Assembly (NCBI RefSeq): GCF_017068395.1
Contig: NZ_CP070619.1
Span: 6,510,001 to 6,574,000 of the forward strand
DNA from: Rhodococcus pseudokoreensis
GTDB lineage: Bacteria > Actinomycetota > Actinomycetes > Mycobacteriales > Mycobacteriaceae
DNA: 64,000 nt
Direction: 5' to 3'
This document shows, in pieces, positions 1-64,000 of this stretch (position 1 is the stretch's first letter; every line of letters begins with the position of its first letter). A program made the position numbers and the translations under genes. Below the pieces are notes generated by a model. It was not told where the DNA came from. It was given only the letters and a program-made list of their open reading frames with translations, and did not search any database.

Positions 1-13
1 GGGAAGTTTACCT

Positions 14-28
14 GTAACTGCTAGTTAC
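14..28. promoter_or_regulatory. perfect 15-bp dyad, possible operator
   Basis: GTAACT-GCT-AGTTAC is a perfect inverted repeat with a 3-base centre. It lies just beyond the 3' end of the minus-strand TetR gene. It may be an operator for a gene left of the window or for the TetR protein itself. The owner cannot be decided because the neighbouring gene is outside the window. Confidence 0.4.
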
Positions 29-46
29 ACAAGAATGGATCTGCGC

Positions 47-787
47 CTATTCGGTCGCGTCGGCAGGCGGCAGCAGCGGGTGCGGGATCGCATTGAAGCG
101 GGCGGGCGAGCCGTTGACCGCGGCGATGCCCGTGACTCCACCCCAGGTCATCATCGTGAGGTAGTTGATCAGGTCCTCGACCGACATCGACCTGTTGGAG
201 ATCCACCAGTGGGTGGCCAGTTGCACACCGCCGACGATTCCGTACGCCCACGGGACTGCGCCGCCGGAGTCCATCTCCATCTGCCGCAACCGCTCGCCGA
301 GCACGGTGGACAGCACCTCGGCGATCATCCGCTCCGAGTCCGCGACCGTCTCGCGGCCGGGGCCGGAACCGTTGGCCATGATGTACAGGTAGACGTCGGG
401 ATCCGACGCCACCGTCTCGACGTACGCGGTGATGGTGGCGCGGGTCAACTCGAAGTCGTCGAGGTCTCCGCCGATGGCCTCGTAGATCCGCGGAGCGAGC
501 GTGGTCTCGACGTACCGCGCCATGGTCGCGTTCGTCAGATCGCTCTTGTCCGCGAAATAGCGGTACAGCACGGTCTTGGAGACGCCGATCTCGGACGCGA
601 TCTCGTCCATGCCGATGTCCCGTCCACGCAGGCGGATGGCGGCGATCGTTCCGTCGACGAGTTCTTCTCGGCGCGCGATCTTGTGCTCACGCCAGCGGCG
701 CTTGCGCCCATCGGGCTTTGCCGCCTTGTCCAGCTTCGTCATCGACTCGGTCACCTGCTCGGGATCCTTCACGCCGTCGTTCGCCAC
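47..787 (-). CDS. TetR/AcrR-family transcriptional regulator
   Basis: This 246-residue protein starts at a GTG, with AAGAGAG just upstream as a plausible ribosome site. After about 35 charged N-terminal residues comes a TetR helix-turn-helix at roughly residues 58-80 (GMDEIASEIGVSKTVLYRYF). The rest is a helical ligand-binding domain with conserved tryptophans. Members of this family are usually ligand-released repressors. It is divergent from the DUF445 gene with about 136 bp between them, so either could be its target. The N-terminal extension is longer than usual for the family. The effector is unknown. Confidence 0.88.
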   Translation of the reverse strand: MANDGVKDPEQVTESMTKLDKAAKPDGRKRRWREHKIARREELVDGTIAAIRLRGRDIGMDEIASEIGVSKTVLYRYFADKSDLTNATMARYVETTLAPRIYEAIGGDLDDFELTRATITAYVETVASDPDVYLYIMANGSGPGRETVADSERMIAEVLSTVLGERLRQMEMDSGGAVPWAYGIVGGVQLATHWWISNRSMSVEDLINYLTMMTWGGVTGIAAVNGSPARFNAIPHPLLPPADATE

Positions 788-923
788 TGACTCTCTTCAC
801 ATCCGTTTCGTGTCGCGATCTCCTGTCAGCTTAGTGCGCGGGTCTTGTCGCACGGCACAACGCCGTCTGTGCGGGCGCGCGTCCAGCGGCTGGGCGACCG
901 CCCCCGCGTCGACCTTGGGCACA

Positions 924-2204
924 ATGGCGTCTGTGGATCAATTGAGCTTTTCCGCTTTCGACGACGATGCGAAGCGTCGCGATCTTCGCAAGATGAAGGC
1001 TGTCGCGACGGGCTTCCTCGTCTTCGCCACCGCGGTCTACCTCGTGTGCCGGTGGCAGGAATCGCAGGGCGCGGGGGCGTGGGTCGGCTACGTGCGGGCG
1101 GCGTCGGAGGCGGGCATGGTCGGCGCGCTGGCCGACTGGTTCGCGGTCACGGCCCTGTTCCGGCATCCGCTGGGGTTGCCGATCCCGCACACCGCGATCA
1201 TCAAACGCAAGAAGGATCAGCTGGGGGCGAGCCTCAGCAGCTTCGTCGGCCAGAACTTCCTGGCCCCCGAGGTGGTGTCCGCCAAGGTGGAGGCCGCGGA
1301 GATCCCGCTCCGGCTGGGCACGTGGATGGCGCAGCCGAAGCACGCCGCGCGGGTCGCCGCCGAGACTGCCACCATCCTGCGCGGCTTCGTCGAGATCCTG
1401 CGCGACGAGGACGTGCAGCAGATCATCGACAGCACTCTGGTGCGCCGGCTGGCCGAGCCCCAGTGGGGGCCGCCGATCGGGCGGGTGCTCGGCGAACTGC
1501 TCCGTGAGAACCGGCAGCTGCCGATCCTGGATCTGCTCGCCGAGCGGGCGCATCAATGGGCGCTCGGGAGTCAGGAGACCATCGACCGGATCGTCAGCCG
1601 CGATTCGCCCGCCTGGTCGCCCAAGTTCGTGGACGCCATGCTCGGCGAGAAGATCCACCGGGAACTCGTCGAATTCACCTGGAAGGTGCGGTCCAACCCG
1701 GAGCACGAGGTGCGGCAGGCGGCCAACCGCTTCCTCGTCGACTTCGCCGACGACCTGCAGAACGATCCCGCGACCATGGAGAAGGCCGAGAAGATCAAGG
1801 CCGAGATCATGGGACGCGAGGAGGTGACCGGCCTCGCCGCGGCGACGTGGAAGGTCGCCAAGCGCCTGATCATGGAGTCCGTCGACGACCCGGACAGCAC
1901 GCTGCGCACGAAGGTCGCGGAGAACGTCGTGCGATTCGGCGAGCGGCTGCGTGACGACGACGAACTGAGGACCAAGGTCGACGGGTGGGTGCTCGCGGGC
2001 ACGCGCTACGTCGTCGTCCACTACACCGACGAGATCACCGCGATCATCTCCGACACCGTCGAGCGCTGGGACGCCGAGGAGGCGTCGAAGAAGATCGAAC
2101 TCCAGGTGGGACGCGATCTCCAGTTCATCCGCATCAACGGCACCGTGGTCGGTGCGATCGCGGGACTGCTGATCTACACGTTTTCGACGTTGTTGTTCGG
2201 CTGA
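924..2204 (+). CDS. DUF445 family membrane protein
   Basis: The product is 426 residues from an ATG at 924; the open frame runs further upstream, but that part is antisense to the TetR gene and its promoter. It has one hydrophobic segment near residues 25-45, the motif GALADWFAVTALFRHPLG typical of DUF445, a long charged helical middle, and a second hydrophobic segment at the very C-terminus (about residues 406-426). This suggests a protein anchored at both ends with an amphipathic helical domain. DUF445 proteins have no firmly established biochemical role. It stands alone between the TetR gene and the MLDSR operon. Confidence 0.9.
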   Translation: MASVDQLSFSAFDDDAKRRDLRKMKAVATGFLVFATAVYLVCRWQESQGAGAWVGYVRAASEAGMVGALADWFAVTALFRHPLGLPIPHTAIIKRKKDQLGASLSSFVGQNFLAPEVVSAKVEAAEIPLRLGTWMAQPKHAARVAAETATILRGFVEILRDEDVQQIIDSTLVRRLAEPQWGPPIGRVLGELLRENRQLPILDLLAERAHQWALGSQETIDRIVSRDSPAWSPKFVDAMLGEKIHRELVEFTWKVRSNPEHEVRQAANRFLVDFADDLQNDPATMEKAEKIKAEIMGREEVTGLAAATWKVAKRLIMESVDDPDSTLRTKVAENVVRFGERLRDDDELRTKVDGWVLAGTRYVVVHYTDEITAIISDTVERWDAEEASKKIELQVGRDLQFIRINGTVVGAIAGLLIYTFSTLLFG

Positions 2205-2224
2205 CGTCCTGCGTGGAACGGTGC

Positions 2225-2267
2225 CGCTAGCTGGGTGCTAGCAGAGTGCTTGCAATTGCTAGCACCC
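2225..2267. promoter_or_regulatory. four phased TGCTAGCA boxes, likely MLDSR operator
   Basis: Four 8-bp palindromic boxes begin at 2225 (CGCTAGCT), 2236 (TGCTAGCA), 2247 (TGCTTGCA) and 2257 (TGCTAGCA). The spacings are 11, 11 and 10 bp, so all lie on one helix face. The second and fourth are part of a perfect 11-bp inverted repeat (2233-2243 and 2257-2267). The array ends 39 bp before the start codon of the XRE gene, as expected for an autoregulatory operator. Confidence 0.75.
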
Positions 2268-2306
2268 TGCTTTAGGCTTGGTGCTGCCCAGCAACACGGA
2301 GGACTG

Positions 2307-2813
2307 ATGGCCAGCGATGACCGCGATGCGGCCGGTGCAGGAGATCTGGCAGCTCGCGTAGTCAGCAACGCCGCTCACGACATCGGAGGTTTCATTCGTG
2401 CGCAGCGCGAAGCAGCCCAGGTGTCGATGCGGCAGCTGGCGCAGCTGGCCGGTGTCAGTAATCCGTATCTGAGTCAGATCGAACGTGGGTTGCGCAAGCC
2501 CTCGGCCGAGGTGCTTGGGCAGATAGCCAAGGGGCTCCGGGTTTCGTCGGAGGTCCTGTACGTCCAGGCGGGTTACCTCGAGCAGCGGCCACACGGTCCC
2601 CTCCGTGATGCTCTGCTCGCGGACACGGCCATCACCGAGCGGCAGAAGCAGGTGCTGCTCGAGATCTACGAATCGTTCTGTCGTGAGAACGAATCGGCGG
2701 AAGCGGCCGAATCCCGGACGTCCGAGCTTCGGACAGAAGAACACCAGCGTTCTGATTCCCAGACGCCGGAACCAGAACCCCCCACCGTTGAAGAGGAGAA
2801 AGCCGATGACTGA
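2307..2813 (+). CDS. mldsR: XRE-family regulator, MLDSR-like
   Basis: This 168-residue protein starts at an ATG behind ACGGAGGA. An XRE helix-turn-helix covers about residues 29-85, with the core GVSNPYLSQIERGLRKPS. The C-terminal third is acidic and probably disordered. Its stop overlaps the next start by 8 bp, so it is co-translated with the HbhA/MLDS gene. The same order (XRE, HbhA, DUF2516) is known from mycobacteria (Rv0474-Rv0476). In R. jostii the XRE protein has been described as MLDSR, a regulator of the lipid-droplet protein MLDS. The naming rests on that gene order and on recall. Phased boxes upstream suggest autoregulation. Confidence 0.88.
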   Translation: MASDDRDAAGAGDLAARVVSNAAHDIGGFIRAQREAAQVSMRQLAQLAGVSNPYLSQIERGLRKPSAEVLGQIAKGLRVSSEVLYVQAGYLEQRPHGPLRDALLADTAITERQKQVLLEIYESFCRENESAEAAESRTSELRTEEHQRSDSQTPEPEPPTVEEEKADD

Positions 2814-3639
2814 CCAGAAGACCATCGACAGCGTCAAGACCTCGCTGTACGCGGCCGTAGGTGCCGGAGACGTCGTGGTGCAGGCCGTGGCCGACGTCGT
2901 CGCCCAGGTCCGCTCGCGCGCCGAGTCCACCCAGGGTGACGTCGAAGAGCGAGTCGGCGGCGCCAAGGAGCGCTTCGCCGGACTGCAGGAAGAGGTCACC
3001 GAGGGTGTCGAGAACCTTCGCGACCGCCTCGCCGGACTGCCGTCCGAGCTGCCCGAGGAGCTCGCCGAGCTGCGGGAGAAGTTCACCGCCGACGAGCTGC
3101 GCAAGGTCGCCGAGGCCTACCTGAAGGTCGCATCCGACCTGTACACGTCGCTCGCCGAGCGCGGCGAGGACACCGTCGAGCGCATCCGCAAGCAGCCGGT
3201 CGTCGAGGAGGGCATCGGCCGCGCCGAGACCGCCTTCGGTGACGCCGTCGAGCTGACCGAGGAAGCTCTCGGCACCGTGGCCCGCCAGACGCGCGCCGTG
3301 GGCGAGCAGGCCGCGAAGCTCGCGGGCCGCGCTTCGGGCCGCATCTCCGACACCGCCGAGGGACTCGGCGAGGCCATCGCCGACGCCGGCGACGAGGCTG
3401 CCCTGAAGGTGCTCGACCTGGGCGACCAGGCCGAGGAAGCGTCGAAGGGCGCTGCCGATCGCGTCACCGCCACCGCGGCCGACGTTCAGGCTCGCGCCGA
3501 CCAGGCGGCCCCGGCCAAGCATGCTGCCGCTCCCGCGAAGAAGGCTGCTCCCGCACCGGCCAAGGCTGCGGCAACGCCGGCTCCGGCCAAGAAGGCCGCC
3601 GCTCCGGCCAAGAAGGCTGCTCCGGTCAAGAAGGCTTGA
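2806..3639 (+). CDS. hbhA: HbhA-like lipid-droplet/heparin-binding protein (MLDS)
   Basis: The product is 277 residues with no signal peptide. Residues about 5-230 are highly charged amphipathic helix of coiled-coil type. The last 40 or so residues are a Lys/Ala/Pro tail with repeated AKKAAPA units, the hallmark of mycobacterial HbhA, where this tail binds heparin. In R. jostii the equivalent MLDS is reported to coat lipid droplets and tether them to DNA. The ATG lies inside the end of the XRE gene (ATGACTGA overlap), with GAGGAGAAA as ribosome site. A strong terminator follows. Calling it MLDS rather than an adhesin is inference from the likely genus. Confidence 0.92.
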   Translation: MTDQKTIDSVKTSLYAAVGAGDVVVQAVADVVAQVRSRAESTQGDVEERVGGAKERFAGLQEEVTEGVENLRDRLAGLPSELPEELAELREKFTADELRKVAEAYLKVASDLYTSLAERGEDTVERIRKQPVVEEGIGRAETAFGDAVELTEEALGTVARQTRAVGEQAAKLAGRASGRISDTAEGLGEAIADAGDEAALKVLDLGDQAEEASKGAADRVTATAADVQARADQAAPAKHAAAPAKKAAPAPAKAAATPAPAKKAAAPAKKAAPVKKA

Positions 3640-3653
3640 TCCTTCACGCTTTT

Positions 3654-3685
3654 CGGCCCCCGCACGTTCGGTGCGGGGGCCGTTT
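3654..3685 (+). terminator. intrinsic terminator after hbhA
   Basis: A perfect 12-bp stem (CGGCCCCCGCAC and its complement) with a 5-base loop is followed by TTT. It lies 14 bp after the hbhA stop and before the DUF2516 gene. Confidence 0.85.
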
Positions 3686-3711
3686 GCGTGCCCACCTCGT
3701 AGGATGGGGCT

Positions 3712-4005
3712 GTGATTCAAGTTGACGGCGTCGTCTCGGTGATCTTGTTGGTGATTCGCATCGTCGCTCTGGGTGGTGCTGCGTACGCGCTGTTCCACGC
3801 GGCTCGCCAGCGCAAGGACGCGTTCACCGCCGTGGACAAATTGAGCAAACCGATCTGGCTGAGCATTCTCGCGGTCGCGTTTCTCGTCCTCCTGCTGTTC
3901 CCGGCCGTGCAGTTGTTCGGCATCGTCGCGGTCGTCGCGGTGTGCGTCTATCTCGTGGACGTACGGCCCCGCGTCGACGACGTGCAGCGCGGACCCCGCT
4001 GGTAG
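3712..4005 (+). CDS. DUF2516 small membrane protein
   Basis: This 97-residue protein starts at a GTG. It has about three hydrophobic segments (roughly residues 6-28, 48-66 and 67-83) separated by a short basic loop, and ends in a charged tail. Size and position directly after hbhA match mycobacterial Rv0476 (DUF2516). No function is known. The hairpin between hbhA and this gene suggests only partial read-through or its own weak promoter. Confidence 0.85.
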   Translation: MIQVDGVVSVILLVIRIVALGGAAYALFHAARQRKDAFTAVDKLSKPIWLSILAVAFLVLLLFPAVQLFGIVAVVAVCVYLVDVRPRVDDVQRGPRW

Positions 4006-4080
4006 GCATTCCTGCCCGTTAGGCACCGCTCGCCCCTCATGGTCCTGTGGAGTGGGGGGTTCTTTCGCGCCCTAACGATG

Positions 4081-4108
4081 ACAATGGGCATTGTGACAAT
4101 GCTATTGT
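4081..4108. promoter_or_regulatory. tandem ACAAT/ATTGT palindromes, MerR operator
   Basis: Two adjacent palindromes, ACAATG-GG-CATTGT (4081-4094) and ACAAT-GCT-ATTGT (4096-4108), are separated by one base and end 27 bp before the MerR start codon. The position suggests autoregulation by the MerR-family protein. Confidence 0.65.
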
Positions 4109-4135
4109 GGTTATACGGCGACCGAGGGAGCTGAC

Positions 4136-4912
4136 ATGTCCGCGAGGGAATACCGGATCGACGACCTCGCACGCGAGGCGCGGGTGAGCGTGCGCAACGT
4201 GCGCGTCTACCAGGACCGCGGACTGCTCCCGCCGCCGCGGAAGCAGGGGCGCACGGGGTGGTACAACGAGTCGCACCTCGCGCGGCTGCACCTGATCGGG
4301 CGGATGCTCGATCGCGGCTACACGTTCGCGACCATCAGCGAACTGCTCACCGCCGCGCACTACGGACTGCAGGTCAAGGACGTTCTGGAGACCGACGACC
4401 CGGGCAGCCGCTGGAAGAAGCGCAGGCGCGCGGCACGCCTCACGATCGCCGAGCTGAAACGCATGTTCGGGGCGCAGACCACCGAGGCCAACATCGCCCG
4501 CGGCACCGAACTGGGTGTGCTCGTTCCCGCCGGGGACGACTATTCGGTCGACGATCCGCGACTGGTCGAGGCGGCGCAGGTCCTCGTCGACGCAGGCATC
4601 CCGCTCGAGGACGTCCTCGAGCAGACCGCGGCGGTGCGACGCGACCTCTCGGACGTCGCCGCACGGTTCGTCGCCGTCGTCGCGGACCGTTATCTCGCCG
4701 CCGAGGGTGAGTCGCTCGAACTCGACGAGGCGAAGGTCTCGGACATCGCGCGGCTCGTCGACCAGATGCGTCCCCTCGCGCACGACGCCGTCCAGTCGCT
4801 GTTCGAACAGGCGATGGAGGAGCAGATCTCCCGGGCCCTCGAGCGGGCGGCCCGGCAACTCGGCGAGACACCGGGTCCGGTGTCGGGCACAGACACCAAC
4901 AGGGCAAGTTAG
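4136..4912 (+). CDS. MerR-family transcriptional regulator
   Basis: This 258-residue protein has an N-terminal MerR winged helix at residues 5-75 (YRIDDLAREARVSVRNVRVYQDRGLLPPP), with the typical second wing region GWYNESHLARLHLIGRMLDRGY. A second, winged-helix-like region lies around residues 100-145, and the C-terminus is helical. There is no Cys-rich metal-binding tail, so a metal sensor is unlikely. The next gene, an alpha/beta hydrolase, starts 17 bp downstream on the same strand, so the two form an operon. The inducer is unknown. Confidence 0.88.
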   Translation: MSAREYRIDDLAREARVSVRNVRVYQDRGLLPPPRKQGRTGWYNESHLARLHLIGRMLDRGYTFATISELLTAAHYGLQVKDVLETDDPGSRWKKRRRAARLTIAELKRMFGAQTTEANIARGTELGVLVPAGDDYSVDDPRLVEAAQVLVDAGIPLEDVLEQTAAVRRDLSDVAARFVAVVADRYLAAEGESLELDEAKVSDIARLVDQMRPLAHDAVQSLFEQAMEEQISRALERAARQLGETPGPVSGTDTNRAS

Positions 4913-4929
4913 ACAGGACAGGGGTAAGA

Positions 4930-5961
4930 ATGACCAGCAGTTCGCGCACCATCGCCTTCCGGGCGCTCGCAGGCGCAGCAGGGGCCGGCGCCGTCGTCGC
5001 CGCGGCAGCGGCGATCCGTCACAAGCGCGCCACCCGTGGGTTGACGTTGTCGACCGAGGTGGCCCCGAACGAGTTGCTGCGCACCCCGGATCTGCGCCCG
5101 GACGTGACGGAGATCCTCACCGACGACGGCGCGACGCTGTACGTTCGCGCCTACGGTCCGGTGGACGGCGATCCCATTGTGCTCAGCCATGGTTGGACCT
5201 GTTCGACCGAATACTGGTACCCGCAGGTGAATGCGCTCGCGGGCGAGTACCGGGTGATCACCTACGACCAGCGTGGGCACGGCCGCAGCTCGGTCGGCTC
5301 GCTTCCGCTCGGTCCCGACGTCCTCGCCGACGACCTGTCGGAGGTGCTGAAGGCGACGGTGCGTGACGACAAGAAGGCCGTCCTCGTGGGTCACAGCATG
5401 GGTGGCATGAGCATCATGGCGTGGGCAGGCCGGCACGCCGACGAGGTGAAGAAATACGCGTCGGCAGTCCTGCTCGCCAGCACCGCCTGCGACCGGCTCG
5501 TCGCCGAGACCACCGTCATCCCGTTGCCGAATCGTTTTCCGCGCGTGCCGGTTCCGGTCGGTCGCGCCGTCCTGAGCACACCGGTTCCGTTGGTGTCTTC
5601 GCCCGTGATGACGCGCGCGCTGCAGTACGTGTCGATGTCGCCGAACGCCACTCGTGCCGAGGTCCAGTTCTGCGAGAACATCGTCCGGGACTGCAAGCCG
5701 CGCATCCGCGGCGGCTGGGGTGCCGCGCTCAGCGGCCTCGACATCCACGAAGCACTCGACCACCTCGACGTCCCGACCACGGTGCTCGTCGGTTCCATGG
5801 ATCGGTTGACCCCGCCCGTCCATGCCCGCAAGCTCGCTCGCGTCCTGGACGAGGCCGGTCACCTCGAGCGGCTGATCGTGCTGCCCGGCGTCGGCCACAT
5901 GAGTTCCGTCGAGAGCATCGACGAGTTCGACAAGGAGATCGTGCGGTTGCGCAACCTCTGA
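4930..5961 (+). CDS. alpha/beta hydrolase
   Basis: The 343-residue protein has an Ala-rich hydrophobic N-terminus (about residues 8-30) that could be a membrane anchor or uncleaved signal. An alpha/beta-hydrolase fold follows: oxyanion HGW near residue 87, nucleophile elbow GHSMGG with Ser156, acid in GSMDRLTP and His in GVGHMSS. It follows the MerR gene in one operon and ends at a strong terminator. The substrate is probably an ester or lipid; nothing identifies it. Similar anchored hydrolases are common in mycolic-acid bacteria. Confidence 0.85.
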   Translation: MTSSSRTIAFRALAGAAGAGAVVAAAAAIRHKRATRGLTLSTEVAPNELLRTPDLRPDVTEILTDDGATLYVRAYGPVDGDPIVLSHGWTCSTEYWYPQVNALAGEYRVITYDQRGHGRSSVGSLPLGPDVLADDLSEVLKATVRDDKKAVLVGHSMGGMSIMAWAGRHADEVKKYASAVLLASTACDRLVAETTVIPLPNRFPRVPVPVGRAVLSTPVPLVSSPVMTRALQYVSMSPNATRAEVQFCENIVRDCKPRIRGGWGAALSGLDIHEALDHLDVPTTVLVGSMDRLTPPVHARKLARVLDEAGHLERLIVLPGVGHMSSVESIDEFDKEIVRLRNL

Positions 5962-5988
5962 CCTTTCGGCTGCCCTGCAGTCGGTCGA

Positions 5989-6025
5989 GCCCACACGCCG
6001 GTGGCGTGTGGGCCCGATTTTTTTT
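5989..6025 (+). terminator. intrinsic terminator after hydrolase
   Basis: An 11-bp stem (GCCCACACGCC and its complement) with a 3-base loop is followed, after a few bases, by eight T residues. It closes the MerR-hydrolase operon. Confidence 0.9.
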
Positions 6026-6040
6026 GCGCCGGTGTGAGGC

Positions 6041-6073
6041 TTGACACATCGACAGCATTACATCTAACGTAAT
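6041..6073 (+). promoter_or_regulatory. promoter with 17-bp operator for FprB-like gene
   Basis: TTGACA at 6041 and TAACGT at 6065 form a -35/-10 pair with an 18-base spacer. Over the -10 lies ATTACAT-N3-ACGTAAT (6057-6073), one base from a perfect dyad. The 16 bases at 6067-6082 are identical to 11423-11438 in the mce promoter, so the same regulator probably binds both. Confidence 0.7.
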
Positions 6074-6143
6074 TTGTATCACTGTAAAACGTGACGCGAT
6101 CCAGCGTTCCACCGATCCGGTCATCAGGCGATAGGAGCTCACG

Positions 6144-7829
6144 TTGGCTCATGTAGTTACGCAATCCTGCTGCAACGACGCGAGTTGCGTCGCGGTGTGC
6201 CCCGTCGATTGCATCCATCCCACTCCGAACGAGCCCGGCTACGGCAGCGCGGAGATGCTGTACATCGATCCGGTCGGCTGCATCGACTGCGGCGCCTGCA
6301 TCGACGCGTGCCCCGTCGACGCGATCGTTCCCGACTACGACCTGACTCCGGAAACCGCGCGCTACGAGGAGATCAATGCGGCGTTCTATGCGAACCGGGA
6401 ACAGCCGGCCGCCGTCCCCGAGCGTCCCGTTTCCGAGGCGGTCCAGGTATCGGACCGCGCACTGCTGCGGGTGGCGATCGTCGGATCCGGGCCGTCCGGC
6501 TGCTATGCGGCCGAGAGTCTGCTGTCCCGGATCGGTCCCGCCGTGGAAATTTCCTTCTTCGAAAAGCTCGCGACACCGTTCGGGCTGATCCGATTCGGAG
6601 TCGCACCGGACCATCAGGGCACCAAGGCGGTCGCCGCGCTGTTCCAGAAGACGGCGTCGCGGAAGAACGTGGACTTCTACCTCAATGTCGAGGTCGGTAC
6701 GCACCTGACTCACGACGACCTGCTCGCGCACCACGATGCGGTGATCTACGCGGTCGGCGCCCCCGCCGACTGTGCGCTGGGGATTCCCGGCGAGGATCTG
6801 CCCGGAAGCCACTCGGCAACGGAGTTCGTGGCGTGGTACAACGGCCACCCCGATCATGCGCACCGCGCGTTCGACCTGTCGGGCGAACGGGCCGTCATCA
6901 TCGGCAACGGCAATGTGGCGTTGGACGTGGCCCGAGTGCTCGTCGCGGGCACCGCCGAGTTGACGAAGACCGACATCGCCCCGCACGCATTGGAAGCGTT
7001 GTCGGAGAGCAGGATCAGGGAAGTGCTCGTCGTCGGGCGGAGAGGTCCGGCGCAGGCGGCGTACACGAATCCGGAGTTGCTCGCGCTCGGCCATCTCCCC
7101 GGCGTGACTGTCGCGGTGCGGCCCGACGAGGTGGCGGGGGAGGCGTCGCCGAGTGGTCGGACCGACCCGATCGAGGCGATGAAAGCCAGGATCGTCGCAG
7201 AGTTCGCCGCCGCCCCGAACGCGCCGGGATCCAAGCGTATTGCATTGCGCTACCTGCTTTCTCCGGTGGAGGTGGTGGGAGACGGCAGAGTGGAGGGGAT
7301 CCGCCTCGTCCGCAACGAGCTGGTTCCGGATGCGGACGGCCGTTCCCGGGCTGCTCCGACGAGTGTCGTCGAGGACGTCGACTGTGGTCTGGTCCTGCGG
7401 TCGGTGGGGTACCGGGGGATCCCGGTCGCGGGAATCCCCGTCTCGGGTGCACGATCCACGATGCCGAACGACGGAGGTCGTGTGCTGGAACCGGACTCGG
7501 GCAGGCCGATGTCCGGTGTGTACACCGTCGGGTGGATCAAGCGAGGTCCCTCCGGCGTCATCGGAACCAACAAGGCGTGCGCCGCCGAAACTGTCGACAA
7601 ACTCGTCGACGACTTCCACTCCGGTCGATTGGCGGCTCCAGGGGGTGGCAGGCAGGACCTACGCCAACTGGTCGCGGAGCGGCGACCCGAGAGCATCGGT
7701 TACGACGGATGGAAAGCGATCGACGCGCACGAGCGGCGACTCGGCAGGGAATCCGGCCGGCCGCGCGTGAAGCTGGTAGACATCGCCTCGATGATCGAAA
7801 TTGCTTCGAGTGCAGCTATTTCCGGCTGA
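6144..7829 (+). CDS. ferredoxin-NADP reductase with fused ferredoxin domain (FprB-like)
   Basis: The 561-residue protein starts at a TTG after AGGAG. Residues about 1-75 are a 7Fe-type ferredoxin with cysteine clusters CCNDASCVAVCPVDC and CIDCGACIDACP. From about residue 107 comes an adrenodoxin-reductase-type FAD/NADP domain (VAIVGSGPSGCYAAESLL, then GNGNVALDVARVL, and near the end GWIKRGPSGVIGTNK). The domain order and length match mycobacterial FprB (about 575 aa). It probably carries electrons from NADPH to the ferredoxin/P450 pair just downstream. A close paralogue lies at 33393 in the molybdoenzyme operon. Confidence 0.93.
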   Translation: MAHVVTQSCCNDASCVAVCPVDCIHPTPNEPGYGSAEMLYIDPVGCIDCGACIDACPVDAIVPDYDLTPETARYEEINAAFYANREQPAAVPERPVSEAVQVSDRALLRVAIVGSGPSGCYAAESLLSRIGPAVEISFFEKLATPFGLIRFGVAPDHQGTKAVAALFQKTASRKNVDFYLNVEVGTHLTHDDLLAHHDAVIYAVGAPADCALGIPGEDLPGSHSATEFVAWYNGHPDHAHRAFDLSGERAVIIGNGNVALDVARVLVAGTAELTKTDIAPHALEALSESRIREVLVVGRRGPAQAAYTNPELLALGHLPGVTVAVRPDEVAGEASPSGRTDPIEAMKARIVAEFAAAPNAPGSKRIALRYLLSPVEVVGDGRVEGIRLVRNELVPDADGRSRAAPTSVVEDVDCGLVLRSVGYRGIPVAGIPVSGARSTMPNDGGRVLEPDSGRPMSGVYTVGWIKRGPSGVIGTNKACAAETVDKLVDDFHSGRLAAPGGGRQDLRQLVAERRPESIGYDGWKAIDAHERRLGRESGRPRVKLVDIASMIEIASSAAISG

Positions 7830-7875
7830 ATCTACCCTGATGCGCGCCCGGCTCGACGTGCGCCGAAGAAAGTGA

Positions 7876-7908
7876 TTGACGTCTCATCGCCTAACGGTAT
7901 AAGGTTTA
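7876..7908 (+). promoter_or_regulatory. promoter with 23-bp regulon operator, SDR-P450 operon
   Basis: TTGACG at 7876 and TAAGGT at 7900 are 18 bases apart. Over them lies the dyad ATCGCCTA-N7-AAGGTTTA (7886-7908), one copy of the site repeated across the right-hand part of the window. It is 154 bp before the SDR start codon. Confidence 0.55.
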
Positions 7909-8062
7909 TTCGGATCGGAGATGCGGCCCGCACCCGATCCTCTCGGCCGGCGACAGCCCCCGCCGTCGAGGATCGGAACAGTCTCGCCGCCCGACTTCGC
8001 CGGACGATGTCCCACGCACCGCGAGTCTCCGGCATCTGACGAATCATCACAGAGGAGTTCAC

Positions 8063-8935
8063 ATGAAACTTCAGGACAAAGTCGCTGTCATCACCGGAGG
8101 TGGATCCGGGCTCGGACGCCAGGGTGCGCAGTTGTTCGCATCGGAAGGTGCGAAGGTGGCGGTCGTCGACATCGACGGCGACCGGGCCGAGCAGACTGCG
8201 AAACTTGTTGAGCAGCAAGGTGGAACGGCGATCGCCATCACCGCCGACGTGAGTGACGAGGCGGCCGTCTACCGCAGCGTCGAGACCACCGTCGAGCAGT
8301 TCGGCAAGCTCGACATCATGTGGGCCAACGCCGGTGTCGTCTCCCGCGGCGGTGTCCCGTCCGTGGCCGGCGGCGAACAGGTGGAGTTCCAGGACCTCAC
8401 GGATGCCGACTGGCAGCACGTTCTCGGGGTCAACCTCAGCGGTGTCGTGTACTCCTGTAAGGCTGCGGTGCCTGCGATGCGGGCCAACGGCGGCGGCACC
8501 ATCCTGGCGACGTCGTCCGCGGCTTCGTTCGCCGCCTATCACAGCATCGCGATGTACTCGGCGACGAAAGCCGGTGTCAACGGCCTGGTTCGCGGCCTCA
8601 GTCTGGATCTCGGACGCTACGGCATCCGCGTCAATGCCCTCGCCCCCACGCACGGGATGTCGCCGAACTTCCTGATGGGCCCGGGCACCCCGGTGATCGG
8701 CCAGTCCTACGAGGAGACCGCGGGCCCGTGGGATCCGGGCGTCTCGCCGATTCCGCTCAAGCTCCAGCGTCCGCCGTCGCTCGTGGACAACGCGAAGGTC
8801 GCACTCTTCCTCGTGTCGGACGACTCCGCATACATTTCCGGTCTGACGCTGCCCGCGACGGACGGCGGCACGCTGTCACGTGTCGCGATGATGTTCGAAG
8901 AGGACACGCCGACTCCGACGCTTCCCGTCGACTGA
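8063..8935 (+). CDS. SDR-family NAD(P)-dependent oxidoreductase
   Basis: A 290-residue short-chain dehydrogenase starts at an ATG behind AGAGGAG. It shows the cofactor glycine motif TGGGSGLGRQG near residue 10, an acidic residue after strand 2 (VVDIDGD, favouring NAD), NAG, catalytic Ser in TSSAAS and YSATK. It is the first gene of a tight operon with a ferredoxin and a P450, so it may oxidise the alcohol made by the P450. The substrate is unknown. A large substrate loop (residues about 205-235) is typical of enzymes for bulky cyclic alcohols. Confidence 0.9.
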   Translation: MKLQDKVAVITGGGSGLGRQGAQLFASEGAKVAVVDIDGDRAEQTAKLVEQQGGTAIAITADVSDEAAVYRSVETTVEQFGKLDIMWANAGVVSRGGVPSVAGGEQVEFQDLTDADWQHVLGVNLSGVVYSCKAAVPAMRANGGGTILATSSAASFAAYHSIAMYSATKAGVNGLVRGLSLDLGRYGIRVNALAPTHGMSPNFLMGPGTPVIGQSYEETAGPWDPGVSPIPLKLQRPPSLVDNAKVALFLVSDDSAYISGLTLPATDGGTLSRVAMMFEEDTPTPTLPVD

Positions 8936-8950
8936 GTGGAGCGTCCGCCG

Positions 8951-9184
8951 ATGACCATTCATGCGCAGAACCGTGCGCCGTCGTTGAAGGTCGACCGATC
9001 CGCCTGTGCGGGCCACGGCCTCTGCTACGGCGCGGAACCCGAGATAGTCGACAGTGACGACCAGGGCTACCCCGTCGTCGTTGCCGAACCGGTTCCCGAG
9101 GAACTACGAGACCAACTGGGTGCCCTCGTCGAGATGTGCCCCGAACGCGCGCTGAGCGTCGAACTCCCGAATTCGGAAGGCTGA
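8951..9184 (+). CDS. 3Fe-4S/4Fe-4S ferredoxin, P450 partner
   Basis: This 77-residue ferredoxin has the single-cluster pattern CAGHGLC...CP, in which one cysteine position is His/Gly, as in 3Fe-4S ferredoxins that serve actinobacterial P450s. The start is taken as the ATG at 8951 because GGAG lies 9 bases upstream; a GTG at 8936 overlapping the previous stop is an alternative. It sits between the SDR and the P450 genes with 6-15 bp gaps, so it is probably the direct electron donor to the P450. Confidence 0.9.
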   Translation: MTIHAQNRAPSLKVDRSACAGHGLCYGAEPEIVDSDDQGYPVVVAEPVPEELRDQLGALVEMCPERALSVELPNSEG

Positions 9185-9190
9185 GAAGCA

Positions 9191-10420
9191 GTGACGACAA
9201 CCCAACTACCCGAGAACCTCATCGTGGACTTCGACGTCTACGACCAGACCTTGGCGATGCCGGAGGACGTGTTCCAGGAACGCGCGGCGGCGCTGCGGGC
9301 CATCGGCCCCGTCGTGTACTCGAAGGCGCACGGCGGCCATTGGATCGTGACGCGCTACGAGGAGATCCACCAGGTCCTGCGTGATCCGGAGACCTTCTCC
9401 AGCTACCCGAACAACCTCGTGAACGCGGGCCAGGGGAAGTTCATCCCGATCGAGCTGGACCCGCCGGAGCACACGTTCTACCGGCAGGCGCTGCAACCGC
9501 TGTTCAGTCCCAAGCGGATGAAGGAACTCGAGCCCCAGATCCGGGACGTCATCAACGAGCTCATCGACGACTTCGTGTCACGCGGCGAAGCCGAGTTCAT
9601 CTCGGAGTTCGCCCACGAGCTGCCGACGCGGGTGTTCCTGGCGCTGATGGGCTGGCCGCTCGAAGACGCCGAGATGTTCACCAAGACGACGGACGTTGCA
9701 CTGCAGGGCATTCCCGGTGGAACGGAAGAAGAGTCCGCCAAGGCGCGCGAGGATGCGGCCAACCAGATCTTCGGCTACTTCGGTGCCATCGTCGCCGGAG
9801 TGCGTTCCGGTGAGAACACCTCGGACAGTCTGACGGCGCAGATCATCAACACCCCGATCGAGATGGAGGACGGGGTACGGCTGCTCACCGACGAAGAGCT
9901 GTACCGCATGTTCTTCCTCCTGCTCATCGCGGGCCTCCACACCGTCCAGGGTTCACTGGCGTGGGGGATCATCCACCTGGCGAACAATCCCGGGCAGCGG
10001 CAGGAGATCGTGGACGATCCCGACACCATCCCGGCGGCTGTCGAGGAGATTCTGCGGATCGAGGCCGCCGTGATCGCGGGCCGGCGAGCGACCCGCGACG
10101 TCGAGATCGGCGGCGTGACCATCGCGGAGGGGGAGCAGCTCATCGTGCTGCTCTGCTCGGCGAATCGCGACGGCGGCGAGTTCGAGGACCCGGACGAGCT
10201 GAAGATCGATCGCTCGCCCAACCGTCACCTCTCTTTCGGGGCCGGTCCTCATCGGTGCATCGGGTCTCACCTGGCACGCATCGAGCTCAAGCTGGCCATG
10301 GAGGAGATTCACAAGCGGCTGCCGGATTACCGACTCGTTCCGGAGGATCCGCCGATCCTGCATGCCACCCAGGTACGCGGCTGCATCCGGCTCCCGATCA
10401 CCTTCACCCCCTCGGCCTGA
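9191..10420 (+). CDS. cytochrome P450
   Basis: A 409-residue soluble bacterial P450 starts at a GTG. The haem loop FGAGPHRCIG has the thiolate Cys356, and ExxR lies at residues 286-289. The I-helix reads AGLHT (247-251), so the usual acidic residue before the conserved Thr is His. It is the last gene of the SDR-ferredoxin-P450 operon. With the FprB-like reductase upstream, all parts of a class I P450 chain are present. The family number and substrate cannot be given from sequence alone; the adjoining mce operon suggests a lipid or terpenoid substrate. Confidence 0.93.
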   Translation: MTTTQLPENLIVDFDVYDQTLAMPEDVFQERAAALRAIGPVVYSKAHGGHWIVTRYEEIHQVLRDPETFSSYPNNLVNAGQGKFIPIELDPPEHTFYRQALQPLFSPKRMKELEPQIRDVINELIDDFVSRGEAEFISEFAHELPTRVFLALMGWPLEDAEMFTKTTDVALQGIPGGTEEESAKAREDAANQIFGYFGAIVAGVRSGENTSDSLTAQIINTPIEMEDGVRLLTDEELYRMFFLLLIAGLHTVQGSLAWGIIHLANNPGQRQEIVDDPDTIPAAVEEILRIEAAVIAGRRATRDVEIGGVTIAEGEQLIVLLCSANRDGGEFEDPDELKIDRSPNRHLSFGAGPHRCIGSHLARIELKLAMEEIHKRLPDYRLVPEDPPILHATQVRGCIRLPITFTPSA

Positions 10421-10435
10421 GGCCGGGCAGACGTC

Positions 10436-10487
10436 CGAGGCAGTTGTCCGTGGTCCTGTGGGACTTCGGGCAGCTGCCTCGCTCTTT
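10436..10487 (+). terminator. probable terminator after P450
   Basis: CGAGGCAG (10436-10443) pairs with CTGCCTCG (10474-10481) and encloses a second small stem GTCC-TGTG-GGAC. TCTTTT follows. The loop is large, so this is a moderate call. Confidence 0.5.
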
Positions 10488-10526
10488 TGGTGTAATGAAG
10501 GGACGTGGCCGCCCGATATGCAACAA

Positions 10527-10543
10527 CTTACGTGTATTGTCAT
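10527..10543. promoter_or_regulatory. degenerate copy of 17-bp mce-type operator
   Basis: CTTACGT-N3-TTGTCAT aligns with the ATTACGT-N3-ACGTAAT dyads at 6057 and 11413 and keeps the same 3' flank (TTTGTATC). It lies about 55 bp before the TetR start codon and would be an autoregulatory site, weaker than the other two. Confidence 0.45.
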
Positions 10544-10597
10544 TTGTATCGCGACTGGTCGGGTGGCCGGTCGGAAGTGACGGTGTCTGGAGCGAGG

Positions 10598-11200
10598 ATG
10601 GCAAGAAGGAAGACCGCCGGTGTGCTGAGCCAGGACGCCGATGTCGCACGGTCTCAGATACTCGTGGCCGCCCAGACGATGATTCTTCGTTTCGGGATCG
10701 CGAAGACCACCATGGAGGACATTGCCAAGGAGGCGGGAGTCTCGCGCCCGACCGTCTACCGGTACTTCCAGGACCGCGAGACGCTCACCACCGAGCTGAT
10801 CAGGTGGCGATCGCGTCAGACGCTCGAACGTGGCCGCAAGTTCCTGATGGAATGTGCGACGTTCGAGGACAGGCTGATCGAAGGCCTCATCTACCTGGTC
10901 TACGACGGGATCAACGATCCGATCGTGCGCATCCTCGTCAGCCCCGAACACGTCGGCGGGGATTCGTGGCTCGAGACGATCCCCCTCGCAACGAGTCTGA
11001 CCACTGAACTGTGGGGGCCGATCTTCGACGACGCCAAGGCCGGCGGCGAGATGAGGGCGGATATCGACACCGGCGAGGCGTGCTCCTGGATCACCCTCGT
11101 GCAATTGATGCTCGCACCGCGACTGGACAATTCGGATCCGGCCGATCCCTCGCACCGGCAGATGATGAAGCAATTCGTTCTGCCGGCCTTCCTGCCCTAG
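10598..11200 (+). CDS. TetR-family regulator, candidate mce/P450 regulator
   Basis: The product is 200 residues from the ATG at 10598, behind GGAG; the frame is open further upstream, but that stretch covers the promoter. The TetR helix-turn-helix is near residues 37-60 (TTMEDIAKEAGVSRPTVYRYF). It lies between the P450 operon and the mce operon, both of which start with a related 17-bp dyad that also occurs, weakly, before this gene. It is therefore the likely regulator of all three. Its fold and length resemble the TetR protein at the other end of the mce operon. A terminator follows. Confidence 0.88.
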   Translation: MARRKTAGVLSQDADVARSQILVAAQTMILRFGIAKTTMEDIAKEAGVSRPTVYRYFQDRETLTTELIRWRSRQTLERGRKFLMECATFEDRLIEGLIYLVYDGINDPIVRILVSPEHVGGDSWLETIPLATSLTTELWGPIFDDAKAGGEMRADIDTGEACSWITLVQLMLAPRLDNSDPADPSHRQMMKQFVLPAFLP

Positions 11201-11216
11201 TTCGCCCGCGTCCCCC

Positions 11217-11250
11217 AGAAGCCGTGCCCCCGAGGGGCACGGCTTCTTTT
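11217..11250 (+). terminator. intrinsic terminator after TetR gene
   Basis: A perfect 14-bp stem (AGAAGCCGTGCCCC and its complement) with a 3-base loop is followed by a short T tract. Confidence 0.92.
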
Positions 11251-11264
11251 GTGCTTTCACCCGG

Positions 11265-11287
11265 TAAATCTAATGTTCTTAAGTATG
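11265..11287. promoter_or_regulatory. possible 23-bp regulon site in mce leader
   Basis: TAAATCTA-N7-TAAGTATG has a perfect left arm but a poor right arm compared with the other sites. It is over 300 bp before mceG, so a role there is uncertain. The 403 bp between the TetR gene and mceG hold the terminator, this site and the 17-bp mce operator; I see no gene in it. Confidence 0.3.
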
Positions 11288-11412
11288 CTGTTCGATGGTT
11301 CCCGTGCCTGGTCACGGCCGGATCGGTCGGGAATGCTTATGCCTGCGCGTATTTCGCAGGAAAGCTATTTCGCTTCCCGCTCTTGCCTCGGCGGTCAAAA
11401 GCCGTATAACGT

Positions 11413-11429
11413 ATTACGTGCGACGTAAT
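11413..11429. promoter_or_regulatory. perfect 17-bp operator of mce operon
   Basis: ATTACGT-GCG-ACGTAAT is a perfect dyad, followed by TTGTATCAC as at 6074-6082. It lies 175 bp before the mceG start codon, so a long leader or a second promoter is likely. TetR-type regulators commonly bind dyads of this size. Confidence 0.7.
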
Positions 11430-11603
11430 TTGTATCACAGCTAAAGGTTGTGAACTCGCCGTCCATCGTCCGCGATTCGATGAAAAGTGCTGCAAACAAG
11501 CTGTATTCGACGTGCGCGGCGGGATGGCTGTGGGTTCCGGTCCGAGGTCGCAAGTGCCCTGCAACATCCGAGGCGGCGTTCGACGCCTGAAGACACGGAG
11601 GTA

Positions 11604-12674
11604 ATGGTGGGAGTGGAGGTATCCGTCGAGGGACTGACCAAGTCCTTCGGCTCGCAGAGGATCTGGCAGGACGTCACGTTGACCCTTCCGGCCGGTGAGG
11701 TCAGTGCGTTGCTCGGGCCGTCGGGTACGGGTAAGTCGGTGTTCTTGAAGTCGCTGATCGGTCTGCTCCGCCCGGAGCAGGGGTCGATCGTGATCGACGG
11801 CACCAACATTCTGGAGTGCTCCTCGAAGGAGTTGTACGAGATCCGGAAGTTGTTCGGGGTGCTGTTCCAGGACGGTGCGTTGTTCGGGTCGATGAACCTG
11901 TTCGACAACGTGGCGTTCCCGTTGCGCGAGCACACGAAGAAGTCCGAGTCCGAGATCCGCAAGATCGTGATGGAGAAGATGGAACTGGTCGGCCTGCTCG
12001 GGGCCGAGGACAAGCTGCCCGGCGAGATCTCCGGTGGTATGCGCAAGCGTGCCGGGCTGGCGCGGGCACTGGTGCTGGATCCGCAGATCATTCTCGTGGA
12101 CGAGCCGGACTCGGGTCTGGATCCGGTGCGCACGACCTATATTTCGCAGACGTTGATCGATATCAACGCGGAGATCGATGCGACGATTCTGATCGTGTCG
12201 CACAACATCAATCTGGCGCGGACGGTGCCGGACAATATCGGGATGTTGTTCCGTCGGCATCTGGTGATGTTCGGTCCGCGGGAGGTGTTGCTGACCAGTG
12301 AGGAGCCGGTGGTCAAGCAGTTCCTGAACGGCACGATGATCGGTCCGATCGGGATGTCGGAGGAGAAGGACGAGGCGCAGATGGCGCAGGAGCAGGCGAT
12401 GGTCGATGCGGGGCATCATGCCGGTGGTGTCGATGACGTGGAGGGCATCGTTGCGCAGATGAAGGCGACGCCGGGGATGCCGTTCCGGCAGGCCGTGGCC
12501 CGTCGTCAGGAGCGGGTGCGGCACATCGTGCACACGTTGCCGGAGAACGCCCAGATCGCGATCCAGGAAAGCCTCCGGGCGGACGGCCTCGGCGACGAGT
12601 GGGGTCCGGGCGGCGCAGACACGGACCGAATGTACTTCGAAACAGCGGCATTCGACGCGGGAGTTGCGAAGTGA
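11604..12674 (+). CDS. mceG: Mce transporter ATPase (MceG/Mkl type)
   Basis: A 356-residue ABC ATPase starts at an ATG behind GGAGG. It has Walker A GPSGTGKS (about residues 36-43), the signature ISGGMRKRAGLARAL, Walker B IILVDEP and an H-loop SHNI. The C-terminal extension past residue 260 is typical of Mkl/MceG. It powers lipid import by YrbE permeases and Mce proteins. In mycobacteria this gene is unlinked to the mce operons; here it leads one. By eye, the middle of the gene favours codons ending in G or T more than its C-rich neighbours, which could reflect exchange with another ATPase copy. Confidence 0.93.
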   Translation: MVGVEVSVEGLTKSFGSQRIWQDVTLTLPAGEVSALLGPSGTGKSVFLKSLIGLLRPEQGSIVIDGTNILECSSKELYEIRKLFGVLFQDGALFGSMNLFDNVAFPLREHTKKSESEIRKIVMEKMELVGLLGAEDKLPGEISGGMRKRAGLARALVLDPQIILVDEPDSGLDPVRTTYISQTLIDINAEIDATILIVSHNINLARTVPDNIGMLFRRHLVMFGPREVLLTSEEPVVKQFLNGTMIGPIGMSEEKDEAQMAQEQAMVDAGHHAGGVDDVEGIVAQMKATPGMPFRQAVARRQERVRHIVHTLPENAQIAIQESLRADGLGDEWGPGGADTDRMYFETAAFDAGVAK

Positions 12675-13564
12675 CGAGTGTGAAGGTCCCGATCGTCGTG
12701 GACGCCCCGCCGATCGAGCCTGCCGCAACAGAGAAGCGACGGAGGCCGCGTCTGTCGATCGCCGCGGTGGGGAAATATTTGAAGGACACGCCCATTCGCA
12801 GCCTCGCGACGTTGGGTCGATCCGGTGAGCTGGCGGTGAACATCCTGAAATACACGGTATCCGACACGATCGCCCTGCGGTTGCCCCTCGAGGAAGTGGC
12901 CACGCAGATGTGGAAACTTCTCAAGGTCACCGCACTTCCCGCGCTGCTGATGGCGGTGCCGATCGGTGCCGAGGTCTCGGTGCAGGTCGGTGGAATCATG
13001 AACCAGGTCGGCGCGAACTCGCTGGCAGGAGCGGCGAGTGGGCTGGGCGTGGTGGGGCAGGGGGCACCGATGGCGGCGGGACTGCTGATGAGCGGTGCGG
13101 CCGCATCGGCGATCGCCTCCGATCTCGGTGCCCGCGCGATCCGCGAGGAGATCGAAGCGATCCGGGTCATGGGGATCGACCCCGTCCAGCGACTGGTCGT
13201 TCCTCGGTTCATCGCGATGGTCGCTATCGCACCGATGCTGTGCATCGTCATCGTCGCGGCGGGTGTGGCGGCGGGGCTGGTGATTTCGGCCAACGTCAAC
13301 GACGTGGTGCCCGGCAGTTTCTGGCAGTCGTTCGGCTCGTTCGCCACACCGACCGATCTGGTCTTCTCCGTGCTCAAGTCGGTGATCTTCGCGGCGCTCG
13401 TCGTGTTGATCGCAAGCCTGCGAGGACTCGAAGCGAAGGGCGGTCCGAAAGGCGTAGCCAACGCGGTCAATGCCTCGGTGGTACTCAGCGTCTTCTGTAT
13501 CTTCATGACCAATCTCCTGGTCAGCCAGATTCAGATGATGTTCTTTCCGGCCCGGTTGGCGTGA
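12671..13564 (+). CDS. yrbEA: YrbE-type permease A
   Basis: A 297-residue MlaE/YrbE-family permease starts at a GTG that overlaps the mceG stop by four bases (GTGA). After about 70 polar residues come roughly five hydrophobic segments, with the family pattern ASDLGARAIREEIEAIRVMGIDP in the cytoplasmic coupling loop. It would pair with YrbEB to form the membrane channel through which Mce-bound lipid passes, driven by MceG. Translation is coupled to mceG, which supports a dedicated ATPase for this transporter. Confidence 0.93.
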   Translation: MTSVKVPIVVDAPPIEPAATEKRRRPRLSIAAVGKYLKDTPIRSLATLGRSGELAVNILKYTVSDTIALRLPLEEVATQMWKLLKVTALPALLMAVPIGAEVSVQVGGIMNQVGANSLAGAASGLGVVGQGAPMAAGLLMSGAAASAIASDLGARAIREEIEAIRVMGIDPVQRLVVPRFIAMVAIAPMLCIVIVAAGVAAGLVISANVNDVVPGSFWQSFGSFATPTDLVFSVLKSVIFAALVVLIASLRGLEAKGGPKGVANAVNASVVLSVFCIFMTNLLVSQIQMMFFPARLA

Positions 13565-13565
13565 C

Positions 13566-14441
13566 GTGAACACACACTCCACACACCGCAGAGGCCCCGT
13601 CGGCGGAGTTCTGCTGCAACCGATTCGCTCGGTCGGTCGCGCTGCGACGTCGGTGATCGAGGAAATCGGACAGGTGACGGTCTTCACCGTCAAGACGATC
13701 GCATTGCTGCCCAAGACGCTGCGGCACTACCGCAAGCAGACCATGACCACCATGAACAACATGGCGTGGGGGAACGGATCCCTCGTCGTCGACGGCGGTG
13801 TCGTCAGCCTGATGTTCTTCCTGGGACTGGCCGTCGGCGCCGTGGTCGCGATCCAGGCGTTCATGGCCTTCGACCTGCTGGGCTTCGGCGCGCTGACCGG
13901 GATCATCGGATCGTTCGGCAACGTCCGGGTCATCGCCCCGATCATCACCGGAATCGGATTCGCCGCGCAGGCCGGCTGCCGGATGACCGCCGAGATCGGC
14001 TCGATGCGCATCTCCGAGGAGATCGACGCCACCGAATCGATGGGATTGCAGGCCATACCGTTCGTGGTCGGGACGCGGCTGATCGGCAGCATGCTGATCG
14101 TGATCCCCGGGTATCTGATGGCGCTCGTGGTCAGCTTCTTCACCGGAGGGTTGATCATCAAGACGTTTCACCATCAGCCTTCGGGTACCTACGATCACTA
14201 CTTCAGCCAATTTCTCAGTGTTCCCGACCTCGTGGCGTCGCTGGTCAAAGCAGTCGTCTTCTGTGCCGTCGTCACGATGATCCACTGCTACTACGGATAC
14301 TTCGCGGGTGGCGGGCCCGCAGGGGTGGGCGCGGCGTCAGGGCGAGCGATCCGGGCGAGCCTCGTCGCGATCGTCGTCCTGAATTTCTGTATGACTGTGG
14401 CGATCTGGGGCCTCAGTCCCGAACTGGTGTTCAAAGGATGA
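13566..14441 (+). CDS. yrbEB: YrbE-type permease B
   Basis: The second MlaE/YrbE permease of the operon has 291 residues and begins at a GTG one base after the yrbEA stop. It has several hydrophobic segments and the coupling-loop pattern GSMRISEEIDATESMGL. In Mce systems two different YrbE proteins form the permease dimer. It is followed after 4 bp by mceA. Confidence 0.93.
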   Translation: MNTHSTHRRGPVGGVLLQPIRSVGRAATSVIEEIGQVTVFTVKTIALLPKTLRHYRKQTMTTMNNMAWGNGSLVVDGGVVSLMFFLGLAVGAVVAIQAFMAFDLLGFGALTGIIGSFGNVRVIAPIITGIGFAAQAGCRMTAEIGSMRISEEIDATESMGLQAIPFVVGTRLIGSMLIVIPGYLMALVVSFFTGGLIIKTFHHQPSGTYDHYFSQFLSVPDLVASLVKAVVFCAVVTMIHCYYGYFAGGGPAGVGAASGRAIRASLVAIVVLNFCMTVAIWGLSPELVFKG

Positions 14442-14445
14442 GTCA

Positions 14446-15528
14446 ATGAGCAGAGCGAGGAGTCAGGACTTCCTGAGAGGGGTCCCCGGCCGTCAGAGCC
14501 GAGTGCTGCACGGGGCGGGGCTGGCGGTCGTCGTGACGACCTGCGCAGTGATCGCTGCAGTCTGGGTATACCCGAGCAGCGCGGACACGGAAGTTCTGCC
14601 GATCAGCATCGACGTCCCCTCCGTGGGCCCGGGTGTCGACTCCGGCACGAAGGTGATCCTGCGGGGCGGTGAGGTCGGTGTCGTCACCGGACTGGAACGG
14701 ACCGGCGCGGACTCCGTCCGCATGGACCTTCAGCTGGATCCGGATCAGATCGGCGGCCTGACCGATGCTTTCGACGTCGACTTCCGGCCGCAGAACTACT
14801 TCGGATCCACCGCCGTCAATCTGGTCGGCAGGCCCGGCGGTTCCGGGCTGGAGGCACACCGCACGCTGGACCGCACGCCCACAGGAGATTTCACGATGTC
14901 GACCATGATCGAGAAGGGTTCGCTGGCCGTAGACGGCACCCTGACGGACTCGATGATCACCAGCTTGGACAAGGTCGTCCGGTACACCGACGGCCTGACA
15001 CCGATGTTCGATGCGGCACTCGTGCTCGGCGACCGGGTCGCCCAGACGCAGCAGGCACTTCCGGTCGACCTGCTCGGGCGAGTCAACGACGTCCTCGACG
15101 TGTTCCCGGCGTTCAATCGCCAGGCGATCGATTCGCTGACCCACATCTACAACAGCACCTACAACCAGCGACCCGACGGTTCGGTGGGGGTGGACGATCC
15201 GTTCATGGACGAGACGGACGCCGGTCTGACCCTGGCGGCCGGACAATTGTTCGGACAGGCCGGGCAGTTGCTGAAATCTCACGGTGACGAACTGGTACCG
15301 GTCACCGACGTGGTCTCGGAACTCGCGGGCGTGGTGCCGCACCTCTACGACGGTGGGGCGCGCCCCGAGCGACTGCGCACCGCCGTCGAGCGGCTGGACT
15401 CGGCGTTCGAGGACAGCGGCGACGGGCAGCGGCTCAATCTCCGGATCGTCCTGGACGATCTGCCCGCACTGGCGGCACCCCTGGCGTTGACCGGTGCCCC
15501 GCCGTCCGAGGACGGGGCCGGCCGATGA
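14446..15528 (+). CDS. mceA: Mce family protein A
   Basis: This 360-residue protein has an N-terminal signal-anchor helix at about residues 22-45, then an MlaD/MCE domain (ISIDVPSVGPGVDSGTKVIL...) and a helical C-terminal half. Mce proteins assemble as a hexamer that makes a hydrophobic tunnel across the periplasm. It is the first of six mce genes in a row, with ATGA-type overlaps. Start-site choice is supported by the 4-bp spacing after yrbEB. Confidence 0.92.
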   Translation: MSRARSQDFLRGVPGRQSRVLHGAGLAVVVTTCAVIAAVWVYPSSADTEVLPISIDVPSVGPGVDSGTKVILRGGEVGVVTGLERTGADSVRMDLQLDPDQIGGLTDAFDVDFRPQNYFGSTAVNLVGRPGGSGLEAHRTLDRTPTGDFTMSTMIEKGSLAVDGTLTDSMITSLDKVVRYTDGLTPMFDAALVLGDRVAQTQQALPVDLLGRVNDVLDVFPAFNRQAIDSLTHIYNSTYNQRPDGSVGVDDPFMDETDAGLTLAAGQLFGQAGQLLKSHGDELVPVTDVVSELAGVVPHLYDGGARPERLRTAVERLDSAFEDSGDGQRLNLRIVLDDLPALAAPLALTGAPPSEDGAGR

Positions 15529-16538
15529 GCAACCGAACCAGATACATCGTCACTCTCGTCAAGCTCGCCGTCGCCGCCGCGGTCTCCGTGGTCCTCTTCA
15601 TCATCGTGATCAGCGCGATGAAGAGCCCGGTGACCAATGAGACGAACAGCTACACAGCAGAATTCACCGATGTCTCCGGACTCGGTGCACACGGCGACAT
15701 CCGGACGAAGGGCGTCCGGATCGGCAAAGTCGAATCGGTCGAACTGATCCGGGACGGCGGGCGGAGTCTCGCGGAAGTGCACTTCACGATGGAGAAGCCG
15801 TACCAGCTGACCTCCGACACGATCCTCGCCGTGAAGTACCAGAACCTCACCGGCGTTCGCTACATCGACGCCGAATTCCCCGAAAACGCGGGCGAAGCAG
15901 TCGATCGACTGCCTGCCGACAAGACGCGGGCGTCGTTCGACATCACCGAGTTGTTCAACGGACTGCAACCGGTACTCGCCACCATGAGCACCGACGACAT
16001 CAACACCTTCACCGAGAACGCGATCTCGCTTCTGCAAGGAGACGGAAACGGACTGTCACCGATGCTCGAAGACGCACAGAAACTCGCGGGCCTCGCCCAC
16101 GATCGCGAACAGGTCATCTCGACCCTCACCGGCAATCTCGCACGGATCTCCGACAGCATGGGAGGCCGGTCGCCCGAGGTCGTCGAGTTCCTGCGCTCGG
16201 TGAGTTTCCCCATCGCGAAGGCGATGACGGTCATCGACGAGTTCCCGAAGACGGCTGCGTTCGGCCCCGAATTCCTCACACCGATCAAGCGGTTGATCGA
16301 TGCTCTCGGGCTGCAACCGGGAATGAACGTCGAGCAGATGCTGTCCGACGCCTTCGCGTCGGTGCCGGACACCGCGGAAGCGTTGCGACTGCTGCCGGTC
16401 GCCTTCGCCGGACTGCAGGTTCCGCAGACCGCCGCCGCAGGCCCGAATGGCCTCCAGTGCACGAACGGTGTGGCGCAGCTACCCACCGACGTCGAGGTTC
16501 TGCTGAGAGGGAGCGAGGTCGTCGTATGCAACCCGTGA
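15525..16538 (+). CDS. mceB: Mce family protein B
   Basis: A 337-residue Mce protein starts at an ATG overlapping the mceA stop (ATGA). A membrane helix at about residues 10-32 is followed by the MCE domain (YTAEFTDVSGLGAHGDIRTKGVRIGKVESVEL) and a long helical region ending in a small Cys-containing tail (CTNGVAQLP...VVCNP), typical of MceB. It is one subunit of the presumed MceA-F hexamer. Confidence 0.92.
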   Translation: MSNRTRYIVTLVKLAVAAAVSVVLFIIVISAMKSPVTNETNSYTAEFTDVSGLGAHGDIRTKGVRIGKVESVELIRDGGRSLAEVHFTMEKPYQLTSDTILAVKYQNLTGVRYIDAEFPENAGEAVDRLPADKTRASFDITELFNGLQPVLATMSTDDINTFTENAISLLQGDGNGLSPMLEDAQKLAGLAHDREQVISTLTGNLARISDSMGGRSPEVVEFLRSVSFPIAKAMTVIDEFPKTAAFGPEFLTPIKRLIDALGLQPGMNVEQMLSDAFASVPDTAEALRLLPVAFAGLQVPQTAAAGPNGLQCTNGVAQLPTDVEVLLRGSEVVVCNP

Positions 16539-17551
16539 CGAGAAGCAGCGCCCGGCGTCTGGGCCGGGTGTCGAGCAGGGCGCGGGCGCTGGTCGGCACG
16601 GAGGTCGCGTTCGGCGCGGGCATCGTTCTCCTGGTGGTTTTCGCACTCGTGACCACCGCCGTCTTCTACGCGAACCCACCGGGGCGCATGTCGTTCTCGT
16701 TCCGTACCGACGACGCCTCCTCGATCGACATCGGCCAGGACGTCCGGGTGGCGGGCATCGGCGTGGGAACCGTCACGGACGTGTCGATCGAGCCGGACGC
16801 GGTACTGGTGACGGCGGAGATCGACGACGCGATACCGGTCGGCTCGGACTCCCGGGTGGAGGTGCGCATGCTCACCCCGGTCGGCGGGTACGCGATCACC
16901 CTCGTCCCTCTCGGTGTTCTGCCGCTCGGGGACACCCCGCTGCCCGTCGAGCAGGTCAGCGTTCCGTATTCGATCGGCGATGTGCTCCAGGCCGCACCGC
17001 ACACGACCGACAACGTCGAGGGCGGCACCGTCGACGCGAACCTCGACGAGATGGCCCGGGCGCTCGAGGAGAACCCGACGTCGATCGCGTCGATGATCTC
17101 GGGCCTGACGAGCATCGCCCGCGTGATGGATCAGCAGCGTGCGCAGGTCCGCACGATCGCCGACCTCGCCGCGGAGTATCTCCAGAGCTTCGAGGCCGAC
17201 CAGGGCATGGTGTTCGACCTGATCCGCCAGATCGACGTGGTCCTGTCGACGTACAACACCACCCACGCCGGTTTCAACGAGGCCTATTCCCTGCTCGGCA
17301 ACGTGCTGATGACGATTCAGCCGTTCGAGGGGTTCTATCTCGACCACAAGACGGAGGTACTCGACGCTGTGAACCACACGAAGGGTGTGATCGACGAGTT
17401 CCGGACGTCGATGGGCCCGGCCATCGACAATCTTCAGTCCCTGCGCACTCAGCTCGCCGAATGGCTGACCCCCGAAGGAATGGCCGCGATCAAAGGCGGC
17501 ACACTCATGGCCTCGGACTTCTGTGTCCCCGTTCCCGGACGGACGTGCTGA
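16526..17551 (+). CDS. mceC: Mce family protein C
   Basis: The product is 341 residues from the ATG at 16526, which overlaps the end of mceB by 13 bp. A hydrophobic helix lies near residues 27-50, then the MCE domain (FRTDDASSIDIGQDVRVAGIGVGTVTDV) and a helical part. A Cys pair close to the C-terminus (DFCVPVPGRTC) resembles MceB. It is the third Mce subunit of the operon. Confidence 0.92.
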   Translation: MQPVTRSSARRLGRVSSRARALVGTEVAFGAGIVLLVVFALVTTAVFYANPPGRMSFSFRTDDASSIDIGQDVRVAGIGVGTVTDVSIEPDAVLVTAEIDDAIPVGSDSRVEVRMLTPVGGYAITLVPLGVLPLGDTPLPVEQVSVPYSIGDVLQAAPHTTDNVEGGTVDANLDEMARALEENPTSIASMISGLTSIARVMDQQRAQVRTIADLAAEYLQSFEADQGMVFDLIRQIDVVLSTYNTTHAGFNEAYSLLGNVLMTIQPFEGFYLDHKTEVLDAVNHTKGVIDEFRTSMGPAIDNLQSLRTQLAEWLTPEGMAAIKGGTLMASDFCVPVPGRTC

Positions 17552-17552
17552 G

Positions 17553-18584
17553 ATGACCGGGAAATCAGGCCTGATCGTCAAGGTGCTGGCCGTCGTGTGC
17601 GCGGCCGCCGCCGTCTGCGGCGCCGGTGTGGCGGTCGCGACGACGGGGGAGCCGGCAGACCGGTCGGCGTTCTGCGCGCTCATGCCCGACGCCATCGGCC
17701 TCTACACCGGCAACCCGGTCACCCAGATGGGTTACGAGGTGGGCCGTGTCGAAGGCATCGAGCCGCAGGGCGACCACGTGCAGGTCACCTTCTCGCTCGC
17801 GAGTGGCCGGTCCTATCCGTTCGACGTCCGCGCGGTCACCCGCTCGAAGTCCCTGCTCGCCGATCGGAGCCTCGAACTCGTCGGCAACTACACGACCGGT
17901 CCGGAACTCGCTCCGCAGCAGTGCATTCCGCTCGAGCACAGCCATACTCCGAAAAGCATCTCCGAGATCGCCGGTTCGGCAGCCGATTTCATCGATGCCA
18001 TCGCTCCGGACGACGGTGAGGAGAACGTCCGGAAGACGGTGCTCGGTCTCGACGAGGCGCTCCGCGGCCAGGGAGAGAACGCCGCGGACATGATGAGGCA
18101 TGCCGCCGAGGCCGCAGCCGATCCGGACAAACTCGTCGCCGACATCGGCTCGTCGATCGCGAACATGGCCCCGCTGACGGACGAAGCGCTCCGCCGGTGG
18201 AGTTCGATCCGGTCGATCGTGGAGCAGATGCCTGCCGTCGTGGCCGCGGGCATCGATCTGTGGCCCGGAGTCATCGAGGTATGCGAGGGAATCGGCTGGC
18301 TGGTAGCGACTTTGCACGACATCCAGCAGAACTACGGCGCCGACATCTGGCCATTCGTGCACGGACCGGCGACCGACGCCCTGAAGCTGGCGGCGACGCG
18401 GTCGAACGACATCGCAAGCCTGATCTCGACGATTCCGTCGGTTGCACCCTTCCTCGCGCAGCAGACGACGCGCGACGGTGCGCTCACCATTGCCTACCAG
18501 CAGCCGACCGTGGCTCTGGCGACCGCCGGAACCGAGGTGCCGATGGACCGGCTGCTCGACCTCGTGCGGACGGGAAGGAACTGA
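17553..18584 (+). CDS. mceD: Mce family protein D
   Basis: This 343-residue Mce protein starts at an ATG one base after the mceC stop. The N-terminal membrane helix covers about residues 5-25. The MCE domain includes MGYEVGRVEGIEPQGDHVQV, and a long helical segment follows. It is the fourth Mce subunit. The helical part is shorter than in mycobacterial MceD proteins, which often carry a long Pro-rich tail. Confidence 0.9.
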   Translation: MTGKSGLIVKVLAVVCAAAAVCGAGVAVATTGEPADRSAFCALMPDAIGLYTGNPVTQMGYEVGRVEGIEPQGDHVQVTFSLASGRSYPFDVRAVTRSKSLLADRSLELVGNYTTGPELAPQQCIPLEHSHTPKSISEIAGSAADFIDAIAPDDGEENVRKTVLGLDEALRGQGENAADMMRHAAEAAADPDKLVADIGSSIANMAPLTDEALRRWSSIRSIVEQMPAVVAAGIDLWPGVIEVCEGIGWLVATLHDIQQNYGADIWPFVHGPATDALKLAATRSNDIASLISTIPSVAPFLAQQTTRDGALTIAYQQPTVALATAGTEVPMDRLLDLVRTGRN

Positions 18585-18585
18585 G

Positions 18586-19593
18586 ATGAATCTGTCGAGA
18601 AGAACGCGGCAGTTTCTGTGCGCTGCGTCCGTGAGCGCGGTGGTGCTGACGGTGCCGGCCTGTTCCCTGGGGCCGGACGACCTGCCCTCGGTCCGCGGCG
18701 GCGTCGGCGACACCTACGATCTGTCGCTCGAGTTCGCCAGCGTGATGAATCTGCCCGCCGGTGCCGACGTGATGATGGACGGGTTGCGGGTCGGCGAGGT
18801 CCGGTCCCTGCAGGTGTCCGGATCGACGGTGACGGTGTCGGCCGGAATTGGAAGCGGCACAAGGATTCCCGCCGAAGCGCGGGCGATCGTCCGCCAGGAC
18901 ACTCTGCTGGGCGACACCTACATCGCCGTCACCGCGGACGGCGAACGCTCCGCCGACGGCTACCTGCCCGCCGGTGGCACGATCCCCGTCGCCCGCACCA
19001 TCTCGCCACCGCAGTTGGAGGACACCATCGCGGTCCTCGCGAACTTCGTCAACGGCGGCAGCATCCAGCGGATCGAGGATGTGATGGCCCGGGTCAATGC
19101 CGTCGTGCCGCCGCTCCCTGCCGTGCGCGACGTGGCGTCCGTGGCGGCGCTGGACATGCAGGATCTCGCTGCCCGGACGCAGGAGATCGACCGGACGCTG
19201 ACGGGGTTGAACGAGACCGCACTGTCGTTCGACGATCGCACCGACGCCCTGTCGGCCATGTTCGACAGTTCCAGCGTTCACTACTGGCGGCGACTCGCGA
19301 TCTCGGTGGTGTCGCACATCGGCCAGATCCTGCCCTCCGTCGGCAGCGTCTACGAAGGCGGACTGTGGATGGTGCCCATGCTGAACACGCTCGCCGACAC
19401 GGGGGACGTGGCGCGCGACGTCTGGGACGAGGGCCCGGACACGACCGTGGTGCTGTCGCGTTTCCTGCGCAGCAGGATCGTGCCGTTCGCGCAGAAGCCT
19501 TCCGTCGAGATCGAGGGCATCGAATCCGCCGGAGGAGACCAGATCGTGGCCGACGCGGAGAACCTGCTCCGCATGCTGGGAGCAGTGAAATGA
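18586..19593 (+). CDS. mceE: Mce family lipoprotein E
   Basis: A 335-residue protein starts at an ATG one base after mceD. The signal peptide ends in a lipobox LTVPAC, so Cys26 should be lipidated. This is the usual arrangement for the fifth Mce protein (LprK/MceE type). The MCE domain (MDGLRVGEVRSLQVSGSTVTVSAG) is followed by a helical part. Its stop overlaps the mceF start by four bases. Confidence 0.92.
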   Translation: MNLSRRTRQFLCAASVSAVVLTVPACSLGPDDLPSVRGGVGDTYDLSLEFASVMNLPAGADVMMDGLRVGEVRSLQVSGSTVTVSAGIGSGTRIPAEARAIVRQDTLLGDTYIAVTADGERSADGYLPAGGTIPVARTISPPQLEDTIAVLANFVNGGSIQRIEDVMARVNAVVPPLPAVRDVASVAALDMQDLAARTQEIDRTLTGLNETALSFDDRTDALSAMFDSSSVHYWRRLAISVVSHIGQILPSVGSVYEGGLWMVPMLNTLADTGDVARDVWDEGPDTTVVLSRFLRSRIVPFAQKPSVEIEGIESAGGDQIVADAENLLRMLGAVK

Positions 19594-20549
19594 CTGTCAA
19601 GACTTCGTTGTCGATTCTCGGCATGGTGGTGATCGCCGTGCTGTCCTTCCTCTACATGGGCCGGGCCGGCCTGCACGTCGCCCGGTTCGACGACGTACGC
19701 ACCGCCACACTGGACGTGCCGGACACGAACGGACTCGTGGTCGGCTCCCGCGTGCTGCTCCGGGGGGTGGCGATCGGACACATCAGTGACGTGACGGCGT
19801 CGGCCGACCACATCGAGGTCGCGTGGAACTACGAGAGTGACCGGTCGATCCCCGCCGACAGCGAATTCCGCGTCGACAATCTGTCAGCGCTGGGCGAACC
19901 GTTCCTCGCGGTGCTGCCCTCGTCCGCCGCGGGGCCGTATCTCGAGGACGGGGCCACCGTCCCGGCGAACCAGGTCATGGTGCCCACGACGTTCAAGGAG
20001 CTCTCCGAGCGCCTGACCAGGCTCCTCGAACAGGTGGATCCCGTTCGGGTACAAGCGATCTTCGACACGATCGACGTCGCGCTTCCCGACGACTTCGCGG
20101 TCCTGAACAACCTCACGCGGGCCGGTGAACTACTCGCCGCGACGCTCACCCAGCAGTCCGACAACCTCACCACGCTGTTCGACACCCTGCAGCCCCTGCT
20201 GATGGACAGCGCGACCCTTCCGGAGGGATTCCGGGACACGACACCGATCGTCGCCGAGTTCGGCAGCGGGTTCCGCGACGTGCTCGGCGGAATCCGGTTC
20301 GCCACCGAGAAGGGTCCGTTGCGCGACGGAATCGCCAACGGAGCAAGCCCTTTCATCGGGGAGCTGCAGACGTTCCTCGACCACACCGCCCCGGACCTGC
20401 AGGTGATCGGCGTGAATCTCCTGCCCTCGGTGCAGGCGGGGGCGGCGTCGATGCGGACCGTCGACGTGGGCCGCCTGCTCGACAACGTCATGGCGTCCAC
20501 CGCATCCGGAGATGCACTGACGGTCCATCTCAGCCCGTCGGGACGGTAG
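19590..20549 (+). CDS. mceF: Mce family protein F
   Basis: This 319-residue protein starts at the ATG overlapping the mceE stop (ATGA); the frame is open far upstream, but that is a shadow of mceE. The N-terminal helix is at about residues 5-22, followed by the MCE domain (VGSRVLLRGVAIGHISDVTASADHIEV) and a helical region (residues 130-310). It completes the A-F set. Confidence 0.92.
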   Translation: MTVKTSLSILGMVVIAVLSFLYMGRAGLHVARFDDVRTATLDVPDTNGLVVGSRVLLRGVAIGHISDVTASADHIEVAWNYESDRSIPADSEFRVDNLSALGEPFLAVLPSSAAGPYLEDGATVPANQVMVPTTFKELSERLTRLLEQVDPVRVQAIFDTIDVALPDDFAVLNNLTRAGELLAATLTQQSDNLTTLFDTLQPLLMDSATLPEGFRDTTPIVAEFGSGFRDVLGGIRFATEKGPLRDGIANGASPFIGELQTFLDHTAPDLQVIGVNLLPSVQAGAASMRTVDVGRLLDNVMASTASGDALTVHLSPSGR

Positions 20550-20620
20550 AGCCAACCGCACCCCGAAAAGTCCTCGATCGTCCACCCCCGGAGATCGGAC
20601 AGCCCAGTGAAAGGCGAACG

Positions 20621-21238
20621 ATGCAGAAATCCATGGAACTCGTGAACTCCGGAACCGCCCCCGAGGCCGATCCCTCCGCTGGTGCGGGCGATCGTGAGCG
20701 TCGAGGCGGCAGGAACGTGCCGCTGCGGTCGGTGATGGTCGGGGGCCTGGTCGCCGTTCTCGTCGTCGCACTGGCGGTGCTCGGGTGGCAACTCCGGAGC
20801 ACGACCGACGAACTCGACCAACTCCACGACGCGGCGGCGAGCAGGCAGCAGGCCGAACGGATCGCCCTCGACTACGCGACCGGCGCCGCAGAAATGGACT
20901 TTCGCGACCTGTCCGCGTGGCGAACACGGCTGACGGCGGGCACCGCCCCGGAACTGTCCAACCGACTCACCCAGGCCGCGACGTCGATGGAGCAGATCAT
21001 CGCCCCGCTCCAGTGGACGTCGAGCGCACAGCCGATCTCGGCGAAAGCCGAACCGGGACCGGACGGAACCTATTCGGTCGACTGCTTCGTCAGCGTCCTG
21101 ACGAAGAACAGCCAGGCACCGGACGGACTTCAGTCGACCGCGACCTACAAGATGACGGTCGACAGCGGAAACGACTGGAAGATCACCGAGATCAGCGGAA
21201 TCGACTCGGCACTCGACGGGGACAAGGCGCCGCGGTAG
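20621..21238 (+). CDS. Mce-associated membrane protein
   Basis: A 205-residue protein has a basic N-terminus, one membrane helix near residues 38-60 and a soluble alpha+beta domain of NTF2-like shape, as in Mce-associated (Mas/OmaM-like) proteins. It lies 71 bp after mceF on the same strand. Members of this family are thought to help assembly or stability of Mce complexes. The operon carries only one such gene, while many mce operons carry two or more. Confidence 0.85.
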   Translation: MQKSMELVNSGTAPEADPSAGAGDRERRGGRNVPLRSVMVGGLVAVLVVALAVLGWQLRSTTDELDQLHDAAASRQQAERIALDYATGAAEMDFRDLSAWRTRLTAGTAPELSNRLTQAATSMEQIIAPLQWTSSAQPISAKAEPGPDGTYSVDCFVSVLTKNSQAPDGLQSTATYKMTVDSGNDWKITEISGIDSALDGDKAPR

Positions 21239-21282
21239 CCGGAGTTCGGAGCAGTCTGCCGGCGGTGTCGTACCTCGCGTAC

Positions 21283-21897
21283 TCAGTCGCCGGCAGGCAG
21301 CGCGGCGGGAACAACCGATGGGACCAGGAACGTGCGGATCTTCTCCCGGAACCGTTCCAGCGAACCGGTGCCGCCGTTCAGTTGGCTGATACACATGATC
21401 TCGAGTTCCGAGATCCATTCGCACAGCAGTGTCAGATCCAGGTCGGCGCGGAGGTCGCCGGCCTCCTGCGCCTCGCTCAGAATCGGCTCCCACAGCTCAC
21501 TCGTCAGTTCGACGGCCTTGCCCGATGTAGTCAGCAGGGAGTTCGCCAGGGTCATCTCCGAGGGGGAGACGAGCAGATGGACCATGGGATCCCGCAGACC
21601 GCTCTCGACGTTCTGGCAGATGCCCTCGACGAGTCGCTCCTCGATCGTGGGCCACTTCGCTATGAAGGCCCGGGCGGGCGTCATGTTCTTGCGCGCCCGC
21701 CGCGCGACCGATTCGATGATCAGACTCTCCCGGTCCGAGAAATACCGGTAGACCGTCGCGCGGGACATGTCCGCGGCGCGGGCGACGTCCTCCATCGTCG
21801 TCTTGGTGATCCCGAAGCGTTCGAAGCACGACTCCGCTGCGCTGAGGATCGTCGAGCGGACGTCGGTCGCGGGGTCGTTTCCAGTCCTTGCAGCCAC
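21283..21897 (-). CDS. TetR-family regulator, divergent from Rieske operon
   Basis: This TetR protein has 204 residues from a GTG at 21897; a TTG at 21912 would add five. Neither start has a clear ribosome site. The helix-turn-helix is near residues 30-52 (TTMEDVARAADMSRATVYRYF), followed by a helical effector domain. It closely resembles the TetR protein at 10598 in layout. It is divergent from the Rieske oxygenase, and a dyad between them (TGAGAC-N14-GTCTCA) is the probable shared operator. Its 3' end converges on the mce operon. Confidence 0.87.
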   Translation of the reverse strand: MAARTGNDPATDVRSTILSAAESCFERFGITKTTMEDVARAADMSRATVYRYFSDRESLIIESVARRARKNMTPARAFIAKWPTIEERLVEGICQNVESGLRDPMVHLLVSPSEMTLANSLLTTSGKAVELTSELWEPILSEAQEAGDLRADLDLTLLCEWISELEIMCISQLNGGTGSLERFREKIRTFLVPSVVPAALPAGD

Positions 21898-21925
21898 CAG
21901 GAAACAGTACAACCACGATCTGCCG

Positions 21926-21951
21926 TGAGACGCTAGACAACGAATGTCTCA
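21926..21951. promoter_or_regulatory. nested dyad between TetR and Rieske genes
   Basis: TGAGAC (21926-21931) and GTCTCA (21946-21951) form an outer inverted repeat, and AGACA-N5-TGTCT (21935-21949) an inner one. The site lies between two divergent start codons and ends 17 bp before the Rieske ATG, as expected for a TetR operator covering both promoters. Confidence 0.65.
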
Positions 21952-21968
21952 TGTGCCACTCTCGGTGT

Positions 21969-23150
21969 ATGGAGCGCGAAGACAAGATCACCCTCACCGA
22001 GCGACTGATCGCACACGTCGACAACAACAGCACCGACTATGCGGACGACCTGCTTCGAGTGCCGTTCTCGGTGTTCAACGACCCCGAACTCGCCGAACGC
22101 GAGCGCACGGTGGTCCGGCGGCTGCCGCACATCGTCGCCCACGTCGACGAGCTGAAGAAGGCGGGCGACTTCGTCACGACCGAACTGATCGGCACGCCGC
22201 TACTGGTGGTCAAGCAGACGGACGGCAGCGTCAAGGCCTTCTCCAACGTCTGCAGGCACCGGGGCTCGAAGGTGGAGTTCGAGGAAGCCGGCTGCAAGCG
22301 CGTCTTCAGCTGCCCTTATCACAACTGGGCGTACGGCCGCGGGGGAGATCTGCGGGGAATGCCGCACGCGGAAGGCTTCGACGGCATGGACCGTTCGCAG
22401 TACGGGCTCGTCGAATTTCCCTGCGAGGTGCGGCACGGCCTGGTCTGGGTGGTTCCGACGGTCGGCGCCGAACTCGACATCGCCGCGATTCTCGGGGACA
22501 AGCACGACGCGGAGGTGACGGACACCGGCATGGCCGAGTCGTTCCAGGTGCGCAAGGAGACCTGGAAACTCGACATGAACTGGAAGATCGCCGTCGACGG
22601 CGTCCAGGACTCGTACCACCTGTGCCAGTTGCACACCAAGACTGTGTGCAACTACCTCGAGGGCAACATCACGGCCTACGACCTGGTCGACCGTTCGTGG
22701 CGAATCGTCGTGGCCCGCAAGTCGATCACCGAGGTTCGCGGCGCAGACCCCGACTCGTTCGACGTCCGCGACTACTCCCTCGCGAACTACACGATCTACC
22801 CGGGCACGATGCTCGTGACCGAACCCAACCACTTCGAGATCTGGACGATCGTGCCCGACACCGAAGATCCCAACGTGTCGTACTGCACCATTCGCCTTCT
22901 GTCCCCGAAGGAGCCCGAGACTCCGCGCGAGAAGCGGATTCTGGACAAGAACTGGGAACTCCTCATGGAGACCCTGCACGCCGAGGACTGGTTCGTCACG
23001 AAGACGATCACGGCCAACGCGGCGCACGGGCAGGTCGACGAGCTGATCTACGGACGCAACGAACTCCCCGGTCAGGTGTTCCACAAGATGATCACCCGCG
23101 ATGCCGAGGAAGTCGCTCGGCAGGAGGCCGCGGCCGGCGGTGTGCGGTGA
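21969..23150 (+). CDS. Rieske non-haem iron oxygenase, alpha subunit
   Basis: The product is 393 residues from the ATG at 21969. The Rieske 2Fe-2S motif is C95-R-H97 ... C115-PY-H118. Catalytic mononuclear iron ligands lie in DSYHLCQLH (His217 and His222), as in ring-hydroxylating oxygenases. There is no beta-subunit gene, so it belongs to the alpha-only type (like KshA and phthalate-type enzymes) that needs a separate reductase. It heads an operon with CoA-pathway genes that overlap by 4 bp each. The substrate is unknown; hydroxylation or demethylation is possible. Confidence 0.93.
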   Translation: MEREDKITLTERLIAHVDNNSTDYADDLLRVPFSVFNDPELAERERTVVRRLPHIVAHVDELKKAGDFVTTELIGTPLLVVKQTDGSVKAFSNVCRHRGSKVEFEEAGCKRVFSCPYHNWAYGRGGDLRGMPHAEGFDGMDRSQYGLVEFPCEVRHGLVWVVPTVGAELDIAAILGDKHDAEVTDTGMAESFQVRKETWKLDMNWKIAVDGVQDSYHLCQLHTKTVCNYLEGNITAYDLVDRSWRIVVARKSITEVRGADPDSFDVRDYSLANYTIYPGTMLVTEPNHFEIWTIVPDTEDPNVSYCTIRLLSPKEPETPREKRILDKNWELLMETLHAEDWFVTKTITANAAHGQVDELIYGRNELPGQVFHKMITRDAEEVARQEAAAGGVR

Positions 23151-23908
23151 CGACGGGCGACCTGCGCCGATCGTCGCCCGCACCCGGAGTGCTGCAACTC
23201 GACCTCGCGCGGCCCGATGTGCACAACGCGATCACCCTCGGCCTGCAGCGTGAACTCGATGCCGCGCTCGCCGAGGCGGCGGACGACGCGGACGTCCGGG
23301 TGGTGCTGCTGACGGGGGAGGGCACCGCCGCGTTCTCCGCGGGATACGACCTGAAGGAACTCCGGGCGATGACGGCGGACGCCTGTGTCCTCAGCCTGCT
23401 CGAACGGGACGAACTGCTGTGGAGATACTTCACGTTCCCCAAACCCACCGTCGCTGCGGTCCAGGGCATGGCCTACGGCGCGGGCACCCTGCTGGCGGTG
23501 TGTTCCGATCTGCGCGTGGGAGGTCCCGGCACCCGCATCACCGTCACCGCGGCGAAGTACGGCGGCGCCAACCTCACGTGGGTGCTCGACCACCTGATCG
23601 GCGCCGGGCTCGCCCGCGATCTGCTGATGACGTCGCGGGCAGTCACCGGTGAGGAGGCCCACCGGATGGGGCTCGTCTCCCGGTACGCGGCCGACGGCGA
23701 CGTGCTCGGCGCCGCGCTGGAGGCGGCCGGGGAGATCGCCGCGCAGCCGCCCGAGTCGATGCGCGAGATCAAGACTCTGCTGCTCGACGGACCGGGACGC
23801 GACCTGCGGTCCCGGTACGACCGGGAGAACGTCGTGTCGCGCACGACACTCCGGCCGCGTCCGGTCGAGGAGATGTTCGGCTCCTACTTCGGACGGCGCG
23901 CCCGGTGA
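23147..23908 (+). CDS. enoyl-CoA hydratase/isomerase family protein
   Basis: A 253-residue crotonase-fold protein starts at a GTG overlapping the Rieske stop (GTGA). It has the oxyanion-hole motifs FSAGYDLKEL and QGMAYGAGTLLA. The usual catalytic Glu region reads KYGGANLTWVLDHLIG, so standard hydratase glutamates are not obvious and the reaction may differ (isomerase, hydrolase or decarboxylase). It is placed between an oxygenase and a thioesterase in a tightly overlapping operon. Confidence 0.88.
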   Translation: MTTGDLRRSSPAPGVLQLDLARPDVHNAITLGLQRELDAALAEAADDADVRVVLLTGEGTAAFSAGYDLKELRAMTADACVLSLLERDELLWRYFTFPKPTVAAVQGMAYGAGTLLAVCSDLRVGGPGTRITVTAAKYGGANLTWVLDHLIGAGLARDLLMTSRAVTGEEAHRMGLVSRYAADGDVLGAALEAAGEIAAQPPESMREIKTLLLDGPGRDLRSRYDRENVVSRTTLRPRPVEEMFGSYFGRRAR

Positions 23909-24576
23909 CCCGCGTCTCGACTCCCGACGACATCTGGAGTCCCAGCTGGGACGACCCGTTCGAACCGACCGCGGACGTCGACGACGAGTTCGCGGAACTG
24001 GCCGACGCCCTGCGTTCGGTGCAGGAGGCCGTCACCCGCAGCCGTCCGACGCCCGACGCGGCGAGTTGCGCGGCGCGTACGCTCCGCGACCTCGCAGCAC
24101 GACTGGCGGAGTTCGAGGTCGGCGAGGACGAACAGATCGCCGGCCGGCGCTGGGACCTTCCCGGTCGAGCGCAGGCGCTGACGCCGGCCCTTCACGTCGA
24201 CGAGGTGACCGCGACCCGGGCGCGGGGGCGCGTCACGGTCGGCAGATTCCATTCCGGGCGCTACGCGATGAACGGCGGCGTGACGCCGCTGATCTTCGAC
24301 GAGATTCTCGCGCGCCTCGCCAACAGCTCCGGCAGGCACTGGGCGCGCACGGCGTACCTGCACGTCAACTACCGCGCCCCCGCGCCGCTCGGCGTCGAAC
24401 TGCGCGTGGAGGCGGAGCTGGCCGGGCAGGAGGGCCGCAAACGATTCCTGCGCGGTGCGATGTATCACGGCGACGTCCTCGTCGCCGACGTCGACGGACT
24501 CTGGATCGAATTGAAACCGGAACAGACACAGAACGTCTCGCTGGCCGTCGGCCGGGGAGCGGAGGAGGGTTCATGA
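23905..24576 (+). CDS. hotdog-fold (PaaI-like) thioesterase
   Basis: The product has 223 residues from a GTG overlapping the previous stop by four bases. Residues about 100-210 fit a PaaI/4HBT hotdog domain (FHSGRYAMNGGVTPLIFDEILARL, then YLHVNYRAPAPLG). About 90 acidic N-terminal residues precede it. Such proteins hydrolyse acyl-CoA thioesters, often aromatic or branched ones, to recycle CoA. The next start overlaps its stop. Confidence 0.85.
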   Translation: MTRVSTPDDIWSPSWDDPFEPTADVDDEFAELADALRSVQEAVTRSRPTPDAASCAARTLRDLAARLAEFEVGEDEQIAGRRWDLPGRAQALTPALHVDEVTATRARGRVTVGRFHSGRYAMNGGVTPLIFDEILARLANSSGRHWARTAYLHVNYRAPAPLGVELRVEAELAGQEGRKRFLRGAMYHGDVLVADVDGLWIELKPEQTQNVSLAVGRGAEEGS

Positions 24577-25823
24577 GTGGGTACTCGCTGCTGGACGGCG
24601 TTCGGATCCTCGAGGTCGCGCAGCTGGCGCCGTCGTCGCTCGGCGGGCATCTCGCCGATCTGGGTGCGGACGTGATCAAGATCGAATCCGGTCCGCTCGG
24701 GGATCCGGTGCGCATCGGCGGCAGCCGTGCCGTCGGAGACGAGGACGGTCCTGCGTTCATGCACCTGCGATGGAATCGCGGAAAGCGCAGCGTCGCACTC
24801 GATCTGCGCACCCCCGAGGGCAAGCAGGCGTTCCTCGACCTCGCGCGGTCGTGCGACGCGGTCATCGAGGGCATGCGGGGCGGGTACCTCGACTGGCTCG
24901 GCGTCGGCTACGAGCAACTACGACAGGTGAATCCGAAGATCGTGCTGTGCACGGTGTCGGGCATGGGCACCGACGGCCCGTACCGCGTTCTCGGCACCGG
25001 TGGTCCGGTGTTCGATGCGTACGCCGGGCTCCGTGAGGTCGGCACTCCCGCGGAGCCGCCGACCGAGGGGATGGCGGGATCCACGACGCCGCCGATCGCG
25101 ATGTACGCGCTCGGCGCCTACGGGGCGATGGGCCTGCTCGCCGCGCTGCACAAGGCCGGCGCCACCGGCACCGGCTGCCACGTCGAGGTGGCGGGCATCG
25201 ACGTCGCCGCCGCGTGGATGCCGGACCTCGTGGACGCGGAGTTGAACAGGGACCGCTCGATTCCCCGGCCGACCTGGCTGCCGGACGGGCGGCTGCCCGA
25301 CTGGCCACGGCTCGAGGCCTACCGCACCAGCGACGGCGAGGCGATCCTGTTCGGGTCGCACGTGGAGAAGTTCTGGCACAACTTCCTGGCCGCGGTCGGG
25401 CGTGACGACCTGATCGGCGTCGACCTCACGGGCACCGACGACGGTGCCCCCGCCCGCGCGGACCTGGTGTGGCGGGCACTGACGGAGATCTTCGCGCGAC
25501 GCACCCGCGCCGAGTGGGTGCAGGTGTTCCTCGAACACGGCATCGCAGGAGGCCCGGTCAACAGCGTGGCCGACATGCTCGACGACCCGCACTTCCGGGC
25601 GCGGGACAACACCTACCGGGTCGACTACCCCGGTGTCGGCGAGCTCGAGTTCGTGGTCAGCCCCGTGCGCGTCGCCGGGGAGAAGTTCGCGCCCGCGCTG
25701 CCGCCGGTCGTGGGCGCGGACACCTCGGAGGTGCTGCGGACGGTGGCGAAGTACGACGCCACGCGGATCGCCGCGGCAACCGACTCGGCGAGCCCTCGGC
25801 GCGAGGCCCCGTCCGCCGGCTGA
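24573..25823 (+). CDS. CaiB/BaiF family III CoA-transferase homologue
   Basis: A 416-residue protein starts at the ATG overlapping the thioesterase stop (ATGA). It has the family start LDGVRILEVAQLAPSSLGGHLADLGADVIKIE and RGKRSVALDLRTPEG. At the place of the catalytic Asp in class III CoA-transferases (pattern IGDxxxG), I read PPIAMYALGAYGA, so the Asp appears to be missing. It may act as a racemase/isomerase-like or non-catalytic protein, or my alignment is off. It is the last gene of the Rieske operon, before a strong terminator. Confidence 0.88.
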   Translation: MSGYSLLDGVRILEVAQLAPSSLGGHLADLGADVIKIESGPLGDPVRIGGSRAVGDEDGPAFMHLRWNRGKRSVALDLRTPEGKQAFLDLARSCDAVIEGMRGGYLDWLGVGYEQLRQVNPKIVLCTVSGMGTDGPYRVLGTGGPVFDAYAGLREVGTPAEPPTEGMAGSTTPPIAMYALGAYGAMGLLAALHKAGATGTGCHVEVAGIDVAAAWMPDLVDAELNRDRSIPRPTWLPDGRLPDWPRLEAYRTSDGEAILFGSHVEKFWHNFLAAVGRDDLIGVDLTGTDDGAPARADLVWRALTEIFARRTRAEWVQVFLEHGIAGGPVNSVADMLDDPHFRARDNTYRVDYPGVGELEFVVSPVRVAGEKFAPALPPVVGADTSEVLRTVAKYDATRIAAATDSASPRREAPSAG

Positions 25824-25840
25824 CCGCGCGCACTCCGCAG

Positions 25841-25881
25841 AAACAACACCCACACGAAACAGGTTGTGTGGGTGTTGTTTT
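25841..25881 (+). terminator. intrinsic terminator after Rieske operon
   Basis: A perfect 15-bp stem (AAACAACACCCACAC and its complement) with a 10-base loop ends in TTTT. It separates the Rieske-CoA-transferase operon from the ligase-molybdoenzyme operon. Confidence 0.92.
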
Positions 25882-25930
25882 CGTGCAACGGAACGGTTCT
25901 GCCGGGTGTCCGAAATTTCCCAATCGAGCA

Positions 25931-25961
25931 TTGCGTCGTTCGCCTATGGCTGTTAGGTTTA
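25931..25961 (+). promoter_or_regulatory. promoter with 23-bp regulon operator, ligase-Mo operon
   Basis: TTGCGT at 25931 and TAGGTT at 25954 are 17 bases apart. The dyad TTCGCCTA-N7-TAGGTTTA (25939-25961) overlaps the -10. It lies 53 bp before the acyl-CoA ligase start and probably drives the whole block to 37153. Confidence 0.7.
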
Positions 25962-26014
25962 CGGCACACGAAGTGAGGGTGGTCACACCCGGCTGACGAG
26001 CACGAGGAGCACAG

Positions 26015-27556
26015 ATGAATCTCGCGGACCTGACCCGGTTCTGGGGTAAAACGCGTTCGCAACAGCAGGCCATCGTGTTCGGGGACACGTCGCAGACCTG
26101 GGCCGAGGTCGACGCGATCACCGACGCACTCGCCCGCGGCCTCGCGGCCCGGGGCGTCCGCAAGGGGGACCGGGTGGCGGTGATGATGCTCAATCGCCCC
26201 GAACTCGCCCACATCATCCTTGCGACCCTCAAGCTCGGCGCGATCAGCGTGCCGCTGAACTTCCGGCTCACCGCCAAGGAACTGGCGCCGATGGTGCTCG
26301 ACTCGGCGCCGCGCGTGGTGATCGTCGAGGACGGTTTCGCGTCGCTGCTCGAGGTCGCCGCCGAGCAGGCGGAGTTCGAGACCTACGCGATCGGGGGCAG
26401 TGACCATCCGCCGTACGAGCGGCTGATCGACCCCGGAACCGCGCCCGTCGTCGCCATCGACGCCGACGACCCCGGCTTCATCTGCTACACCTCGGGCACC
26501 ACCGGCGTGCAGAAGGGCGCCCTGATCACCCATCGCAACGCAATGACCCCCGGCATTTCGCAGTCGATCACGTTCGGCTTCTCGTCCCGCGACCGGGTTC
26601 TGTGCTCCGCCCCGCTGGTGTACACCGGTTCGATCCTGTCGATCTTCATGCAACTCGTCGTCGTGCCTGGCGCGACCATGGTCCTGCTGCGCGAATACGA
26701 CCCGGAGATCGCCCTCGACACGTTCGAGCGTGAGCAGATCACGGCCACCACGACCGTCCCCGTGATCTGGGAACGGATGACGATGCTGCCCGACTTCGGC
26801 ACCCGCACGCTCGCGAAGTTCACGTTCGCCGGCACCGGTGGCGCCCCCGTCAGCCTGGACCTGCTCGACTTCTACCGCTCGCACGGCATCCCGCTCACCC
26901 AGTGCTACGGCCTCACCGAGGCGTCCGGCATGGTCTCGACGCTCGCCTACGAGGACGCCCTGTCCCGTCCCGGCTTCGCCGGGCTGCCGCTGGTCGGCAC
27001 CCACATCCGGATCGGGGATCCGGGAATCGACACCCCTGCCGGGGAGGTCGGCGAGATCCTGGTCCGCGGCGAGCACGTGCTGCGGGAGTACTGGAACAAG
27101 CCCGAGGCCACCGCGGCGACCCTCGGCGACGGGTGGCTGCGCACCGGCGACCTCGGCATGCAGGACGAGGGCGGATTCCTGAAGATCGTCGACCGCAGCA
27201 AGGACATGCTGATCTCCGGGGGCCTCAACGTCTACCCCGCCGAGATCGAGAAGGCGCTGCACGGCATCGAGGGCCTGGTCGACCTCGCGGTCATCGGAGT
27301 CAAGGACGACCGCTGGGGCGAGGTGCCGATGGTGGTGTTCCACAGCGAGCGCCCCGCCGCCGAGATCGTCGCCGACATCGCCGAGGTCGCCGGCGAGAAC
27401 CTGGCGAAGTTCAAGCGTCCCAAGCATGCCGTCGCGCTGGGCGAGCCCCTGCCGCGCACGTTCTCCGGCAAGCTCGCGAAACCGTCCCTGCGCCAGCGCT
27501 TCCCCGAGGTGCCCGCCGACGCACTCGCAGTCGACGGCACCGTCACCCCCGTCTAG
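26015..27556 (+). CDS. acyl-CoA/carboxylate-CoA ligase (AMP-forming)
   Basis: This 513-residue ANL-superfamily ligase has the P-loop YTSGTTGVQKGA (residues 158-169), the YGLTEASG adenine-binding motif, TGDLG hinge region and a C-terminal Lys in FSGKLAK. It activates a carboxylic acid to its CoA thioester via the acyl-adenylate. It is first in a long operon with a transporter and three molybdoenzymes, so it probably activates the imported acid before redox steps. Related ligases lie at 37320 and at the right edge of the window. Chain or ring specificity cannot be read here. Confidence 0.93.
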   Translation: MNLADLTRFWGKTRSQQQAIVFGDTSQTWAEVDAITDALARGLAARGVRKGDRVAVMMLNRPELAHIILATLKLGAISVPLNFRLTAKELAPMVLDSAPRVVIVEDGFASLLEVAAEQAEFETYAIGGSDHPPYERLIDPGTAPVVAIDADDPGFICYTSGTTGVQKGALITHRNAMTPGISQSITFGFSSRDRVLCSAPLVYTGSILSIFMQLVVVPGATMVLLREYDPEIALDTFEREQITATTTVPVIWERMTMLPDFGTRTLAKFTFAGTGGAPVSLDLLDFYRSHGIPLTQCYGLTEASGMVSTLAYEDALSRPGFAGLPLVGTHIRIGDPGIDTPAGEVGEILVRGEHVLREYWNKPEATAATLGDGWLRTGDLGMQDEGGFLKIVDRSKDMLISGGLNVYPAEIEKALHGIEGLVDLAVIGVKDDRWGEVPMVVFHSERPAAEIVADIAEVAGENLAKFKRPKHAVALGEPLPRTFSGKLAKPSLRQRFPEVPADALAVDGTVTPV

Positions 27557-27607
27557 CAATATCTCCAATTCGAGGCTTCATCCCCGCGGTTCCCCCTTTC
27601 GAGAGGA

Positions 27608-29023
27608 ATGCACGTCGTGGCCCCAACTCGTGAAGTCGACATCTCCCAACTCATCGACGCCGCACCGGTGTCGGCCCTCCAGAAGCGTGCCATCGCGTTG
27701 TGCCTGGCGCTCGCAATCCTCGACGGCATGGACGCCCAGCTGATCGGATTCGCGATTCCCGCGCTGTCCGAGGACTGGGGGCTGTCCAAGGCCTCGTTCG
27801 GGCTGCTGCTCGCGCTCAGCAGCGGCGCGATGGTCGTCGGCAGCCTGCTGTTCGGTCCCGTGGCCGACCGCTGGGGCCGGCGACGGGTGATCCTGCTGTG
27901 CACCGTGCTGTTCGCGGTGTTCACCCTCGCGTCCGCGTTCGCGCCGTCGATGGGAGTGCTGATCGTGCTGCGCATCCTCGCCGGGATCGGGCTCGGCGGC
28001 GTCACCCCGAACCTGATCGCGCTGACCAGTGAGTACAGCCCCGCGCGCAGCCGCTCCACCTTCGTCACCATCGTCGTCGCGGGAATGTCGCTGGGCGGCT
28101 TCCTCGGCGGACTCGCTGCTGCCCAGCTGATTCCGGCGTACGGCTGGCAGTCGATCTTCGTGGCCGGTGGCGTCCTCCCGCTGATCGTGGCCGCGTTCGC
28201 GTGGGCGGGGCTACCGGAATCGGGCAAGTTCCTCGCGGCCCGGGGCGATCACGCCGGCGCCGCGAAGATCCTCTCGGCGATCGCCCCGCAGGCGGGCATC
28301 ACCGGATCGGTGACGTTCACCGTGGACGCAACCGTGGCCACCAAATCGCCCATCCGGGAACTCTTCGCCGGTGGCCGGGCGCTGGACACGGTCCTGCTGT
28401 GGGTCGTGTTCGTCATCAACTTCCTGGTCATCTACTTCCTGTTCGGGTGGATGCCGTCGCTGTTCAGCCAGGCCGGGCAGAGTCCGTCCAACGCGATCCT
28501 TGCCGCAGCGCTGTTCAACCTCGGCGGCATGGCGGGCGCGCTGTCCATCGGGTGGATCACCGACCGCGTCGGCACCGCGTGGCGCCGGTCCCGGGGTTCG
28601 GACGCCGCGTACGCGGTGGTGATGGCGGGCTACACACTCGGCGCCCTGTTCATCGGCGTCGTCGCGATGTTCCTGGCGAACTCCACCCTGCTGCTGATCA
28701 CGATCTGCATCGTCGGATTCGGGATGTCCGGCAGTTCGGCGGGCATCATCGCGATCGCGGCGTCGATCTACCCGGTGGCGGCACGCTCGACCGGCATCGG
28801 ATGGGCCATGGGAATCGGACGGGTCGGGTCCATCGCCGGGCCCACCCTCGGCGCCGCCCTGATCGCGGCCGGGATGGATGCCCGCACGATCTTCCTGCTG
28901 ATGATCGTGCCGACCGCCGTCGCCGTCCTCACGCTCGGTGCGCTGTTCGTGCGGGAACGGCTGCGCGGGCGCACCGTCGTCGGGGCCGCGGAGTCGGCCG
29001 CCGTCGCTGCCGAGGCGCACTGA
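27608..29023 (+). CDS. MFS transporter, aromatic acid:H+ symporter (AAHS) type
   Basis: A 471-residue, 12-helix major facilitator protein. Helix 1 holds LDGMDAQLIGFAIPAL, the Asp motif of PcaK/BenK-type aromatic-acid symporters, and loop 2-3 holds GPVADRWGRRR. It follows the acyl-CoA ligase by 51 bp and precedes the first molybdoenzyme by 3 bp, so it probably imports the acid that the ligase activates. This points to an aromatic or cyclic carboxylate as pathway substrate. A GTG nine bases downstream is an alternative start. Confidence 0.9.
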   Translation: MHVVAPTREVDISQLIDAAPVSALQKRAIALCLALAILDGMDAQLIGFAIPALSEDWGLSKASFGLLLALSSGAMVVGSLLFGPVADRWGRRRVILLCTVLFAVFTLASAFAPSMGVLIVLRILAGIGLGGVTPNLIALTSEYSPARSRSTFVTIVVAGMSLGGFLGGLAAAQLIPAYGWQSIFVAGGVLPLIVAAFAWAGLPESGKFLAARGDHAGAAKILSAIAPQAGITGSVTFTVDATVATKSPIRELFAGGRALDTVLLWVVFVINFLVIYFLFGWMPSLFSQAGQSPSNAILAAALFNLGGMAGALSIGWITDRVGTAWRRSRGSDAAYAVVMAGYTLGALFIGVVAMFLANSTLLLITICIVGFGMSGSSAGIIAIAASIYPVAARSTGIGWAMGIGRVGSIAGPTLGAALIAAGMDARTIFLLMIVPTAVAVLTLGALFVRERLRGRTVVGAAESAAVAAEAH

Positions 29024-29026
29024 GCC

Positions 29027-31156
29027 ATGCGATCCGTCACGTCGAGGGCCACGTCGTATTGCAGGCTGTGTGCCTCCTCGTGCGGGGTCCTGCTCGACAT
29101 CGAGGACGGGCGGATCGCACGGGTGCTCGGCGACGCCCACCATCCGATCTCCGGCGGGTACACCTGCCCGAAGGGGCGCCGCGGCGGCGACCTCGTCCAC
29201 GGACCGGACCGGCTCACCACGTCGATGCGGCGAACCGCCGCAGGCACCCACGAGCCGGTGCCGGTGGCGCGGGCGGTCACCGACATCGCGGACCGGCTGC
29301 GCGCCATCGTGGACCGGCACGGACCGGACGCGGTCGCGCTGTTCATGGGGACGCAGCAGAACTTCGCTGCACTCACCCCGCCGATGGCCCGGGCCTGGTT
29401 TCGGGGCACCGGCTCGCACAAGTTGTTCTCCACGATGACCATCGACCAGTCCGCGAAATGGGTTGTCGCCGAAAGGATGGGAACGTACCTCGGCGGTCGG
29501 CAGCGATTCGAGGACGCCGACGTGTGGTTGCTCGCGGGAACCAACCCCGTCGTCTCCGGCAACGGCGGCGACGGGGACGGCGCGGTGGTGCAGAACCCGT
29601 CCGTCACGCTGAGGGCGGCGCGGGAGCGGGGCCTGCGGCTCATCGTCGTCGACCCGCGACGCACCGAGACCGCGGCTCTCGCCGACATCCATCTGGCGCC
29701 CCGGCCGGGGACCGACGCGGTGCTGTTCGCCGGTCTCCTGCACGTCGTCCTCACCGAGCGCCTCCACGACGCCGGCTTCTGCCACCGGTACACGGCCGAC
29801 CTGGCCGTGCTCGCCGACGCCGTCGCCGGCGTGACCCCCGACGTCGTGCAGCGGATCTGCGGTGTTCCGGCAGAGCGGATCCGCGACGCGGCACGAGTGT
29901 TCGCAGGCGCGGCGCGGGGCATGGCGACCAGCGGCACCGGGTTGTGCATGGGCCCGCACTCGAACCTCGCGGAACACCTCGTCGCGGCCCTGAACGTGGT
30001 GTGCGGCCGGTACCTGCGCGAGGGGGAGCGGGCCGACGATCGCGCCGTCCTGACCCGGCACCAACCGGCTCGCGCGGAGGTCGCGCCGGCCACCCGGGCA
30101 TTCGAGCGCGGATTCCGCAGCCGGATCGGTGCGGTCCGCGCGATCCGTGGTGAACTGCCGTCCGGCATCCTCGCCGACGAGATCCTCGAACCGGGCCCCG
30201 ACCGGGTGCGGGCACTGATCGTCTCCGGCGGCAACCCGGCGGCGGCGCTGCCCGATCGCGGGAAGGCGTTGCGCGCGATGCGATCACTCGACCTGCTGGT
30301 GTGCGTCGACCCGCGCATGTCGGACACCGCGCGGCTCGCCGACTACGTGATCGCGCCGACCACGATGTACGAGCGCGCCGATCACACCGCGATCATGGAG
30401 CCGTTCTTTCCGCAGCCGTTCGCGCAGTACACCCCCGCAGTCGTGACCGCGCCGCCCGGCGTCGTCGACGACTGGCAATTCTTTCTCGACCTCGCCGCCG
30501 CCTCCGGGCAGCCCGTCAAGTTCGCCGGTCGCATCCTCGACTCTGCCGCGCCACCGACGTCCGAACAGTTGCTGGCGATGACGGCCGAACGGGGACGCGT
30601 CCCGTTCGCCGACCTGGTCGCCGCCCCGCACGGACACCTCGCCGGACGCAGCGGCGCCGTCGTGGGTCCGGCGGCCGAGGAGAGCGCCGGGCACCGCCTG
30701 ACGCTGATGCCCGACGACGTGCGCGCCGAGCTGCGCGCAGCGCTGACGGACAGGACTGTCGCAGCACAGTTCCCGCTCCTGCTGACGGTGCGGCGGATCC
30801 GCGAGGCCGTCAACTCCACCGGCACCCGCGTGCCGGGACTTGTTCCGGGTGGCGCCAACCCCGCGAGCCTGCACCCGGACGACCTCGCCGCCGTGGGCAT
30901 CGCCGATGGGCAGGCGGTGACCGTGCGCTCGGCGTCCGGGCACTTGCGTGCGACCGCGCGGGCGGACGCCACCCTGGCCCGCGGCACCGTGTCGATGACG
31001 CACTGCTTCGGCAGCGTCGACCCGCGCGACGACGTCGGAGTGAACGTGAACGCGCTGACCGGAACCGGCGACGGCGTCCAGTCGATCAACGCGATGCCCA
31101 CCATGACTGCGGTTCCCGTCGCGGTCGAGCCCACCACCATCGAACAGGACATGTGA
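29027..31156 (+). CDS. molybdopterin oxidoreductase 1 (DMSO reductase family)
   Basis: The 709-residue protein has an N-terminal 4Fe-4S motif (YCRLCASSCGVLL, fourth Cys in TCPKG), the molybdopterin domain with LLAGTNPVVSGNG and IVVDPRRTETA, and a C-terminal molydop-binding domain (GGANPASLHPDDLAAVGI; GTVSMTHCFG). No twin-arginine signal is present, so it is cytoplasmic. Where formate dehydrogenases have VDCCARVU, it reads IDQSAKWV, with no Cys or Sec. It is followed by two more members and a ferredoxin reductase, so electrons probably pass via ferredoxin. The reaction is unknown. Confidence 0.92.
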   Translation: MRSVTSRATSYCRLCASSCGVLLDIEDGRIARVLGDAHHPISGGYTCPKGRRGGDLVHGPDRLTTSMRRTAAGTHEPVPVARAVTDIADRLRAIVDRHGPDAVALFMGTQQNFAALTPPMARAWFRGTGSHKLFSTMTIDQSAKWVVAERMGTYLGGRQRFEDADVWLLAGTNPVVSGNGGDGDGAVVQNPSVTLRAARERGLRLIVVDPRRTETAALADIHLAPRPGTDAVLFAGLLHVVLTERLHDAGFCHRYTADLAVLADAVAGVTPDVVQRICGVPAERIRDAARVFAGAARGMATSGTGLCMGPHSNLAEHLVAALNVVCGRYLREGERADDRAVLTRHQPARAEVAPATRAFERGFRSRIGAVRAIRGELPSGILADEILEPGPDRVRALIVSGGNPAAALPDRGKALRAMRSLDLLVCVDPRMSDTARLADYVIAPTTMYERADHTAIMEPFFPQPFAQYTPAVVTAPPGVVDDWQFFLDLAAASGQPVKFAGRILDSAAPPTSEQLLAMTAERGRVPFADLVAAPHGHLAGRSGAVVGPAAEESAGHRLTLMPDDVRAELRAALTDRTVAAQFPLLLTVRRIREAVNSTGTRVPGLVPGGANPASLHPDDLAAVGIADGQAVTVRSASGHLRATARADATLARGTVSMTHCFGSVDPRDDVGVNVNALTGTGDGVQSINAMPTMTAVPVAVEPTTIEQDM

Positions 31157-33393
31157 TGACGACGGCAGAACCGATTGCCGGGCACCGGATCTGCCCGCTG
31201 TGCGAATCGACGTGCGGGCTGCTGGTCGAACTCGACGGTCGCGCCATCACGCGGGTCGCGCCGAACCCCGACGACGTGATGAGCGCCGGGCACAGTTGCG
31301 CGAAGGGGCTCGGTCTCGGCCGCATCGAGGGCGACCCGGACCGGATCCGGACCCCGCTCCTGCGCACCGCGGACGGTGGGTTCCGCGAGGCCGGCTGGGA
31401 CGAGGCGTTCGCCGAGATCGAGCGCCGGCTACCGGAGTTCGTCACCGGCGACCCGGGCAGCTGCGCCGTCTACCACGGGAATCCGGCCGCCCACCACCTG
31501 GATTCCACGTTCTACCTGGGTGAACTGATCGGTGCGGTCGGCACCCGGAACATCTACTCGCCGGCCAGCGTCGACACCTGGCCGAAGAACCTCGCGCACA
31601 TGCTGCTGTACGGCACCGGGCTCGGGATGAGCCTGCCGGACCTCGACCGCACCGACTACCTGCTGATCCTCGGCTCGAACCCGATGGTCTCCAACGGCAG
31701 CACCGTCACCGCGCCCGGCATGCACCACCGCCTGCAGGCGTTGCGCGAGCGGGGCGGCACCCTCGTCGTGGTGGATCCGGTGCGCACCCGAACCGCCGAG
31801 GTCGCGGATCTGCACGTGCCGATCCGGCCCGGGACCGACGCCCTGTTCCTGCTCGGCGTGCTGTCCGTCATCGCGTCCGAGGGACTGTCCCGGCCCGACC
31901 GGGTGCCTGCGGTGGTGGACGGCCTGGGCGCCGCTCTCGCGATTGCGGCGGACTTCGACCCCGACGCCGTCGCCGCCGCGTGCGGAATCGACGCCGACCT
32001 GATCCGCGCGGTGGCCCGGGGGTTCGCGGGCGCGTCTGCAGCGGTGGCGCATTCACGGATCGGGACGTGCATGCAGGAGTTCGGCACCCTCGCGAACTGG
32101 CTCGTCGAGGTGCTCACCATCGTCACCGGCAACCTGGACCGGCCCGGAGGGGCGATGTTCGCGCTGCCGCCGGCCGGCGGGCAGAACACCTGGCCGGTGA
32201 CGAGACCGCCGAAGCTGATGTTCGACCGGTGGCGTTCGCGAGTGCGGGGGCTGCCGGAGGCGATGGGGGAGTTGCCCGCGGTGTGCTTCGCCGAGGAGAT
32301 CCTCACGCCCGGACCGGGCCGTACCCGGGCGCTGATCACCTTCGCCGGGAACCCGGCCCGCTCCCTGCCCAACAGCGGGGCGATCGAGCAGGCCCTCGGC
32401 GCTCTCGACTTCATGGTGTCGGTGGACTGCTACCTCAACGAGACCACCCGCCATGCCGACGTGATCCTGCCGCCGCCACCGCTGGCGACCCGCGGCCACC
32501 ACGACGTGACACTGGCGCACTTCCAGATCCGGAACGTCGCGCGGTACACCCCACCCCTGCTCGACCTCGCCGACAATGAGCTGGCGGAATGGCAGATCCT
32601 GCTGCGGATCGCCGCGATCGCCAAGGGAACCCCGCAGCGTCCGGTCGAGGAGATGGACGACGAGGTGGCCGCCGTCGCAGCGCGGCGCGCCGCGAAACTC
32701 GCCGGCCGCGAGGTGGAACAGGTTCTGCACGCCGTCACCGACCGGCGCGGCCCTCAGCGATTGCTGGACCTGCGTCTGCGCAGCGGACCCTACGGAGACC
32801 GTTTCGGGCTCGACCCGGACGGGCTGACTCTCGCACTGCTGGAGGCCAACCCGGACGGCATCGACTACGGGTCGCTGACACCGCGCGTCCCGGAGGTGCT
32901 GCGCACCCCGGACGGGCGGATCGACCTGATGCCGGAGATGATCGTCGCGGATCTGCCACGGGTGCGGGCGAGCATGACCCGGTCCGCCCCGGATCTGCTG
33001 CTGATCAACCGGCGTCAGCGGCGCGGCATGAATTCGTGGCTGCACAATGCCCTGCCCCAACCGGACGGCGGCCAGTGCGCCCTGCTGATCAGCCCGCGCG
33101 ATGCGGCCGAGCGCGGCCTGGTCGGCGGCGACCGGGTGGCGGTGACGTCCAAGGTCACCACCGTGACGGCCGAACTGCGGATCGACGACGCATTGCGTCC
33201 CGGTGTGGTGAGCATGCCGCACGGGTGGGGCCACCACGGGCCGGGCCTGCGGACGTCCCGGTCGGCGTCGGTGCCCGGCAGCAACTACAACGCGCTGGTG
33301 GACGACACCACCGACCTCGAGGCGCTGACGGCGTCCCCGATCTTCAACGGCGTCCCGGTCACCGTGACGCGCATGAGCGAGGAGCTTCCCTGA
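31156..33393 (+). CDS. molybdopterin oxidoreductase 2 (DMSO reductase family)
   Basis: A 745-residue paralogue starts at an ATG sharing one base with the previous stop (TGATG). It has the 4Fe-4S motif ICPLCESTCGLL with the fourth Cys in SCAKG, the LILGSNPMVSNGS and VVVDPVRTRTAEVADLHV motifs, and the C-terminal NSWLHN and VSMPHGWGHHG motifs. At the metal-ligand position the sequence is VDTWPKNL, again without Cys or Sec. It is cytoplasmic, with no Tat signal. It differs clearly from the other two copies, so the three are not a recent triplication. Confidence 0.92.
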   Translation: MTTAEPIAGHRICPLCESTCGLLVELDGRAITRVAPNPDDVMSAGHSCAKGLGLGRIEGDPDRIRTPLLRTADGGFREAGWDEAFAEIERRLPEFVTGDPGSCAVYHGNPAAHHLDSTFYLGELIGAVGTRNIYSPASVDTWPKNLAHMLLYGTGLGMSLPDLDRTDYLLILGSNPMVSNGSTVTAPGMHHRLQALRERGGTLVVVDPVRTRTAEVADLHVPIRPGTDALFLLGVLSVIASEGLSRPDRVPAVVDGLGAALAIAADFDPDAVAAACGIDADLIRAVARGFAGASAAVAHSRIGTCMQEFGTLANWLVEVLTIVTGNLDRPGGAMFALPPAGGQNTWPVTRPPKLMFDRWRSRVRGLPEAMGELPAVCFAEEILTPGPGRTRALITFAGNPARSLPNSGAIEQALGALDFMVSVDCYLNETTRHADVILPPPPLATRGHHDVTLAHFQIRNVARYTPPLLDLADNELAEWQILLRIAAIAKGTPQRPVEEMDDEVAAVAARRAAKLAGREVEQVLHAVTDRRGPQRLLDLRLRSGPYGDRFGLDPDGLTLALLEANPDGIDYGSLTPRVPEVLRTPDGRIDLMPEMIVADLPRVRASMTRSAPDLLLINRRQRRGMNSWLHNALPQPDGGQCALLISPRDAAERGLVGGDRVAVTSKVTTVTAELRIDDALRPGVVSMPHGWGHHGPGLRTSRSASVPGSNYNALVDDTTDLEALTASPIFNGVPVTVTRMSEELP

Positions 33394-35015
33394 TGGCGTA
33401 CGTGGTCACCCAGAACTGCTGCAACGATGCGACGTGTGTCGCGGTCTGCCCCGTCGACTGCATCCACCCGACTCCCGCCGAGCGGGAGTACACGCGCACC
33501 GAGATGCTGTACATCGACCCGGGCACCTGCATCGACTGCGGCGCCTGCGCCGACGTGTGCCCGGTGGACGCGATCGTCCCCGGCGACGCCCCCGCACCCG
33601 ACATCGACCGGTACCGGGAGATCAACGCCGAGTACTTCCAGCGGAATCCACGCAGCGCCCCGCCGGGTGCGCACGTGCAGCCGCTCCCGCTCGCCCTCGC
33701 GACCACCGGCGTTACCGATCCGCCTGCGCTGCGGGTGGCGATTGTCGGATCCGGACCGTCCGCGTTCTACGCCGCCGAGGAACTGCTGGCCCGCCGCGAC
33801 ATCGCCGCCGAGGTCACCATGTTCGAACGGCTGCCCGTCGCGGGCGGACTCGTGCGGTTCGGCGTCGCGCCGGACCACTGGCACACGAAGACGGTGGACC
33901 GGGTGTTCGACCGCACCGCGCGACGTGACGGCTTCACCTTCCACCTCGGCGTCGAGGTGGGGCGGGACGTGACGCTCGACGAGGTGCTGGCCCACCATCA
34001 CGCGGTGATCCACGCGTCCGGGGCGTCGGGGGACCGGCGCCTCGGCATCCCCGGCGAGGACCTGCCGGGCAGCTACGCCGCCCGGGAGTTCGTCGCCTGG
34101 TACAACGGTCACCCCGATCACGCCGAGCGCACGTTCGACCTGTCCGCGCGCCGCGCCGTCGTGGTCGGCAACGGCAACGTCGCCCTGGACGTCGCCCGCA
34201 TCCTCGTCTCCGATGTGGACACCCTGCGCCGCACCGACATCGCCGACCACGCCCTCGCCGCGCTGGCCGGCAGCCGGATCGAGGAGGTGGTGGTGCTCGG
34301 CAGGCGGGGACCCGAGCACGCGGCCTGCACCACGCCGGAACTGCTCGCGCTCGGCTCGCTGCCGGGCATCGACGTCCTCGTCGACGGTCCGGTCACGGCG
34401 GGTCCGGACGCACCGGCCAAGCTGCGGATCCTCGCCGACTACTCCCGGCGGAAGGCAACTCCGGGGAACAAACGCATCGTGCTGCGCTTCGGCACCTCCC
34501 CACGAGAGGTTCTCGGTGCGGGCCGTGCCGAGTCGCTCCTGGTTGCTCACGGCGACACAGCAGACCGGATCGAATGCGGTCTGATCCTCCGGGCGGTCGG
34601 GTACCGCGGACTGCCGATCGCCGGTCTTCCGTTCGACGACGCCACCGGAACCGTCGCCAATGCCGCGGGCCGCGTTGCGTTGCAGGGCACCGGGGAGACC
34701 GTCCGCGGCCACTACGTGGCGGGCTGGATCAAACGCGGTGCCACCGGTGTGATCGGTACGAATCGCTACTGCGCGGCGGAGACCGTCGAGGCACTTCTCG
34801 CCGACCATCGCGCAGGGCTGCTCGCCGCCCCCACCGCGGCCGCCGCCGACCTGGCGGCGCTGGTGCGCGAACGCAGGCCCGACGCGCTCGGCGGTGCGGA
34901 CTGGCGCGCGATCGACCGCTTCGAGCGCGAGCGCGGCCGCGAGGAGGGCAGGCCCCGCATCAAGATCGTCGACGCCCGGGAGGCGGCCGTCGTCGCGGGT
35001 GCGGCCGCCCGGTGA
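33393..35015 (+). CDS. ferredoxin-NADP reductase with fused ferredoxin domain (FprB-like), Mo operon
   Basis: The product has 540 residues from the ATG overlapping the stop of molybdoenzyme 2 (TGATG). Residues 1-75 are a 7Fe ferredoxin (CCNDATCVAVCPVDC; CIDCGACADVCPVD); from about residue 112 it is an FAD/NADP reductase (VAIVGSGPSAFYAAEELL; GNGNVALDVARIL; GWIKRGATGVIGTN). It is a close paralogue of the protein at 6144. Embedded between two molybdoenzyme genes with overlapping ends, it should link NADP(H) to the molybdoenzymes through its ferredoxin domain. Confidence 0.93.
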   Translation: MAYVVTQNCCNDATCVAVCPVDCIHPTPAEREYTRTEMLYIDPGTCIDCGACADVCPVDAIVPGDAPAPDIDRYREINAEYFQRNPRSAPPGAHVQPLPLALATTGVTDPPALRVAIVGSGPSAFYAAEELLARRDIAAEVTMFERLPVAGGLVRFGVAPDHWHTKTVDRVFDRTARRDGFTFHLGVEVGRDVTLDEVLAHHHAVIHASGASGDRRLGIPGEDLPGSYAAREFVAWYNGHPDHAERTFDLSARRAVVVGNGNVALDVARILVSDVDTLRRTDIADHALAALAGSRIEEVVVLGRRGPEHAACTTPELLALGSLPGIDVLVDGPVTAGPDAPAKLRILADYSRRKATPGNKRIVLRFGTSPREVLGAGRAESLLVAHGDTADRIECGLILRAVGYRGLPIAGLPFDDATGTVANAAGRVALQGTGETVRGHYVAGWIKRGATGVIGTNRYCAAETVEALLADHRAGLLAAPTAAAADLAALVRERRPDALGGADWRAIDRFERERGREEGRPRIKIVDAREAAVVAGAAAR

Positions 35016-37153
35016 GTCCGGCGGACACGACCCGGGTGCACACGTTCTGCCGCATCTGCGAACCGGGGTGCGGCCTGCTCGCCGAGGTCCGGGACGGCGA
35101 AGTGGTCCGGCTGCAACCGGACCGGGATCATCCCGTGCACAAGGGGTTCTCCTGCCACAAGGGTGTGCACTACCTCCAGGTGCACCAGGATCCGGATCGA
35201 CTCGACCGGCCGCTGAAGCGGAAAAATCCGCGGAGCGAGGAGCGCGGCGTCTTCGAACCCGTCGAATGGGACGTCGCCGCGCGCGAGATCGCCGACCGGC
35301 TCGCGGAGGTGCGGCGCCGGTACGGCCGGGGCGCCCTCGCCGTCTATCAGGGCAACCCGTCGGCGTTCAACGGCGCCTACTACGCGAACGCCGCCACGAT
35401 CGCGCGCGGTTTCGACACAAGGATGCGCTTCAGTGCGGGAACGCAGGACACCTCGGCCAAATATGCTGCGAGTGAGGCGATCTACGGGGCGTCGATGGCC
35501 CATCCGATTCCCGACCTGCTGCACACCGACTACTTCCTGTGCGTCGGCAGCAACCCGCAGGTCTCGCACATGACGCTGATCCACATCTCGGATCCGATGG
35601 CCAAGATCCGCGCGGTGAAGAGCCGCGGCGGGACCGTGCTGTTCGTCAACCCGCGCCGCATCGAATCGTCGTCGCCGGAGACCGGGGACGTGCTGCTGAT
35701 CAAGCCGGACACCGACTTCTACTTCCTCGCCGGAATCCTGCACGAGATCGTCTTCCGGATCGGGTACGACCGGGCCGAGGTGGAACGGCACGCGCGCCGC
35801 GTCGACGAGTTGCTCGACTTCGTCCGCCGGTATCCCGTCGACCGGATCGCCGCGGTCACCGGCATCGAGGCCGACACGATCCGGCAGGTCGCCGACGACT
35901 TCTGCGCGGCACCGAGCGCGAGCATCTACATGGCGACCGGGGTGAACCAGGGCCGTCAAGGCACCCTGGCCTACTGGATGCTCACGATGGTCAGCCTGTT
36001 CTCCGGCAACCTCGGCAGGCGCGGCGGCAACATCTACTCGCGCGGCGTCGCCGACGTGGTGCAGGGCTCGAAGCGTAAACGGGAGGACCCGTTCTACGAC
36101 GGTCCCTTCGGTGAGATGCGCACCGTCGGCGGCGATCTGCCCGCCGCGCTCCTGCCGGACTTCATCGAGAACCCGGAGGACCCGATCCGCGCGCTGATCG
36201 TGGTGTCGGGCAACCCGCTGCTGTCGGTCGGCGGCGACGACCGGCTGCGCCGGGCATTCGAGCAGTTGGACCTGATCGTGACCGTCGATCTGTACCGCAC
36301 GGTCACCGGTGAGATGGCGGACTATGTTCTGCCCGCCACGGACTGGCTGGAACGGGAGGACGTCAACTTCCTCAACACGATGGGCGTGGCGATGGAGCCG
36401 TACGTGCAGTACACGCCCGCCGTCGTCCCCGCGAAGGGGGAGCGCCGCGACGACTGGTGGATCCTGTCCCGCATCCAGCAGGCGATGGGCGTCCCCACCC
36501 TGCTCGACGACCCGGACCCGAATCCGTTCGCCGCGGTCGACGCGATGATGCGGGACTCCGGTCTGAGCATCGAACTCCTCGCGACCATGCCCTGCCAGAC
36601 CGCGGTGCTGCCGGAGGCCGAACCGTCGCACGTGTTCAGTATCGCGGTCCAGCACGACGACGGCCTGATCGACTGCTGTCCCGCGCTGTTCCAGCGCTCC
36701 TACCGGACCGCCGAACGCATCTTCGAGGAGCTGGCCGCGGAGCCCGCCGACCAACTCAAACTGATCACCCGGCGCACCCACTACATGGTCAACAGCTGGC
36801 TGCACAACCTTCCGGTGCTCAAACAGGGCGTCCACCAGAGCAATCCGCTGTGGATGCACCCGGACGACGCGCGGTGCCGGGACCTCGTCGAGGGCGACGA
36901 CGTCACCGTGCGCAACCGCCACGGGGAGGTCGACGCGATGCTGGTCTACGACGACACCCTCCGGCCGGGCGTCGTGGCGATGACCCACGGCTGGGGGCAG
37001 CGCACCGCCCGGGGGCTGGACGTCGCGAGGCGCAACCCGGGTGTGAACGTCAACCGTCTCGCGCCCACCGGGACGGACGGCTACGACCCGCTGAGCAATC
37101 AGTCGCAGCTCACCGGCATCAACGTCGAGGTGGTGCGCCTCCGGCACCCGTGA
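35012..37153 (+). CDS. molybdopterin oxidoreductase 3 (DMSO reductase family)
   Basis: A 713-residue protein starts at a GTG overlapping the reductase stop (GTGA). It has the 4Fe-4S motif FCRICEPGCGLL with the fourth Cys in SCHKG, FLCVGSNPQVSHMT, LFVNPRRIESSSPETGD, and C-terminal NSWLHNLP and VAMTHGWGQR. The metal-ligand region reads QDTSAKYA, with no Cys or Sec. It is cytoplasmic and the last gene of the operon; its stop codon lies inside a perfect 19-bp inverted repeat. The substrate is unknown. Confidence 0.92.
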   Translation: MSPADTTRVHTFCRICEPGCGLLAEVRDGEVVRLQPDRDHPVHKGFSCHKGVHYLQVHQDPDRLDRPLKRKNPRSEERGVFEPVEWDVAAREIADRLAEVRRRYGRGALAVYQGNPSAFNGAYYANAATIARGFDTRMRFSAGTQDTSAKYAASEAIYGASMAHPIPDLLHTDYFLCVGSNPQVSHMTLIHISDPMAKIRAVKSRGGTVLFVNPRRIESSSPETGDVLLIKPDTDFYFLAGILHEIVFRIGYDRAEVERHARRVDELLDFVRRYPVDRIAAVTGIEADTIRQVADDFCAAPSASIYMATGVNQGRQGTLAYWMLTMVSLFSGNLGRRGGNIYSRGVADVVQGSKRKREDPFYDGPFGEMRTVGGDLPAALLPDFIENPEDPIRALIVVSGNPLLSVGGDDRLRRAFEQLDLIVTVDLYRTVTGEMADYVLPATDWLEREDVNFLNTMGVAMEPYVQYTPAVVPAKGERRDDWWILSRIQQAMGVPTLLDDPDPNPFAAVDAMMRDSGLSIELLATMPCQTAVLPEAEPSHVFSIAVQHDDGLIDCCPALFQRSYRTAERIFEELAAEPADQLKLITRRTHYMVNSWLHNLPVLKQGVHQSNPLWMHPDDARCRDLVEGDDVTVRNRHGEVDAMLVYDDTLRPGVVAMTHGWGQRTARGLDVARRNPGVNVNRLAPTGTDGYDPLSNQSQLTGINVEVVRLRHP

Positions 37154-37192
37154 GTACTTATTAACGTCCGGCGGTTAATAAGTACTCACGGG
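37147..37192 (+). terminator. perfect 19-bp inverted repeat at end of Mo operon
   Basis: Arms 37147-37165 and 37174-37192 are perfectly complementary with an 8-base loop. The arms include TGAGTACTTATTAAC, unusually AT-rich for this DNA, and the left arm contains the stop codon. No T tract follows, so it may be a terminator without U tail, an mRNA-stabilising hairpin, or a dispersed intergenic repeat. Confidence 0.6.
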
Positions 37193-37207
37193 CGCGAAGC
37201 GCAGACC

Positions 37208-37238
37208 TTGCCGGATTTAACAACAACCTTTAGATTTA
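37208..37238 (+). promoter_or_regulatory. promoter with degenerate 23-bp site, ligase-SDR operon
   Basis: TTGCCG at 37208 and TAGATT at 37231 are 17 bases apart. TTTAACAA-N7-TAGATTTA (37216-37238) has a perfect right arm and a weak left arm. It is 81 bp before the ligase start. Confidence 0.5.
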
Positions 37239-37319
37239 GCAGCTGTGACGGGCGGCACAGTCACGGAGAACTTCGGTTTCGATCCCGCCGGTCGCGGCCG
37301 GGCACACAGGAGGCAATGA

Positions 37320-38843
37320 ATGAGCGGAACCGTGATCGACGCGCTGAATTTCTGGGCGCGGATCGTCCCCGGCCAACCGGCCATCGATTTCGACGGCGAC
37401 GTCGTCACGTATGCGGAACTGTCGCGGTGGGCTGACGGCGTCGCCCACGACCTCGCGGCGCGCGGCGTCGTGCCGGGCGACCGGGTCAGCTTCGTGGGCA
37501 CCAACACCCTCGAGTGGTGCGCGGCGGCGCTGGGGGCGATGAAGGTGGGCGCCATCGCCGCGCCGTTCAATCAGCGGATGCTCGCCGGCGAACTGACGGC
37601 GCTGGTCGAGGATTGCGAGCCGAAGATCGTGTATTGCGATCAGGCGTACCTTCCGAGGCTCGAAGAGGTGCTGAAGGCGCACGACACGTTCTCGATCGCC
37701 GTCCTCGAACACGACGTGCGGCCCCTGCGCGGCGGGGAGCACGCGACGTTCCCGACGCCCGTGGTCGACGTCTCGACCCCGACCGCGATCGTCTTCACCA
37801 GCGGCACCACGGGCAGGCCCAAGGGCGTGGTGTTCACGCACGCCACCATCGCGGGCGAGATGCACGAGTGGTCGCTGATGGAACCGATCCTGCCCAACGG
37901 TCTGCGGCCTCTGCTCGTGCTGCCGTTGTTCACCGCGGCGGGGATCATCTGGGGCATCTCCCGCACCGTCATCCACGGCGGCACGCTCTTCCTGCAACCG
38001 GGGTTCGACCCGCAGGCCGCCCTGCGTGTTCTGGTCGAGGACAAGGCGACGACGCTCACCGGTCCACCCATCCTGTTCGAGCAGATCGCGAAGGCCCCGG
38101 GGTTCGCCGACGCCGACCTCCGCCATCTCACCACCGCACACGTGGGCGGTGCCCGGGTGCCTGCACACCTGCTGGGGATCTGGCAGGACCGGGGTGTGCA
38201 GTTGCGGCAGATATACGGGCAGACCGAGATCGGCGGTTCCGCGACCGTGATGCCCCGCGACGAGGCGGCCGAGCATCCGGACAAGTGCGGGTGGGGTGGC
38301 ATCTTCACCAAGATCCGAGTCGTCGATGCGTCCGGAAACGACTGCGCGCCCGGCGAAACCGGGCAGATCCTCCTCCGCGGGCCGGGAATGATGCCGGGCT
38401 ACTGGCGCAACGAGGACGCGACGAAGGCCACGCTGATCGACGGCTGGTTGCACACGGGAGATCTCGGAAAGCTCGACGAGAACGGCTATCTGACCTACGT
38501 GGACCGGCTCAAGGACATGATCATCTCCGGTGGGCTCAACATCTCGCCCGCCGAAATCGAATCGGTGATCAATCAGATCCCCGAGGTCGAGGAAGTCGCG
38601 GTGATCAGCGTTCCCGACGCGAAGTTCGGGGAGACGCCGGCCGCCCTCGTGAAGGCGGCGCCGGGCCTGGCCGAGGCGGATGTCGTCGAGTTCTGCAATC
38701 AGCGCCTCGCCGACTTCAAGGTCCCGCGCTACGTCGTCCTGCTGGACGAGCCGTTGCCGCGGATGGCCAGCGGCAAGATCGCCAAACGGGAACTGCGCGA
38801 CACGTACGCGGACGTGCCGGACACCCACCGGAAGGTGCGCTGA
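37320..38843 (+). CDS. acyl-CoA/carboxylate-CoA ligase (AMP-forming)
   Basis: A 507-residue ANL ligase starts at the ATG at 37320, behind AGGAGG. It has the P-loop FTSGTTGRPKGV (residues 159-170), YGQTEIGG, TGDLG and the C-terminal Lys in ASGKIAK. It would convert a free acid to acyl-CoA. Its N-terminus (VIDALNFWAR) resembles the truncated gene at the right edge (IGSALHWWAA). The SDR gene begins directly after its stop codon. Distinct from the ligase at 26015, it may act on a different acid of the pathway. Confidence 0.93.
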   Translation: MSGTVIDALNFWARIVPGQPAIDFDGDVVTYAELSRWADGVAHDLAARGVVPGDRVSFVGTNTLEWCAAALGAMKVGAIAAPFNQRMLAGELTALVEDCEPKIVYCDQAYLPRLEEVLKAHDTFSIAVLEHDVRPLRGGEHATFPTPVVDVSTPTAIVFTSGTTGRPKGVVFTHATIAGEMHEWSLMEPILPNGLRPLLVLPLFTAAGIIWGISRTVIHGGTLFLQPGFDPQAALRVLVEDKATTLTGPPILFEQIAKAPGFADADLRHLTTAHVGGARVPAHLLGIWQDRGVQLRQIYGQTEIGGSATVMPRDEAAEHPDKCGWGGIFTKIRVVDASGNDCAPGETGQILLRGPGMMPGYWRNEDATKATLIDGWLHTGDLGKLDENGYLTYVDRLKDMIISGGLNISPAEIESVINQIPEVEEVAVISVPDAKFGETPAALVKAAPGLAEADVVEFCNQRLADFKVPRYVVLLDEPLPRMASGKIAKRELRDTYADVPDTHRKVR

Positions 38844-39593
38844 ATGACGAACGCAGGTGAACAGAAGGTCGCCGTCGTGACCGGGGGCGGCCGGGGCATC
38901 GGCGCGGCTATCGCGCAGCGCCTCGCGTCGGACGGTTTCGCCGTGGCGGTGAACTATTCGCGCAGCGAGACGCATGCGGCCGAAGTGGTCGCGAAGATCG
39001 TCGCGGGAGGTGGCCGCGCGGTGGCGATCAAGGCGGACATCGGGAACGCGGCCTCCGCCGAGGAGCTGATCTCGCGGACCGCCGACACGCTCGGGGAGCC
39101 GACGGTGCTGGTCAACAACGCGGGCATGAACCTCGCGGGCTCGGTCCGCAAGCAGGAACCGGAGGACTGGGATCGCGTGATCGCGGTCAACCTCAGCGGG
39201 GCGTTCTACTGCACGCACGCCGCGCTGCCTGCGATGTACGAGAACGGCTGGGGGCGGGTCGTCTTCTTCGGAAGCCCGTCCGGCGGGCGGCGGCCGTCGC
39301 CGGGGATGAGCGCCTACTCGGCGGCGAAAGCCGGCCTGACCGGGATGACCCGGACGTTGGCGCTCGAGGTCGCGCGGCGCGGCATCACCGTCAACACCGT
39401 CGTCCCCGGTTTCGTCGAGACCGACATCATCAGTTCCGGGGGCGACGCCGCCGTCGACGCCCTGGCCGCCCATTGGCCGCGGATCCCCGCGGAGTCCGTG
39501 GCGGCGACCGTGTCGTTCCTCGTCAGTGACGACGCCCGGCACGTGTCGGGTGAAGAGGTGGGCGTCTGGCTCGGCGGTCCCGTCGGCGTCTGA
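38844..39593 (+). CDS. SDR-family oxidoreductase (FabG-like)
   Basis: This 249-residue SDR begins at the base after the ligase stop. It has TGGGRGIGAAIAQRL, an Arg/Ser after strand 2 (NYSRSET, favouring NADP), NNAG, catalytic Ser in FFGSPSGG and YSAAK. It is translationally coupled to a CoA ligase, so it may reduce or oxidise a hydroxy/oxo-acyl-CoA. A bidirectional terminator follows. Confidence 0.9.
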   Translation: MTNAGEQKVAVVTGGGRGIGAAIAQRLASDGFAVAVNYSRSETHAAEVVAKIVAGGGRAVAIKADIGNAASAEELISRTADTLGEPTVLVNNAGMNLAGSVRKQEPEDWDRVIAVNLSGAFYCTHAALPAMYENGWGRVVFFGSPSGGRRPSPGMSAYSAAKAGLTGMTRTLALEVARRGITVNTVVPGFVETDIISSGGDAAVDALAAHWPRIPAESVAATVSFLVSDDARHVSGEEVGVWLGGPVGV

Positions 39594-39600
39594 CACCTCC

Positions 39601-39640
39601 GGGCCGGCTTCGCTGCGGGAATGTCCAGCGAAGCCGGCCC
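39601..39640. terminator. bidirectional terminator
   Basis: A perfect 15-bp stem (GGGCCGGCTTCGCTG and its complement) with a 10-base loop lies between two converging SDR genes. Confidence 0.88.
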
Positions 39641-39646
39641 GGTCCG

Positions 39647-40483
39647 TTACGCGGAGGCCGTCCGGTTCGATGCCGCCCGGGCCTCGCGGGCGTAATTCGA
39701 CGGCCACGACTTTCCGAGGGTGAGTCCGCCGTCGACGACGATGTTCTGACCGGTCACGAATGCGGAGTCGTCCGACGCGAGGTGGGCGATGGCCTGCGCG
39801 ATGTCGTCGGGTTCCCCGGCCCGCGGGATGGGTTGGAACGAGCGCAGGCCCTGCCGCACCGCGTCGACGCTGGCGTCGAGTTCCGCGTCCTCGAGCCCCG
39901 CGCCGTGACCGACGATCCTGGTGGCGACGCCGCCGGGTGTGACCGCGTTGACGCGGACGGTGAATTCGGCGAGTTCCCTGGCGGCGCTCCGCGTCAGTTG
40001 CAGGACTGCTGCTTTGGCCGCGCCGTACGGATGCGGGCCGAAGCCGGTACGAATCCCGGCGACGGAGGACACGTTGACGATGCTGCCGAATCCCTGCTCG
40101 CGCATCACGCGGGCGGCGTACTTCGTGCCGAGGAACGCGCTGCGCGCCAGGACCGCGAACGAGGCGTCCCATTCTTCGACCGACGTGTCCTCGAGGTAGG
40201 TCCACGCCCCGACCCGGCCTGCGTTGTTGACGATGCAGTCGAGGCGTCCGAACCGGGTGACGGCCTCGGCGACGGCGTCCGCGACGTCCGGCTCCTTCGT
40301 GACGTCGGTGTGCAGATAGGCGGCGCGGTCGCCGAGAGCCGCGGCGACCGCCGTTCCGCGGGTGTCGTCGATGTCGGTGACGAGGACCCGTGCCCCGCGC
40401 TCGGCGAGCAGCGCGCAGGTGGCTGCGCCGATGCCGCTCGCACCGCCGGTGACGAGGGCAGTCTTTCCGTCGAGTACGCCCAT
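39647..40483 (-). CDS. SDR-family oxidoreductase
   Basis: A 278-residue SDR with TGGASGIGAATCALL, an Asp after strand 2 (VTDIDDTRG, favouring NAD), NNAG, Ser in NVSSVAG and a Tyr-x3-Lys in PYGAAKAA. It is transcribed alone, leftward, from a divergent intergenic region that holds two copies of the 23-bp site. The role is probably alcohol or hydroxyacyl oxidation within the same catabolic regulon; the substrate is not identifiable. Confidence 0.9.
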   Translation of the reverse strand: MGVLDGKTALVTGGASGIGAATCALLAERGARVLVTDIDDTRGTAVAAALGDRAAYLHTDVTKEPDVADAVAEAVTRFGRLDCIVNNAGRVGAWTYLEDTSVEEWDASFAVLARSAFLGTKYAARVMREQGFGSIVNVSSVAGIRTGFGPHPYGAAKAAVLQLTRSAARELAEFTVRVNAVTPGGVATRIVGHGAGLEDAELDASVDAVRQGLRSFQPIPRAGEPDDIAQAIAHLASDDSAFVTGQNIVVDGGLTLGKSWPSNYAREARAASNRTASA

Positions 40484-40508
40484 GAGGGTGCCTACTTTCT
40501 GTCGTGAG

Positions 40509-40531
40509 CCTACCTAAAGGCTTGAGGTTTT
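40509..40531. promoter_or_regulatory. 23-bp regulon site, divergent promoter (copy 1)
   Basis: CCTACCTA-N7-GAGGTTTT lies 25 bp before the minus-strand SDR start codon. It abuts the second copy with a two-base overlap. Confidence 0.55.
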
Positions 40532-40552
40532 AATCTAAAAGCATTAGTCTGC
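40530..40552. promoter_or_regulatory. 23-bp regulon site, divergent promoter (copy 2)
   Basis: TTAATCTA-N7-TAGTCTGC has a good left arm and a weak right arm. It lies 108 bp before the enoyl-CoA hydratase start on the plus strand. Confidence 0.5.
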
Positions 40553-40660
40553 GGATGTCGAGGGTTCGCCGGATAGAGCCCCGGAACGCGCCGGATTCGA
40601 TCCCGCGCCTGCCGATCGTGGCGGCTCCCCGAGCACGCCGATTGCGAATGGAGAGACTCC

Positions 40661-41470
40661 ATGCCCGACCTGGTCCTGACCGAGCAGCCGCGACCGGGCA
40701 TCTTGCTCGTGCGACTGAACCGACCCGAGGCCCTCAACGCGATGAATGCGGAGATGATCGGCGAACTGCACCGGGTTCTGGCCCGGGTGCGGGACGACTC
40801 GACGATCCGGGCGATCGTCCTCACCGGCGCGGGCAAGGCGTTCTGCGCCGGCCTGGACCTGCGCGGGTACGGCACCCCGGACGGTGCCGCCGACGGCGAG
40901 GGCCGCCCCCAGGCCGGGTTGCGGGTGCAGAAGCACATCGCCGACCTGGTCGAGGCGTTCCGTGGCGCGCGCCCGCCGATCATCGCCGCGATCAACGGCG
41001 CCGCGGCAGGCGGCGGGATGGCGCTGGCGCTGATGGCCGACATCCGCATCATCGCCGACTCGGCCGCGCTGCACGCGTCGTTCATCAAACGCGGCCTCTC
41101 CAACTGCGACATCGGAGTCAGTTGGCTGCTTCCCCGCATGATCGGGTTCTCGCGTGCGGCGCAGATCCTGCTCACCGGCCGGACGATCGACGCCAGGGAG
41201 GCGGAACGAATCGGCATCGCCTCGTCCGTCGAATCCGGCGACGCCCTGCTCGGCGCGGCGCTGGGCACCGCCGAGGAGATCGCGCAGAACACCCCGTTCG
41301 GGGTGTGGATGACCAAAGAGGTGATGTGGTCGAACCTGGAGGCACCGAGCCTCCGGGCGGCGATCGACCTCGAGAACCGCACCCAGATCCTGGCGGCCAT
41401 GACCAAGGACCACCGCGAGGCCGTGAAGTCCTTCCTCGAGAAGCGCCCGCCCGAGTATCTGAATCACTGA
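40661..41470 (+). CDS. enoyl-CoA hydratase/isomerase family protein
   Basis: The 269-residue crotonase-fold protein starts at an ATG behind GGAGAG. It has NRPEALNAMN, oxyanion-hole motifs FCAGLDLRGYG and NGAAAGGGMALA, and the region SNCDIGVSWLLPRMIG, where the second catalytic acid is Asp in place of the usual Glu. It probably hydrates or isomerises an unsaturated acyl-CoA. It starts an operon with an F420-type oxidoreductase and a thiolase-like protein. Confidence 0.9.
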   Translation: MPDLVLTEQPRPGILLVRLNRPEALNAMNAEMIGELHRVLARVRDDSTIRAIVLTGAGKAFCAGLDLRGYGTPDGAADGEGRPQAGLRVQKHIADLVEAFRGARPPIIAAINGAAAGGGMALALMADIRIIADSAALHASFIKRGLSNCDIGVSWLLPRMIGFSRAAQILLTGRTIDAREAERIGIASSVESGDALLGAALGTAEEIAQNTPFGVWMTKEVMWSNLEAPSLRAAIDLENRTQILAAMTKDHREAVKSFLEKRPPEYLNH

Positions 41471-41560
41471 TGCAGGGCCGGACCGACGCCACGGCCGGGC
41501 CGTGACCACCGCACTGCAGCAGCACCACCGGCCCTCCGGGGCAGTAAGCGAGGAAGATCA

Positions 41561-42598
41561 GTGAAAGTCGGTATCGCCGCCGGATATTGGGGTTCCGGGC
41601 CGCCGCGCAACGTCGACCGGATGCTCGCCGAAGCCGAAGCGCTCGGCGTGGACAGCTTCTGGACGGCGGAGACCTACGGATCGGACGCGCTGACCCCCCT
41701 CGCCTGGTGGGGATCGCGCACGTCCACGATCAAACTGGGAACCGCGGTCTGCCAGATGTCGGCCCGGACGCCGACCGCGCTCGCGATGGCGGCGCAGACG
41801 GTCGACCACCTCAGCGGGGGCCGGGTGATCGTCGGCATCGGCGCGTCGGGACCGCAGGTGGTCGAGGGCTGGTACGGGCAACCGTATCCCCGGCCGCTCG
41901 AGCGGACCCGTGAGTACGTCGAGATCATGCGTGCGGTGTGGGCCCGGGAGAAGCCGGTGACCTACGAAGGCAGGCACTATCAGCTCCCGCTGGACGGTGG
42001 CAGCGGCCTCGGAAAGCCGTTGAAGTCGATCGTTCACCCACTGCGCGAGGAGATTCCGGTCTACCTCGGGGCGGAGGGGCCGAAGAACGTCGCGCTCGCC
42101 GCGGAGATCGCGGACGGCTGGACGCCGCTGTGGTTCTCGCCCAAGAGCGACGAGTTCTACCGCGCCGCGCTGGCCGAGGGGTTCGGCCGGGACGGCGCCC
42201 GCCGGTCGCCGTCGGGGTTCGAGATCGCCAACGTGTGCTGGCTGGTCGAAAACGACGACGTGGAAAAGGCGGCGGCCAAGATCAAACCCGTCGTCGCGCT
42301 GTACGCCGGTGGCATGGGCGCGAAGGGCGCGAATTTCCACAACGACGTCTTCGCCCGCATGGGCTGGGCCGACGCCTGCGCCGAGATCCAGGAGTTGTAC
42401 CTGCGTGGGCGGCCCGATCTCGCCGCGCAGGCCGTTCCGACCGAGATGGTCGAGGACGTCGCGCTGATCGGGCCTGCCGACAAGATCTGTGAGGACATCG
42501 TGAACCGCTGGAAACCCACCTGCTTGACGACGCTGATCCTCGGCGGCTGGCCGAGGCCGGAGAACCGGGAACGCATCCTCGAGGCGGTGATGTCGTGA
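41561..42598 (+). CDS. LLM-class F420-dependent oxidoreductase
   Basis: A 345-residue luciferase-like (TIM-barrel) protein starts at a GTG behind GAGGAAG. Features are GIAAGYWGSGPP, WTAETYGSDALTPLAW, GTAVCQMSARTPTALAMAAQTVDHLSGG split over strands 2-3, and VGIGASGPQVVEGWYG, all typical of actinobacterial F420 enzymes. Such enzymes pass hydride to or from coenzyme F420, for example on alcohols or unsaturated acyl groups. Its stop overlaps the next start by four bases. Confidence 0.9.
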   Translation: MKVGIAAGYWGSGPPRNVDRMLAEAEALGVDSFWTAETYGSDALTPLAWWGSRTSTIKLGTAVCQMSARTPTALAMAAQTVDHLSGGRVIVGIGASGPQVVEGWYGQPYPRPLERTREYVEIMRAVWAREKPVTYEGRHYQLPLDGGSGLGKPLKSIVHPLREEIPVYLGAEGPKNVALAAEIADGWTPLWFSPKSDEFYRAALAEGFGRDGARRSPSGFEIANVCWLVENDDVEKAAAKIKPVVALYAGGMGAKGANFHNDVFARMGWADACAEIQELYLRGRPDLAAQAVPTEMVEDVALIGPADKICEDIVNRWKPTCLTTLILGGWPRPENRERILEAVMS

Positions 42599-44082
42599 CG
42601 CTCGATCCGCGTACCCCGATCCTCGTCGGCGGCGGACAGGTCAACGAGCGGACCGGGGGAGTGGAACCCGTCGATCTGATCGTCGCAGCGGCCCGCGCCG
42701 CCGCGTCCGAGGCGGGATCGCCGCGTCTGCTCGAACTCGTCGACTCGGTCCGGTTGATCGGGATGCTGTCGTGGCGGTACCGCGACCCCGGGGCGCTGGT
42801 CGGTGAACGCATCGGCGCCGCCGTCCGGCACACCGGGTACACCGGCAGCGGGGGCAGCGGCCCGCAGGTCCTCGTCAACCAGGCGGCTGAGGACATCGCG
42901 GCCGGCCGGGCCGACGTGGTCCTGGTGGGCGGTGCCGAGTCCTGGCGGACCCGGATGAAGCTGCGGTCCCAGGGTGTCCGCCCCGAGTGGACCGTGCAGG
43001 ACGACTCTGTTGCACCCGCAGAGGTCCTCGTCCCCGAGGTGCCGATGGTCTTCGATGGTCAGTCCAGGATCGGCCTCGACCGGCCCGCGTACGTGTACCC
43101 CCTGTTCGAGCAGGCCCTGCGGATCTCGTCGGGACGGTCGGAGGACGAGCACCGCGGCGCGATCGGCGCACTCTGGTCGGGATTCAGCAAGGTGGCGGCG
43201 ACGAACCCGCACGCGTGGACCGGCCGCGAGTACACGGCCGACGAGATCGTCACGCCGTCCGAGGACAATCGGTGGATCAGCCGGCCGTACACCAAGCTGA
43301 TGAATTCGAACAACATGGTGGAGCAGGGCGCGGCGCTGCTGCTCTGCTCCGTCGGCGTCGCCACCCGCCTCAGGATCCCCCGCGACAACTGGGTCTTTCC
43401 GCACGCGGGCACCGAGGCCCACGACACCTACGACATCGCCGAACGGGAGGCGCTCGATCGGTCACCCGCCATCCGGCTGGCGGGGGCGCGCGTCCTGGAA
43501 CTGTCGGGAATCGGGCGGGACGACCTGGCGCACGTGGACGTGTATTCGTGCTTCCCGTCGGCCGTCCAGGTCGCCGCGGCCGAGTTGGGTCTGCCCCTCG
43601 ACGATCCGGGCCGACCGCTGACGCTCACCGGCGGCCTCACGTTCGCGGGCGGTCCGTGGAACAACTACAGCACCCACGCGATCGCCACCCTGGCGACCCG
43701 GCTGCGCGAGGCGCCGGGAACGTACGGGCTGATCACGGCGAACGGCGGTTACCTCACCAAGCACGCGTTCGGCGTATACCGGACGGAGCCGCCGCGCAGC
43801 GGTTTCCGCCGCGAGGACGTTCAGTCCGACGTCGATGCGCAACCGACCACGCGAGCGCTCACGAGCTATGAGGGGTCCGGCTCGATCGAGTCCTGGACGG
43901 TGGTGCACGGTCGCGACGGCGCCCCGGAGCGCGGCTTCGTGGCCGTGCGGACCGGCACCGGCGAACGCACGCTGGCCACCACGACGGAAGCGGGCGCGCT
44001 GGCCCGTCTGGTCGGCGTGGACGTCGCACGGGAGACAGCGGTCGTCGCCGCCGACGGCACGTTCCGGTTCGCGGACGATTGA
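42595..44082 (+). CDS. thiolase-like protein type 1 with added C-terminal domain
   Basis: The 495-residue protein starts at a GTG overlapping the previous stop (GTGA). Residues about 1-410 have a thiolase fold (ILVGGGQVNERTGG; NANGG-type motif TANGGYLTKHAFG). The last 80 residues (GSIESWTVVHGRDGAPERGF onward) form the extra barrel typical of thiolase-like type 1 proteins. Where classic thiolases have the nucleophilic Cys, the region reads YTGSGGSGPQ, so ordinary thiolysis is doubtful. It is often annotated as acetyl-CoA acetyltransferase; the true reaction is open. Confidence 0.87.
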   Translation: MTLDPRTPILVGGGQVNERTGGVEPVDLIVAAARAAASEAGSPRLLELVDSVRLIGMLSWRYRDPGALVGERIGAAVRHTGYTGSGGSGPQVLVNQAAEDIAAGRADVVLVGGAESWRTRMKLRSQGVRPEWTVQDDSVAPAEVLVPEVPMVFDGQSRIGLDRPAYVYPLFEQALRISSGRSEDEHRGAIGALWSGFSKVAATNPHAWTGREYTADEIVTPSEDNRWISRPYTKLMNSNNMVEQGAALLLCSVGVATRLRIPRDNWVFPHAGTEAHDTYDIAEREALDRSPAIRLAGARVLELSGIGRDDLAHVDVYSCFPSAVQVAAAELGLPLDDPGRPLTLTGGLTFAGGPWNNYSTHAIATLATRLREAPGTYGLITANGGYLTKHAFGVYRTEPPRSGFRREDVQSDVDAQPTTRALTSYEGSGSIESWTVVHGRDGAPERGFVAVRTGTGERTLATTTEAGALARLVGVDVARETAVVAADGTFRFADD

Positions 44083-44111
44083 CTCCGGTTTACCTAACGG
44101 CATAAGGTATA
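44079..44111 (+). promoter_or_regulatory. promoter with 23-bp regulon operator, SnoaL-DUF35 operon
   Basis: TTGACT at 44079 and TAAGGT at 44103 are 18 bases apart. The dyad TTTACCTA-N7-AAGGTATA (44089-44111) covers the -10. The first gene starts 57 bp downstream. Confidence 0.7.
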
Positions 44112-44168
44112 GGAATCGAGGACATCCGCCGTGAGGCGTGAGGTTCTCACGGAGAAAAGGAGTTTCGA

Positions 44169-44486
44169 ATGTCTGTCGAAGACTTCCGCGAACTGTACGA
44201 GCGGCACGTCGGATACGTGGTGTCCGGAGACATGAAGTCCGCACTCGCCGACATGGTTCAGGCGAACCTGCCCGCCGTGTTCGACGGTGTCACCGTTCCC
44301 CGCGGCGACGTCGACGGGTTCGAGATCAAGGACGTCCGGGCCGTCGGCGACCGCCGAATCGGCGAGACGGTGTACACCACCCCGGGCGGCACGATCGGCC
44401 TGCGATCGATCTGGGAGCGTCACGACGGCCGCTGGCAGGCCGCGGCGCTCGAGAACTTCCCCGCCGAAGGAGGGCGTCCGGCATGA
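44169..44486 (+). CDS. SnoaL/NTF2-like small protein
   Basis: A 105-residue protein starts at an ATG behind AAAAGGAG. Helix-strand pattern and length fit the NTF2/SnoaL fold (FRELYERHVGYVVSGDMKSALADMV; IGLRSIWERHDGRWQAAAL). It is the first gene of a five-gene operon; its stop overlaps the DUF35 gene start. Members can be cyclases, isomerases or dehydratases, or binding partners. Its pairing with DUF35 and a thiolase-like gene is reminiscent of steroid side-chain aldolase/hydratase clusters. Confidence 0.8.
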   Translation: MSVEDFRELYERHVGYVVSGDMKSALADMVQANLPAVFDGVTVPRGDVDGFEIKDVRAVGDRRIGETVYTTPGGTIGLRSIWERHDGRWQAAALENFPAEGGRPA

Positions 44487-44914
44487 CGGGAGAACCGTGG
44501 GGACCGTCCGCCGACGGCCTCGACCAGCCGTACTGGGACGGGCTCACCCGAGGTGAGTTGCGACTCCAGCGCTGTGGCAACTGCGAGACCTGGATCTGGG
44601 GACCGCAATGGGTCTGCGGATCCTGCCACACCCTCGACCCGAACTGGGAGTCCGTGACACCCACCGGGACCGTGTACAGCTGGTCGCGCAGCTGGTACCC
44701 GTTCATCACCGAACTGGCCGACCGGGTCCCGTACGTGACGGTCCTCGTGGAACTTCCCGAGGCCGGAAACCGCCGGGTACTCGGAATCCTGACCGGCGAC
44801 GACACCGACGCCATCCGCATCGGCGACCCGGTCGTCGGTCACATCGAACACGACGAAGGCGCGACCTGGCCACTGCTGCGCTGGCGTCGATCCACCGAAG
44901 GAGCGCAGGCATGA
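44483..44914 (+). CDS. DUF35 zinc-ribbon/OB-fold protein
   Basis: The product has 143 residues from the ATG overlapping the previous stop. A rubredoxin-like zinc ribbon (LQRCGNCETWIW...CGSCHTLD) is followed by an OB fold (TGTVYSWSRSWYPF; PYVTVLVELPEAGNRR). In steroid degradation such DUF35 proteins bind a thiolase-like partner to form an acyl-CoA retro-aldolase (Ltp2-ChsH2 type). The thiolase-like gene directly overlaps its 3' end, which strongly suggests the same kind of complex here. Confidence 0.9.
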   Translation: MTGEPWGPSADGLDQPYWDGLTRGELRLQRCGNCETWIWGPQWVCGSCHTLDPNWESVTPTGTVYSWSRSWYPFITELADRVPYVTVLVELPEAGNRRVLGILTGDDTDAIRIGDPVVGHIEHDEGATWPLLRWRRSTEGAQA

Positions 44915-46095
44915 GTGCACTCACCATGCGCGGGGCGGCCGCCGTCGTCGGCGTGTCCGAACTGCACTACCGCCGCGGCGAGGCCCCGGCGGGTGAACTG
45001 AGGATGACGCTCGAGGCGATCCTCGCCGCCTGCTCGGACGCCGGCATCTCGCCGCGCGAACTCGACGGATTCGTGTCGTATGCGGGCGGCGGGCACGACG
45101 GTGCGGTCATCGGCGGCGCACTGGGCGTCGACGACGTCCGGTGGTCGAACATGATGTGGGGCGGCGGCGGCGGGACGGTCGCAGCCGCGATCAACAATGC
45201 CGCCGTCGCGATCGCAGCCGGGCAGGCCGAGTGCGTCGTCGTCTACCGCTCGATGGCGCAGGCGGATACCGGGCGGCTCGGATACGCGAAGTACCACTAC
45301 GGCCCGCACTTCCTCGCGCACGGCGTCGGATCGCCCGCCCAGGTGTGCGCACTGCGGACCCAGCGACTGCTCGAGCACGACGGGGTGCCGCGCGAGACCA
45401 TGCGTGCGCTGGTGCTCGCCGCGTACCGGCACGCCCAGAACAATCCGACCGCGCAGGGCTACGGCAAGCCGCTCGACGAGGCGACGTACGAGTCGTCCCG
45501 CCTGATCACCGAACCGTTCCACCTGTACGACTGCTCGAGGGAGAGCGACGGCGCCGTCGCGCTGGTGCTGGTCTCCGCCGACCGCGCGAAGTCGCTGCGA
45601 CCCGATCCCGCGTACGTTCTCGCGGGAGCCCAGGGAGCACCGGGCGGCTACTCCTCGATCATCGACAACGACGACCAGTACGCCACAGCGGGTTTCGCGG
45701 GCGCTGCCGGACGGCCCGGGGTCGCGGACCGCCTCTGGGCCGCAGCAGGTCTGGGCCCCGACGACGTGGACGTCGTCCAGGTGTACGAGAACTTCAGCGG
45801 GCCCGCCGTCGCCGCGCTCATCGACCACGGCCTGGCGCCGTCCGGCCCCGCCGCAGGCGAGGTCCTCACGGTCGACAACCTCACCGCGGGCGTGGGCAAG
45901 CTCCCCGTGAACACCAGTGGCGGCAACATCGCCGACTCGTTCGTCAACGGAATGGGGCTCGCGGTCGAAGCGGTGCGTCAGATCCGGGGCACGTCGACCA
46001 ATCCCGTGGCGCACGCCAAGACGTCGCTGTTCATCGGCGGCCCGATGGCACCGCTCGTCAGTTCGACGCTCTTCGCCCACGAAGACGTGCTGTAG
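44911..46095 (+). CDS. thiolase-like lipid-transfer/aldolase protein (Ltp2-like)
   Basis: This 394-residue thiolase-fold protein starts at the ATG overlapping the DUF35 stop (ATGA). The region that carries the nucleophilic Cys in true thiolases reads MMWGGGGGTVAAAINNAA, and the C-terminal NTSGGNIADSFVNGMG lacks the GHP motif. This matches non-thiolytic members such as Ltp2, which with a DUF35 partner cleave beta-hydroxyacyl-CoA by retro-aldol reaction. The aldehyde so formed could feed the aldehyde dehydrogenase downstream. Confidence 0.88.
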   Translation: MSALTMRGAAAVVGVSELHYRRGEAPAGELRMTLEAILAACSDAGISPRELDGFVSYAGGGHDGAVIGGALGVDDVRWSNMMWGGGGGTVAAAINNAAVAIAAGQAECVVVYRSMAQADTGRLGYAKYHYGPHFLAHGVGSPAQVCALRTQRLLEHDGVPRETMRALVLAAYRHAQNNPTAQGYGKPLDEATYESSRLITEPFHLYDCSRESDGAVALVLVSADRAKSLRPDPAYVLAGAQGAPGGYSSIIDNDDQYATAGFAGAAGRPGVADRLWAAAGLGPDDVDVVQVYENFSGPAVAALIDHGLAPSGPAAGEVLTVDNLTAGVGKLPVNTSGGNIADSFVNGMGLAVEAVRQIRGTSTNPVAHAKTSLFIGGPMAPLVSSTLFAHEDVL

Positions 46096-46122
46096 CACCC
46101 CGACTCTGTGAGAAGGATCGAC

Positions 46123-47574
46123 ATGGACAACATGACCGTGGACCGCGACGCTCTGTTCATCGGTGGCCGGTGGGCCGCCCCGCAGGAGGGTGCCGCGGCC
46201 GACGTCGTCGAAGCTGCCACGGAGAAGGTGCTCGGGCGTTCGGCGCTCGCTTCGGCAGCCGACATCGATGCCGCCGTCGCGGCCGCACGCGACGCACTCC
46301 GCGGACCGTGGGGGCAGCTCGACAACCGCGCTCGCGCAGACCTTCTCGACGTGTTCGCGTCCGCGCTGAAGAAGCGTGGTCGCGACACCGCGACGTTGGT
46401 GAGCCGCGAGAACGGGATGCCGATCTCACTCTCCGCCGGGGTCAACGGTTTCGGGCCCGCCGCCATGATCCGCTACTACGCGGCGCTCGTCCGCGAGGCG
46501 GCATCCGAGGACGTCCGTCCCAGCGCGTTCGGCGGCCGCACGGTGGTCCGGCGTGAGCCGGTGGGTGTCGTCGCCGCGATCACGCCCTGGAACTACCCGC
46601 AACCCCTCGCCGCGATGAAGATCGCGCCCGCGCTCGCGGCCGGGTGCACCGTGGTGCTCAAGGCCGCCCCCGAAACCGCGCTCGACGCGTTCGCGTTCGC
46701 GGACGCCGCCGAGGAGGCGGGACTGCCGCCCGGCGTCCTGAACATCGTGCCCGCGGGCCGCGAGGCGAGCGCATACCTGGTGCAGCACCCGGGAGTCGAC
46801 AAGGTGGCGTTCACCGGTTCGACCGCGGCGGGACGAGCGATCGGCGAGGTGTGCGGCAGGCTGCTGCGCCCCGTCACGCTCGAACTCGGCGGCAAATCGG
46901 CTGCGATCGTGGCGGCCGACGCCGACCTGTCCGTCTTCGCCGCGAACCTCGCCGAGGTGTCGCTGGTGAACAACGGCCAGACGTGCCATGCGAGTACCCG
47001 GATCCTCGCGCCCCGTGCCCGATACGGCGAGGTCGTCGAGGCGGTCACCGAGACGGTCCGGGGTCTCGTCGTCGGGGATCCCCTCGACAAGGCCACCGCG
47101 ATCGGGCCGCTGGTCAGCGCCGCCCAGCGCGAGCGCGTGCTCGGCTACATCGAGAACGGGCGCAGCGCCGGCTACCGCACGACGACCGGCGGGGGCGTAC
47201 CGGATTCGCAGCCGCTCGGCTGGTTCGTCGAGCCGACGGTGTTCGTGGACGTGGACAACTCCGCCCGCATCGCCCAGGAGGAGATCTTCGGACCCGTTCT
47301 GACGATCACCCCCTACACGGACGAGGACGAGGCCGTGGCGATCGCCAACGACTCCGAATACGGGCTGGGCGGCACGGTCTGGACGGCCGACGAGGAGCAC
47401 GGACTCGCGCTGGCCGCGCGGATCCACAGCGGGACCGTCGGCGTCAACCACTACGCCCTCGATCTCGACGCGCCGTTCGGGGGAGTCAAGTCCTCCGGTC
47501 TCGGACGCGAACTCGGTCCGGAAGGCCTGAACCCGTATTTCGCGACGAAGTCCGTGTACTTCGGAACACGCTGA
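46123..47574 (+). CDS. aldehyde dehydrogenase (NAD(P)+)
   Basis: The product has 483 residues from the ATG at 46123, chosen because AGAAGG lies just upstream; a GTG at 46108 is possible. It shows TPWNYPQP, the cofactor motif FTGSTAAG, the Glu motif LELGGKS, the nucleophile NNGQTCHAS and EEIFGPVL. It would oxidise an aldehyde, possibly released by the DUF35/thiolase-like aldolase in the same operon, to the acid. Confidence 0.93.
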   Translation: MDNMTVDRDALFIGGRWAAPQEGAAADVVEAATEKVLGRSALASAADIDAAVAAARDALRGPWGQLDNRARADLLDVFASALKKRGRDTATLVSRENGMPISLSAGVNGFGPAAMIRYYAALVREAASEDVRPSAFGGRTVVRREPVGVVAAITPWNYPQPLAAMKIAPALAAGCTVVLKAAPETALDAFAFADAAEEAGLPPGVLNIVPAGREASAYLVQHPGVDKVAFTGSTAAGRAIGEVCGRLLRPVTLELGGKSAAIVAADADLSVFAANLAEVSLVNNGQTCHASTRILAPRARYGEVVEAVTETVRGLVVGDPLDKATAIGPLVSAAQRERVLGYIENGRSAGYRTTTGGGVPDSQPLGWFVEPTVFVDVDNSARIAQEEIFGPVLTITPYTDEDEAVAIANDSEYGLGGTVWTADEEHGLALAARIHSGTVGVNHYALDLDAPFGGVKSSGLGRELGPEGLNPYFATKSVYFGTR

Positions 47575-47623
47575 TTCGACACGCTTTTCATTCACCATCA
47601 GATCTGATCGAACGGAGCAGGCG

Positions 47624-50050
47624 ATGACGCTACCGCTGACCGGTGTCCGCGTACTGGACCTCACCGACGGCCTCGGTGAGTCGTGTGGCCGGTACCTCGC
47701 CGACCTCGGCGCGCAGGTGACGAAGGTGGAAGGTCCGGGAGGTGCCCGCTCACGCCGCGCCGAGCCCGTGGTGGACGGGGTCAGCATCCCGTTCGCGCTG
47801 CGCAACGCGAACAAGCGGGGGATCGTCGTGGACCTCGACGATCCCGCGGGCCGGGACCGGCTCCGGGAACTCGCCGCGGAATCCGACATCCTGGTGGAAT
47901 CGCACGCGCCGGGCCTGCTGAGCGAGCGCGGAGTGGGCGCGACCGAACTCTCAGCTCTCGCACCGTCACTGGTGTGTGTGTCGGTCACACCGTTCGGGCA
48001 GACCGGGCCCTACCGGGACTGGGCGGCCACGGAACAGGTCCTGTACGCACTGAGCGGCGTGCTGTCCCGCTCGGGCGCTCCCGGAGCCGAACCCCTCCTT
48101 CCTCCCGCCGGCCTGGTGGAGGAGACGGTGGGAATGCACGCCGCCTGGTCGGCGCTGCTCGCCTACTACGACCGCATCCACACCGGGCGCGGGCAGGTCG
48201 TGGATCTGTCCGCCTTCGAGGCGCTCGTGCACGGCTTCGATCCCGGATTCGGGACGCAGGGTTCCGCGGCCGCGGGGCGCTCCGACGACTTCCCCCGGAA
48301 CCGGCCGGACGCGTCGAACTTCTACCCGGTGTTCCCCTGCGCCGACGGCTACGTGCGGATCTGCCTGCTCGCCAAGCGACAGTGGCGGGGAATGTTCGAA
48401 TGGCTCGGCGAGCCGGAAGAATTCGCCGACCCGAAGTACGACACCATTCCGGCCCGGTTCGCCGCCGCCGACACCCTGCACCCCCTGATCGAGGCGCTGT
48501 TCGCGACTCGCACCCGCGACCAACTCGTCGCCGAGGGCGCGACCAGGGGAGTGCCGGTCGGCGGTGTCCTCTCGCTCGGGGAAGTACTGACCACCGAGCA
48601 CTTCGACGTGGCCGGTGCCCTCGCGGACATGGAGATCGCCACCGGGGTGCACGCCCGCGTTCCGACGGGATACGTGTCGATCGACGGCGCCCGCGTCGGA
48701 ATCAGGACCCCGGCGCCCGAGGTCGGGAAGCACGACGCCCACCCCCAGGCGAAGCGGGAGGGGCCGGCCGCCGAGGCGTCCGGGACGCGGCAGTCGGGCA
48801 CTCGTCCCCTCGACGGCCTCCGCGTCCTCGACCTGGGCGTGATCGTCTTCGGCGCCGAACTCAGCCGCCAGTTCGCCGACTACGGCGCCGATGTCATCAA
48901 GGTCGAGAATGCCAAGTTCCCCGACGGTCTCCGGCAGTCGAAGCGGGGTGCGGCGCTGGCCGCGTCCGTCGCCTGGGGGCACCGCAACAAGCGCAGCCTC
49001 GGTCTGGACCTGCGCAGCCCGGAGGGCGGGGAGTTGTTCCGCCGCCTCGTCGCCGAGGCCGACGTGGTCCTGGCCAATTTCAAGCCCGGCACACTCGCGT
49101 CGATGGGCCTGTCGTACGACGAACTCGCCGCCCTCAACCCGGGCATCATCGTGTCCGAGAGCAGCGCGTTCGGCAGTACCGGGCCGTGGAACAACCGACT
49201 CGGCTACGGCCCGCTGGTGCGTGCCGCGTGCGGTGTGTCCGCCCTGTGGCGGTACCCCGGGAACGAAGACCTGCTCTGTGACGGCTCGACCGTCTATCCC
49301 GATCACATCGCCGCGCACGTCACGGCGATCGCGGTACTCGCCGCCCTGATCCAGCGGACCCGCACCGGTAGGGGCGCGGCACTGGAGGTGGCGCAGGCTG
49401 ACACCGCGCTCGTCCAACTCGGTGCTCAACTCGTCACCGAATCGCTGCGACCGGGCACCGTCTCCGCGCCCGGCAACTCCGATCCGTTCGCCGCGCCTGC
49501 CGGGGTGTTCGCCTGCGCCGGTGACGACGAGTGGTGCGTCGTGTCGGTCCGGGACGACGACGACTGGGTGCGACTGTGTTCCGCGATCGGCACGCCCGAA
49601 CTGGCGGACGTCCCAGCGTTCCGCACCCGGGCCGAGCGGATCCGCAACCGGGTGGACGTCGATGCCGTGCTGGGTGAGTGGCTGCAGACGCGTTCTCCCG
49701 CAGCGGCGGTCGCGCAGTTGCAGGCGGCGGGTGTGCCCGCCGGGATGATGCTGCGACTTCCCGAACTGCTCACCGATCCGCACCTGGCGGCCCGCGACGC
49801 CTACACGGAAACCCATCACGCGTTGCTCCCGAAGGCGTTGCCCACGGCAGCCCGCGTCGCGCGTTTCTCCGCCATAGCCGATCCGCCGCTGCGGCAGGCC
49901 CCGATTGCCGGGCAGCACAGCCGGGAGATCTGCGCGGACCTGCTGAACATGACGACCGCGGAAGTGGATCGCCTCGTGGCCGAGGGGATCCTGCAACCGC
50001 CCGCCACGGATTCGTCGCCGATCGGGGTGGCCGCCTCCGCCGCGAGGTAA
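47624..50050 (+). CDS. double CaiB/BaiF CoA-transferase (two fused domains)
   Basis: The 808-residue protein consists of two complete class III CoA-transferase domains, about residues 1-370 and 395-790, joined by a Lys/Glu/Ala-rich linker. Each begins with the family signature (TGVRVLDLTDGLGESCGRYL and DGLRVLDLGVIVFGAELS). The C-terminal half keeps the catalytic Asp (YPDHIAAHVTA); the N-terminal half reads LVEETVGMHAA, with Glu at that place. These enzymes work as interlocked dimers, so this is a built-in heterodimer, perhaps with one active site. It ends the operon, before a strong terminator. Confidence 0.9.
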   Translation: MTLPLTGVRVLDLTDGLGESCGRYLADLGAQVTKVEGPGGARSRRAEPVVDGVSIPFALRNANKRGIVVDLDDPAGRDRLRELAAESDILVESHAPGLLSERGVGATELSALAPSLVCVSVTPFGQTGPYRDWAATEQVLYALSGVLSRSGAPGAEPLLPPAGLVEETVGMHAAWSALLAYYDRIHTGRGQVVDLSAFEALVHGFDPGFGTQGSAAAGRSDDFPRNRPDASNFYPVFPCADGYVRICLLAKRQWRGMFEWLGEPEEFADPKYDTIPARFAAADTLHPLIEALFATRTRDQLVAEGATRGVPVGGVLSLGEVLTTEHFDVAGALADMEIATGVHARVPTGYVSIDGARVGIRTPAPEVGKHDAHPQAKREGPAAEASGTRQSGTRPLDGLRVLDLGVIVFGAELSRQFADYGADVIKVENAKFPDGLRQSKRGAALAASVAWGHRNKRSLGLDLRSPEGGELFRRLVAEADVVLANFKPGTLASMGLSYDELAALNPGIIVSESSAFGSTGPWNNRLGYGPLVRAACGVSALWRYPGNEDLLCDGSTVYPDHIAAHVTAIAVLAALIQRTRTGRGAALEVAQADTALVQLGAQLVTESLRPGTVSAPGNSDPFAAPAGVFACAGDDEWCVVSVRDDDDWVRLCSAIGTPELADVPAFRTRAERIRNRVDVDAVLGEWLQTRSPAAAVAQLQAAGVPAGMMLRLPELLTDPHLAARDAYTETHHALLPKALPTAARVARFSAIADPPLRQAPIAGQHSREICADLLNMTTAEVDRLVAEGILQPPATDSSPIGVAASAAR

Positions 50051-50060
50051 CGCACGAGTT

Positions 50061-50102
50061 GATTCGACAGCGGCCCGGGTTACCCTGGGCCGCTGTCGAA
50101 TC
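50061..50102 (+). terminator. intrinsic terminator after double CoA-transferase
   Basis: A perfect 16-bp stem (GATTCGACAGCGGCCC and its complement) with a GGG/CCC-containing loop lies 10 bp after the stop codon. No long T tract follows. Confidence 0.8.
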
Positions 50103-50159
50103 GCGTCCATGTCAAGGGTGTTCCGGCGAGGTCGGAAGACCCGAAGGTAAAGCGTGGAC

Positions 50160-50182
50160 AAAACTAATGGCTGTTGGTTAAC
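50160..50182 (+). promoter_or_regulatory. 23-bp regulon site before MFS gene
   Basis: AAAAACTA-N7-TTGGTTAA matches the common site at the central CTA and GGTT positions. The spacer ATGGCTG resembles TGGCTGT of the site at 25939. It lies 53 bp before the start codon. Confidence 0.5.
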
Positions 50183-50235
50183 GTGGCACCCGTCACAATC
50201 ATTCTCGAACTCTTCGAGACCGCACGACACGGAGT

Positions 50236-51615
50236 GTGTGCATGACAACCAGCTCATCAACCGCCGCAGACGGCGCCACGACGGCGTCCGGTTCCAGGTC
50301 CGCCGGCGACTCGAAACGCGCCAGCCGCGCCGCCTTCGTCGGAACTCTGCTCGAATACTACGATTTCAGCCTCTACGCCTCCGCCGCGTCGGTGGTATTC
50401 GGGAGCGTCTTCTTCTCCGGTGCGAGCCCCTTCCTGGCCACGCTGCAAGCGGTCGGGACGTTCGCAGTCGGCTTCCTCGTGCGGCCGATCGGCGGTGTCG
50501 TCCTCGGCAGCCTCGGCGACCGGATCGGACGGAAGAAGATCCTCGTCTTCACCCTCGTGATGATGGGGGCCGCGACGATGCTCGTGGGTCTGCTGCCCGG
50601 CTACTCGCAGATCGGCTGGCTGGCCCCGGCCCTCCTCGTCCTCCTCCGGATCCTCCAGGGAATCGGCGCCAGCGCCGAATACGGCGGCGCCACCCTGGTC
50701 GCGGTGGAGTTCGCGCCGCAGCGCCGACGGGGACTTCTCGGATCGCTGCCCGGGGCGGGAGCGTCCATCGGCGGCGTTCTCGGCACCAGCGCCCTGCTGA
50801 TCGTCTCGGCCGCGCTTCCCGAGGAAGCCTTCATGTCCTGGGGGTGGCGCCTGCCGTTCCTGCTCAGCGGACTGATTCTCCTGTACGGCCTGTCGCTGCG
50901 GGCCCGGTTGCCCGAGACTCCGGCGTTCCGCCACATCGAGGAATCGAACGACAAGACCACGTCCCCGGTTCTCGACGTCATCCGCCGGCAACCACGCGCG
51001 ATCCTGTCCGTACTCGTGATGGTGTTCGGGCAGGCCGGTCTCGGCTACTTCTATCTCGTCTTCATGCTGACGTTCGGCCGCAACCAACTGGGCATGGGGC
51101 AGACCGACATCCTGATCGGCCTGGTGCTCGCGCAATTGAGTTGTGCGGCATTCATTCCCCTGTTCGGGATGCTGTCGGACCGGGTGGGTCGACGACCGGT
51201 CATCATCTCCGGCTTCGTGTTCTCCGCGCTGCTCGCCTTCCCTGCGTTCTGGCTCGTCGGGCACGGCGGCGGTACCGCCGCGTTCTGGTTGGTCCTTGTC
51301 CTGGGGAACGGGGTCGGTGTCGCTGCGATCTTCGGGCCGATGGGGGCGTACGTCACCGAGTTGTTCGAGACCCGGCACGCCTTCAGCGGTCTCGGGTTGG
51401 GCCGTGAACTCGGGAACGCTCTCGGCGCCGCGCTCGTGCCGGTCCTCGCAGTGCAACTCGCGTTCAACGACGGCGGCAGCACCGCGGCACTGAGCATCCT
51501 GCTGGTGGCGATTTCGGTGGCGGGCGTCGCCGCCGCGTGGGTCTCGGTGTCGCGAACCCAGCGCGCGCGGGACGGTGCGGAGCGGGTCGCGTCGTCGTCC
51601 GAGGTCGCGGTCTAG
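50236..51615 (+). CDS. MFS transporter, metabolite:H+ symporter (MHS) type
   Basis: A 459-residue, 12-helix transporter. The N-terminal signature SRAAFVGTLLEYYDFSLYASAA is that of the MHS group (ShiA, KgtP, ProP), and loop 2-3 has GSLGDRIGRKK. These proteins import organic acids or compatible solutes with protons. It has its own regulon-type promoter, so it is a second uptake route for the pathway beside the AAHS transporter at 27608. The N-terminal 25 residues are polar. Confidence 0.9.
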   Translation: MCMTTSSSTAADGATTASGSRSAGDSKRASRAAFVGTLLEYYDFSLYASAASVVFGSVFFSGASPFLATLQAVGTFAVGFLVRPIGGVVLGSLGDRIGRKKILVFTLVMMGAATMLVGLLPGYSQIGWLAPALLVLLRILQGIGASAEYGGATLVAVEFAPQRRRGLLGSLPGAGASIGGVLGTSALLIVSAALPEEAFMSWGWRLPFLLSGLILLYGLSLRARLPETPAFRHIEESNDKTTSPVLDVIRRQPRAILSVLVMVFGQAGLGYFYLVFMLTFGRNQLGMGQTDILIGLVLAQLSCAAFIPLFGMLSDRVGRRPVIISGFVFSALLAFPAFWLVGHGGGTAAFWLVLVLGNGVGVAAIFGPMGAYVTELFETRHAFSGLGLGRELGNALGAALVPVLAVQLAFNDGGSTAALSILLVAISVAGVAAAWVSVSRTQRARDGAERVASSSEVAV

Positions 51616-51628
51616 CTGAGGTCGTGGT

Positions 51629-52546
51629 TCAGGGCAGGGGCGCCACGGGATGGCAGGCGGGAGCAACGGCCGTCGCCGGATCGAGGAGGTTGCGCACGAT
51701 CCGGAGCGTGATGTCGTCGTAGACCATGGTTCCGTGATTGGTCAGATCCTCGGGGCAGAAGTCCTGAACCACGACGTTGGACACGTTCGGTCCGGGCGGC
51801 AGTTGCGACTCGCTCAGTTGCACGACGAGGTCGTGCCGCGAACTGACGGTCGCATACTCGACTCCCGGGCGGGTCATGCCGCCCTCGCCGGTCTCCGTGA
51901 CGAACGCGGAACCCGCCGTCCCGTCGTCGACCGCCGGAATCACGCTCCCGACGGCATCTTTCGCCTGGGAATACGCGGCGAGAAGATTCAGCATCCCGTA
52001 GGCGCTGATGCCGTTCGTGGCGGGAGCGACCCCGATCATCGTGCCGATCTTCGACTCCCCACCGAGGTGGTTTATGTAGTACAGCGGCACCAGTCCGCCC
52101 TGCGAGTGCCCGACGAGATCGACCCGGTCGGCACCGGTGGCGGCGAGGACCGTCTCGACGAAATCGCCGACCTGCCGGGCGGACACGCGCATGTCGCCGG
52201 TCTGATGGAACGGCCCGGTGTCCGGGCCGCCGTAGTCGAGGCCGAAGACGCAGTAGCCGTCGGCTTTCAGCTGGGGTGAGTACATCGCCCAGTTGGCGTA
52301 GCTGTTCTCGAACGTTCCGTTGACGAGGACGACGGGCCGCGGATGCGCGGCGTCCGGCCTGCACGAAAAATCGTTCATGCCCTGCGGGATCGCGTCGGGG
52401 TGCTCGATGGAATAGGCCCACGCGGCAGGCCACCCCGTTTGCGGCGGCCCGACGGAGGCCTCGTCGGGGGCGGCGTCGGCCACCGCCGGAGTGCCCAGGA
52501 TTGCCAGGGCTCCGAGAACTGCCACCGTGCGTGCGCGTGCACCCAT
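51629..52546 (-). CDS. secreted lipase/esterase (alpha/beta hydrolase)
   Basis: The product has 305 residues from the ATG at 52546. It starts with a signal peptide (MGARARTVAVLGALAILGTPAVADA), so it should be exported. Motifs are VVLVNGTF (oxyanion region) and GHSQGG with the nucleophilic Ser, as in actinobacterial lipases. The upstream extension of the frame covers the promoter and a terminator and is not used. It sits 3' to 3' with the MHS transporter. Extracellular ester cleavage could release the acid that the transporters import. Confidence 0.88.
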   Translation of the reverse strand: MGARARTVAVLGALAILGTPAVADAAPDEASVGPPQTGWPAAWAYSIEHPDAIPQGMNDFSCRPDAAHPRPVVLVNGTFENSYANWAMYSPQLKADGYCVFGLDYGGPDTGPFHQTGDMRVSARQVGDFVETVLAATGADRVDLVGHSQGGLVPLYYINHLGGESKIGTMIGVAPATNGISAYGMLNLLAAYSQAKDAVGSVIPAVDDGTAGSAFVTETGEGGMTRPGVEYATVSSRHDLVVQLSESQLPPGPNVSNVVVQDFCPEDLTNHGTMVYDDITLRIVRNLLDPATAVAPACHPVAPLP

Positions 52547-52576
52547 CGCGTCCGACTCCTCCCGCAGAGCGACCGT

Positions 52577-52599
52577 TTTACCTAAATAGTGTAGTTTCT
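52577..52599. promoter_or_regulatory. 23-bp regulon site before lipase
   Basis: On the plus strand, TTTACCTA-N7-TAGTTTCT; the left arm is identical to that at 44089. It lies 30 bp upstream of the minus-strand lipase ATG. Confidence 0.6.
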
Positions 52600-52629
52600 G
52601 CCCGGGTGTGAGTGGGTGGGAACGGCGCA

Positions 52630-52671
52630 AAGAAGGGGTGCGGCGAATACATTTTCGCCGCACCCCTTCTT
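52630..52671 (-). terminator. intrinsic terminator after acyl-CoA dehydrogenase
   Basis: A perfect 18-bp stem (AAGAAGGGGTGCGGCGAA and its complement) with a 6-base loop. It lies 11 bp past the 3' end of the minus-strand acyl-CoA dehydrogenase gene. Confidence 0.9.
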
Positions 52672-52682
52672 ACCGGAATCGT

Positions 52683-53834
52683 TCAGGCCTTCATCAGGTC
52701 TCGATGGATGATTTCCTTCATGATCTCGTTGGTGCCGCCGTAGATCCGCTGGATCCGGGCGTCGATGTACGCCTTGGCGACGGGATACTCCATCATGTAG
52801 CCGTAGCCACCGTGGAACTGCACTCCGGCATCGATGACGCGGCCCTGCAGTTCGGTGGCCCAGAGCTTCGCCTTCGCCGCATCCACGGCGGTGAGGGTGC
52901 CCGCGTTGTGCTCACGCACGCACCGGTCGATGTACGCGCGGGACACCTCGACGGCCGTCTGCAGTTCGGCGAGGGTGAACCCGAGGCCCTGAAATTCTCC
53001 GACCCGCTTGCCGAAGGCCGTCCGCTCCTTGACGTAGTCGAGAGTCCAGCCGAGGACCGCCTCGGCGGACACCTGCGCGGCGATACCGATGCCGAGTCGT
53101 TCGAGGGGGAGGCTCTGCATCAGATATGCGAATCCCGAACCGATCTCGCCGAGCAGATTCTCCTTGGGGACGCGGACGTCCTCGAAGAACAATTCGGCGG
53201 TGTCCTGGGCGTGCAGACCGAGCTTGTCCAGTTTGCGGCCCCGGGCGAATCCCGGCGTCCCGTCCTCGACGACGAAGAGGCTGAAGCCGCGCGAGCCGGC
53301 CGAGGGATCGGTCTTCGCGAACACGATCACGAGGTCGGCGAGGATTCCGCTGGTGATGAACGTCTTCGACCCGTTGATCACCCAGCTGTCGCCGTCCAGG
53401 ACCGCCGTGGTCTGGATGGCGCGCAGGTCGCTGCCCGCGGCAGGCTCGCTCATCGCGATCGCGCCGATGGTCTCGCCGGTGACGAACCCGGGCAGCCAGC
53501 GCCGGCGCTGCTCGGCGTCGGCGTGACGGAGCAGGTAGTTCAGCACGATGTCGTCGTTCGTGGAGAACCCGGACTGCAGGGCCGACGCGCCGACCCGGGC
53601 GATCTCCTGCTGGATCACGAAGCGGAAGCGGTAGTCCAGTTCGCCGGGCCCGCCGTACTCCTCGGGGACGGACAGTCCGAGCAGACCCTGGCGACCGGCT
53701 GCCAGCCAGGTCTCGCGATCGATCAGGCGATCCGCATCCCATTTCTCGAGTTGGGGCACCACGTGCTTGTCGACGAATCCCCGCACGGATTCGCGGAACA
53801 ACTCGTGGTCCCGGTCGAACAGATCGCTCTGCAT
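52683..53834 (-). CDS. acyl-CoA dehydrogenase
   Basis: A 383-residue flavoenzyme starts at the ATG at 53834, behind AGGAGGAAG. It has FITSGILADLVIVFAKTD, the FAD/substrate region AMSEPAAGSDL and the C-terminal YGGTNEIMKEIIHRD, where Glu is the catalytic base of most family members. It would introduce an alpha,beta double bond into an acyl-CoA. It lies 49 bp after the second Rieske oxygenase on the minus strand, so the two are co-transcribed. Confidence 0.93.
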   Translation of the reverse strand: MQSDLFDRDHELFRESVRGFVDKHVVPQLEKWDADRLIDRETWLAAGRQGLLGLSVPEEYGGPGELDYRFRFVIQQEIARVGASALQSGFSTNDDIVLNYLLRHADAEQRRRWLPGFVTGETIGAIAMSEPAAGSDLRAIQTTAVLDGDSWVINGSKTFITSGILADLVIVFAKTDPSAGSRGFSLFVVEDGTPGFARGRKLDKLGLHAQDTAELFFEDVRVPKENLLGEIGSGFAYLMQSLPLERLGIGIAAQVSAEAVLGWTLDYVKERTAFGKRVGEFQGLGFTLAELQTAVEVSRAYIDRCVREHNAGTLTAVDAAKAKLWATELQGRVIDAGVQFHGGYGYMMEYPVAKAYIDARIQRIYGGTNEIMKEIIHRDLMKA

Positions 53835-53883
53835 GTCTTCCTCCTGATGCGGGACGCCCGTGGGCGCCCCGCACATCATGTTG

Positions 53884-55053
53884 TCAGTTCGTTGCCAGTA
53901 GTTTCTGCGTCTCACGCCGGAACACCTGGTTGGCGACCTCGTTCTGGCCCAATACCATCCGGCCGGCGTTGGCGCTGGTCATGCCGTGCTGCGAGTCCCG
54001 CAGGAGGGGGAAGTCCTCCGCGTGGAGAACGGCGAGGAGGATCTCCCAGTTCTTGGTCCACAGGCGGTTCCACCGCTCCTCGGTCATCTCGGTCTCCGCG
54101 ACCGGCGGCACGATCAGGCGCATCTCCATGCGGCAGCGCTGCGGATCTGTGGGGTGCGGCCGGAAGGTGAGGAGCTGGAAGTGATCCGGCTGCCGCAGCA
54201 GGGTGCTGTTGGGGAGCAGGAAATGGGTTTCCGTGATGTCCTTGGCCAGGCTCCGGTCGCCGGGATCCTCTTCGATCCACCGGTCGATCGACTTGCGCGG
54301 CGCGATGAATCGGCAGTGCCTGCCGAAGTCCTCGAACGCCATCACGTTGGTGTGGATGTGCTTGGCCGCGGTGTTCGGGTGGGCGTACTGGATGTGGTAT
54401 CCGTCGAGGAAGGCGTCCTGCATGATCTTCCAGTTCACCGGCTCGTCGAATCCCTCGGACTGGAAGGCGATCTTGGAACCGAGGTCGTAGCCGGCGACGA
54501 TCGTATCCATCTCTTCGCCGAGCCAGCCCGCCACGTCGATCTCGGCGTTCGCGTCGTCGACGACCCAGATGAAACCGTGACGTTCCTCGGTCGGCAATTC
54601 CACGAGCCCCATGTTCGTGGTGTCGGTCTCGCCGAACGTGTTGTCGCGGGTAATCGTCCGGAGGCTGCCGTCCGTGTCGTACGACCACCGGTGGTACGGG
54701 CAGGAGAAGAGCCGGCACCGGCCCTTCTCCTCCTTTTCGAGGAGGGCGCCGCGGTGCCGGCAGAGGTTGACGAACGTCTTGACGCCGCCGTCGCGCTGAC
54801 GGACCACGATGATGTTGTTCCGCGGCATCTGAAGGGTGAAGAAGTCGCCGGCGCGGGGGATCTCGGAGCCGTGCGCGACGATGGAGGGGACACGTCCGAA
54901 GATGAGGTCCCGTTCCCGCTTGGCCACGGCCGGATCGGTGAACTCCTCCGGCTGGAACCAGGTGATGTGCTCGAATTCGTCCGTCGTGTCGTTGCGCAGG
55001 TGATCCAGGGCGCGGCGAATGCGTTCCTCGCGGGGGGCTCCGACCTCGGTCAT
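53884..55053 (-). CDS. Rieske non-haem iron oxygenase, alpha subunit
   Basis: The product has 389 residues from the ATG at 55053, which has GGAGGAA upstream; the longer frame would run over the operator. The Rieske motif is C98-R-H100 ... C118-PY-H121, and mononuclear-iron His220 and His225 lie in DGYHIQYAH. No beta-subunit gene is present. It resembles the Rieske protein at 21969 in layout but belongs to another operon, with an acyl-CoA dehydrogenase. The PDR-type reductase at 61431 carries the same operator and is the probable electron donor. Confidence 0.93.
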   Translation of the reverse strand: MTEVGAPREERIRRALDHLRNDTTDEFEHITWFQPEEFTDPAVAKRERDLIFGRVPSIVAHGSEIPRAGDFFTLQMPRNNIIVVRQRDGGVKTFVNLCRHRGALLEKEEKGRCRLFSCPYHRWSYDTDGSLRTITRDNTFGETDTTNMGLVELPTEERHGFIWVVDDANAEIDVAGWLGEEMDTIVAGYDLGSKIAFQSEGFDEPVNWKIMQDAFLDGYHIQYAHPNTAAKHIHTNVMAFEDFGRHCRFIAPRKSIDRWIEEDPGDRSLAKDITETHFLLPNSTLLRQPDHFQLLTFRPHPTDPQRCRMEMRLIVPPVAETEMTEERWNRLWTKNWEILLAVLHAEDFPLLRDSQHGMTSANAGRMVLGQNEVANQVFRRETQKLLATN

Positions 55054-55143
55054 TGCGTTTCCTCCAGTGTCGTGCGGAGTCGATGGGCCAGCGTTGTCGC
55101 CGCTACCCGTCACCGGCTCCGAATGCGGTGTGGATCGACGCAT

Positions 55144-55166
55144 TAAATCTAACTCACATAGATTTA
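55144..55166. promoter_or_regulatory. perfect 23-bp regulon operator, Rieske promoter
   Basis: TAAATCTA-N7-TAGATTTA is the only copy with fully complementary arms and serves as the reference for the motif. It lies 90 bp before the minus-strand Rieske ATG. Confidence 0.8.
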
Positions 55167-55192
55167 TGTGTAAACCCTCGCAGGTCCGGCCG

Positions 55193-55223
55193 TTGCGGGT
55201 GTTATCAATGAGCATTAGGTTTA
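55193..55223 (+). promoter_or_regulatory. promoter with 23-bp site, acetyltransferase gene
   Basis: TTGCGG at 55193 and TAGGTT at 55216 are 17 bases apart. GTTATCAA-N7-TAGGTTTA (55201-55223) has a perfect right arm. It is 30 bp before the start codon. Confidence 0.6.
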
Positions 55224-55253
55224 GGTGACACCGTCCGATGAGGAGTGATACGG

Positions 55254-56243
55254 ATGATTTCCTGTCAGTGGTGCGAGGAACTCGCAGACGACGACCGCGA
55301 CGAAGTTCTCGCCCTGGTGGGCGCGGCCGCGGAATACGACGACGAAGCGGGGTTCTCGCGCATCGAACCGCGTGATGTCACGGCACGTTCGCGGCCGGGG
55401 GCGCGGGTATCGCATCTTGCCGTCAAGGCGCGCCGCGGTCTGAGCGCTCTCGACGACGTTCCGCTCGTCGTGGTGGCGTACCTCAACATCGCCGTGGACG
55501 ACGACGGTCTCGGGACCGTCCAGTTCGTCGTGCACCCCGACTATCGATCGCGGGGAATCGCGACCCTGCTCGTCGAGGAACTGGGCCTCGACGTGGACCG
55601 GCCCGACGGTTGGATGGGTACCGGTGCGCGCGCGCTGCGCGTCTGGGCCTTCGGCACGCATCCCGCGGCCGAGCGCCTGACCCGACGATTCCGGATCTCG
55701 TCGGTGAGCCGGCTGTGGACCCTGTTTCGCAGCCTGACCGGGCCGTTCGCGGTTCCGCTCGATCCGGTGCACCTCCCGGCCGGGTCCGCGCTGGAGGGGC
55801 CGCGCGCGCTGGACGCCCCGGAGTCGGTGGAGGTACTCGACGACGTGCTGGGCCGTTCGGGAATTCCGGCCGCTCAGCTCGTGAAACTGTCGGAGAGCCG
55901 CGCCCACGGAACCGGGTCCGTCGTACTCGCGTCCGGCGACGCCGAACGTCCCCAGGGATTCGTCTGGCTGGACCCGTCGCTGCACACGCACCTCGAACTG
56001 CGGGCGGCGTGGATCCGTGCGCTGGTGCTCGAGAAGGAGGCGCGGGGCGGCGGCCTGGGTGCGGCCCTGCTCGTGCGGGCGCTCGAGGTGCTGCGCGACG
56101 CGGGGGCTCAGATCGCCTTGATGAGAATCGATCCCGACGACGACGGTGCGGTCCGGCTCTGCCGGTTGCTGTCGTTCGAGCAGGAGGATGCGCATACGTG
56201 CTATCAGGTCGGTGAGTGGCACGAGGCTCCCGGCTACCTCTGA
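55254..56243 (+). CDS. double-GNAT N-acetyltransferase, MshD-like
   Basis: The product has 329 residues from the ATG at 55254; AGGAG lies 8 bases upstream, and a GTG at 55245 overlaps that site. Two GNAT domains are visible: the first with VQFVVHPDYRSRGIATLLVEE (about residue 90), the second with EKEARGGGLGAALLVRALEVL (about residue 262) and RIDPDDDGAVRLCRLLSFE. Two tandem domains and this length are typical of mycothiol synthase MshD (about 315 aa). It is under the catabolic-type promoter, so it may be a second copy, or acetylate another amine. Confidence 0.75.
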   Translation: MISCQWCEELADDDRDEVLALVGAAAEYDDEAGFSRIEPRDVTARSRPGARVSHLAVKARRGLSALDDVPLVVVAYLNIAVDDDGLGTVQFVVHPDYRSRGIATLLVEELGLDVDRPDGWMGTGARALRVWAFGTHPAAERLTRRFRISSVSRLWTLFRSLTGPFAVPLDPVHLPAGSALEGPRALDAPESVEVLDDVLGRSGIPAAQLVKLSESRAHGTGSVVLASGDAERPQGFVWLDPSLHTHLELRAAWIRALVLEKEARGGGLGAALLVRALEVLRDAGAQIALMRIDPDDDGAVRLCRLLSFEQEDAHTCYQVGEWHEAPGYL

Positions 56244-56464
56244 GGCATGAGACGTAGAACGATATTTGTTCCACTGTTGACGAGCGGCGAATGCCGCGCT
56301 ACTGTCCTGTGACACGGCTCACAAGAAGTGTCCGTTTCGAGGGCGTCCGGCCGACGGCCCCCGAACCCAAGACTCACATCCAGTGCTCACCTCGCGCGCA
56401 CGCCGCGCGACATTCCGGCGCACATCACCGACATCTCAGACTCGGTTGAACGAGAGGACACGTC

Positions 56465-57289
56465 ATGGCACGACTCGAGGGGAAGGTCGCGTTCGTCACC
56501 GGTGCGGCTCGCGGACAGGGACGTTCGCACGCGGTGCGACTGGCGGAGGAGGGCGCCTCCATCATCGCGATGGACATCTGCGAGCAGATCGACACCGTGT
56601 TCTATCCGATGGCGACCACGGATGACCTCGCCGAGACCGAACGCCTGGTCAAGGAGGCCGGCGGTTCCATCGTCACGTCGGTGGGCGACGTCCGGAACCG
56701 CGCCGACGTCCAGCGCGCGTACGACGCCGGGATCGAACAGTTCGGGCACGTCGACATCGTCCTGCCCAACGCCGGCATCATGCCCGTCATCGGACCCGGT
56801 GATCAGCCGCAGGCGTGGCACGACGCCATCGACGTGATGCTCACCGGCGTGTGGCACGTACTCGAGGTGACGGTGCCCGGGCTGATCGAGCGGGGCGAGG
56901 GCGGGTCGATCGTCATCACCAGTTCCGCCGCGGGCCTCACCAGCATCGGACTCAACACGTTCCCCGGCCAGGCCGGCTACTCCGCGGCCAAGCACGGCGT
57001 CGTCGGTCTCATGCGCCTGTACTCGAAGCAGCTTGCCAAGCACAGCATTCGGGTCAACACCGTGCATCCGACCGGGGTGAACACCCCGATGGTGGCCAAC
57101 GCCGAATACGGCGAGTTCGTGAACTCGCACCCCGAGGTCGCGAACGACGAATCGTACAAGAATCCGATGCCGGTCGAGCTGATCGAGGCCGTCGACATCA
57201 GCAACGCCATCGTGTTCCTCGCCTCCGACGAGGCGCGGTACGTCACGGGCGTGACCCTGCCGGTCGATGCCGGCTACAACAACCGCTGA
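56465..57289 (+). CDS. mycofactocin-coupled SDR oxidoreductase
   Basis: This 274-residue SDR carries the signature FVTGAARGQGRSHAVRLAEEGA of the mycofactocin-dependent subfamily (carveol-dehydrogenase-like). In these enzymes the NAD is tightly held and hydride goes to mycofactocin. Other motifs are IIAMDICEQID, LPNAGI, ITSSAAG and YSAAKHG. It is followed after about 20 bp by an aldehyde dehydrogenase, so alcohol-to-aldehyde-to-acid oxidation is likely. Its 221-bp leader has no copy of the 23-bp site; I see only GAAC-N7-GTTC at 56257-56271. Confidence 0.9.
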   Translation: MARLEGKVAFVTGAARGQGRSHAVRLAEEGASIIAMDICEQIDTVFYPMATTDDLAETERLVKEAGGSIVTSVGDVRNRADVQRAYDAGIEQFGHVDIVLPNAGIMPVIGPGDQPQAWHDAIDVMLTGVWHVLEVTVPGLIERGEGGSIVITSSAAGLTSIGLNTFPGQAGYSAAKHGVVGLMRLYSKQLAKHSIRVNTVHPTGVNTPMVANAEYGEFVNSHPEVANDESYKNPMPVELIEAVDISNAIVFLASDEARYVTGVTLPVDAGYNNR

Positions 57290-57308
57290 GCGAAGGGAAT
57301 TTTCGACC

Positions 57309-58802
57309 ATGACGACAACAGAGTCGGCGGCCGCAGCGCCTCCGAAGATCGCCGATCGCGAGCAGGTGTTCGTGGGCGGCCGGTGGGTGGAGTCGACGGG
57401 AGACGAGTGGATCGACCTCGTCGACCCGTTCACCGAGAAGAAGGCGGCGCGAATCCGCAGCGCCACAACCGAAGACGTCGCACGCGCCGTGCAGGCGGCC
57501 CGCGCGTCGTTCGATTCCGGTGAGTGGGCGTCGCGCACGATGGCCGAGCGCGCCGACGTCCTCGACGAGATCGCCTCGCGACTCGAGAGCCGCGTGGAGG
57601 AGTTGACCCCGCTCGGCGTGATCGAGGTCGGCATCCCCGTCGCGGTCAGCGGCCCGACGCAGCAGATGACGGCCGGGTTGTTCCGCGCCGTGGCGGCCGT
57701 GGCCCGCGACTACTCCACCCGCGACGACCGGACCCGGGCCGACGGCGGGGTCTCGCGAATCCTGAAGGAGCCGACCGGGGTCGTCGCCGCCATCATCCCC
57801 TGGAACGGGCCCATCGGGACGATCGCCTTCAAGGTGGCCCCCGCTCTCGCCGCAGGGTGCTCGGTGATCCTCAAGACGGCACCGGAAGCCCCGCTGTCGC
57901 CGTCCGTGTTCGCCGACGTCATCGGGGAACTGACGGCCGAAGGCAAGATTCCGGACGGCGTCGTGAGCGTTCTCTGCGCCGACCGGGAGGTGTCCGAAAC
58001 CCTCGTCACCAACCCCGACGTCGACCACATCACGTTCACCGGAAGCACTCTCGCCGGGCGGCGCATCATGTCGCTCGCCGGTGAGCGCATCGCCCGGGTG
58101 TCGCTCGAACTCGGTGGCAAGTCGGCGGCGATCATCCTCGACGACGCCGACCTGGGGCACGTCATGCAGTCGCTCCCGATGGGTGGCTGCATGCAGAGCG
58201 GCCAGGCATGTATCGCGCTGACGCGGGTGCTCGTGTCACGTAAGCGCCACGACGAGGTGGTCGAGGCGCTGAAGGGTGCGCTGGGCTTCCTCACCATGGG
58301 AAACCCGTGGGAGCAGACGACCTTCCTCGGCCCGCTCGCCATGGAGCGGCAGCGTGACCGGGTCGAGAGCTACATCGCCTCGGCCAAGGAGGAGGGCGCG
58401 ACCATCGTGCTCGGAGGTGGCCGTCCCGCCGGCGTCGACCACGGCTTCTTCGTCGAACCGACCCTGATCGACGGCGTGCGCAACGACATGCGCGTCGCGC
58501 AGGAGGAGATCTTCGGTCCCGTCGTCTCCGTGATCACCTACGAGGACGAGGACGAGGCGATCGCCATCGCCAACGACTCGATCTACGGGCTGTCCGGCGC
58601 GGTGTACACCGCCGACCTCGAGCACGGTTTCGAGGTGGCGCAGCGCATCCGGACCGGAACGGTCAGCGTGAACGCCGCCATCATCGACTTCACCGTGCCC
58701 TTCGGCGGCTACAAGCAGTCCGGTGTGGGGCGCGAAGGCGGCGTCGAGGGCCTCGAGGAGTTCTTCGAGACCAAGACGGTGCACCTGCCCGCCATCGGGT
58801 AG
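57309..58802 (+). CDS. aldehyde dehydrogenase (NAD(P)+)
   Basis: The product has 497 residues from the ATG at 57309. It shows IPWNGPIG, the cofactor motif FTGSTLAG, LELGGKSAA, nucleophile SGQACIALTR and EEIFGPVV. It forms an operon with the mycofactocin-type SDR and would oxidise the aldehyde that enzyme makes. It is only a distant paralogue of the enzyme at 46123. A long hairpin terminator follows. Confidence 0.93.
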   Translation: MTTTESAAAAPPKIADREQVFVGGRWVESTGDEWIDLVDPFTEKKAARIRSATTEDVARAVQAARASFDSGEWASRTMAERADVLDEIASRLESRVEELTPLGVIEVGIPVAVSGPTQQMTAGLFRAVAAVARDYSTRDDRTRADGGVSRILKEPTGVVAAIIPWNGPIGTIAFKVAPALAAGCSVILKTAPEAPLSPSVFADVIGELTAEGKIPDGVVSVLCADREVSETLVTNPDVDHITFTGSTLAGRRIMSLAGERIARVSLELGGKSAAIILDDADLGHVMQSLPMGGCMQSGQACIALTRVLVSRKRHDEVVEALKGALGFLTMGNPWEQTTFLGPLAMERQRDRVESYIASAKEEGATIVLGGGRPAGVDHGFFVEPTLIDGVRNDMRVAQEEIFGPVVSVITYEDEDEAIAIANDSIYGLSGAVYTADLEHGFEVAQRIRTGTVSVNAAIIDFTVPFGGYKQSGVGREGGVEGLEEFFETKTVHLPAIG

Positions 58803-58811
58803 CGGGTCGCC

Positions 58812-58873
58812 GCACCGAGATGTCGAAGGCCCCTGGAACACAATGTTCCAGGGGCCCTTCGTCATCTCGGTGC
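58812..58873. terminator. long bidirectional terminator hairpin
   Basis: Arms 58812-58840 and 58844-58873 pair over about 29 bp with one bulged base and one mismatch and a 3-base loop. The inner part is CCCCTGGAACA with its complement. It separates the converging aldehyde dehydrogenase and TetR genes. Confidence 0.9.
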
Positions 58874-58880
58874 CGGCGTG

Positions 58881-59537
58881 TCAGGCGGAGCGTTCCTCCG
58901 CTGCGTTCCCGGCGGCCGCGTCGTTTCGCATCACCCCGTACAGGAAGCTGCGGATCATTTCCTCGAACAACCGCTTCGACGAGAGTTCATTGGCGGCAAG
59001 TGCTTCGGCGAGGAGCGGCTGAGACTCCGGATCGACGTTCGGGAAGATCGTGGCGCGGGTGCTCGGCTTGCGCATCGCCTCCGTCAGGACGGCGCCGATG
59101 GACAACGTCTCCATCCCGTCCAGGATCTGGACGTGGAGATGCGTCGGCACACCGGAGTCCAGCAGGAACCGGGCCGTGTCCTCGTACGTGCCGATCAGGA
59201 GGTCCCGCGGCAGATACTGCAGGAGGATCGGCGCCGCGTTCCGGTGCCGCAGGATGGCCTGGCGGAAATTCATGCTCAACGCCACGAAGAACTCGGGCCA
59301 GTCGGGACCGGGCTTGCGGCGGGGACGGACGACGGACGCGCCGGCGATGTGCCGTGCCACCGCGGACAGGATCTCGCTCTTGTCCGCGAAGTGGTGGTAC
59401 AGCGACGGCGCCTGCACTCCGAGGTGCTTGGCCAGTCGCGGCAGACTGAAAGCCTCGAGTCCTTGGGAATCGATGATCTCGATGGACGCCTGCACCGCAG
59501 CCGCGCGGCTGATCAGGGGCTTCGATGGTCGGGGCAT
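58881..59537 (-). CDS. TetR-family regulator, candidate regulator of the 23-bp site regulon
   Basis: This 218-residue TetR protein has its helix-turn-helix near residues 32-54 (FSLPRLAKHLGVQAPSLYHHF), with a TetR_C-like helical domain after it. It is the third gene of a minus-strand operon (SDR, hydrolase, TetR; gaps of 22 and 38 bp) headed by a copy of the 23-bp operator at 61300. A regulator inside an operon it controls fits negative autoregulation. It is the only regulator gene within the stretch where the site is dense. The effector may be an acyl-CoA, but that is inference. Confidence 0.88.
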   Translation of the reverse strand: MPRPSKPLISRAAAVQASIEIIDSQGLEAFSLPRLAKHLGVQAPSLYHHFADKSEILSAVARHIAGASVVRPRRKPGPDWPEFFVALSMNFRQAILRHRNAAPILLQYLPRDLLIGTYEDTARFLLDSGVPTHLHVQILDGMETLSIGAVLTEAMRKPSTRATIFPNVDPESQPLLAEALAANELSSKRLFEEMIRSFLYGVMRNDAAAGNAAEERSA

Positions 59538-59575
59538 GTCAGGCTTTCCGGTCAGGGTGTTCGCTCGGGTGGTTG

Positions 59576-60478
59576 TCAGTCATGGTGAGGTGAATCGTAG
59601 TCGGTCGTGGTCACCTCATGGGTGTAGGCGACGTCGCTGTCGAGGAAGTCGAGCAGGCCGCCGCTGAGCAGGTCGTTGTCGTCGCCGCTGACCATGTGGC
59701 CGGCACCTCCGACATCGATGTGACGGGCCGACGGGATCAGTTCCAGCAGGTCACGGGCACCGTCCGCGCTGACGACGTCGGACTGGGCGCCCCGGATGAG
59801 GAGGGTCGGGACGCGCACCGCCCGTGCCGCGGCGCGGGCCCGCGCTTCCCGGACCTCGGCGTGGTCGTCGGTGTTCTCCCGATACGTGATCATCCGCGGA
59901 TCCCAGTGCCAGTACCAGCGCCCGTCGCGGAGGCGGAGGTTCTTGCGGAGTCCCTCGACGCGCGGTGGACGACGGCGGTGCGGGTTGTAGGCGACGACGG
60001 CGTCGAGCGCGTCCTCGAGGGTGTCGAAACCGGCGAGGCCGCTCTCCATGAACGACGTGATCTTGGCGAGGCCGCCGGGTTCGGCGCGGGGTGTGATGTC
60101 CACCAGGACCAGCGCGCGGCCGATGCCGTGGTCGCCCTGCGCGAGCAACGACGCCATCCCACCCATGGACGCGCCGACCAGCACCGGTGGCTCGTCGAGT
60201 CCGGCGGCGACGGCCGCGAGGTCGCGTGCGTGGGCATTGCTGCCGTAGTCGCCGTCCTCGGCCCACTCGCTGTCGCCGTGACCGCGGGCATCGATGGCCA
60301 GGGCGCACCAGCCGTTGTCGGCGAGTCGAATTCCGGTGCGCTGCCACGAATGGCGGGTCTGCCCACCGCCGTGCAACAGCAGGACGATTCCCTTCCGCGC
60401 GGACGCCGGCTCCCACCGGTCCGCGACGAGTGTGACTCCGTCGCCTCGCAGTTCGGTGCGAATCGTGGTGATCGGCAT
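59576..60478 (-). CDS. alpha/beta hydrolase
   Basis: A 300-residue soluble hydrolase with HGGGQTRHSW (oxyanion hole), AIDARGHGDS, nucleophile elbow GASMGG, acid in IRGAQSDVV and His in VGGAGHMVSG. There is no signal peptide. It lies between an SDR and a TetR gene in one operon. It may open a lactone or cleave an ester or C-C bond; meta-cleavage-type hydrolases have the same fold. The last 25 residues are a polar tail. Confidence 0.88.
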   Translation of the reverse strand: MPITTIRTELRGDGVTLVADRWEPASARKGIVLLLHGGGQTRHSWQRTGIRLADNGWCALAIDARGHGDSEWAEDGDYGSNAHARDLAAVAAGLDEPPVLVGASMGGMASLLAQGDHGIGRALVLVDITPRAEPGGLAKITSFMESGLAGFDTLEDALDAVVAYNPHRRRPPRVEGLRKNLRLRDGRWYWHWDPRMITYRENTDDHAEVREARARAAARAVRVPTLLIRGAQSDVVSADGARDLLELIPSARHIDVGGAGHMVSGDDNDLLSGGLLDFLDSDVAYTHEVTTTDYDSPHHD

Positions 60479-60500
60479 GGTCGTTGTCGCCTTTCGTCGG

Positions 60501-61280
60501 TCAGTGACCGGAGGTTCCGCCGTCGACGGCGAGCGTCGAACCGGTGATGTAGCCCGAGGCCCGGCTGGCGAGGAAGACCACCGCCGCGTCGAGTTCGCGC
60601 TGGGTGGCGGTCCGTCCGAGTGAGCAGTCGTGGAGGAAGGCCGCGAGTGTCTCCGCCGACATCTCGCCGATCATGTCGGTGTCGACGAATCCCGGTGCGA
60701 TCGCATTGACCCGGATGCCCTTGCGCCCCGACCACTGGTTCGACAGATCCCTGGTCAAGCCGATGAGTCCGGCCTTGCTCGACGAGTACGCGGCCTGCGG
60801 GAGCACGGACTTCACCAGGCCGAGCATGCTGGTGATGTTGACGATGCTGGAACCGGGGCCCATCACACGGGCGCAGGCCTGCGCGGCCCAGTAGGCGCCG
60901 AAGAGGTTCACGTCGAGCACCGCCCGATAGTCCTCGGGCCGCTCGCGGGTGGCGGGTGCGGCGTGGGTGACCCCGGCATTGTTCACCAGGATGTCGAGTC
61001 TGCCGAACCGGTCGATCGCCGCCTGTGCGAGCGCGTCGCACTGCTCTGGATCGGTCACGTCGGTGGGGACCACCAGGCAGTTGCGCCCGCGTTCGGTCAC
61101 CGATCGGGCGACCGCGTCGAGTCGGTCGCGCCGTCGTGCGGCGATCACGACATCCGCGCCTGCCTCGGCGAGCGCGCACGCGAAACCGGCGCCGAGGCCG
61201 CTGCCCGCGCCGGTGACGACGGCCACGGAGTCGGTCAGGCGGAACAGGTCGAGCACCGATTCGGTTGCCTGCGGGTTCAT
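60501..61280 (-). CDS. SDR-family oxidoreductase
   Basis: A 259-residue SDR with VVTGAGSGLGAGFACAL, Arg residues after strand 2 (AARRRDR, favouring NADP), NNAG, Ser in NITSMLG and YSSSKAG. It is the first gene of the minus-strand SDR-hydrolase-TetR operon; the operator ends 19 bp before its start codon. The role is probably a ketone/alcohol interconversion in the pathway. Confidence 0.9.
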   Translation of the reverse strand: MNPQATESVLDLFRLTDSVAVVTGAGSGLGAGFACALAEAGADVVIAARRRDRLDAVARSVTERGRNCLVVPTDVTDPEQCDALAQAAIDRFGRLDILVNNAGVTHAAPATRERPEDYRAVLDVNLFGAYWAAQACARVMGPGSSIVNITSMLGLVKSVLPQAAYSSSKAGLIGLTRDLSNQWSGRKGIRVNAIAPGFVDTDMIGEMSAETLAAFLHDCSLGRTATQRELDAAVVFLASRASGYITGSTLAVDGGTSGH

Positions 61281-61299
61281 GAGCGAGGTCTCCCATCAA

Positions 61300-61322
61300 A
61301 AATTCTAATGCACATAGGTTTA
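61300..61322. promoter_or_regulatory. 23-bp regulon operator, SDR-hydrolase-TetR operon
   Basis: On the plus strand AAATTCTA-N7-TAGGTTTA, with the spacer ATGCACA close to that of the other good sites. It lies 20 bp upstream of the minus-strand SDR ATG, so it probably overlaps or follows the transcription start. Confidence 0.7.
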
Positions 61323-61362
61323 TCGCAGGTGCTGCCGCGGGGCAACATCTCCGGCGTGCGTC

Positions 61363-61395
61363 TTGCGTGACATTAACCTAATGACATAAGATTTA
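61363..61395 (+). promoter_or_regulatory. promoter with 23-bp regulon operator, reductase-MFS operon
   Basis: TTGCGT at 61363 and TAAGAT at 61387 are 18 bases apart. The dyad TTAACCTA-N7-AAGATTTA (61373-61395) covers the -10. Confidence 0.7.
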
Positions 61396-61430
61396 CGAGC
61401 AAGTGGAGTCGAGTGGAACGAGACGGGTAC

Positions 61431-62390
61431 ATGACCAGCACCGCGAACCAGGAACGGCTGCAGATGCAGGTCGCCGGTAAGGAAACGCTTGCCGACGGCG
61501 TCGTGCGACTCACGCTGGTCGACGAGTCGGGAGCCGCGGCCCCGGCCTGGACGCCGGGTTCGCACATCGATCTGGTCCTCGACGACGCGACCACCCGCCA
61601 GTACTCGCTGTGCGGGGATCCCGGCGACACGACGTCGCTGACCGTGGCCGTGCTCCGTGAGGCCGACGGTCGAGGCGGCTCGATCCGCGTCCACGACAAG
61701 CTCGAATCCGGCGACCTCGTCACCGTGGCCGGTCCCCGGAACCATTTCGCACTCGTCGACGCCGACTCGTACCTGTTCGTGGCGGGCGGGATCGGCATCA
61801 CGCCCCTCCTCCCCATGGCGCGGGAAGTGGATTCGAAGGGCACGCCGTGGCGCCTGCTCTACGGCGGACGGACCCGCGCGAGCATGGCGTTCGCCGACGA
61901 ACTCGCGGCGGCACACCCGGATCGGGTGCTCCTCCGCCCGCAGGACGAGCACGGACACCTCGATCTCGCCACGGCCCTCGACGAGGTCGAGCCCGGAACC
62001 GTCGTGTACTGCTGTGGGCCGGAACCGTTGCTGCAGGCCATCGAATCGGCGTGCCGGGAACGTCCGCACGTCACGCTGCACGTCGAGCGTTTCGCGCCCA
62101 AGGCGCTGCCCGAAGGCGACGACGGCGCGTTCGAGGTCGAACTCGGCCGATCCGGGCGGACGGTGCAGGTCGCCGCGGACGAAACGCTTCTCGACGCCGT
62201 CCTCCGGGTAGGCGTCGATGCCGACTTCTCCTGCCGGGAGGGTACCTGCGGAACGTGCGAGGTCGCCGTGCTCGGCGGCACCCCCGACCACCGGGACTCC
62301 GTTCTCAGTGAGGACGAGCAGGCGGAGAACGACGCCATGATGATCTGCGTGTCCCGGAGTTGCACACCCAAGCTGATCCTGGATCTCTGA
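61431..62390 (+). CDS. PDR-type oxygenase reductase (flavin, NAD, 2Fe-2S)
   Basis: The product has 319 residues from the ATG at 61431; a GTG at 61413 would add six. An N-terminal flavin domain (RQYSLCGD) is followed by an NAD(P)H domain (VAGGIGITPLLPMAREV; YCCGPEPLL) and a C-terminal plant-type ferredoxin domain (CREGTCGTCEVAVLGG). This is the layout of phthalate dioxygenase reductase, which feeds alpha-only Rieske oxygenases. It shares its promoter motif with the Rieske gene at 53884, its likely partner. An MFS gene follows. Confidence 0.92.
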   Translation: MTSTANQERLQMQVAGKETLADGVVRLTLVDESGAAAPAWTPGSHIDLVLDDATTRQYSLCGDPGDTTSLTVAVLREADGRGGSIRVHDKLESGDLVTVAGPRNHFALVDADSYLFVAGGIGITPLLPMAREVDSKGTPWRLLYGGRTRASMAFADELAAAHPDRVLLRPQDEHGHLDLATALDEVEPGTVVYCCGPEPLLQAIESACRERPHVTLHVERFAPKALPEGDDGAFEVELGRSGRTVQVAADETLLDAVLRVGVDADFSCREGTCGTCEVAVLGGTPDHRDSVLSEDEQAENDAMMICVSRSCTPKLILDL

Positions 62391-62393
62391 CGG

Positions 62394-63875
62394 ATGGTGA
62401 CGACGGGCGCCGGGTCGGTCACGGTCACGGTCCCGGCCCGGCGGTCCGGAACGCGCGATCGGCTGCTGGTCCCGGCGCTGTGCTTCGTCGTCATGACCAC
62501 GGCCGTCATACAGACGGCGGTCGTGCCGCTGCTCCCCGCGATGGCGTCGCAACTCGGGGTCGATTCGGCCGCCGTGGGCTGGGTGGTCACCGCGAACCTG
62601 CTCGCCGCGGCAGTGTGCACTCCGGTTCTCGGCAGACTGGCCGATCGGCGTGGTCCGCGCCCGGTGCTGCTGGGGACGCTCGTCCTGGTGCTCCTCGGTT
62701 CGGTGCTGTGCACCGTCACCGAGTACCTCCCGTTCCTCGTGCTCGGCCGAATTCTTCAGGGGGTGTCGTTCGCGCTGTTCCCGATCGGCGTCGCCGTGTT
62801 GAGAGGACGCCTCGAACCGCGCCGGCTACTGGGCGCCATCGGGCTGATGTCGGGGATCCTGGCCGTGGGCGGGGGACTCGGCATGGTCGCCGCCGGCGTC
62901 CTGCACACCGAGGGTGCGGACTTCCGGCGAGTGTTCGCCCTGCTCGCCGGGCTGAATCTCGCCGCGCTCGTCGTCGCCTGGGTGACCGTTCCTCGCGGCG
63001 GCGCGGCGCGGACCCGCGACGGCATGGACCCGGTCGGCGTCGGTCTCATGGCCGTGGGCCTGTCCGCGATCCTGATCGCCCTCGCCGAAGGCGGCCGGTG
63101 GGGCTGGGCCTCACCGCCGACGATCGGCGTGGCGGCACTGGGGATCGCCGTCACCGCGGGGTGGTACCTGCACGAGCGGCGGACCCGGGCGCCCCTCGTC
63201 CCGCCGATGCTGCTGTCCGGGCGGCGGGTTGCGGGCACGCACCTCGCGGCGTTTCTCGTCGGGATGGCCATGTACATCCAGTTTCTCGGTTCGGCGCAGT
63301 TCGTGCAGGCCTCGCGCGCCGCCGTCGGATACGGCTTCGACGCCTCGGTGCTGCGCACCAGCCTCCTCGTGCTGCTTCCCGGTTCGGTCGCGGGGGTGGT
63401 GGCGGCGTCGGCGAGCGGCCGATTCGTTCACCGCTTCCGCGCCGACCGCGTGCTCGTCGCGGCCTGCGGGATCGGGGTGGCCGGATTCGCGATGCTGGCG
63501 CTGGCCCACTCCCGGTTGTGGCAGGTGGTCGTGGCACTCGTCGTGATCAACGTTTTCGTGAGCGGGTCGTACGCGGTGCTGCCCGCGTTGCTCGTCGACG
63601 CCGTGCCTGCCGAATTCACCGGGGTCACCAACGGCATCAACGCGATTGCGCGGACCTTCGGTAGTTCGCTCGCCAGCGCGCTGGTCGCGACACTGCTCGC
63701 GTCCGTGACGGTCGCCGGCACTGATCTGGCGTCCGAGCGGGCGTTCGTGATCGCGTTCTGGGTGGGCAGCGCGGCGGCGGGAGGGGCCGGGCTGGCAATC
63801 GCTCGAGCGGAACACGTTTCGAGAAAACGTGCCGATCGGGGTGTCCGATTCGGTGCAACATCAGTTAATCTATAG
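62394..63875 (+). CDS. MFS transporter, DHA2-like
   Basis: A 493-residue transporter, probably with 14 helices, with LGRLADRRGPRPVLLG in loop 2-3. It begins 4 bp after the reductase stop and is co-transcribed with it. DHA2-type proteins are mostly drug or metabolite exporters, so it may export a toxic intermediate or substrate rather than import one. The final 25 residues are basic and polar. A GTG three bases downstream is an alternative start. Confidence 0.87.
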   Translation: MVTTGAGSVTVTVPARRSGTRDRLLVPALCFVVMTTAVIQTAVVPLLPAMASQLGVDSAAVGWVVTANLLAAAVCTPVLGRLADRRGPRPVLLGTLVLVLLGSVLCTVTEYLPFLVLGRILQGVSFALFPIGVAVLRGRLEPRRLLGAIGLMSGILAVGGGLGMVAAGVLHTEGADFRRVFALLAGLNLAALVVAWVTVPRGGAARTRDGMDPVGVGLMAVGLSAILIALAEGGRWGWASPPTIGVAALGIAVTAGWYLHERRTRAPLVPPMLLSGRRVAGTHLAAFLVGMAMYIQFLGSAQFVQASRAAVGYGFDASVLRTSLLVLLPGSVAGVVAASASGRFVHRFRADRVLVAACGIGVAGFAMLALAHSRLWQVVVALVVINVFVSGSYAVLPALLVDAVPAEFTGVTNGINAIARTFGSSLASALVATLLASVTVAGTDLASERAFVIAFWVGSAAAGGAGLAIARAEHVSRKRADRGVRFGATSVNL

Positions 63876-63887
63876 ATCGTAGGTTTG
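63865..63887 (+). promoter_or_regulatory. 23-bp regulon site before last gene
   Basis: TTAATCTA-N7-TAGGTTTG, seven of eight right-arm bases as in the best sites. It lies 70 bp before the start of the truncated gene at the window edge. Confidence 0.6.
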
Positions 63888-63957
63888 TAGCGGTGGCGCG
63901 AGGCGTCTGCCGTGACATCGATGTCGCCCGGCGGCGACGGCGGAAGGTTGAGTGGAG

Positions 63958-64000
63958 ATGGCTGCGACAATCGGGTCGGCATTGCACTGGTGGGCGGCGA
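63958..64000 (+). CDS. start of a gene, probably an acyl-CoA ligase (truncated by window)
   Basis: Only 14 codons are visible (MAATIGSALHWWAA), behind GTGGAG. The sequence resembles the N-terminus of the ligase at 37320 (VIDALNFWAR), and the upstream operator is of the same kind. An AMP-forming ligase is therefore the best guess, but the evidence is thin. Confidence 0.45.
   Translation, partial: MAATIGSALHWWAA

Follow-up and report, generated by a model that had tools for sequence, protein, structure and literature searches.

A 23-bp palindrome recurring across a Rhodococcus catabolic gene cluster is most likely the operator of a TetR-family regulator encoded in the cluster

A 23-bp palindrome with the consensus TAAAYCTAAnGnCnTTAGRTTTA recurs before catabolic genes in a 64,000-nucleotide stretch of Rhodococcus pseudokoreensis DNA (the window; Table 1). 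Sequence comparisons make the TetR-family regulator encoded at 58881-59537 on the minus strand its most likely binder, with the palindrome as operator, and a dimer of this regulator probably represses about 30 catabolic genes until a ligand releases it. The proposed regulator-operator pair would be a new case of TetR-type repression; a literature search gave no paper on the regulator or the motif among the matches listed. A large uncharacterised degradation cluster thereby gains a proposed regulator, the matching operator and the limits of a regulon, which provides a handle for finding its substrate.

Table 1. Candidate operator copies and associated genes in the window. Distances and operons rest on our own gene calls.
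Feature	Coordinates	Strand	Context
Operator copy (candidate)	7886..7908	+	Overlaps predicted -10 TAAGGT (-35 TTGACG, spacer 18); SDR gene 8063, 77-aa ORF and P450 gene 9191 behind it
Operator copy (candidate)	11265..11287	+	Uncertain target; ABC-transporter ATPase gene 11604 begins 317 bp after the site
Operator copy (candidate)	25939..25961	+	Precedes operon 26015-37153
Putative regulated operon	26015..37153	+	Acyl-CoA ligase, aromatic-acid type MFS transporter, three FdhA-like Mo oxidoreductases, ferredoxin-NADPH reductase-like protein
Operator copy (candidate)	37216..37238	+	Precedes acyl-CoA ligase 37320 and SDR 38844
Weak operator copy (candidate)	40509..40531	.	5 mismatches; divergent promoter region 39647(-)/40661(+)
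Operator copy (candidate)	40530..40552	.	Same divergent region, 21 bp from 40509
Operator copy (candidate)	44089..44111	+	Precedes genes 44169-50050: 105-aa ORF, ChsH2-like OB/zinc-ribbon protein, thiolase-like, ALDH, fused CoA-transferase
Operator copy (candidate)	50159..50181	+	Precedes MFS transporter 50242
Weaker operator copy (candidate)	52577..52599	-	Precedes gene 52546-51629(-), weakly alpha/beta-hydrolase-like
Rieske oxygenase alpha-subunit-like protein	53884..55053	-	
Perfect-dyad operator copy (candidate)	55144..55166	.	Divergent region, Rieske oxygenase 53884(-)/acetyltransferase 55254(+)
Operator copy (candidate)	55201..55223	.	Same divergent region, 57 bp from 55144
TetR-family regulator, proposed binder	58881..59537	-	TetR_N + TetR_C_1; third gene of operon behind 61300/61373
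Alpha/beta hydrolase	59576..60478	-	Second gene of TetR operon
SDR oxidoreductase	60501..61280	-	First gene of TetR operon
Operator copy (candidate)	61300..61322	.	20 bp before SDR gene heading TetR operon (61280 to 58881, -)
Operator copy (candidate)	61373..61395	.	73 bp from 61300; right arm is predicted -10 of reductase gene 61431(+)
Operator copy (candidate)	63865..63887	+	Window edge; 64 bp before 507-aa ORF starting 63952

The repeated motif is real. An exact pattern search of the window finds nine places (13 strand-matches) with at most three mismatches, compared with 0.01 expected from 100 shuffles. Allowing W at the second outer position gives 13 places at up to four mismatches (mean 0.25 and largest 2 in 20 Markov simulations). 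The original prediction listed 14 places, all of which are kept; nine match the pattern at up to three mismatches, the remaining five are weaker, and the site placed at 50160 is best in register at 50159. Sites 40509, 52577 and 7886 are weak. In leave-one-out scoring, 12 of the 14 beat all non-site positions of the window, and 40509 and 52577 each fall behind a single such position. A matrix match at 6059 is doubtful and was rejected as a member since it overlaps a different repeated element. Among all 3-mer dyads with gaps of 0-20 in intergenic DNA of the window, CTA-N7-TAG ranks first (5 seen, 0.15 expected); the 4-mer scan of the same DNA ranked no motif word first. Equal density before housekeeping genes had been named as an outcome that would count against the motif, and the genome scan did not show this: 10 of the 12 sites with at most three mismatches in the 9.87-Mb genome fall inside the window, and no site scoring at least 18 occurs in the 39 kb downstream or 19 kb upstream of it. 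A reversed control pattern has 10 matches genome-wide. The motif is confined to the catabolic cluster.

Placement relative to genes and promoters is as originally described, with 12 sites lying 20-155 bp before gene starts, 11265 lying 317 bp before one and 63865 ending 64 bp before an ORF. At 7886, 25939, 37216, 40530, 44089, 55201 and 61373, the right arm forms a predicted -10 box with a TTG-type -35 hexamer at 17-18 bp, which would suit a promoter signal, such as an atypical or lengthened -10 for a dedicated sigma factor, instead of an operator. We regard this as extremely improbable. Conservation of the left arm is close to that of the right (8.4% substitutions on the left and 7.0% on the right in relatives, versus 16% in the flanks and 20.5% in the 7-bp centre), which agrees with the earlier claim that sigma-factor binding cannot explain the left arm; an unconserved left arm had been named as an outcome that would count against the motif. 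A matrix built from right arms alone recognises left arms, and at 55144 the two arms form a perfect dyad, as had been noted. Seven of the 14 sites have no TTG-type promoter (63865 was unscored; 55144 has TCGACG or TTTACA), and the motif tracks a TetR gene across genera. A promoter-only reading of the sites is rejected because the left arm is conserved and dyad-related; both arms are real. The right arm of 11265 is altered in two relatives (G010 and G027).

The association with the regulator extends well beyond this strain. Among 28 genomes of the genus, sites with at most two mismatches occur in all 13 that carry the TetR and in 2 of the 15 that do not; matches number 72 versus 18 for the reversed-pattern control in TetR-positive genomes and 3 versus 17 in TetR-negative ones. 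Across 251 genomes of the family (at most one mismatch), 25 have both, 6 the TetR only, 1 the motif only and 219 neither, for which Fisher's test gives 1e-27, a p-value that is overstated because related genomes are not independent. The reversed pattern matches in 14 family genomes, two of which have the TetR. Two of the six TetR-only genomes (G015 and G021) have sites at two mismatches, and one motif-positive genome, G197, has a stop codon within its TetR frame. In 80 named loci, picked by relatives of the TetR (51-99% identity) and partly from the same strains as these genomes, 253 matrix matches occur across 73 loci, versus 4 for the reversed matrix; the seven loci without a match of at least 18 are L101, L103, L111, L129, L133, L135 and L152, of which L103 and L111 are short. 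Whole-locus 4-mer scans of this set recover TAAA-N15-TTTA (43 seen versus 0.07 expected, second-placed among such words) and CTAA-N5-TTAG (33 versus 0.05, equal sixth-placed). In the 3-mer scan CTA-N7-TAG falls outside the top 12, where words of the CGA/TCG codon type swamp 3-mers. The same candidate regulator-site pair recurs across many related bacteria and genera.

Another protein might bind the motif while TetR 58881 merely travels along, because the 80 loci were selected by relatives of this TetR and another co-conserved regulator is possible on that set. The window holds two further TetR genes, at 10622 and 21283, and an unseen regulator could also be present, as the domain scan covered gene calls other than 1-7, 10 and 14-21. 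This is nevertheless very unlikely. By tblastn (1e-20, half length), 10622 and 21283 each have homologues in 23 of the 80 loci, versus sites in 73, and the repeated element CGTAATTTGTATCAC at 6068 and 11424 would be a better candidate target for TetR 10622. Loci L068, L070 and L148 share just one gene closely with the window, the TetR (49-56% identity); other genes show 30-33% identity to window genes (37% and 45% for an ALDH), and sites still lie one gene from the TetR. Co-occurrence and this dissociation from the gene set argue strongly, short of proof, for TetR 58881 as the binder that the original prediction had named.

TetR 58881 belongs to the TetR_C_1 branch of the TetR family. Its start at 59537 (ATG) was adopted from relatives, the gene caller having given GTG at 59495. 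The TetR_N helix-turn-helix domain scores 42.6 bits (cut-off 24) and the TetR_C_1 ligand/dimer domain 25.7 bits (cut-off 21). The best of five AlphaFold models has pLDDT 86 and pTM 0.78 (others pLDDT 62-85). Top-ranking sequence matches include TetR(D) and the TetR-operator complex 1QPI, and by predicted fold (Foldseek) the best matches are TetR(D), with 1QPI third; the tetracycline repressor is thus the nearest solved relative. The score of 88.6 bits falls below the cut-off of 265 of the NCBIfam equivalog for the tetracycline-resistance repressor proper. At the aligned position of His100, a drug-pocket residue of TetR, there is a leucine, so TetR 58881 would not be a tetracycline sensor. The CTA-N7-TAG core has the core geometry of tetO, although the central bases differ, the arms extend to 23 bp, and many operons would be targets here instead of one.

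A TetR dimer would occupy each copy, with its two recognition helices reading CTA/TAG cores 7 bp apart in the manner of the tetracycline repressor on tetO and with further contacts reaching the A/T-rich outer arms. The downstream arm is, or touches, the predicted -10 box at about half of the sites, where a dimer on the DNA would keep RNA polymerase out. About 30 genes, which would serve to take up a cyclic or aromatic acid, activate it with CoA and break it down, may then be turned on when a pathway-derived ligand, probably this acid or its CoA thioester, releases the dimer. Palindromic copies 61300 and 61373 precede the operon that holds the TetR gene, from which we infer autoregulation, with the regulator's own operon among the released genes. 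TetR 58881 might instead activate, or both activate and repress, from the same sites, some of which lie away from a likely -10 (61300 is 109 bp from gene 61431, and the distance for 11265 is 317 bp); pairs 73-75 bp apart also recur (at score 16, the 80 loci hold 18 of them) and are compatible with looping, although they largely represent the same ancestral promoter. We consider this unlikely given the -10 overlap at seven sites and the repressor role of most TetR-type regulators. KstR likewise has a motif lying over a -10 and acts as a repressor, according to the excerpt of PMC1995591.

Known regulators place the proposed recognition in context. In the alignment, Pro39, Tyr42 and His44 of the tetracycline repressor are kept as P44, Y47 and H49, whereas Arg28, Gln38 and Trp43 are replaced by Pro33, Ala43 and His48. 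In TetR, only the side chains of Arg28 and Gln38 hydrogen-bond bases, guanine +2 and adenine +3 (excerpt of PMC7102968; residue-to-base assignment from the AmtR table excerpted from PMC2723105). These positions carry 0.3 and 1.0 bit here versus mostly 1.3-2.3 in the arms, the arm values being inflated because the arms belonged to the selection. AmtR of Corynebacterium glutamicum is likewise an actinobacterial TetR-family regulator of a regulon, with a CTA core and A/T-rich outer arm in its box, tttCTATN6AtAGat/aA, and equivalents of its Ser55, Tyr57 and His59 are present in TetR 58881 (excerpt of PMC2723105). Unlike the sites here, the AmtR box has 8 bp between CTA and TAG cores instead of 7, and the motif lacks its CTAT-N6-ATAG spacing; AmtR controls nitrogen and, in the excerpted text, does not regulate itself (PMC2723105). 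Its PDB match 5e57 spans only residues 9-61 of TetR 58881. KstR, in the excerpt of PMC1995591, is also a TetR-family repressor and governs a large catabolic regulon in actinobacteria, with a palindrome over the -10 and sites in divergent promoters, sometimes two. In line with the original reading, the motif here differs from that of KstR, TnnAACnnGTTnnA (published consensus compared by eye), in letters and length, and KstR sites lie in many intergenic regions (16 and 31 in two species) instead of one cluster (excerpt of PMC1995591).

The regulon was first put at about 35 genes, which is roughly right: 29 lie between 26015 and 63875, three follow 7886 and one ORF stands at the right edge, with nine more behind 11265 of uncertain membership. 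These approximately 30 genes probably serve CoA-dependent degradation of a cyclic or aromatic acid. In the relatives, no gene stands behind the operator more often than the Rieske-like one (33 of the 80 loci). The P450 is nearest to a CYP125 ancestor and CYP101D1, the C-half of the CoA-transferase to benzylsuccinate CoA-transferase and the thiolase to lipid-transfer protein 6ok1; these relatives point to no single compound as the substrate.

It is possible, though doubtful, that this TetR branch is an actinomycete-wide master switch of an undescribed CoA-dependent route, repeatedly duplicated and changed in specificity by recognition-helix swaps. Genes of such a route would be a P450, a Rieske oxygenase, a ChsH2/Ltp-like pair, a fused CoA-transferase and, here, three molybdenum oxidoreductases. 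Where paralogues carry SLYNHF in place of SLYHHF, the adjoining sites have A rather than C/T at base -7 (in 7 of 8 half-sites, with a site present in 4 of 7 loci). TSSLYHH paralogues are near sites with TTAA, not TAAA, outer arms, and base -10 is T in 81% near them (13 sites, 4 loci) versus 35% in the main group. A CGGTTAA arm was dropped as a mark of TSSLYHH paralogues because it also occurs near ordinary relatives (e.g., L078 and L082). With the pair present across many genera and paralogues side by side, these loci form a natural data set on recognition-helix and operator co-change, and TetR 58881 is a candidate orthogonal repressor for Rhodococcus.

Scans for tRNA and Rfam families gave no matches, and a plasmid collection contained no relatives of TetR 58881 (1e-30) or the Rieske protein (1e-60). 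TetR 10622 had one weak match in a PADLOC scan. A second register of the motif, shifted by 6 bp, scores at least 10 in a minority of sites (24 of 201), compared with 18 at offset 1 and 5 at offset 7; six overlapping-match pairs were seen, and the shifted register resembles dimer pairs.

A 23-bp palindrome, formed by two arms and a 7-bp centre, recurs in the window, as the original prediction held: with up to three mismatches there are 13 strand-matches at nine places, compared to a mean of 0.01 in shuffled sequence, and a slightly wider consensus with up to four mismatches finds 13 places, compared to 0.25 in simulations (n = 20 sequences). A symmetric matrix built from the 14 proposed sites recovers those 14. 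In leave-one-out matrices, 12 of them score above all non-site positions in the window, while one non-site position each outscores 40509 and 52577. Scanning of the window intergenic DNA (34 stretches, 4399 bases) for dyads ranks CTA-N7-TAG first among all 3-mer dyads with gaps of 0–20; among 4-mer dyads in the same DNA, no motif word took first place. Predicted site-to-gene distances and −10 overlaps were also borne out, with 63865 assessed separately. Across the whole genome (9.87 Mb), up to three mismatches give 12 places, 10 of which lie inside the window. The evidence is this clustering rather than the total number because a reversed control pattern also gives 10 matches genome-wide. No site scoring at least 18 was found in the flanks, 39 kb downstream and 19 kb upstream of the window.

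Both arms carry the signal. A matrix trained on right arms and applied to reverse-complemented left arms gives a mean score of 8.6 compared to −8.7 for flanks (Mann-Whitney 1.6e-10). Conservation of the left arm, on which the proposed operator had been staked, is evident from substitution counts of 43/512 in the left arm, 36/512 in the right arm, 92/448 in the centre and 502/3131 in flanks; these derive from 64 aligned site copies out of 120 possible (15 places in eight genomes, including a doubtful matrix match at 6059 that contributes two copies), which are not independent because the genomes are related. Columns 6, 16 and 17 have no changes among the 64 copies. Counter-evidence comes from 11265, where the right arm is changed in relatives G010 and G027, and from 40509, which is changed in G005.

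The proposed binder, encoded at 58881, has TetR_N and TetR_C_1 domains; its nearest solved relatives are tetracycline repressors, including operator complex 1QPI, and its predicted fold agrees with this kinship. It belongs to an operon that begins close to two sites (see table). Paired operators 73–75 bp apart, like these two, occur 18 times (score at least 16) in 80 named loci around TetR relatives, which is compatible with looping, cooperative binding, or common descent of one promoter.

Features of the window and their positions
Feature	Position	Strand	Detail
Operon containing the TetR gene	61280-58881	(-)	TetR is gene 3; operon start 20 bp from 61300 and 93 bp from 61373
TetR gene	58881-59537	(-)
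Molybdenum oxidoreductase region	29123-37153
Fused double type III CoA-transferase	47624-50050		808 aa
Weak matches to BbsA/BbsB models	44483 and 44911		neighbours of the CoA-transferase gene
Element CGTAATTTGTATCAC	6068-6082 and 11424-11438		precedes genes 6255 and 11604, near TetR gene 10622
Related copy of CGTAATTTGTATCAC	near 10533-10545

Regulator and sites co-occur among genomes. A TetR relative (1e-20) is present in 13 of 28 genomes of the genus, all 13 of which have sites with up to two mismatches; among the 15 genomes without TetR, sites occur only in G003 (two matches) and G019 (one). TetR-positive genomes hold 72 motif matches and TetR-negative genomes three, whereas the reversed pattern gives 35, spread over 21 of the 28 irrespective of TetR (18 in TetR-positive and 17 in TetR-negative genomes). 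Of 251 genomes of the family, 31 are positive for TetR (1e-60), 26 for a site (up to one mismatch) and 25 for both; one genome (G102) has a site without TetR and six have TetR without a site. At least one site shares a contig with TetR in 24 of the 25 genomes with both; in G215, site and TetR lie on different contigs. In G197 (C5:683544-684173), the TetR relative has an in-frame TAA, which may reflect gene decay or faulty sequencing; the genome still has three sites.

The 80 named loci, which are the best 80 of 179 from a search of genome contigs with a TetR alignment, include Rhodococcus, Nocardia, Gordonia, Williamsia, Mycobacterium, Mycolicibacterium and Aldersonia, among others, as well as Streptomyces, Actinomadura, Nocardioides, Aeromicrobium, Pseudonocardia and Amycolatopsis; some overlap, or share strains with the genomes surveyed. 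They contain 253 matrix matches (score at least 18) in 73 of 80, compared to four for the reversed matrix and an average of 5.15 (maximum 51) for column-scrambled symmetric matrices (n = 20). Information ends 11 bases from the centre on both sides (201 sites from these loci, selected by arms only). Homologues of window genes lie within 350 bp of 197 of the 253 matches, most frequently Rieske (33 loci), reductase (21), the 105-aa ORF at 44169 (14) and TetR (11). In L068, L070 and L148 (~20 kb each; tblastn 1e-15, 40% of length), Rieske, acyl-CoA dehydrogenase and thiolase homologues were not seen; TetR is retained at 49–56% identity, CoA ligases, an MFS transporter and a few others at 30–33%, and aldehyde dehydrogenase at 37% and 45%. 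Their sites lie between divergent ligase and transporter genes, with TetR one gene off. By this gene content and site placement, the motif tracks the regulator, not the gene set.

Gene calls and family matches give the putative regulon acyl-CoA ligases, MFS transporters, SDRs, enoyl-CoA hydratase, thiolase, an LLM-class F420-dependent oxidoreductase, aldehyde dehydrogenases, acyl-CoA dehydrogenase, P450, a mycofactocin-type SDR, a fused type III CoA-transferase, a ChsH2-like OB/zinc-ribbon protein with an Ltp2-like thiolase, and a Rieske oxygenase with reductase; the domain scan covered gene calls other than genes 1–7, 10 and 14–21. By its predicted content, the regulon resembles a CoA-dependent pathway acting on a cyclic or aromatic acid. 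It also takes in three formate-dehydrogenase-like molybdenum oxidoreductases, together with a ferredoxin/NADPH-reductase-like protein, in a catabolic operon that otherwise looks aerobic. The C-terminal half of the fused CoA-transferase is nearest to one benzylsuccinate CoA-transferase subunit; its N-terminal half matches the other subunit, but human-type succinate-HMG CoA-transferase 9br7 matches better.

In the TetR-tetO complex, Arg28 and Gln38 make the sole side-chain hydrogen bonds to bases (guanine +2 and adenine +3), with van der Waals contacts from Pro39, Thr40, Tyr42 and Trp43 (PMC7102968); the AmtR model places equivalents of Arg28 and Gln38 opposite G and A, and has C-7 contacted by Ser55, the equivalent of Thr40 (PMC2723105). 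In alignment, the equivalents in the 58881 protein are Pro33, Ala43, Pro44, Ser45, Tyr47 and His48. Site preference is weak at position 2 (0.3 bit) and moderate at position 3 (1.0 bit), with the CTA core at 4–6 retained, although bit values of the arms are inflated by their use as selection criterion; loss of Arg28 and Gln38 fits this pattern. R3, P4 and P7 are invariant at the TetR N-terminus and could contact A/T-rich outer bases via the minor groove. Because the downstream arm overlaps the predicted −10 at 7 of 14 sites, repression by blocking RNA polymerase is the simplest reading; KstR, whose motif lies partly over a −10 (PMC1995591), is a published precedent. Our best guess for the inducer is the acid or its CoA thioester because the minimal TetR neighbours are CoA-ligase and aromatic-acid-transporter homologues.

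TetR repressors that control a catabolic cluster through palindromic operators are well known as a kind. Neither regulator nor motif was found in literature titles and abstract openings, a search with most subscription journals outside its scope, so that description elsewhere is possible; regulator, operator and regulon appear new. SLYNHF paralogues occur in 7 of 301 family genomes (1e-45), with a site near the gene in four of seven loci, two of which are near-identical. Base −7 is A in seven of eight half-sites there, compared to C 52%, T 37% and A 11% in the arm-selected set, a contrast inflated because that set was chosen with C/T at −7 (mismatches allowed); the pairing of this change with SLYNHF paralogues is suggestive only. 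The remaining three loci have no site scoring at least 15 within their 3.6 kb; one, G017, has matches of 17.9 and 21.4 at greater distance. The genome of the window also has a distant TetR paralogue (G000:C6:5261707-5262297; L155, L072; 37–40% identity), which adjoins one variant site, ATAAACTATAGGCGTTAGTAAAT, and has Rieske-like and CoA-ligase-like neighbours. A second, different repeated element, CGTAATTTGTATCAC, has an ATTACGT-GCG-ACGTAAT inverted repeat near 11413 and is perhaps the operator of another TetR.
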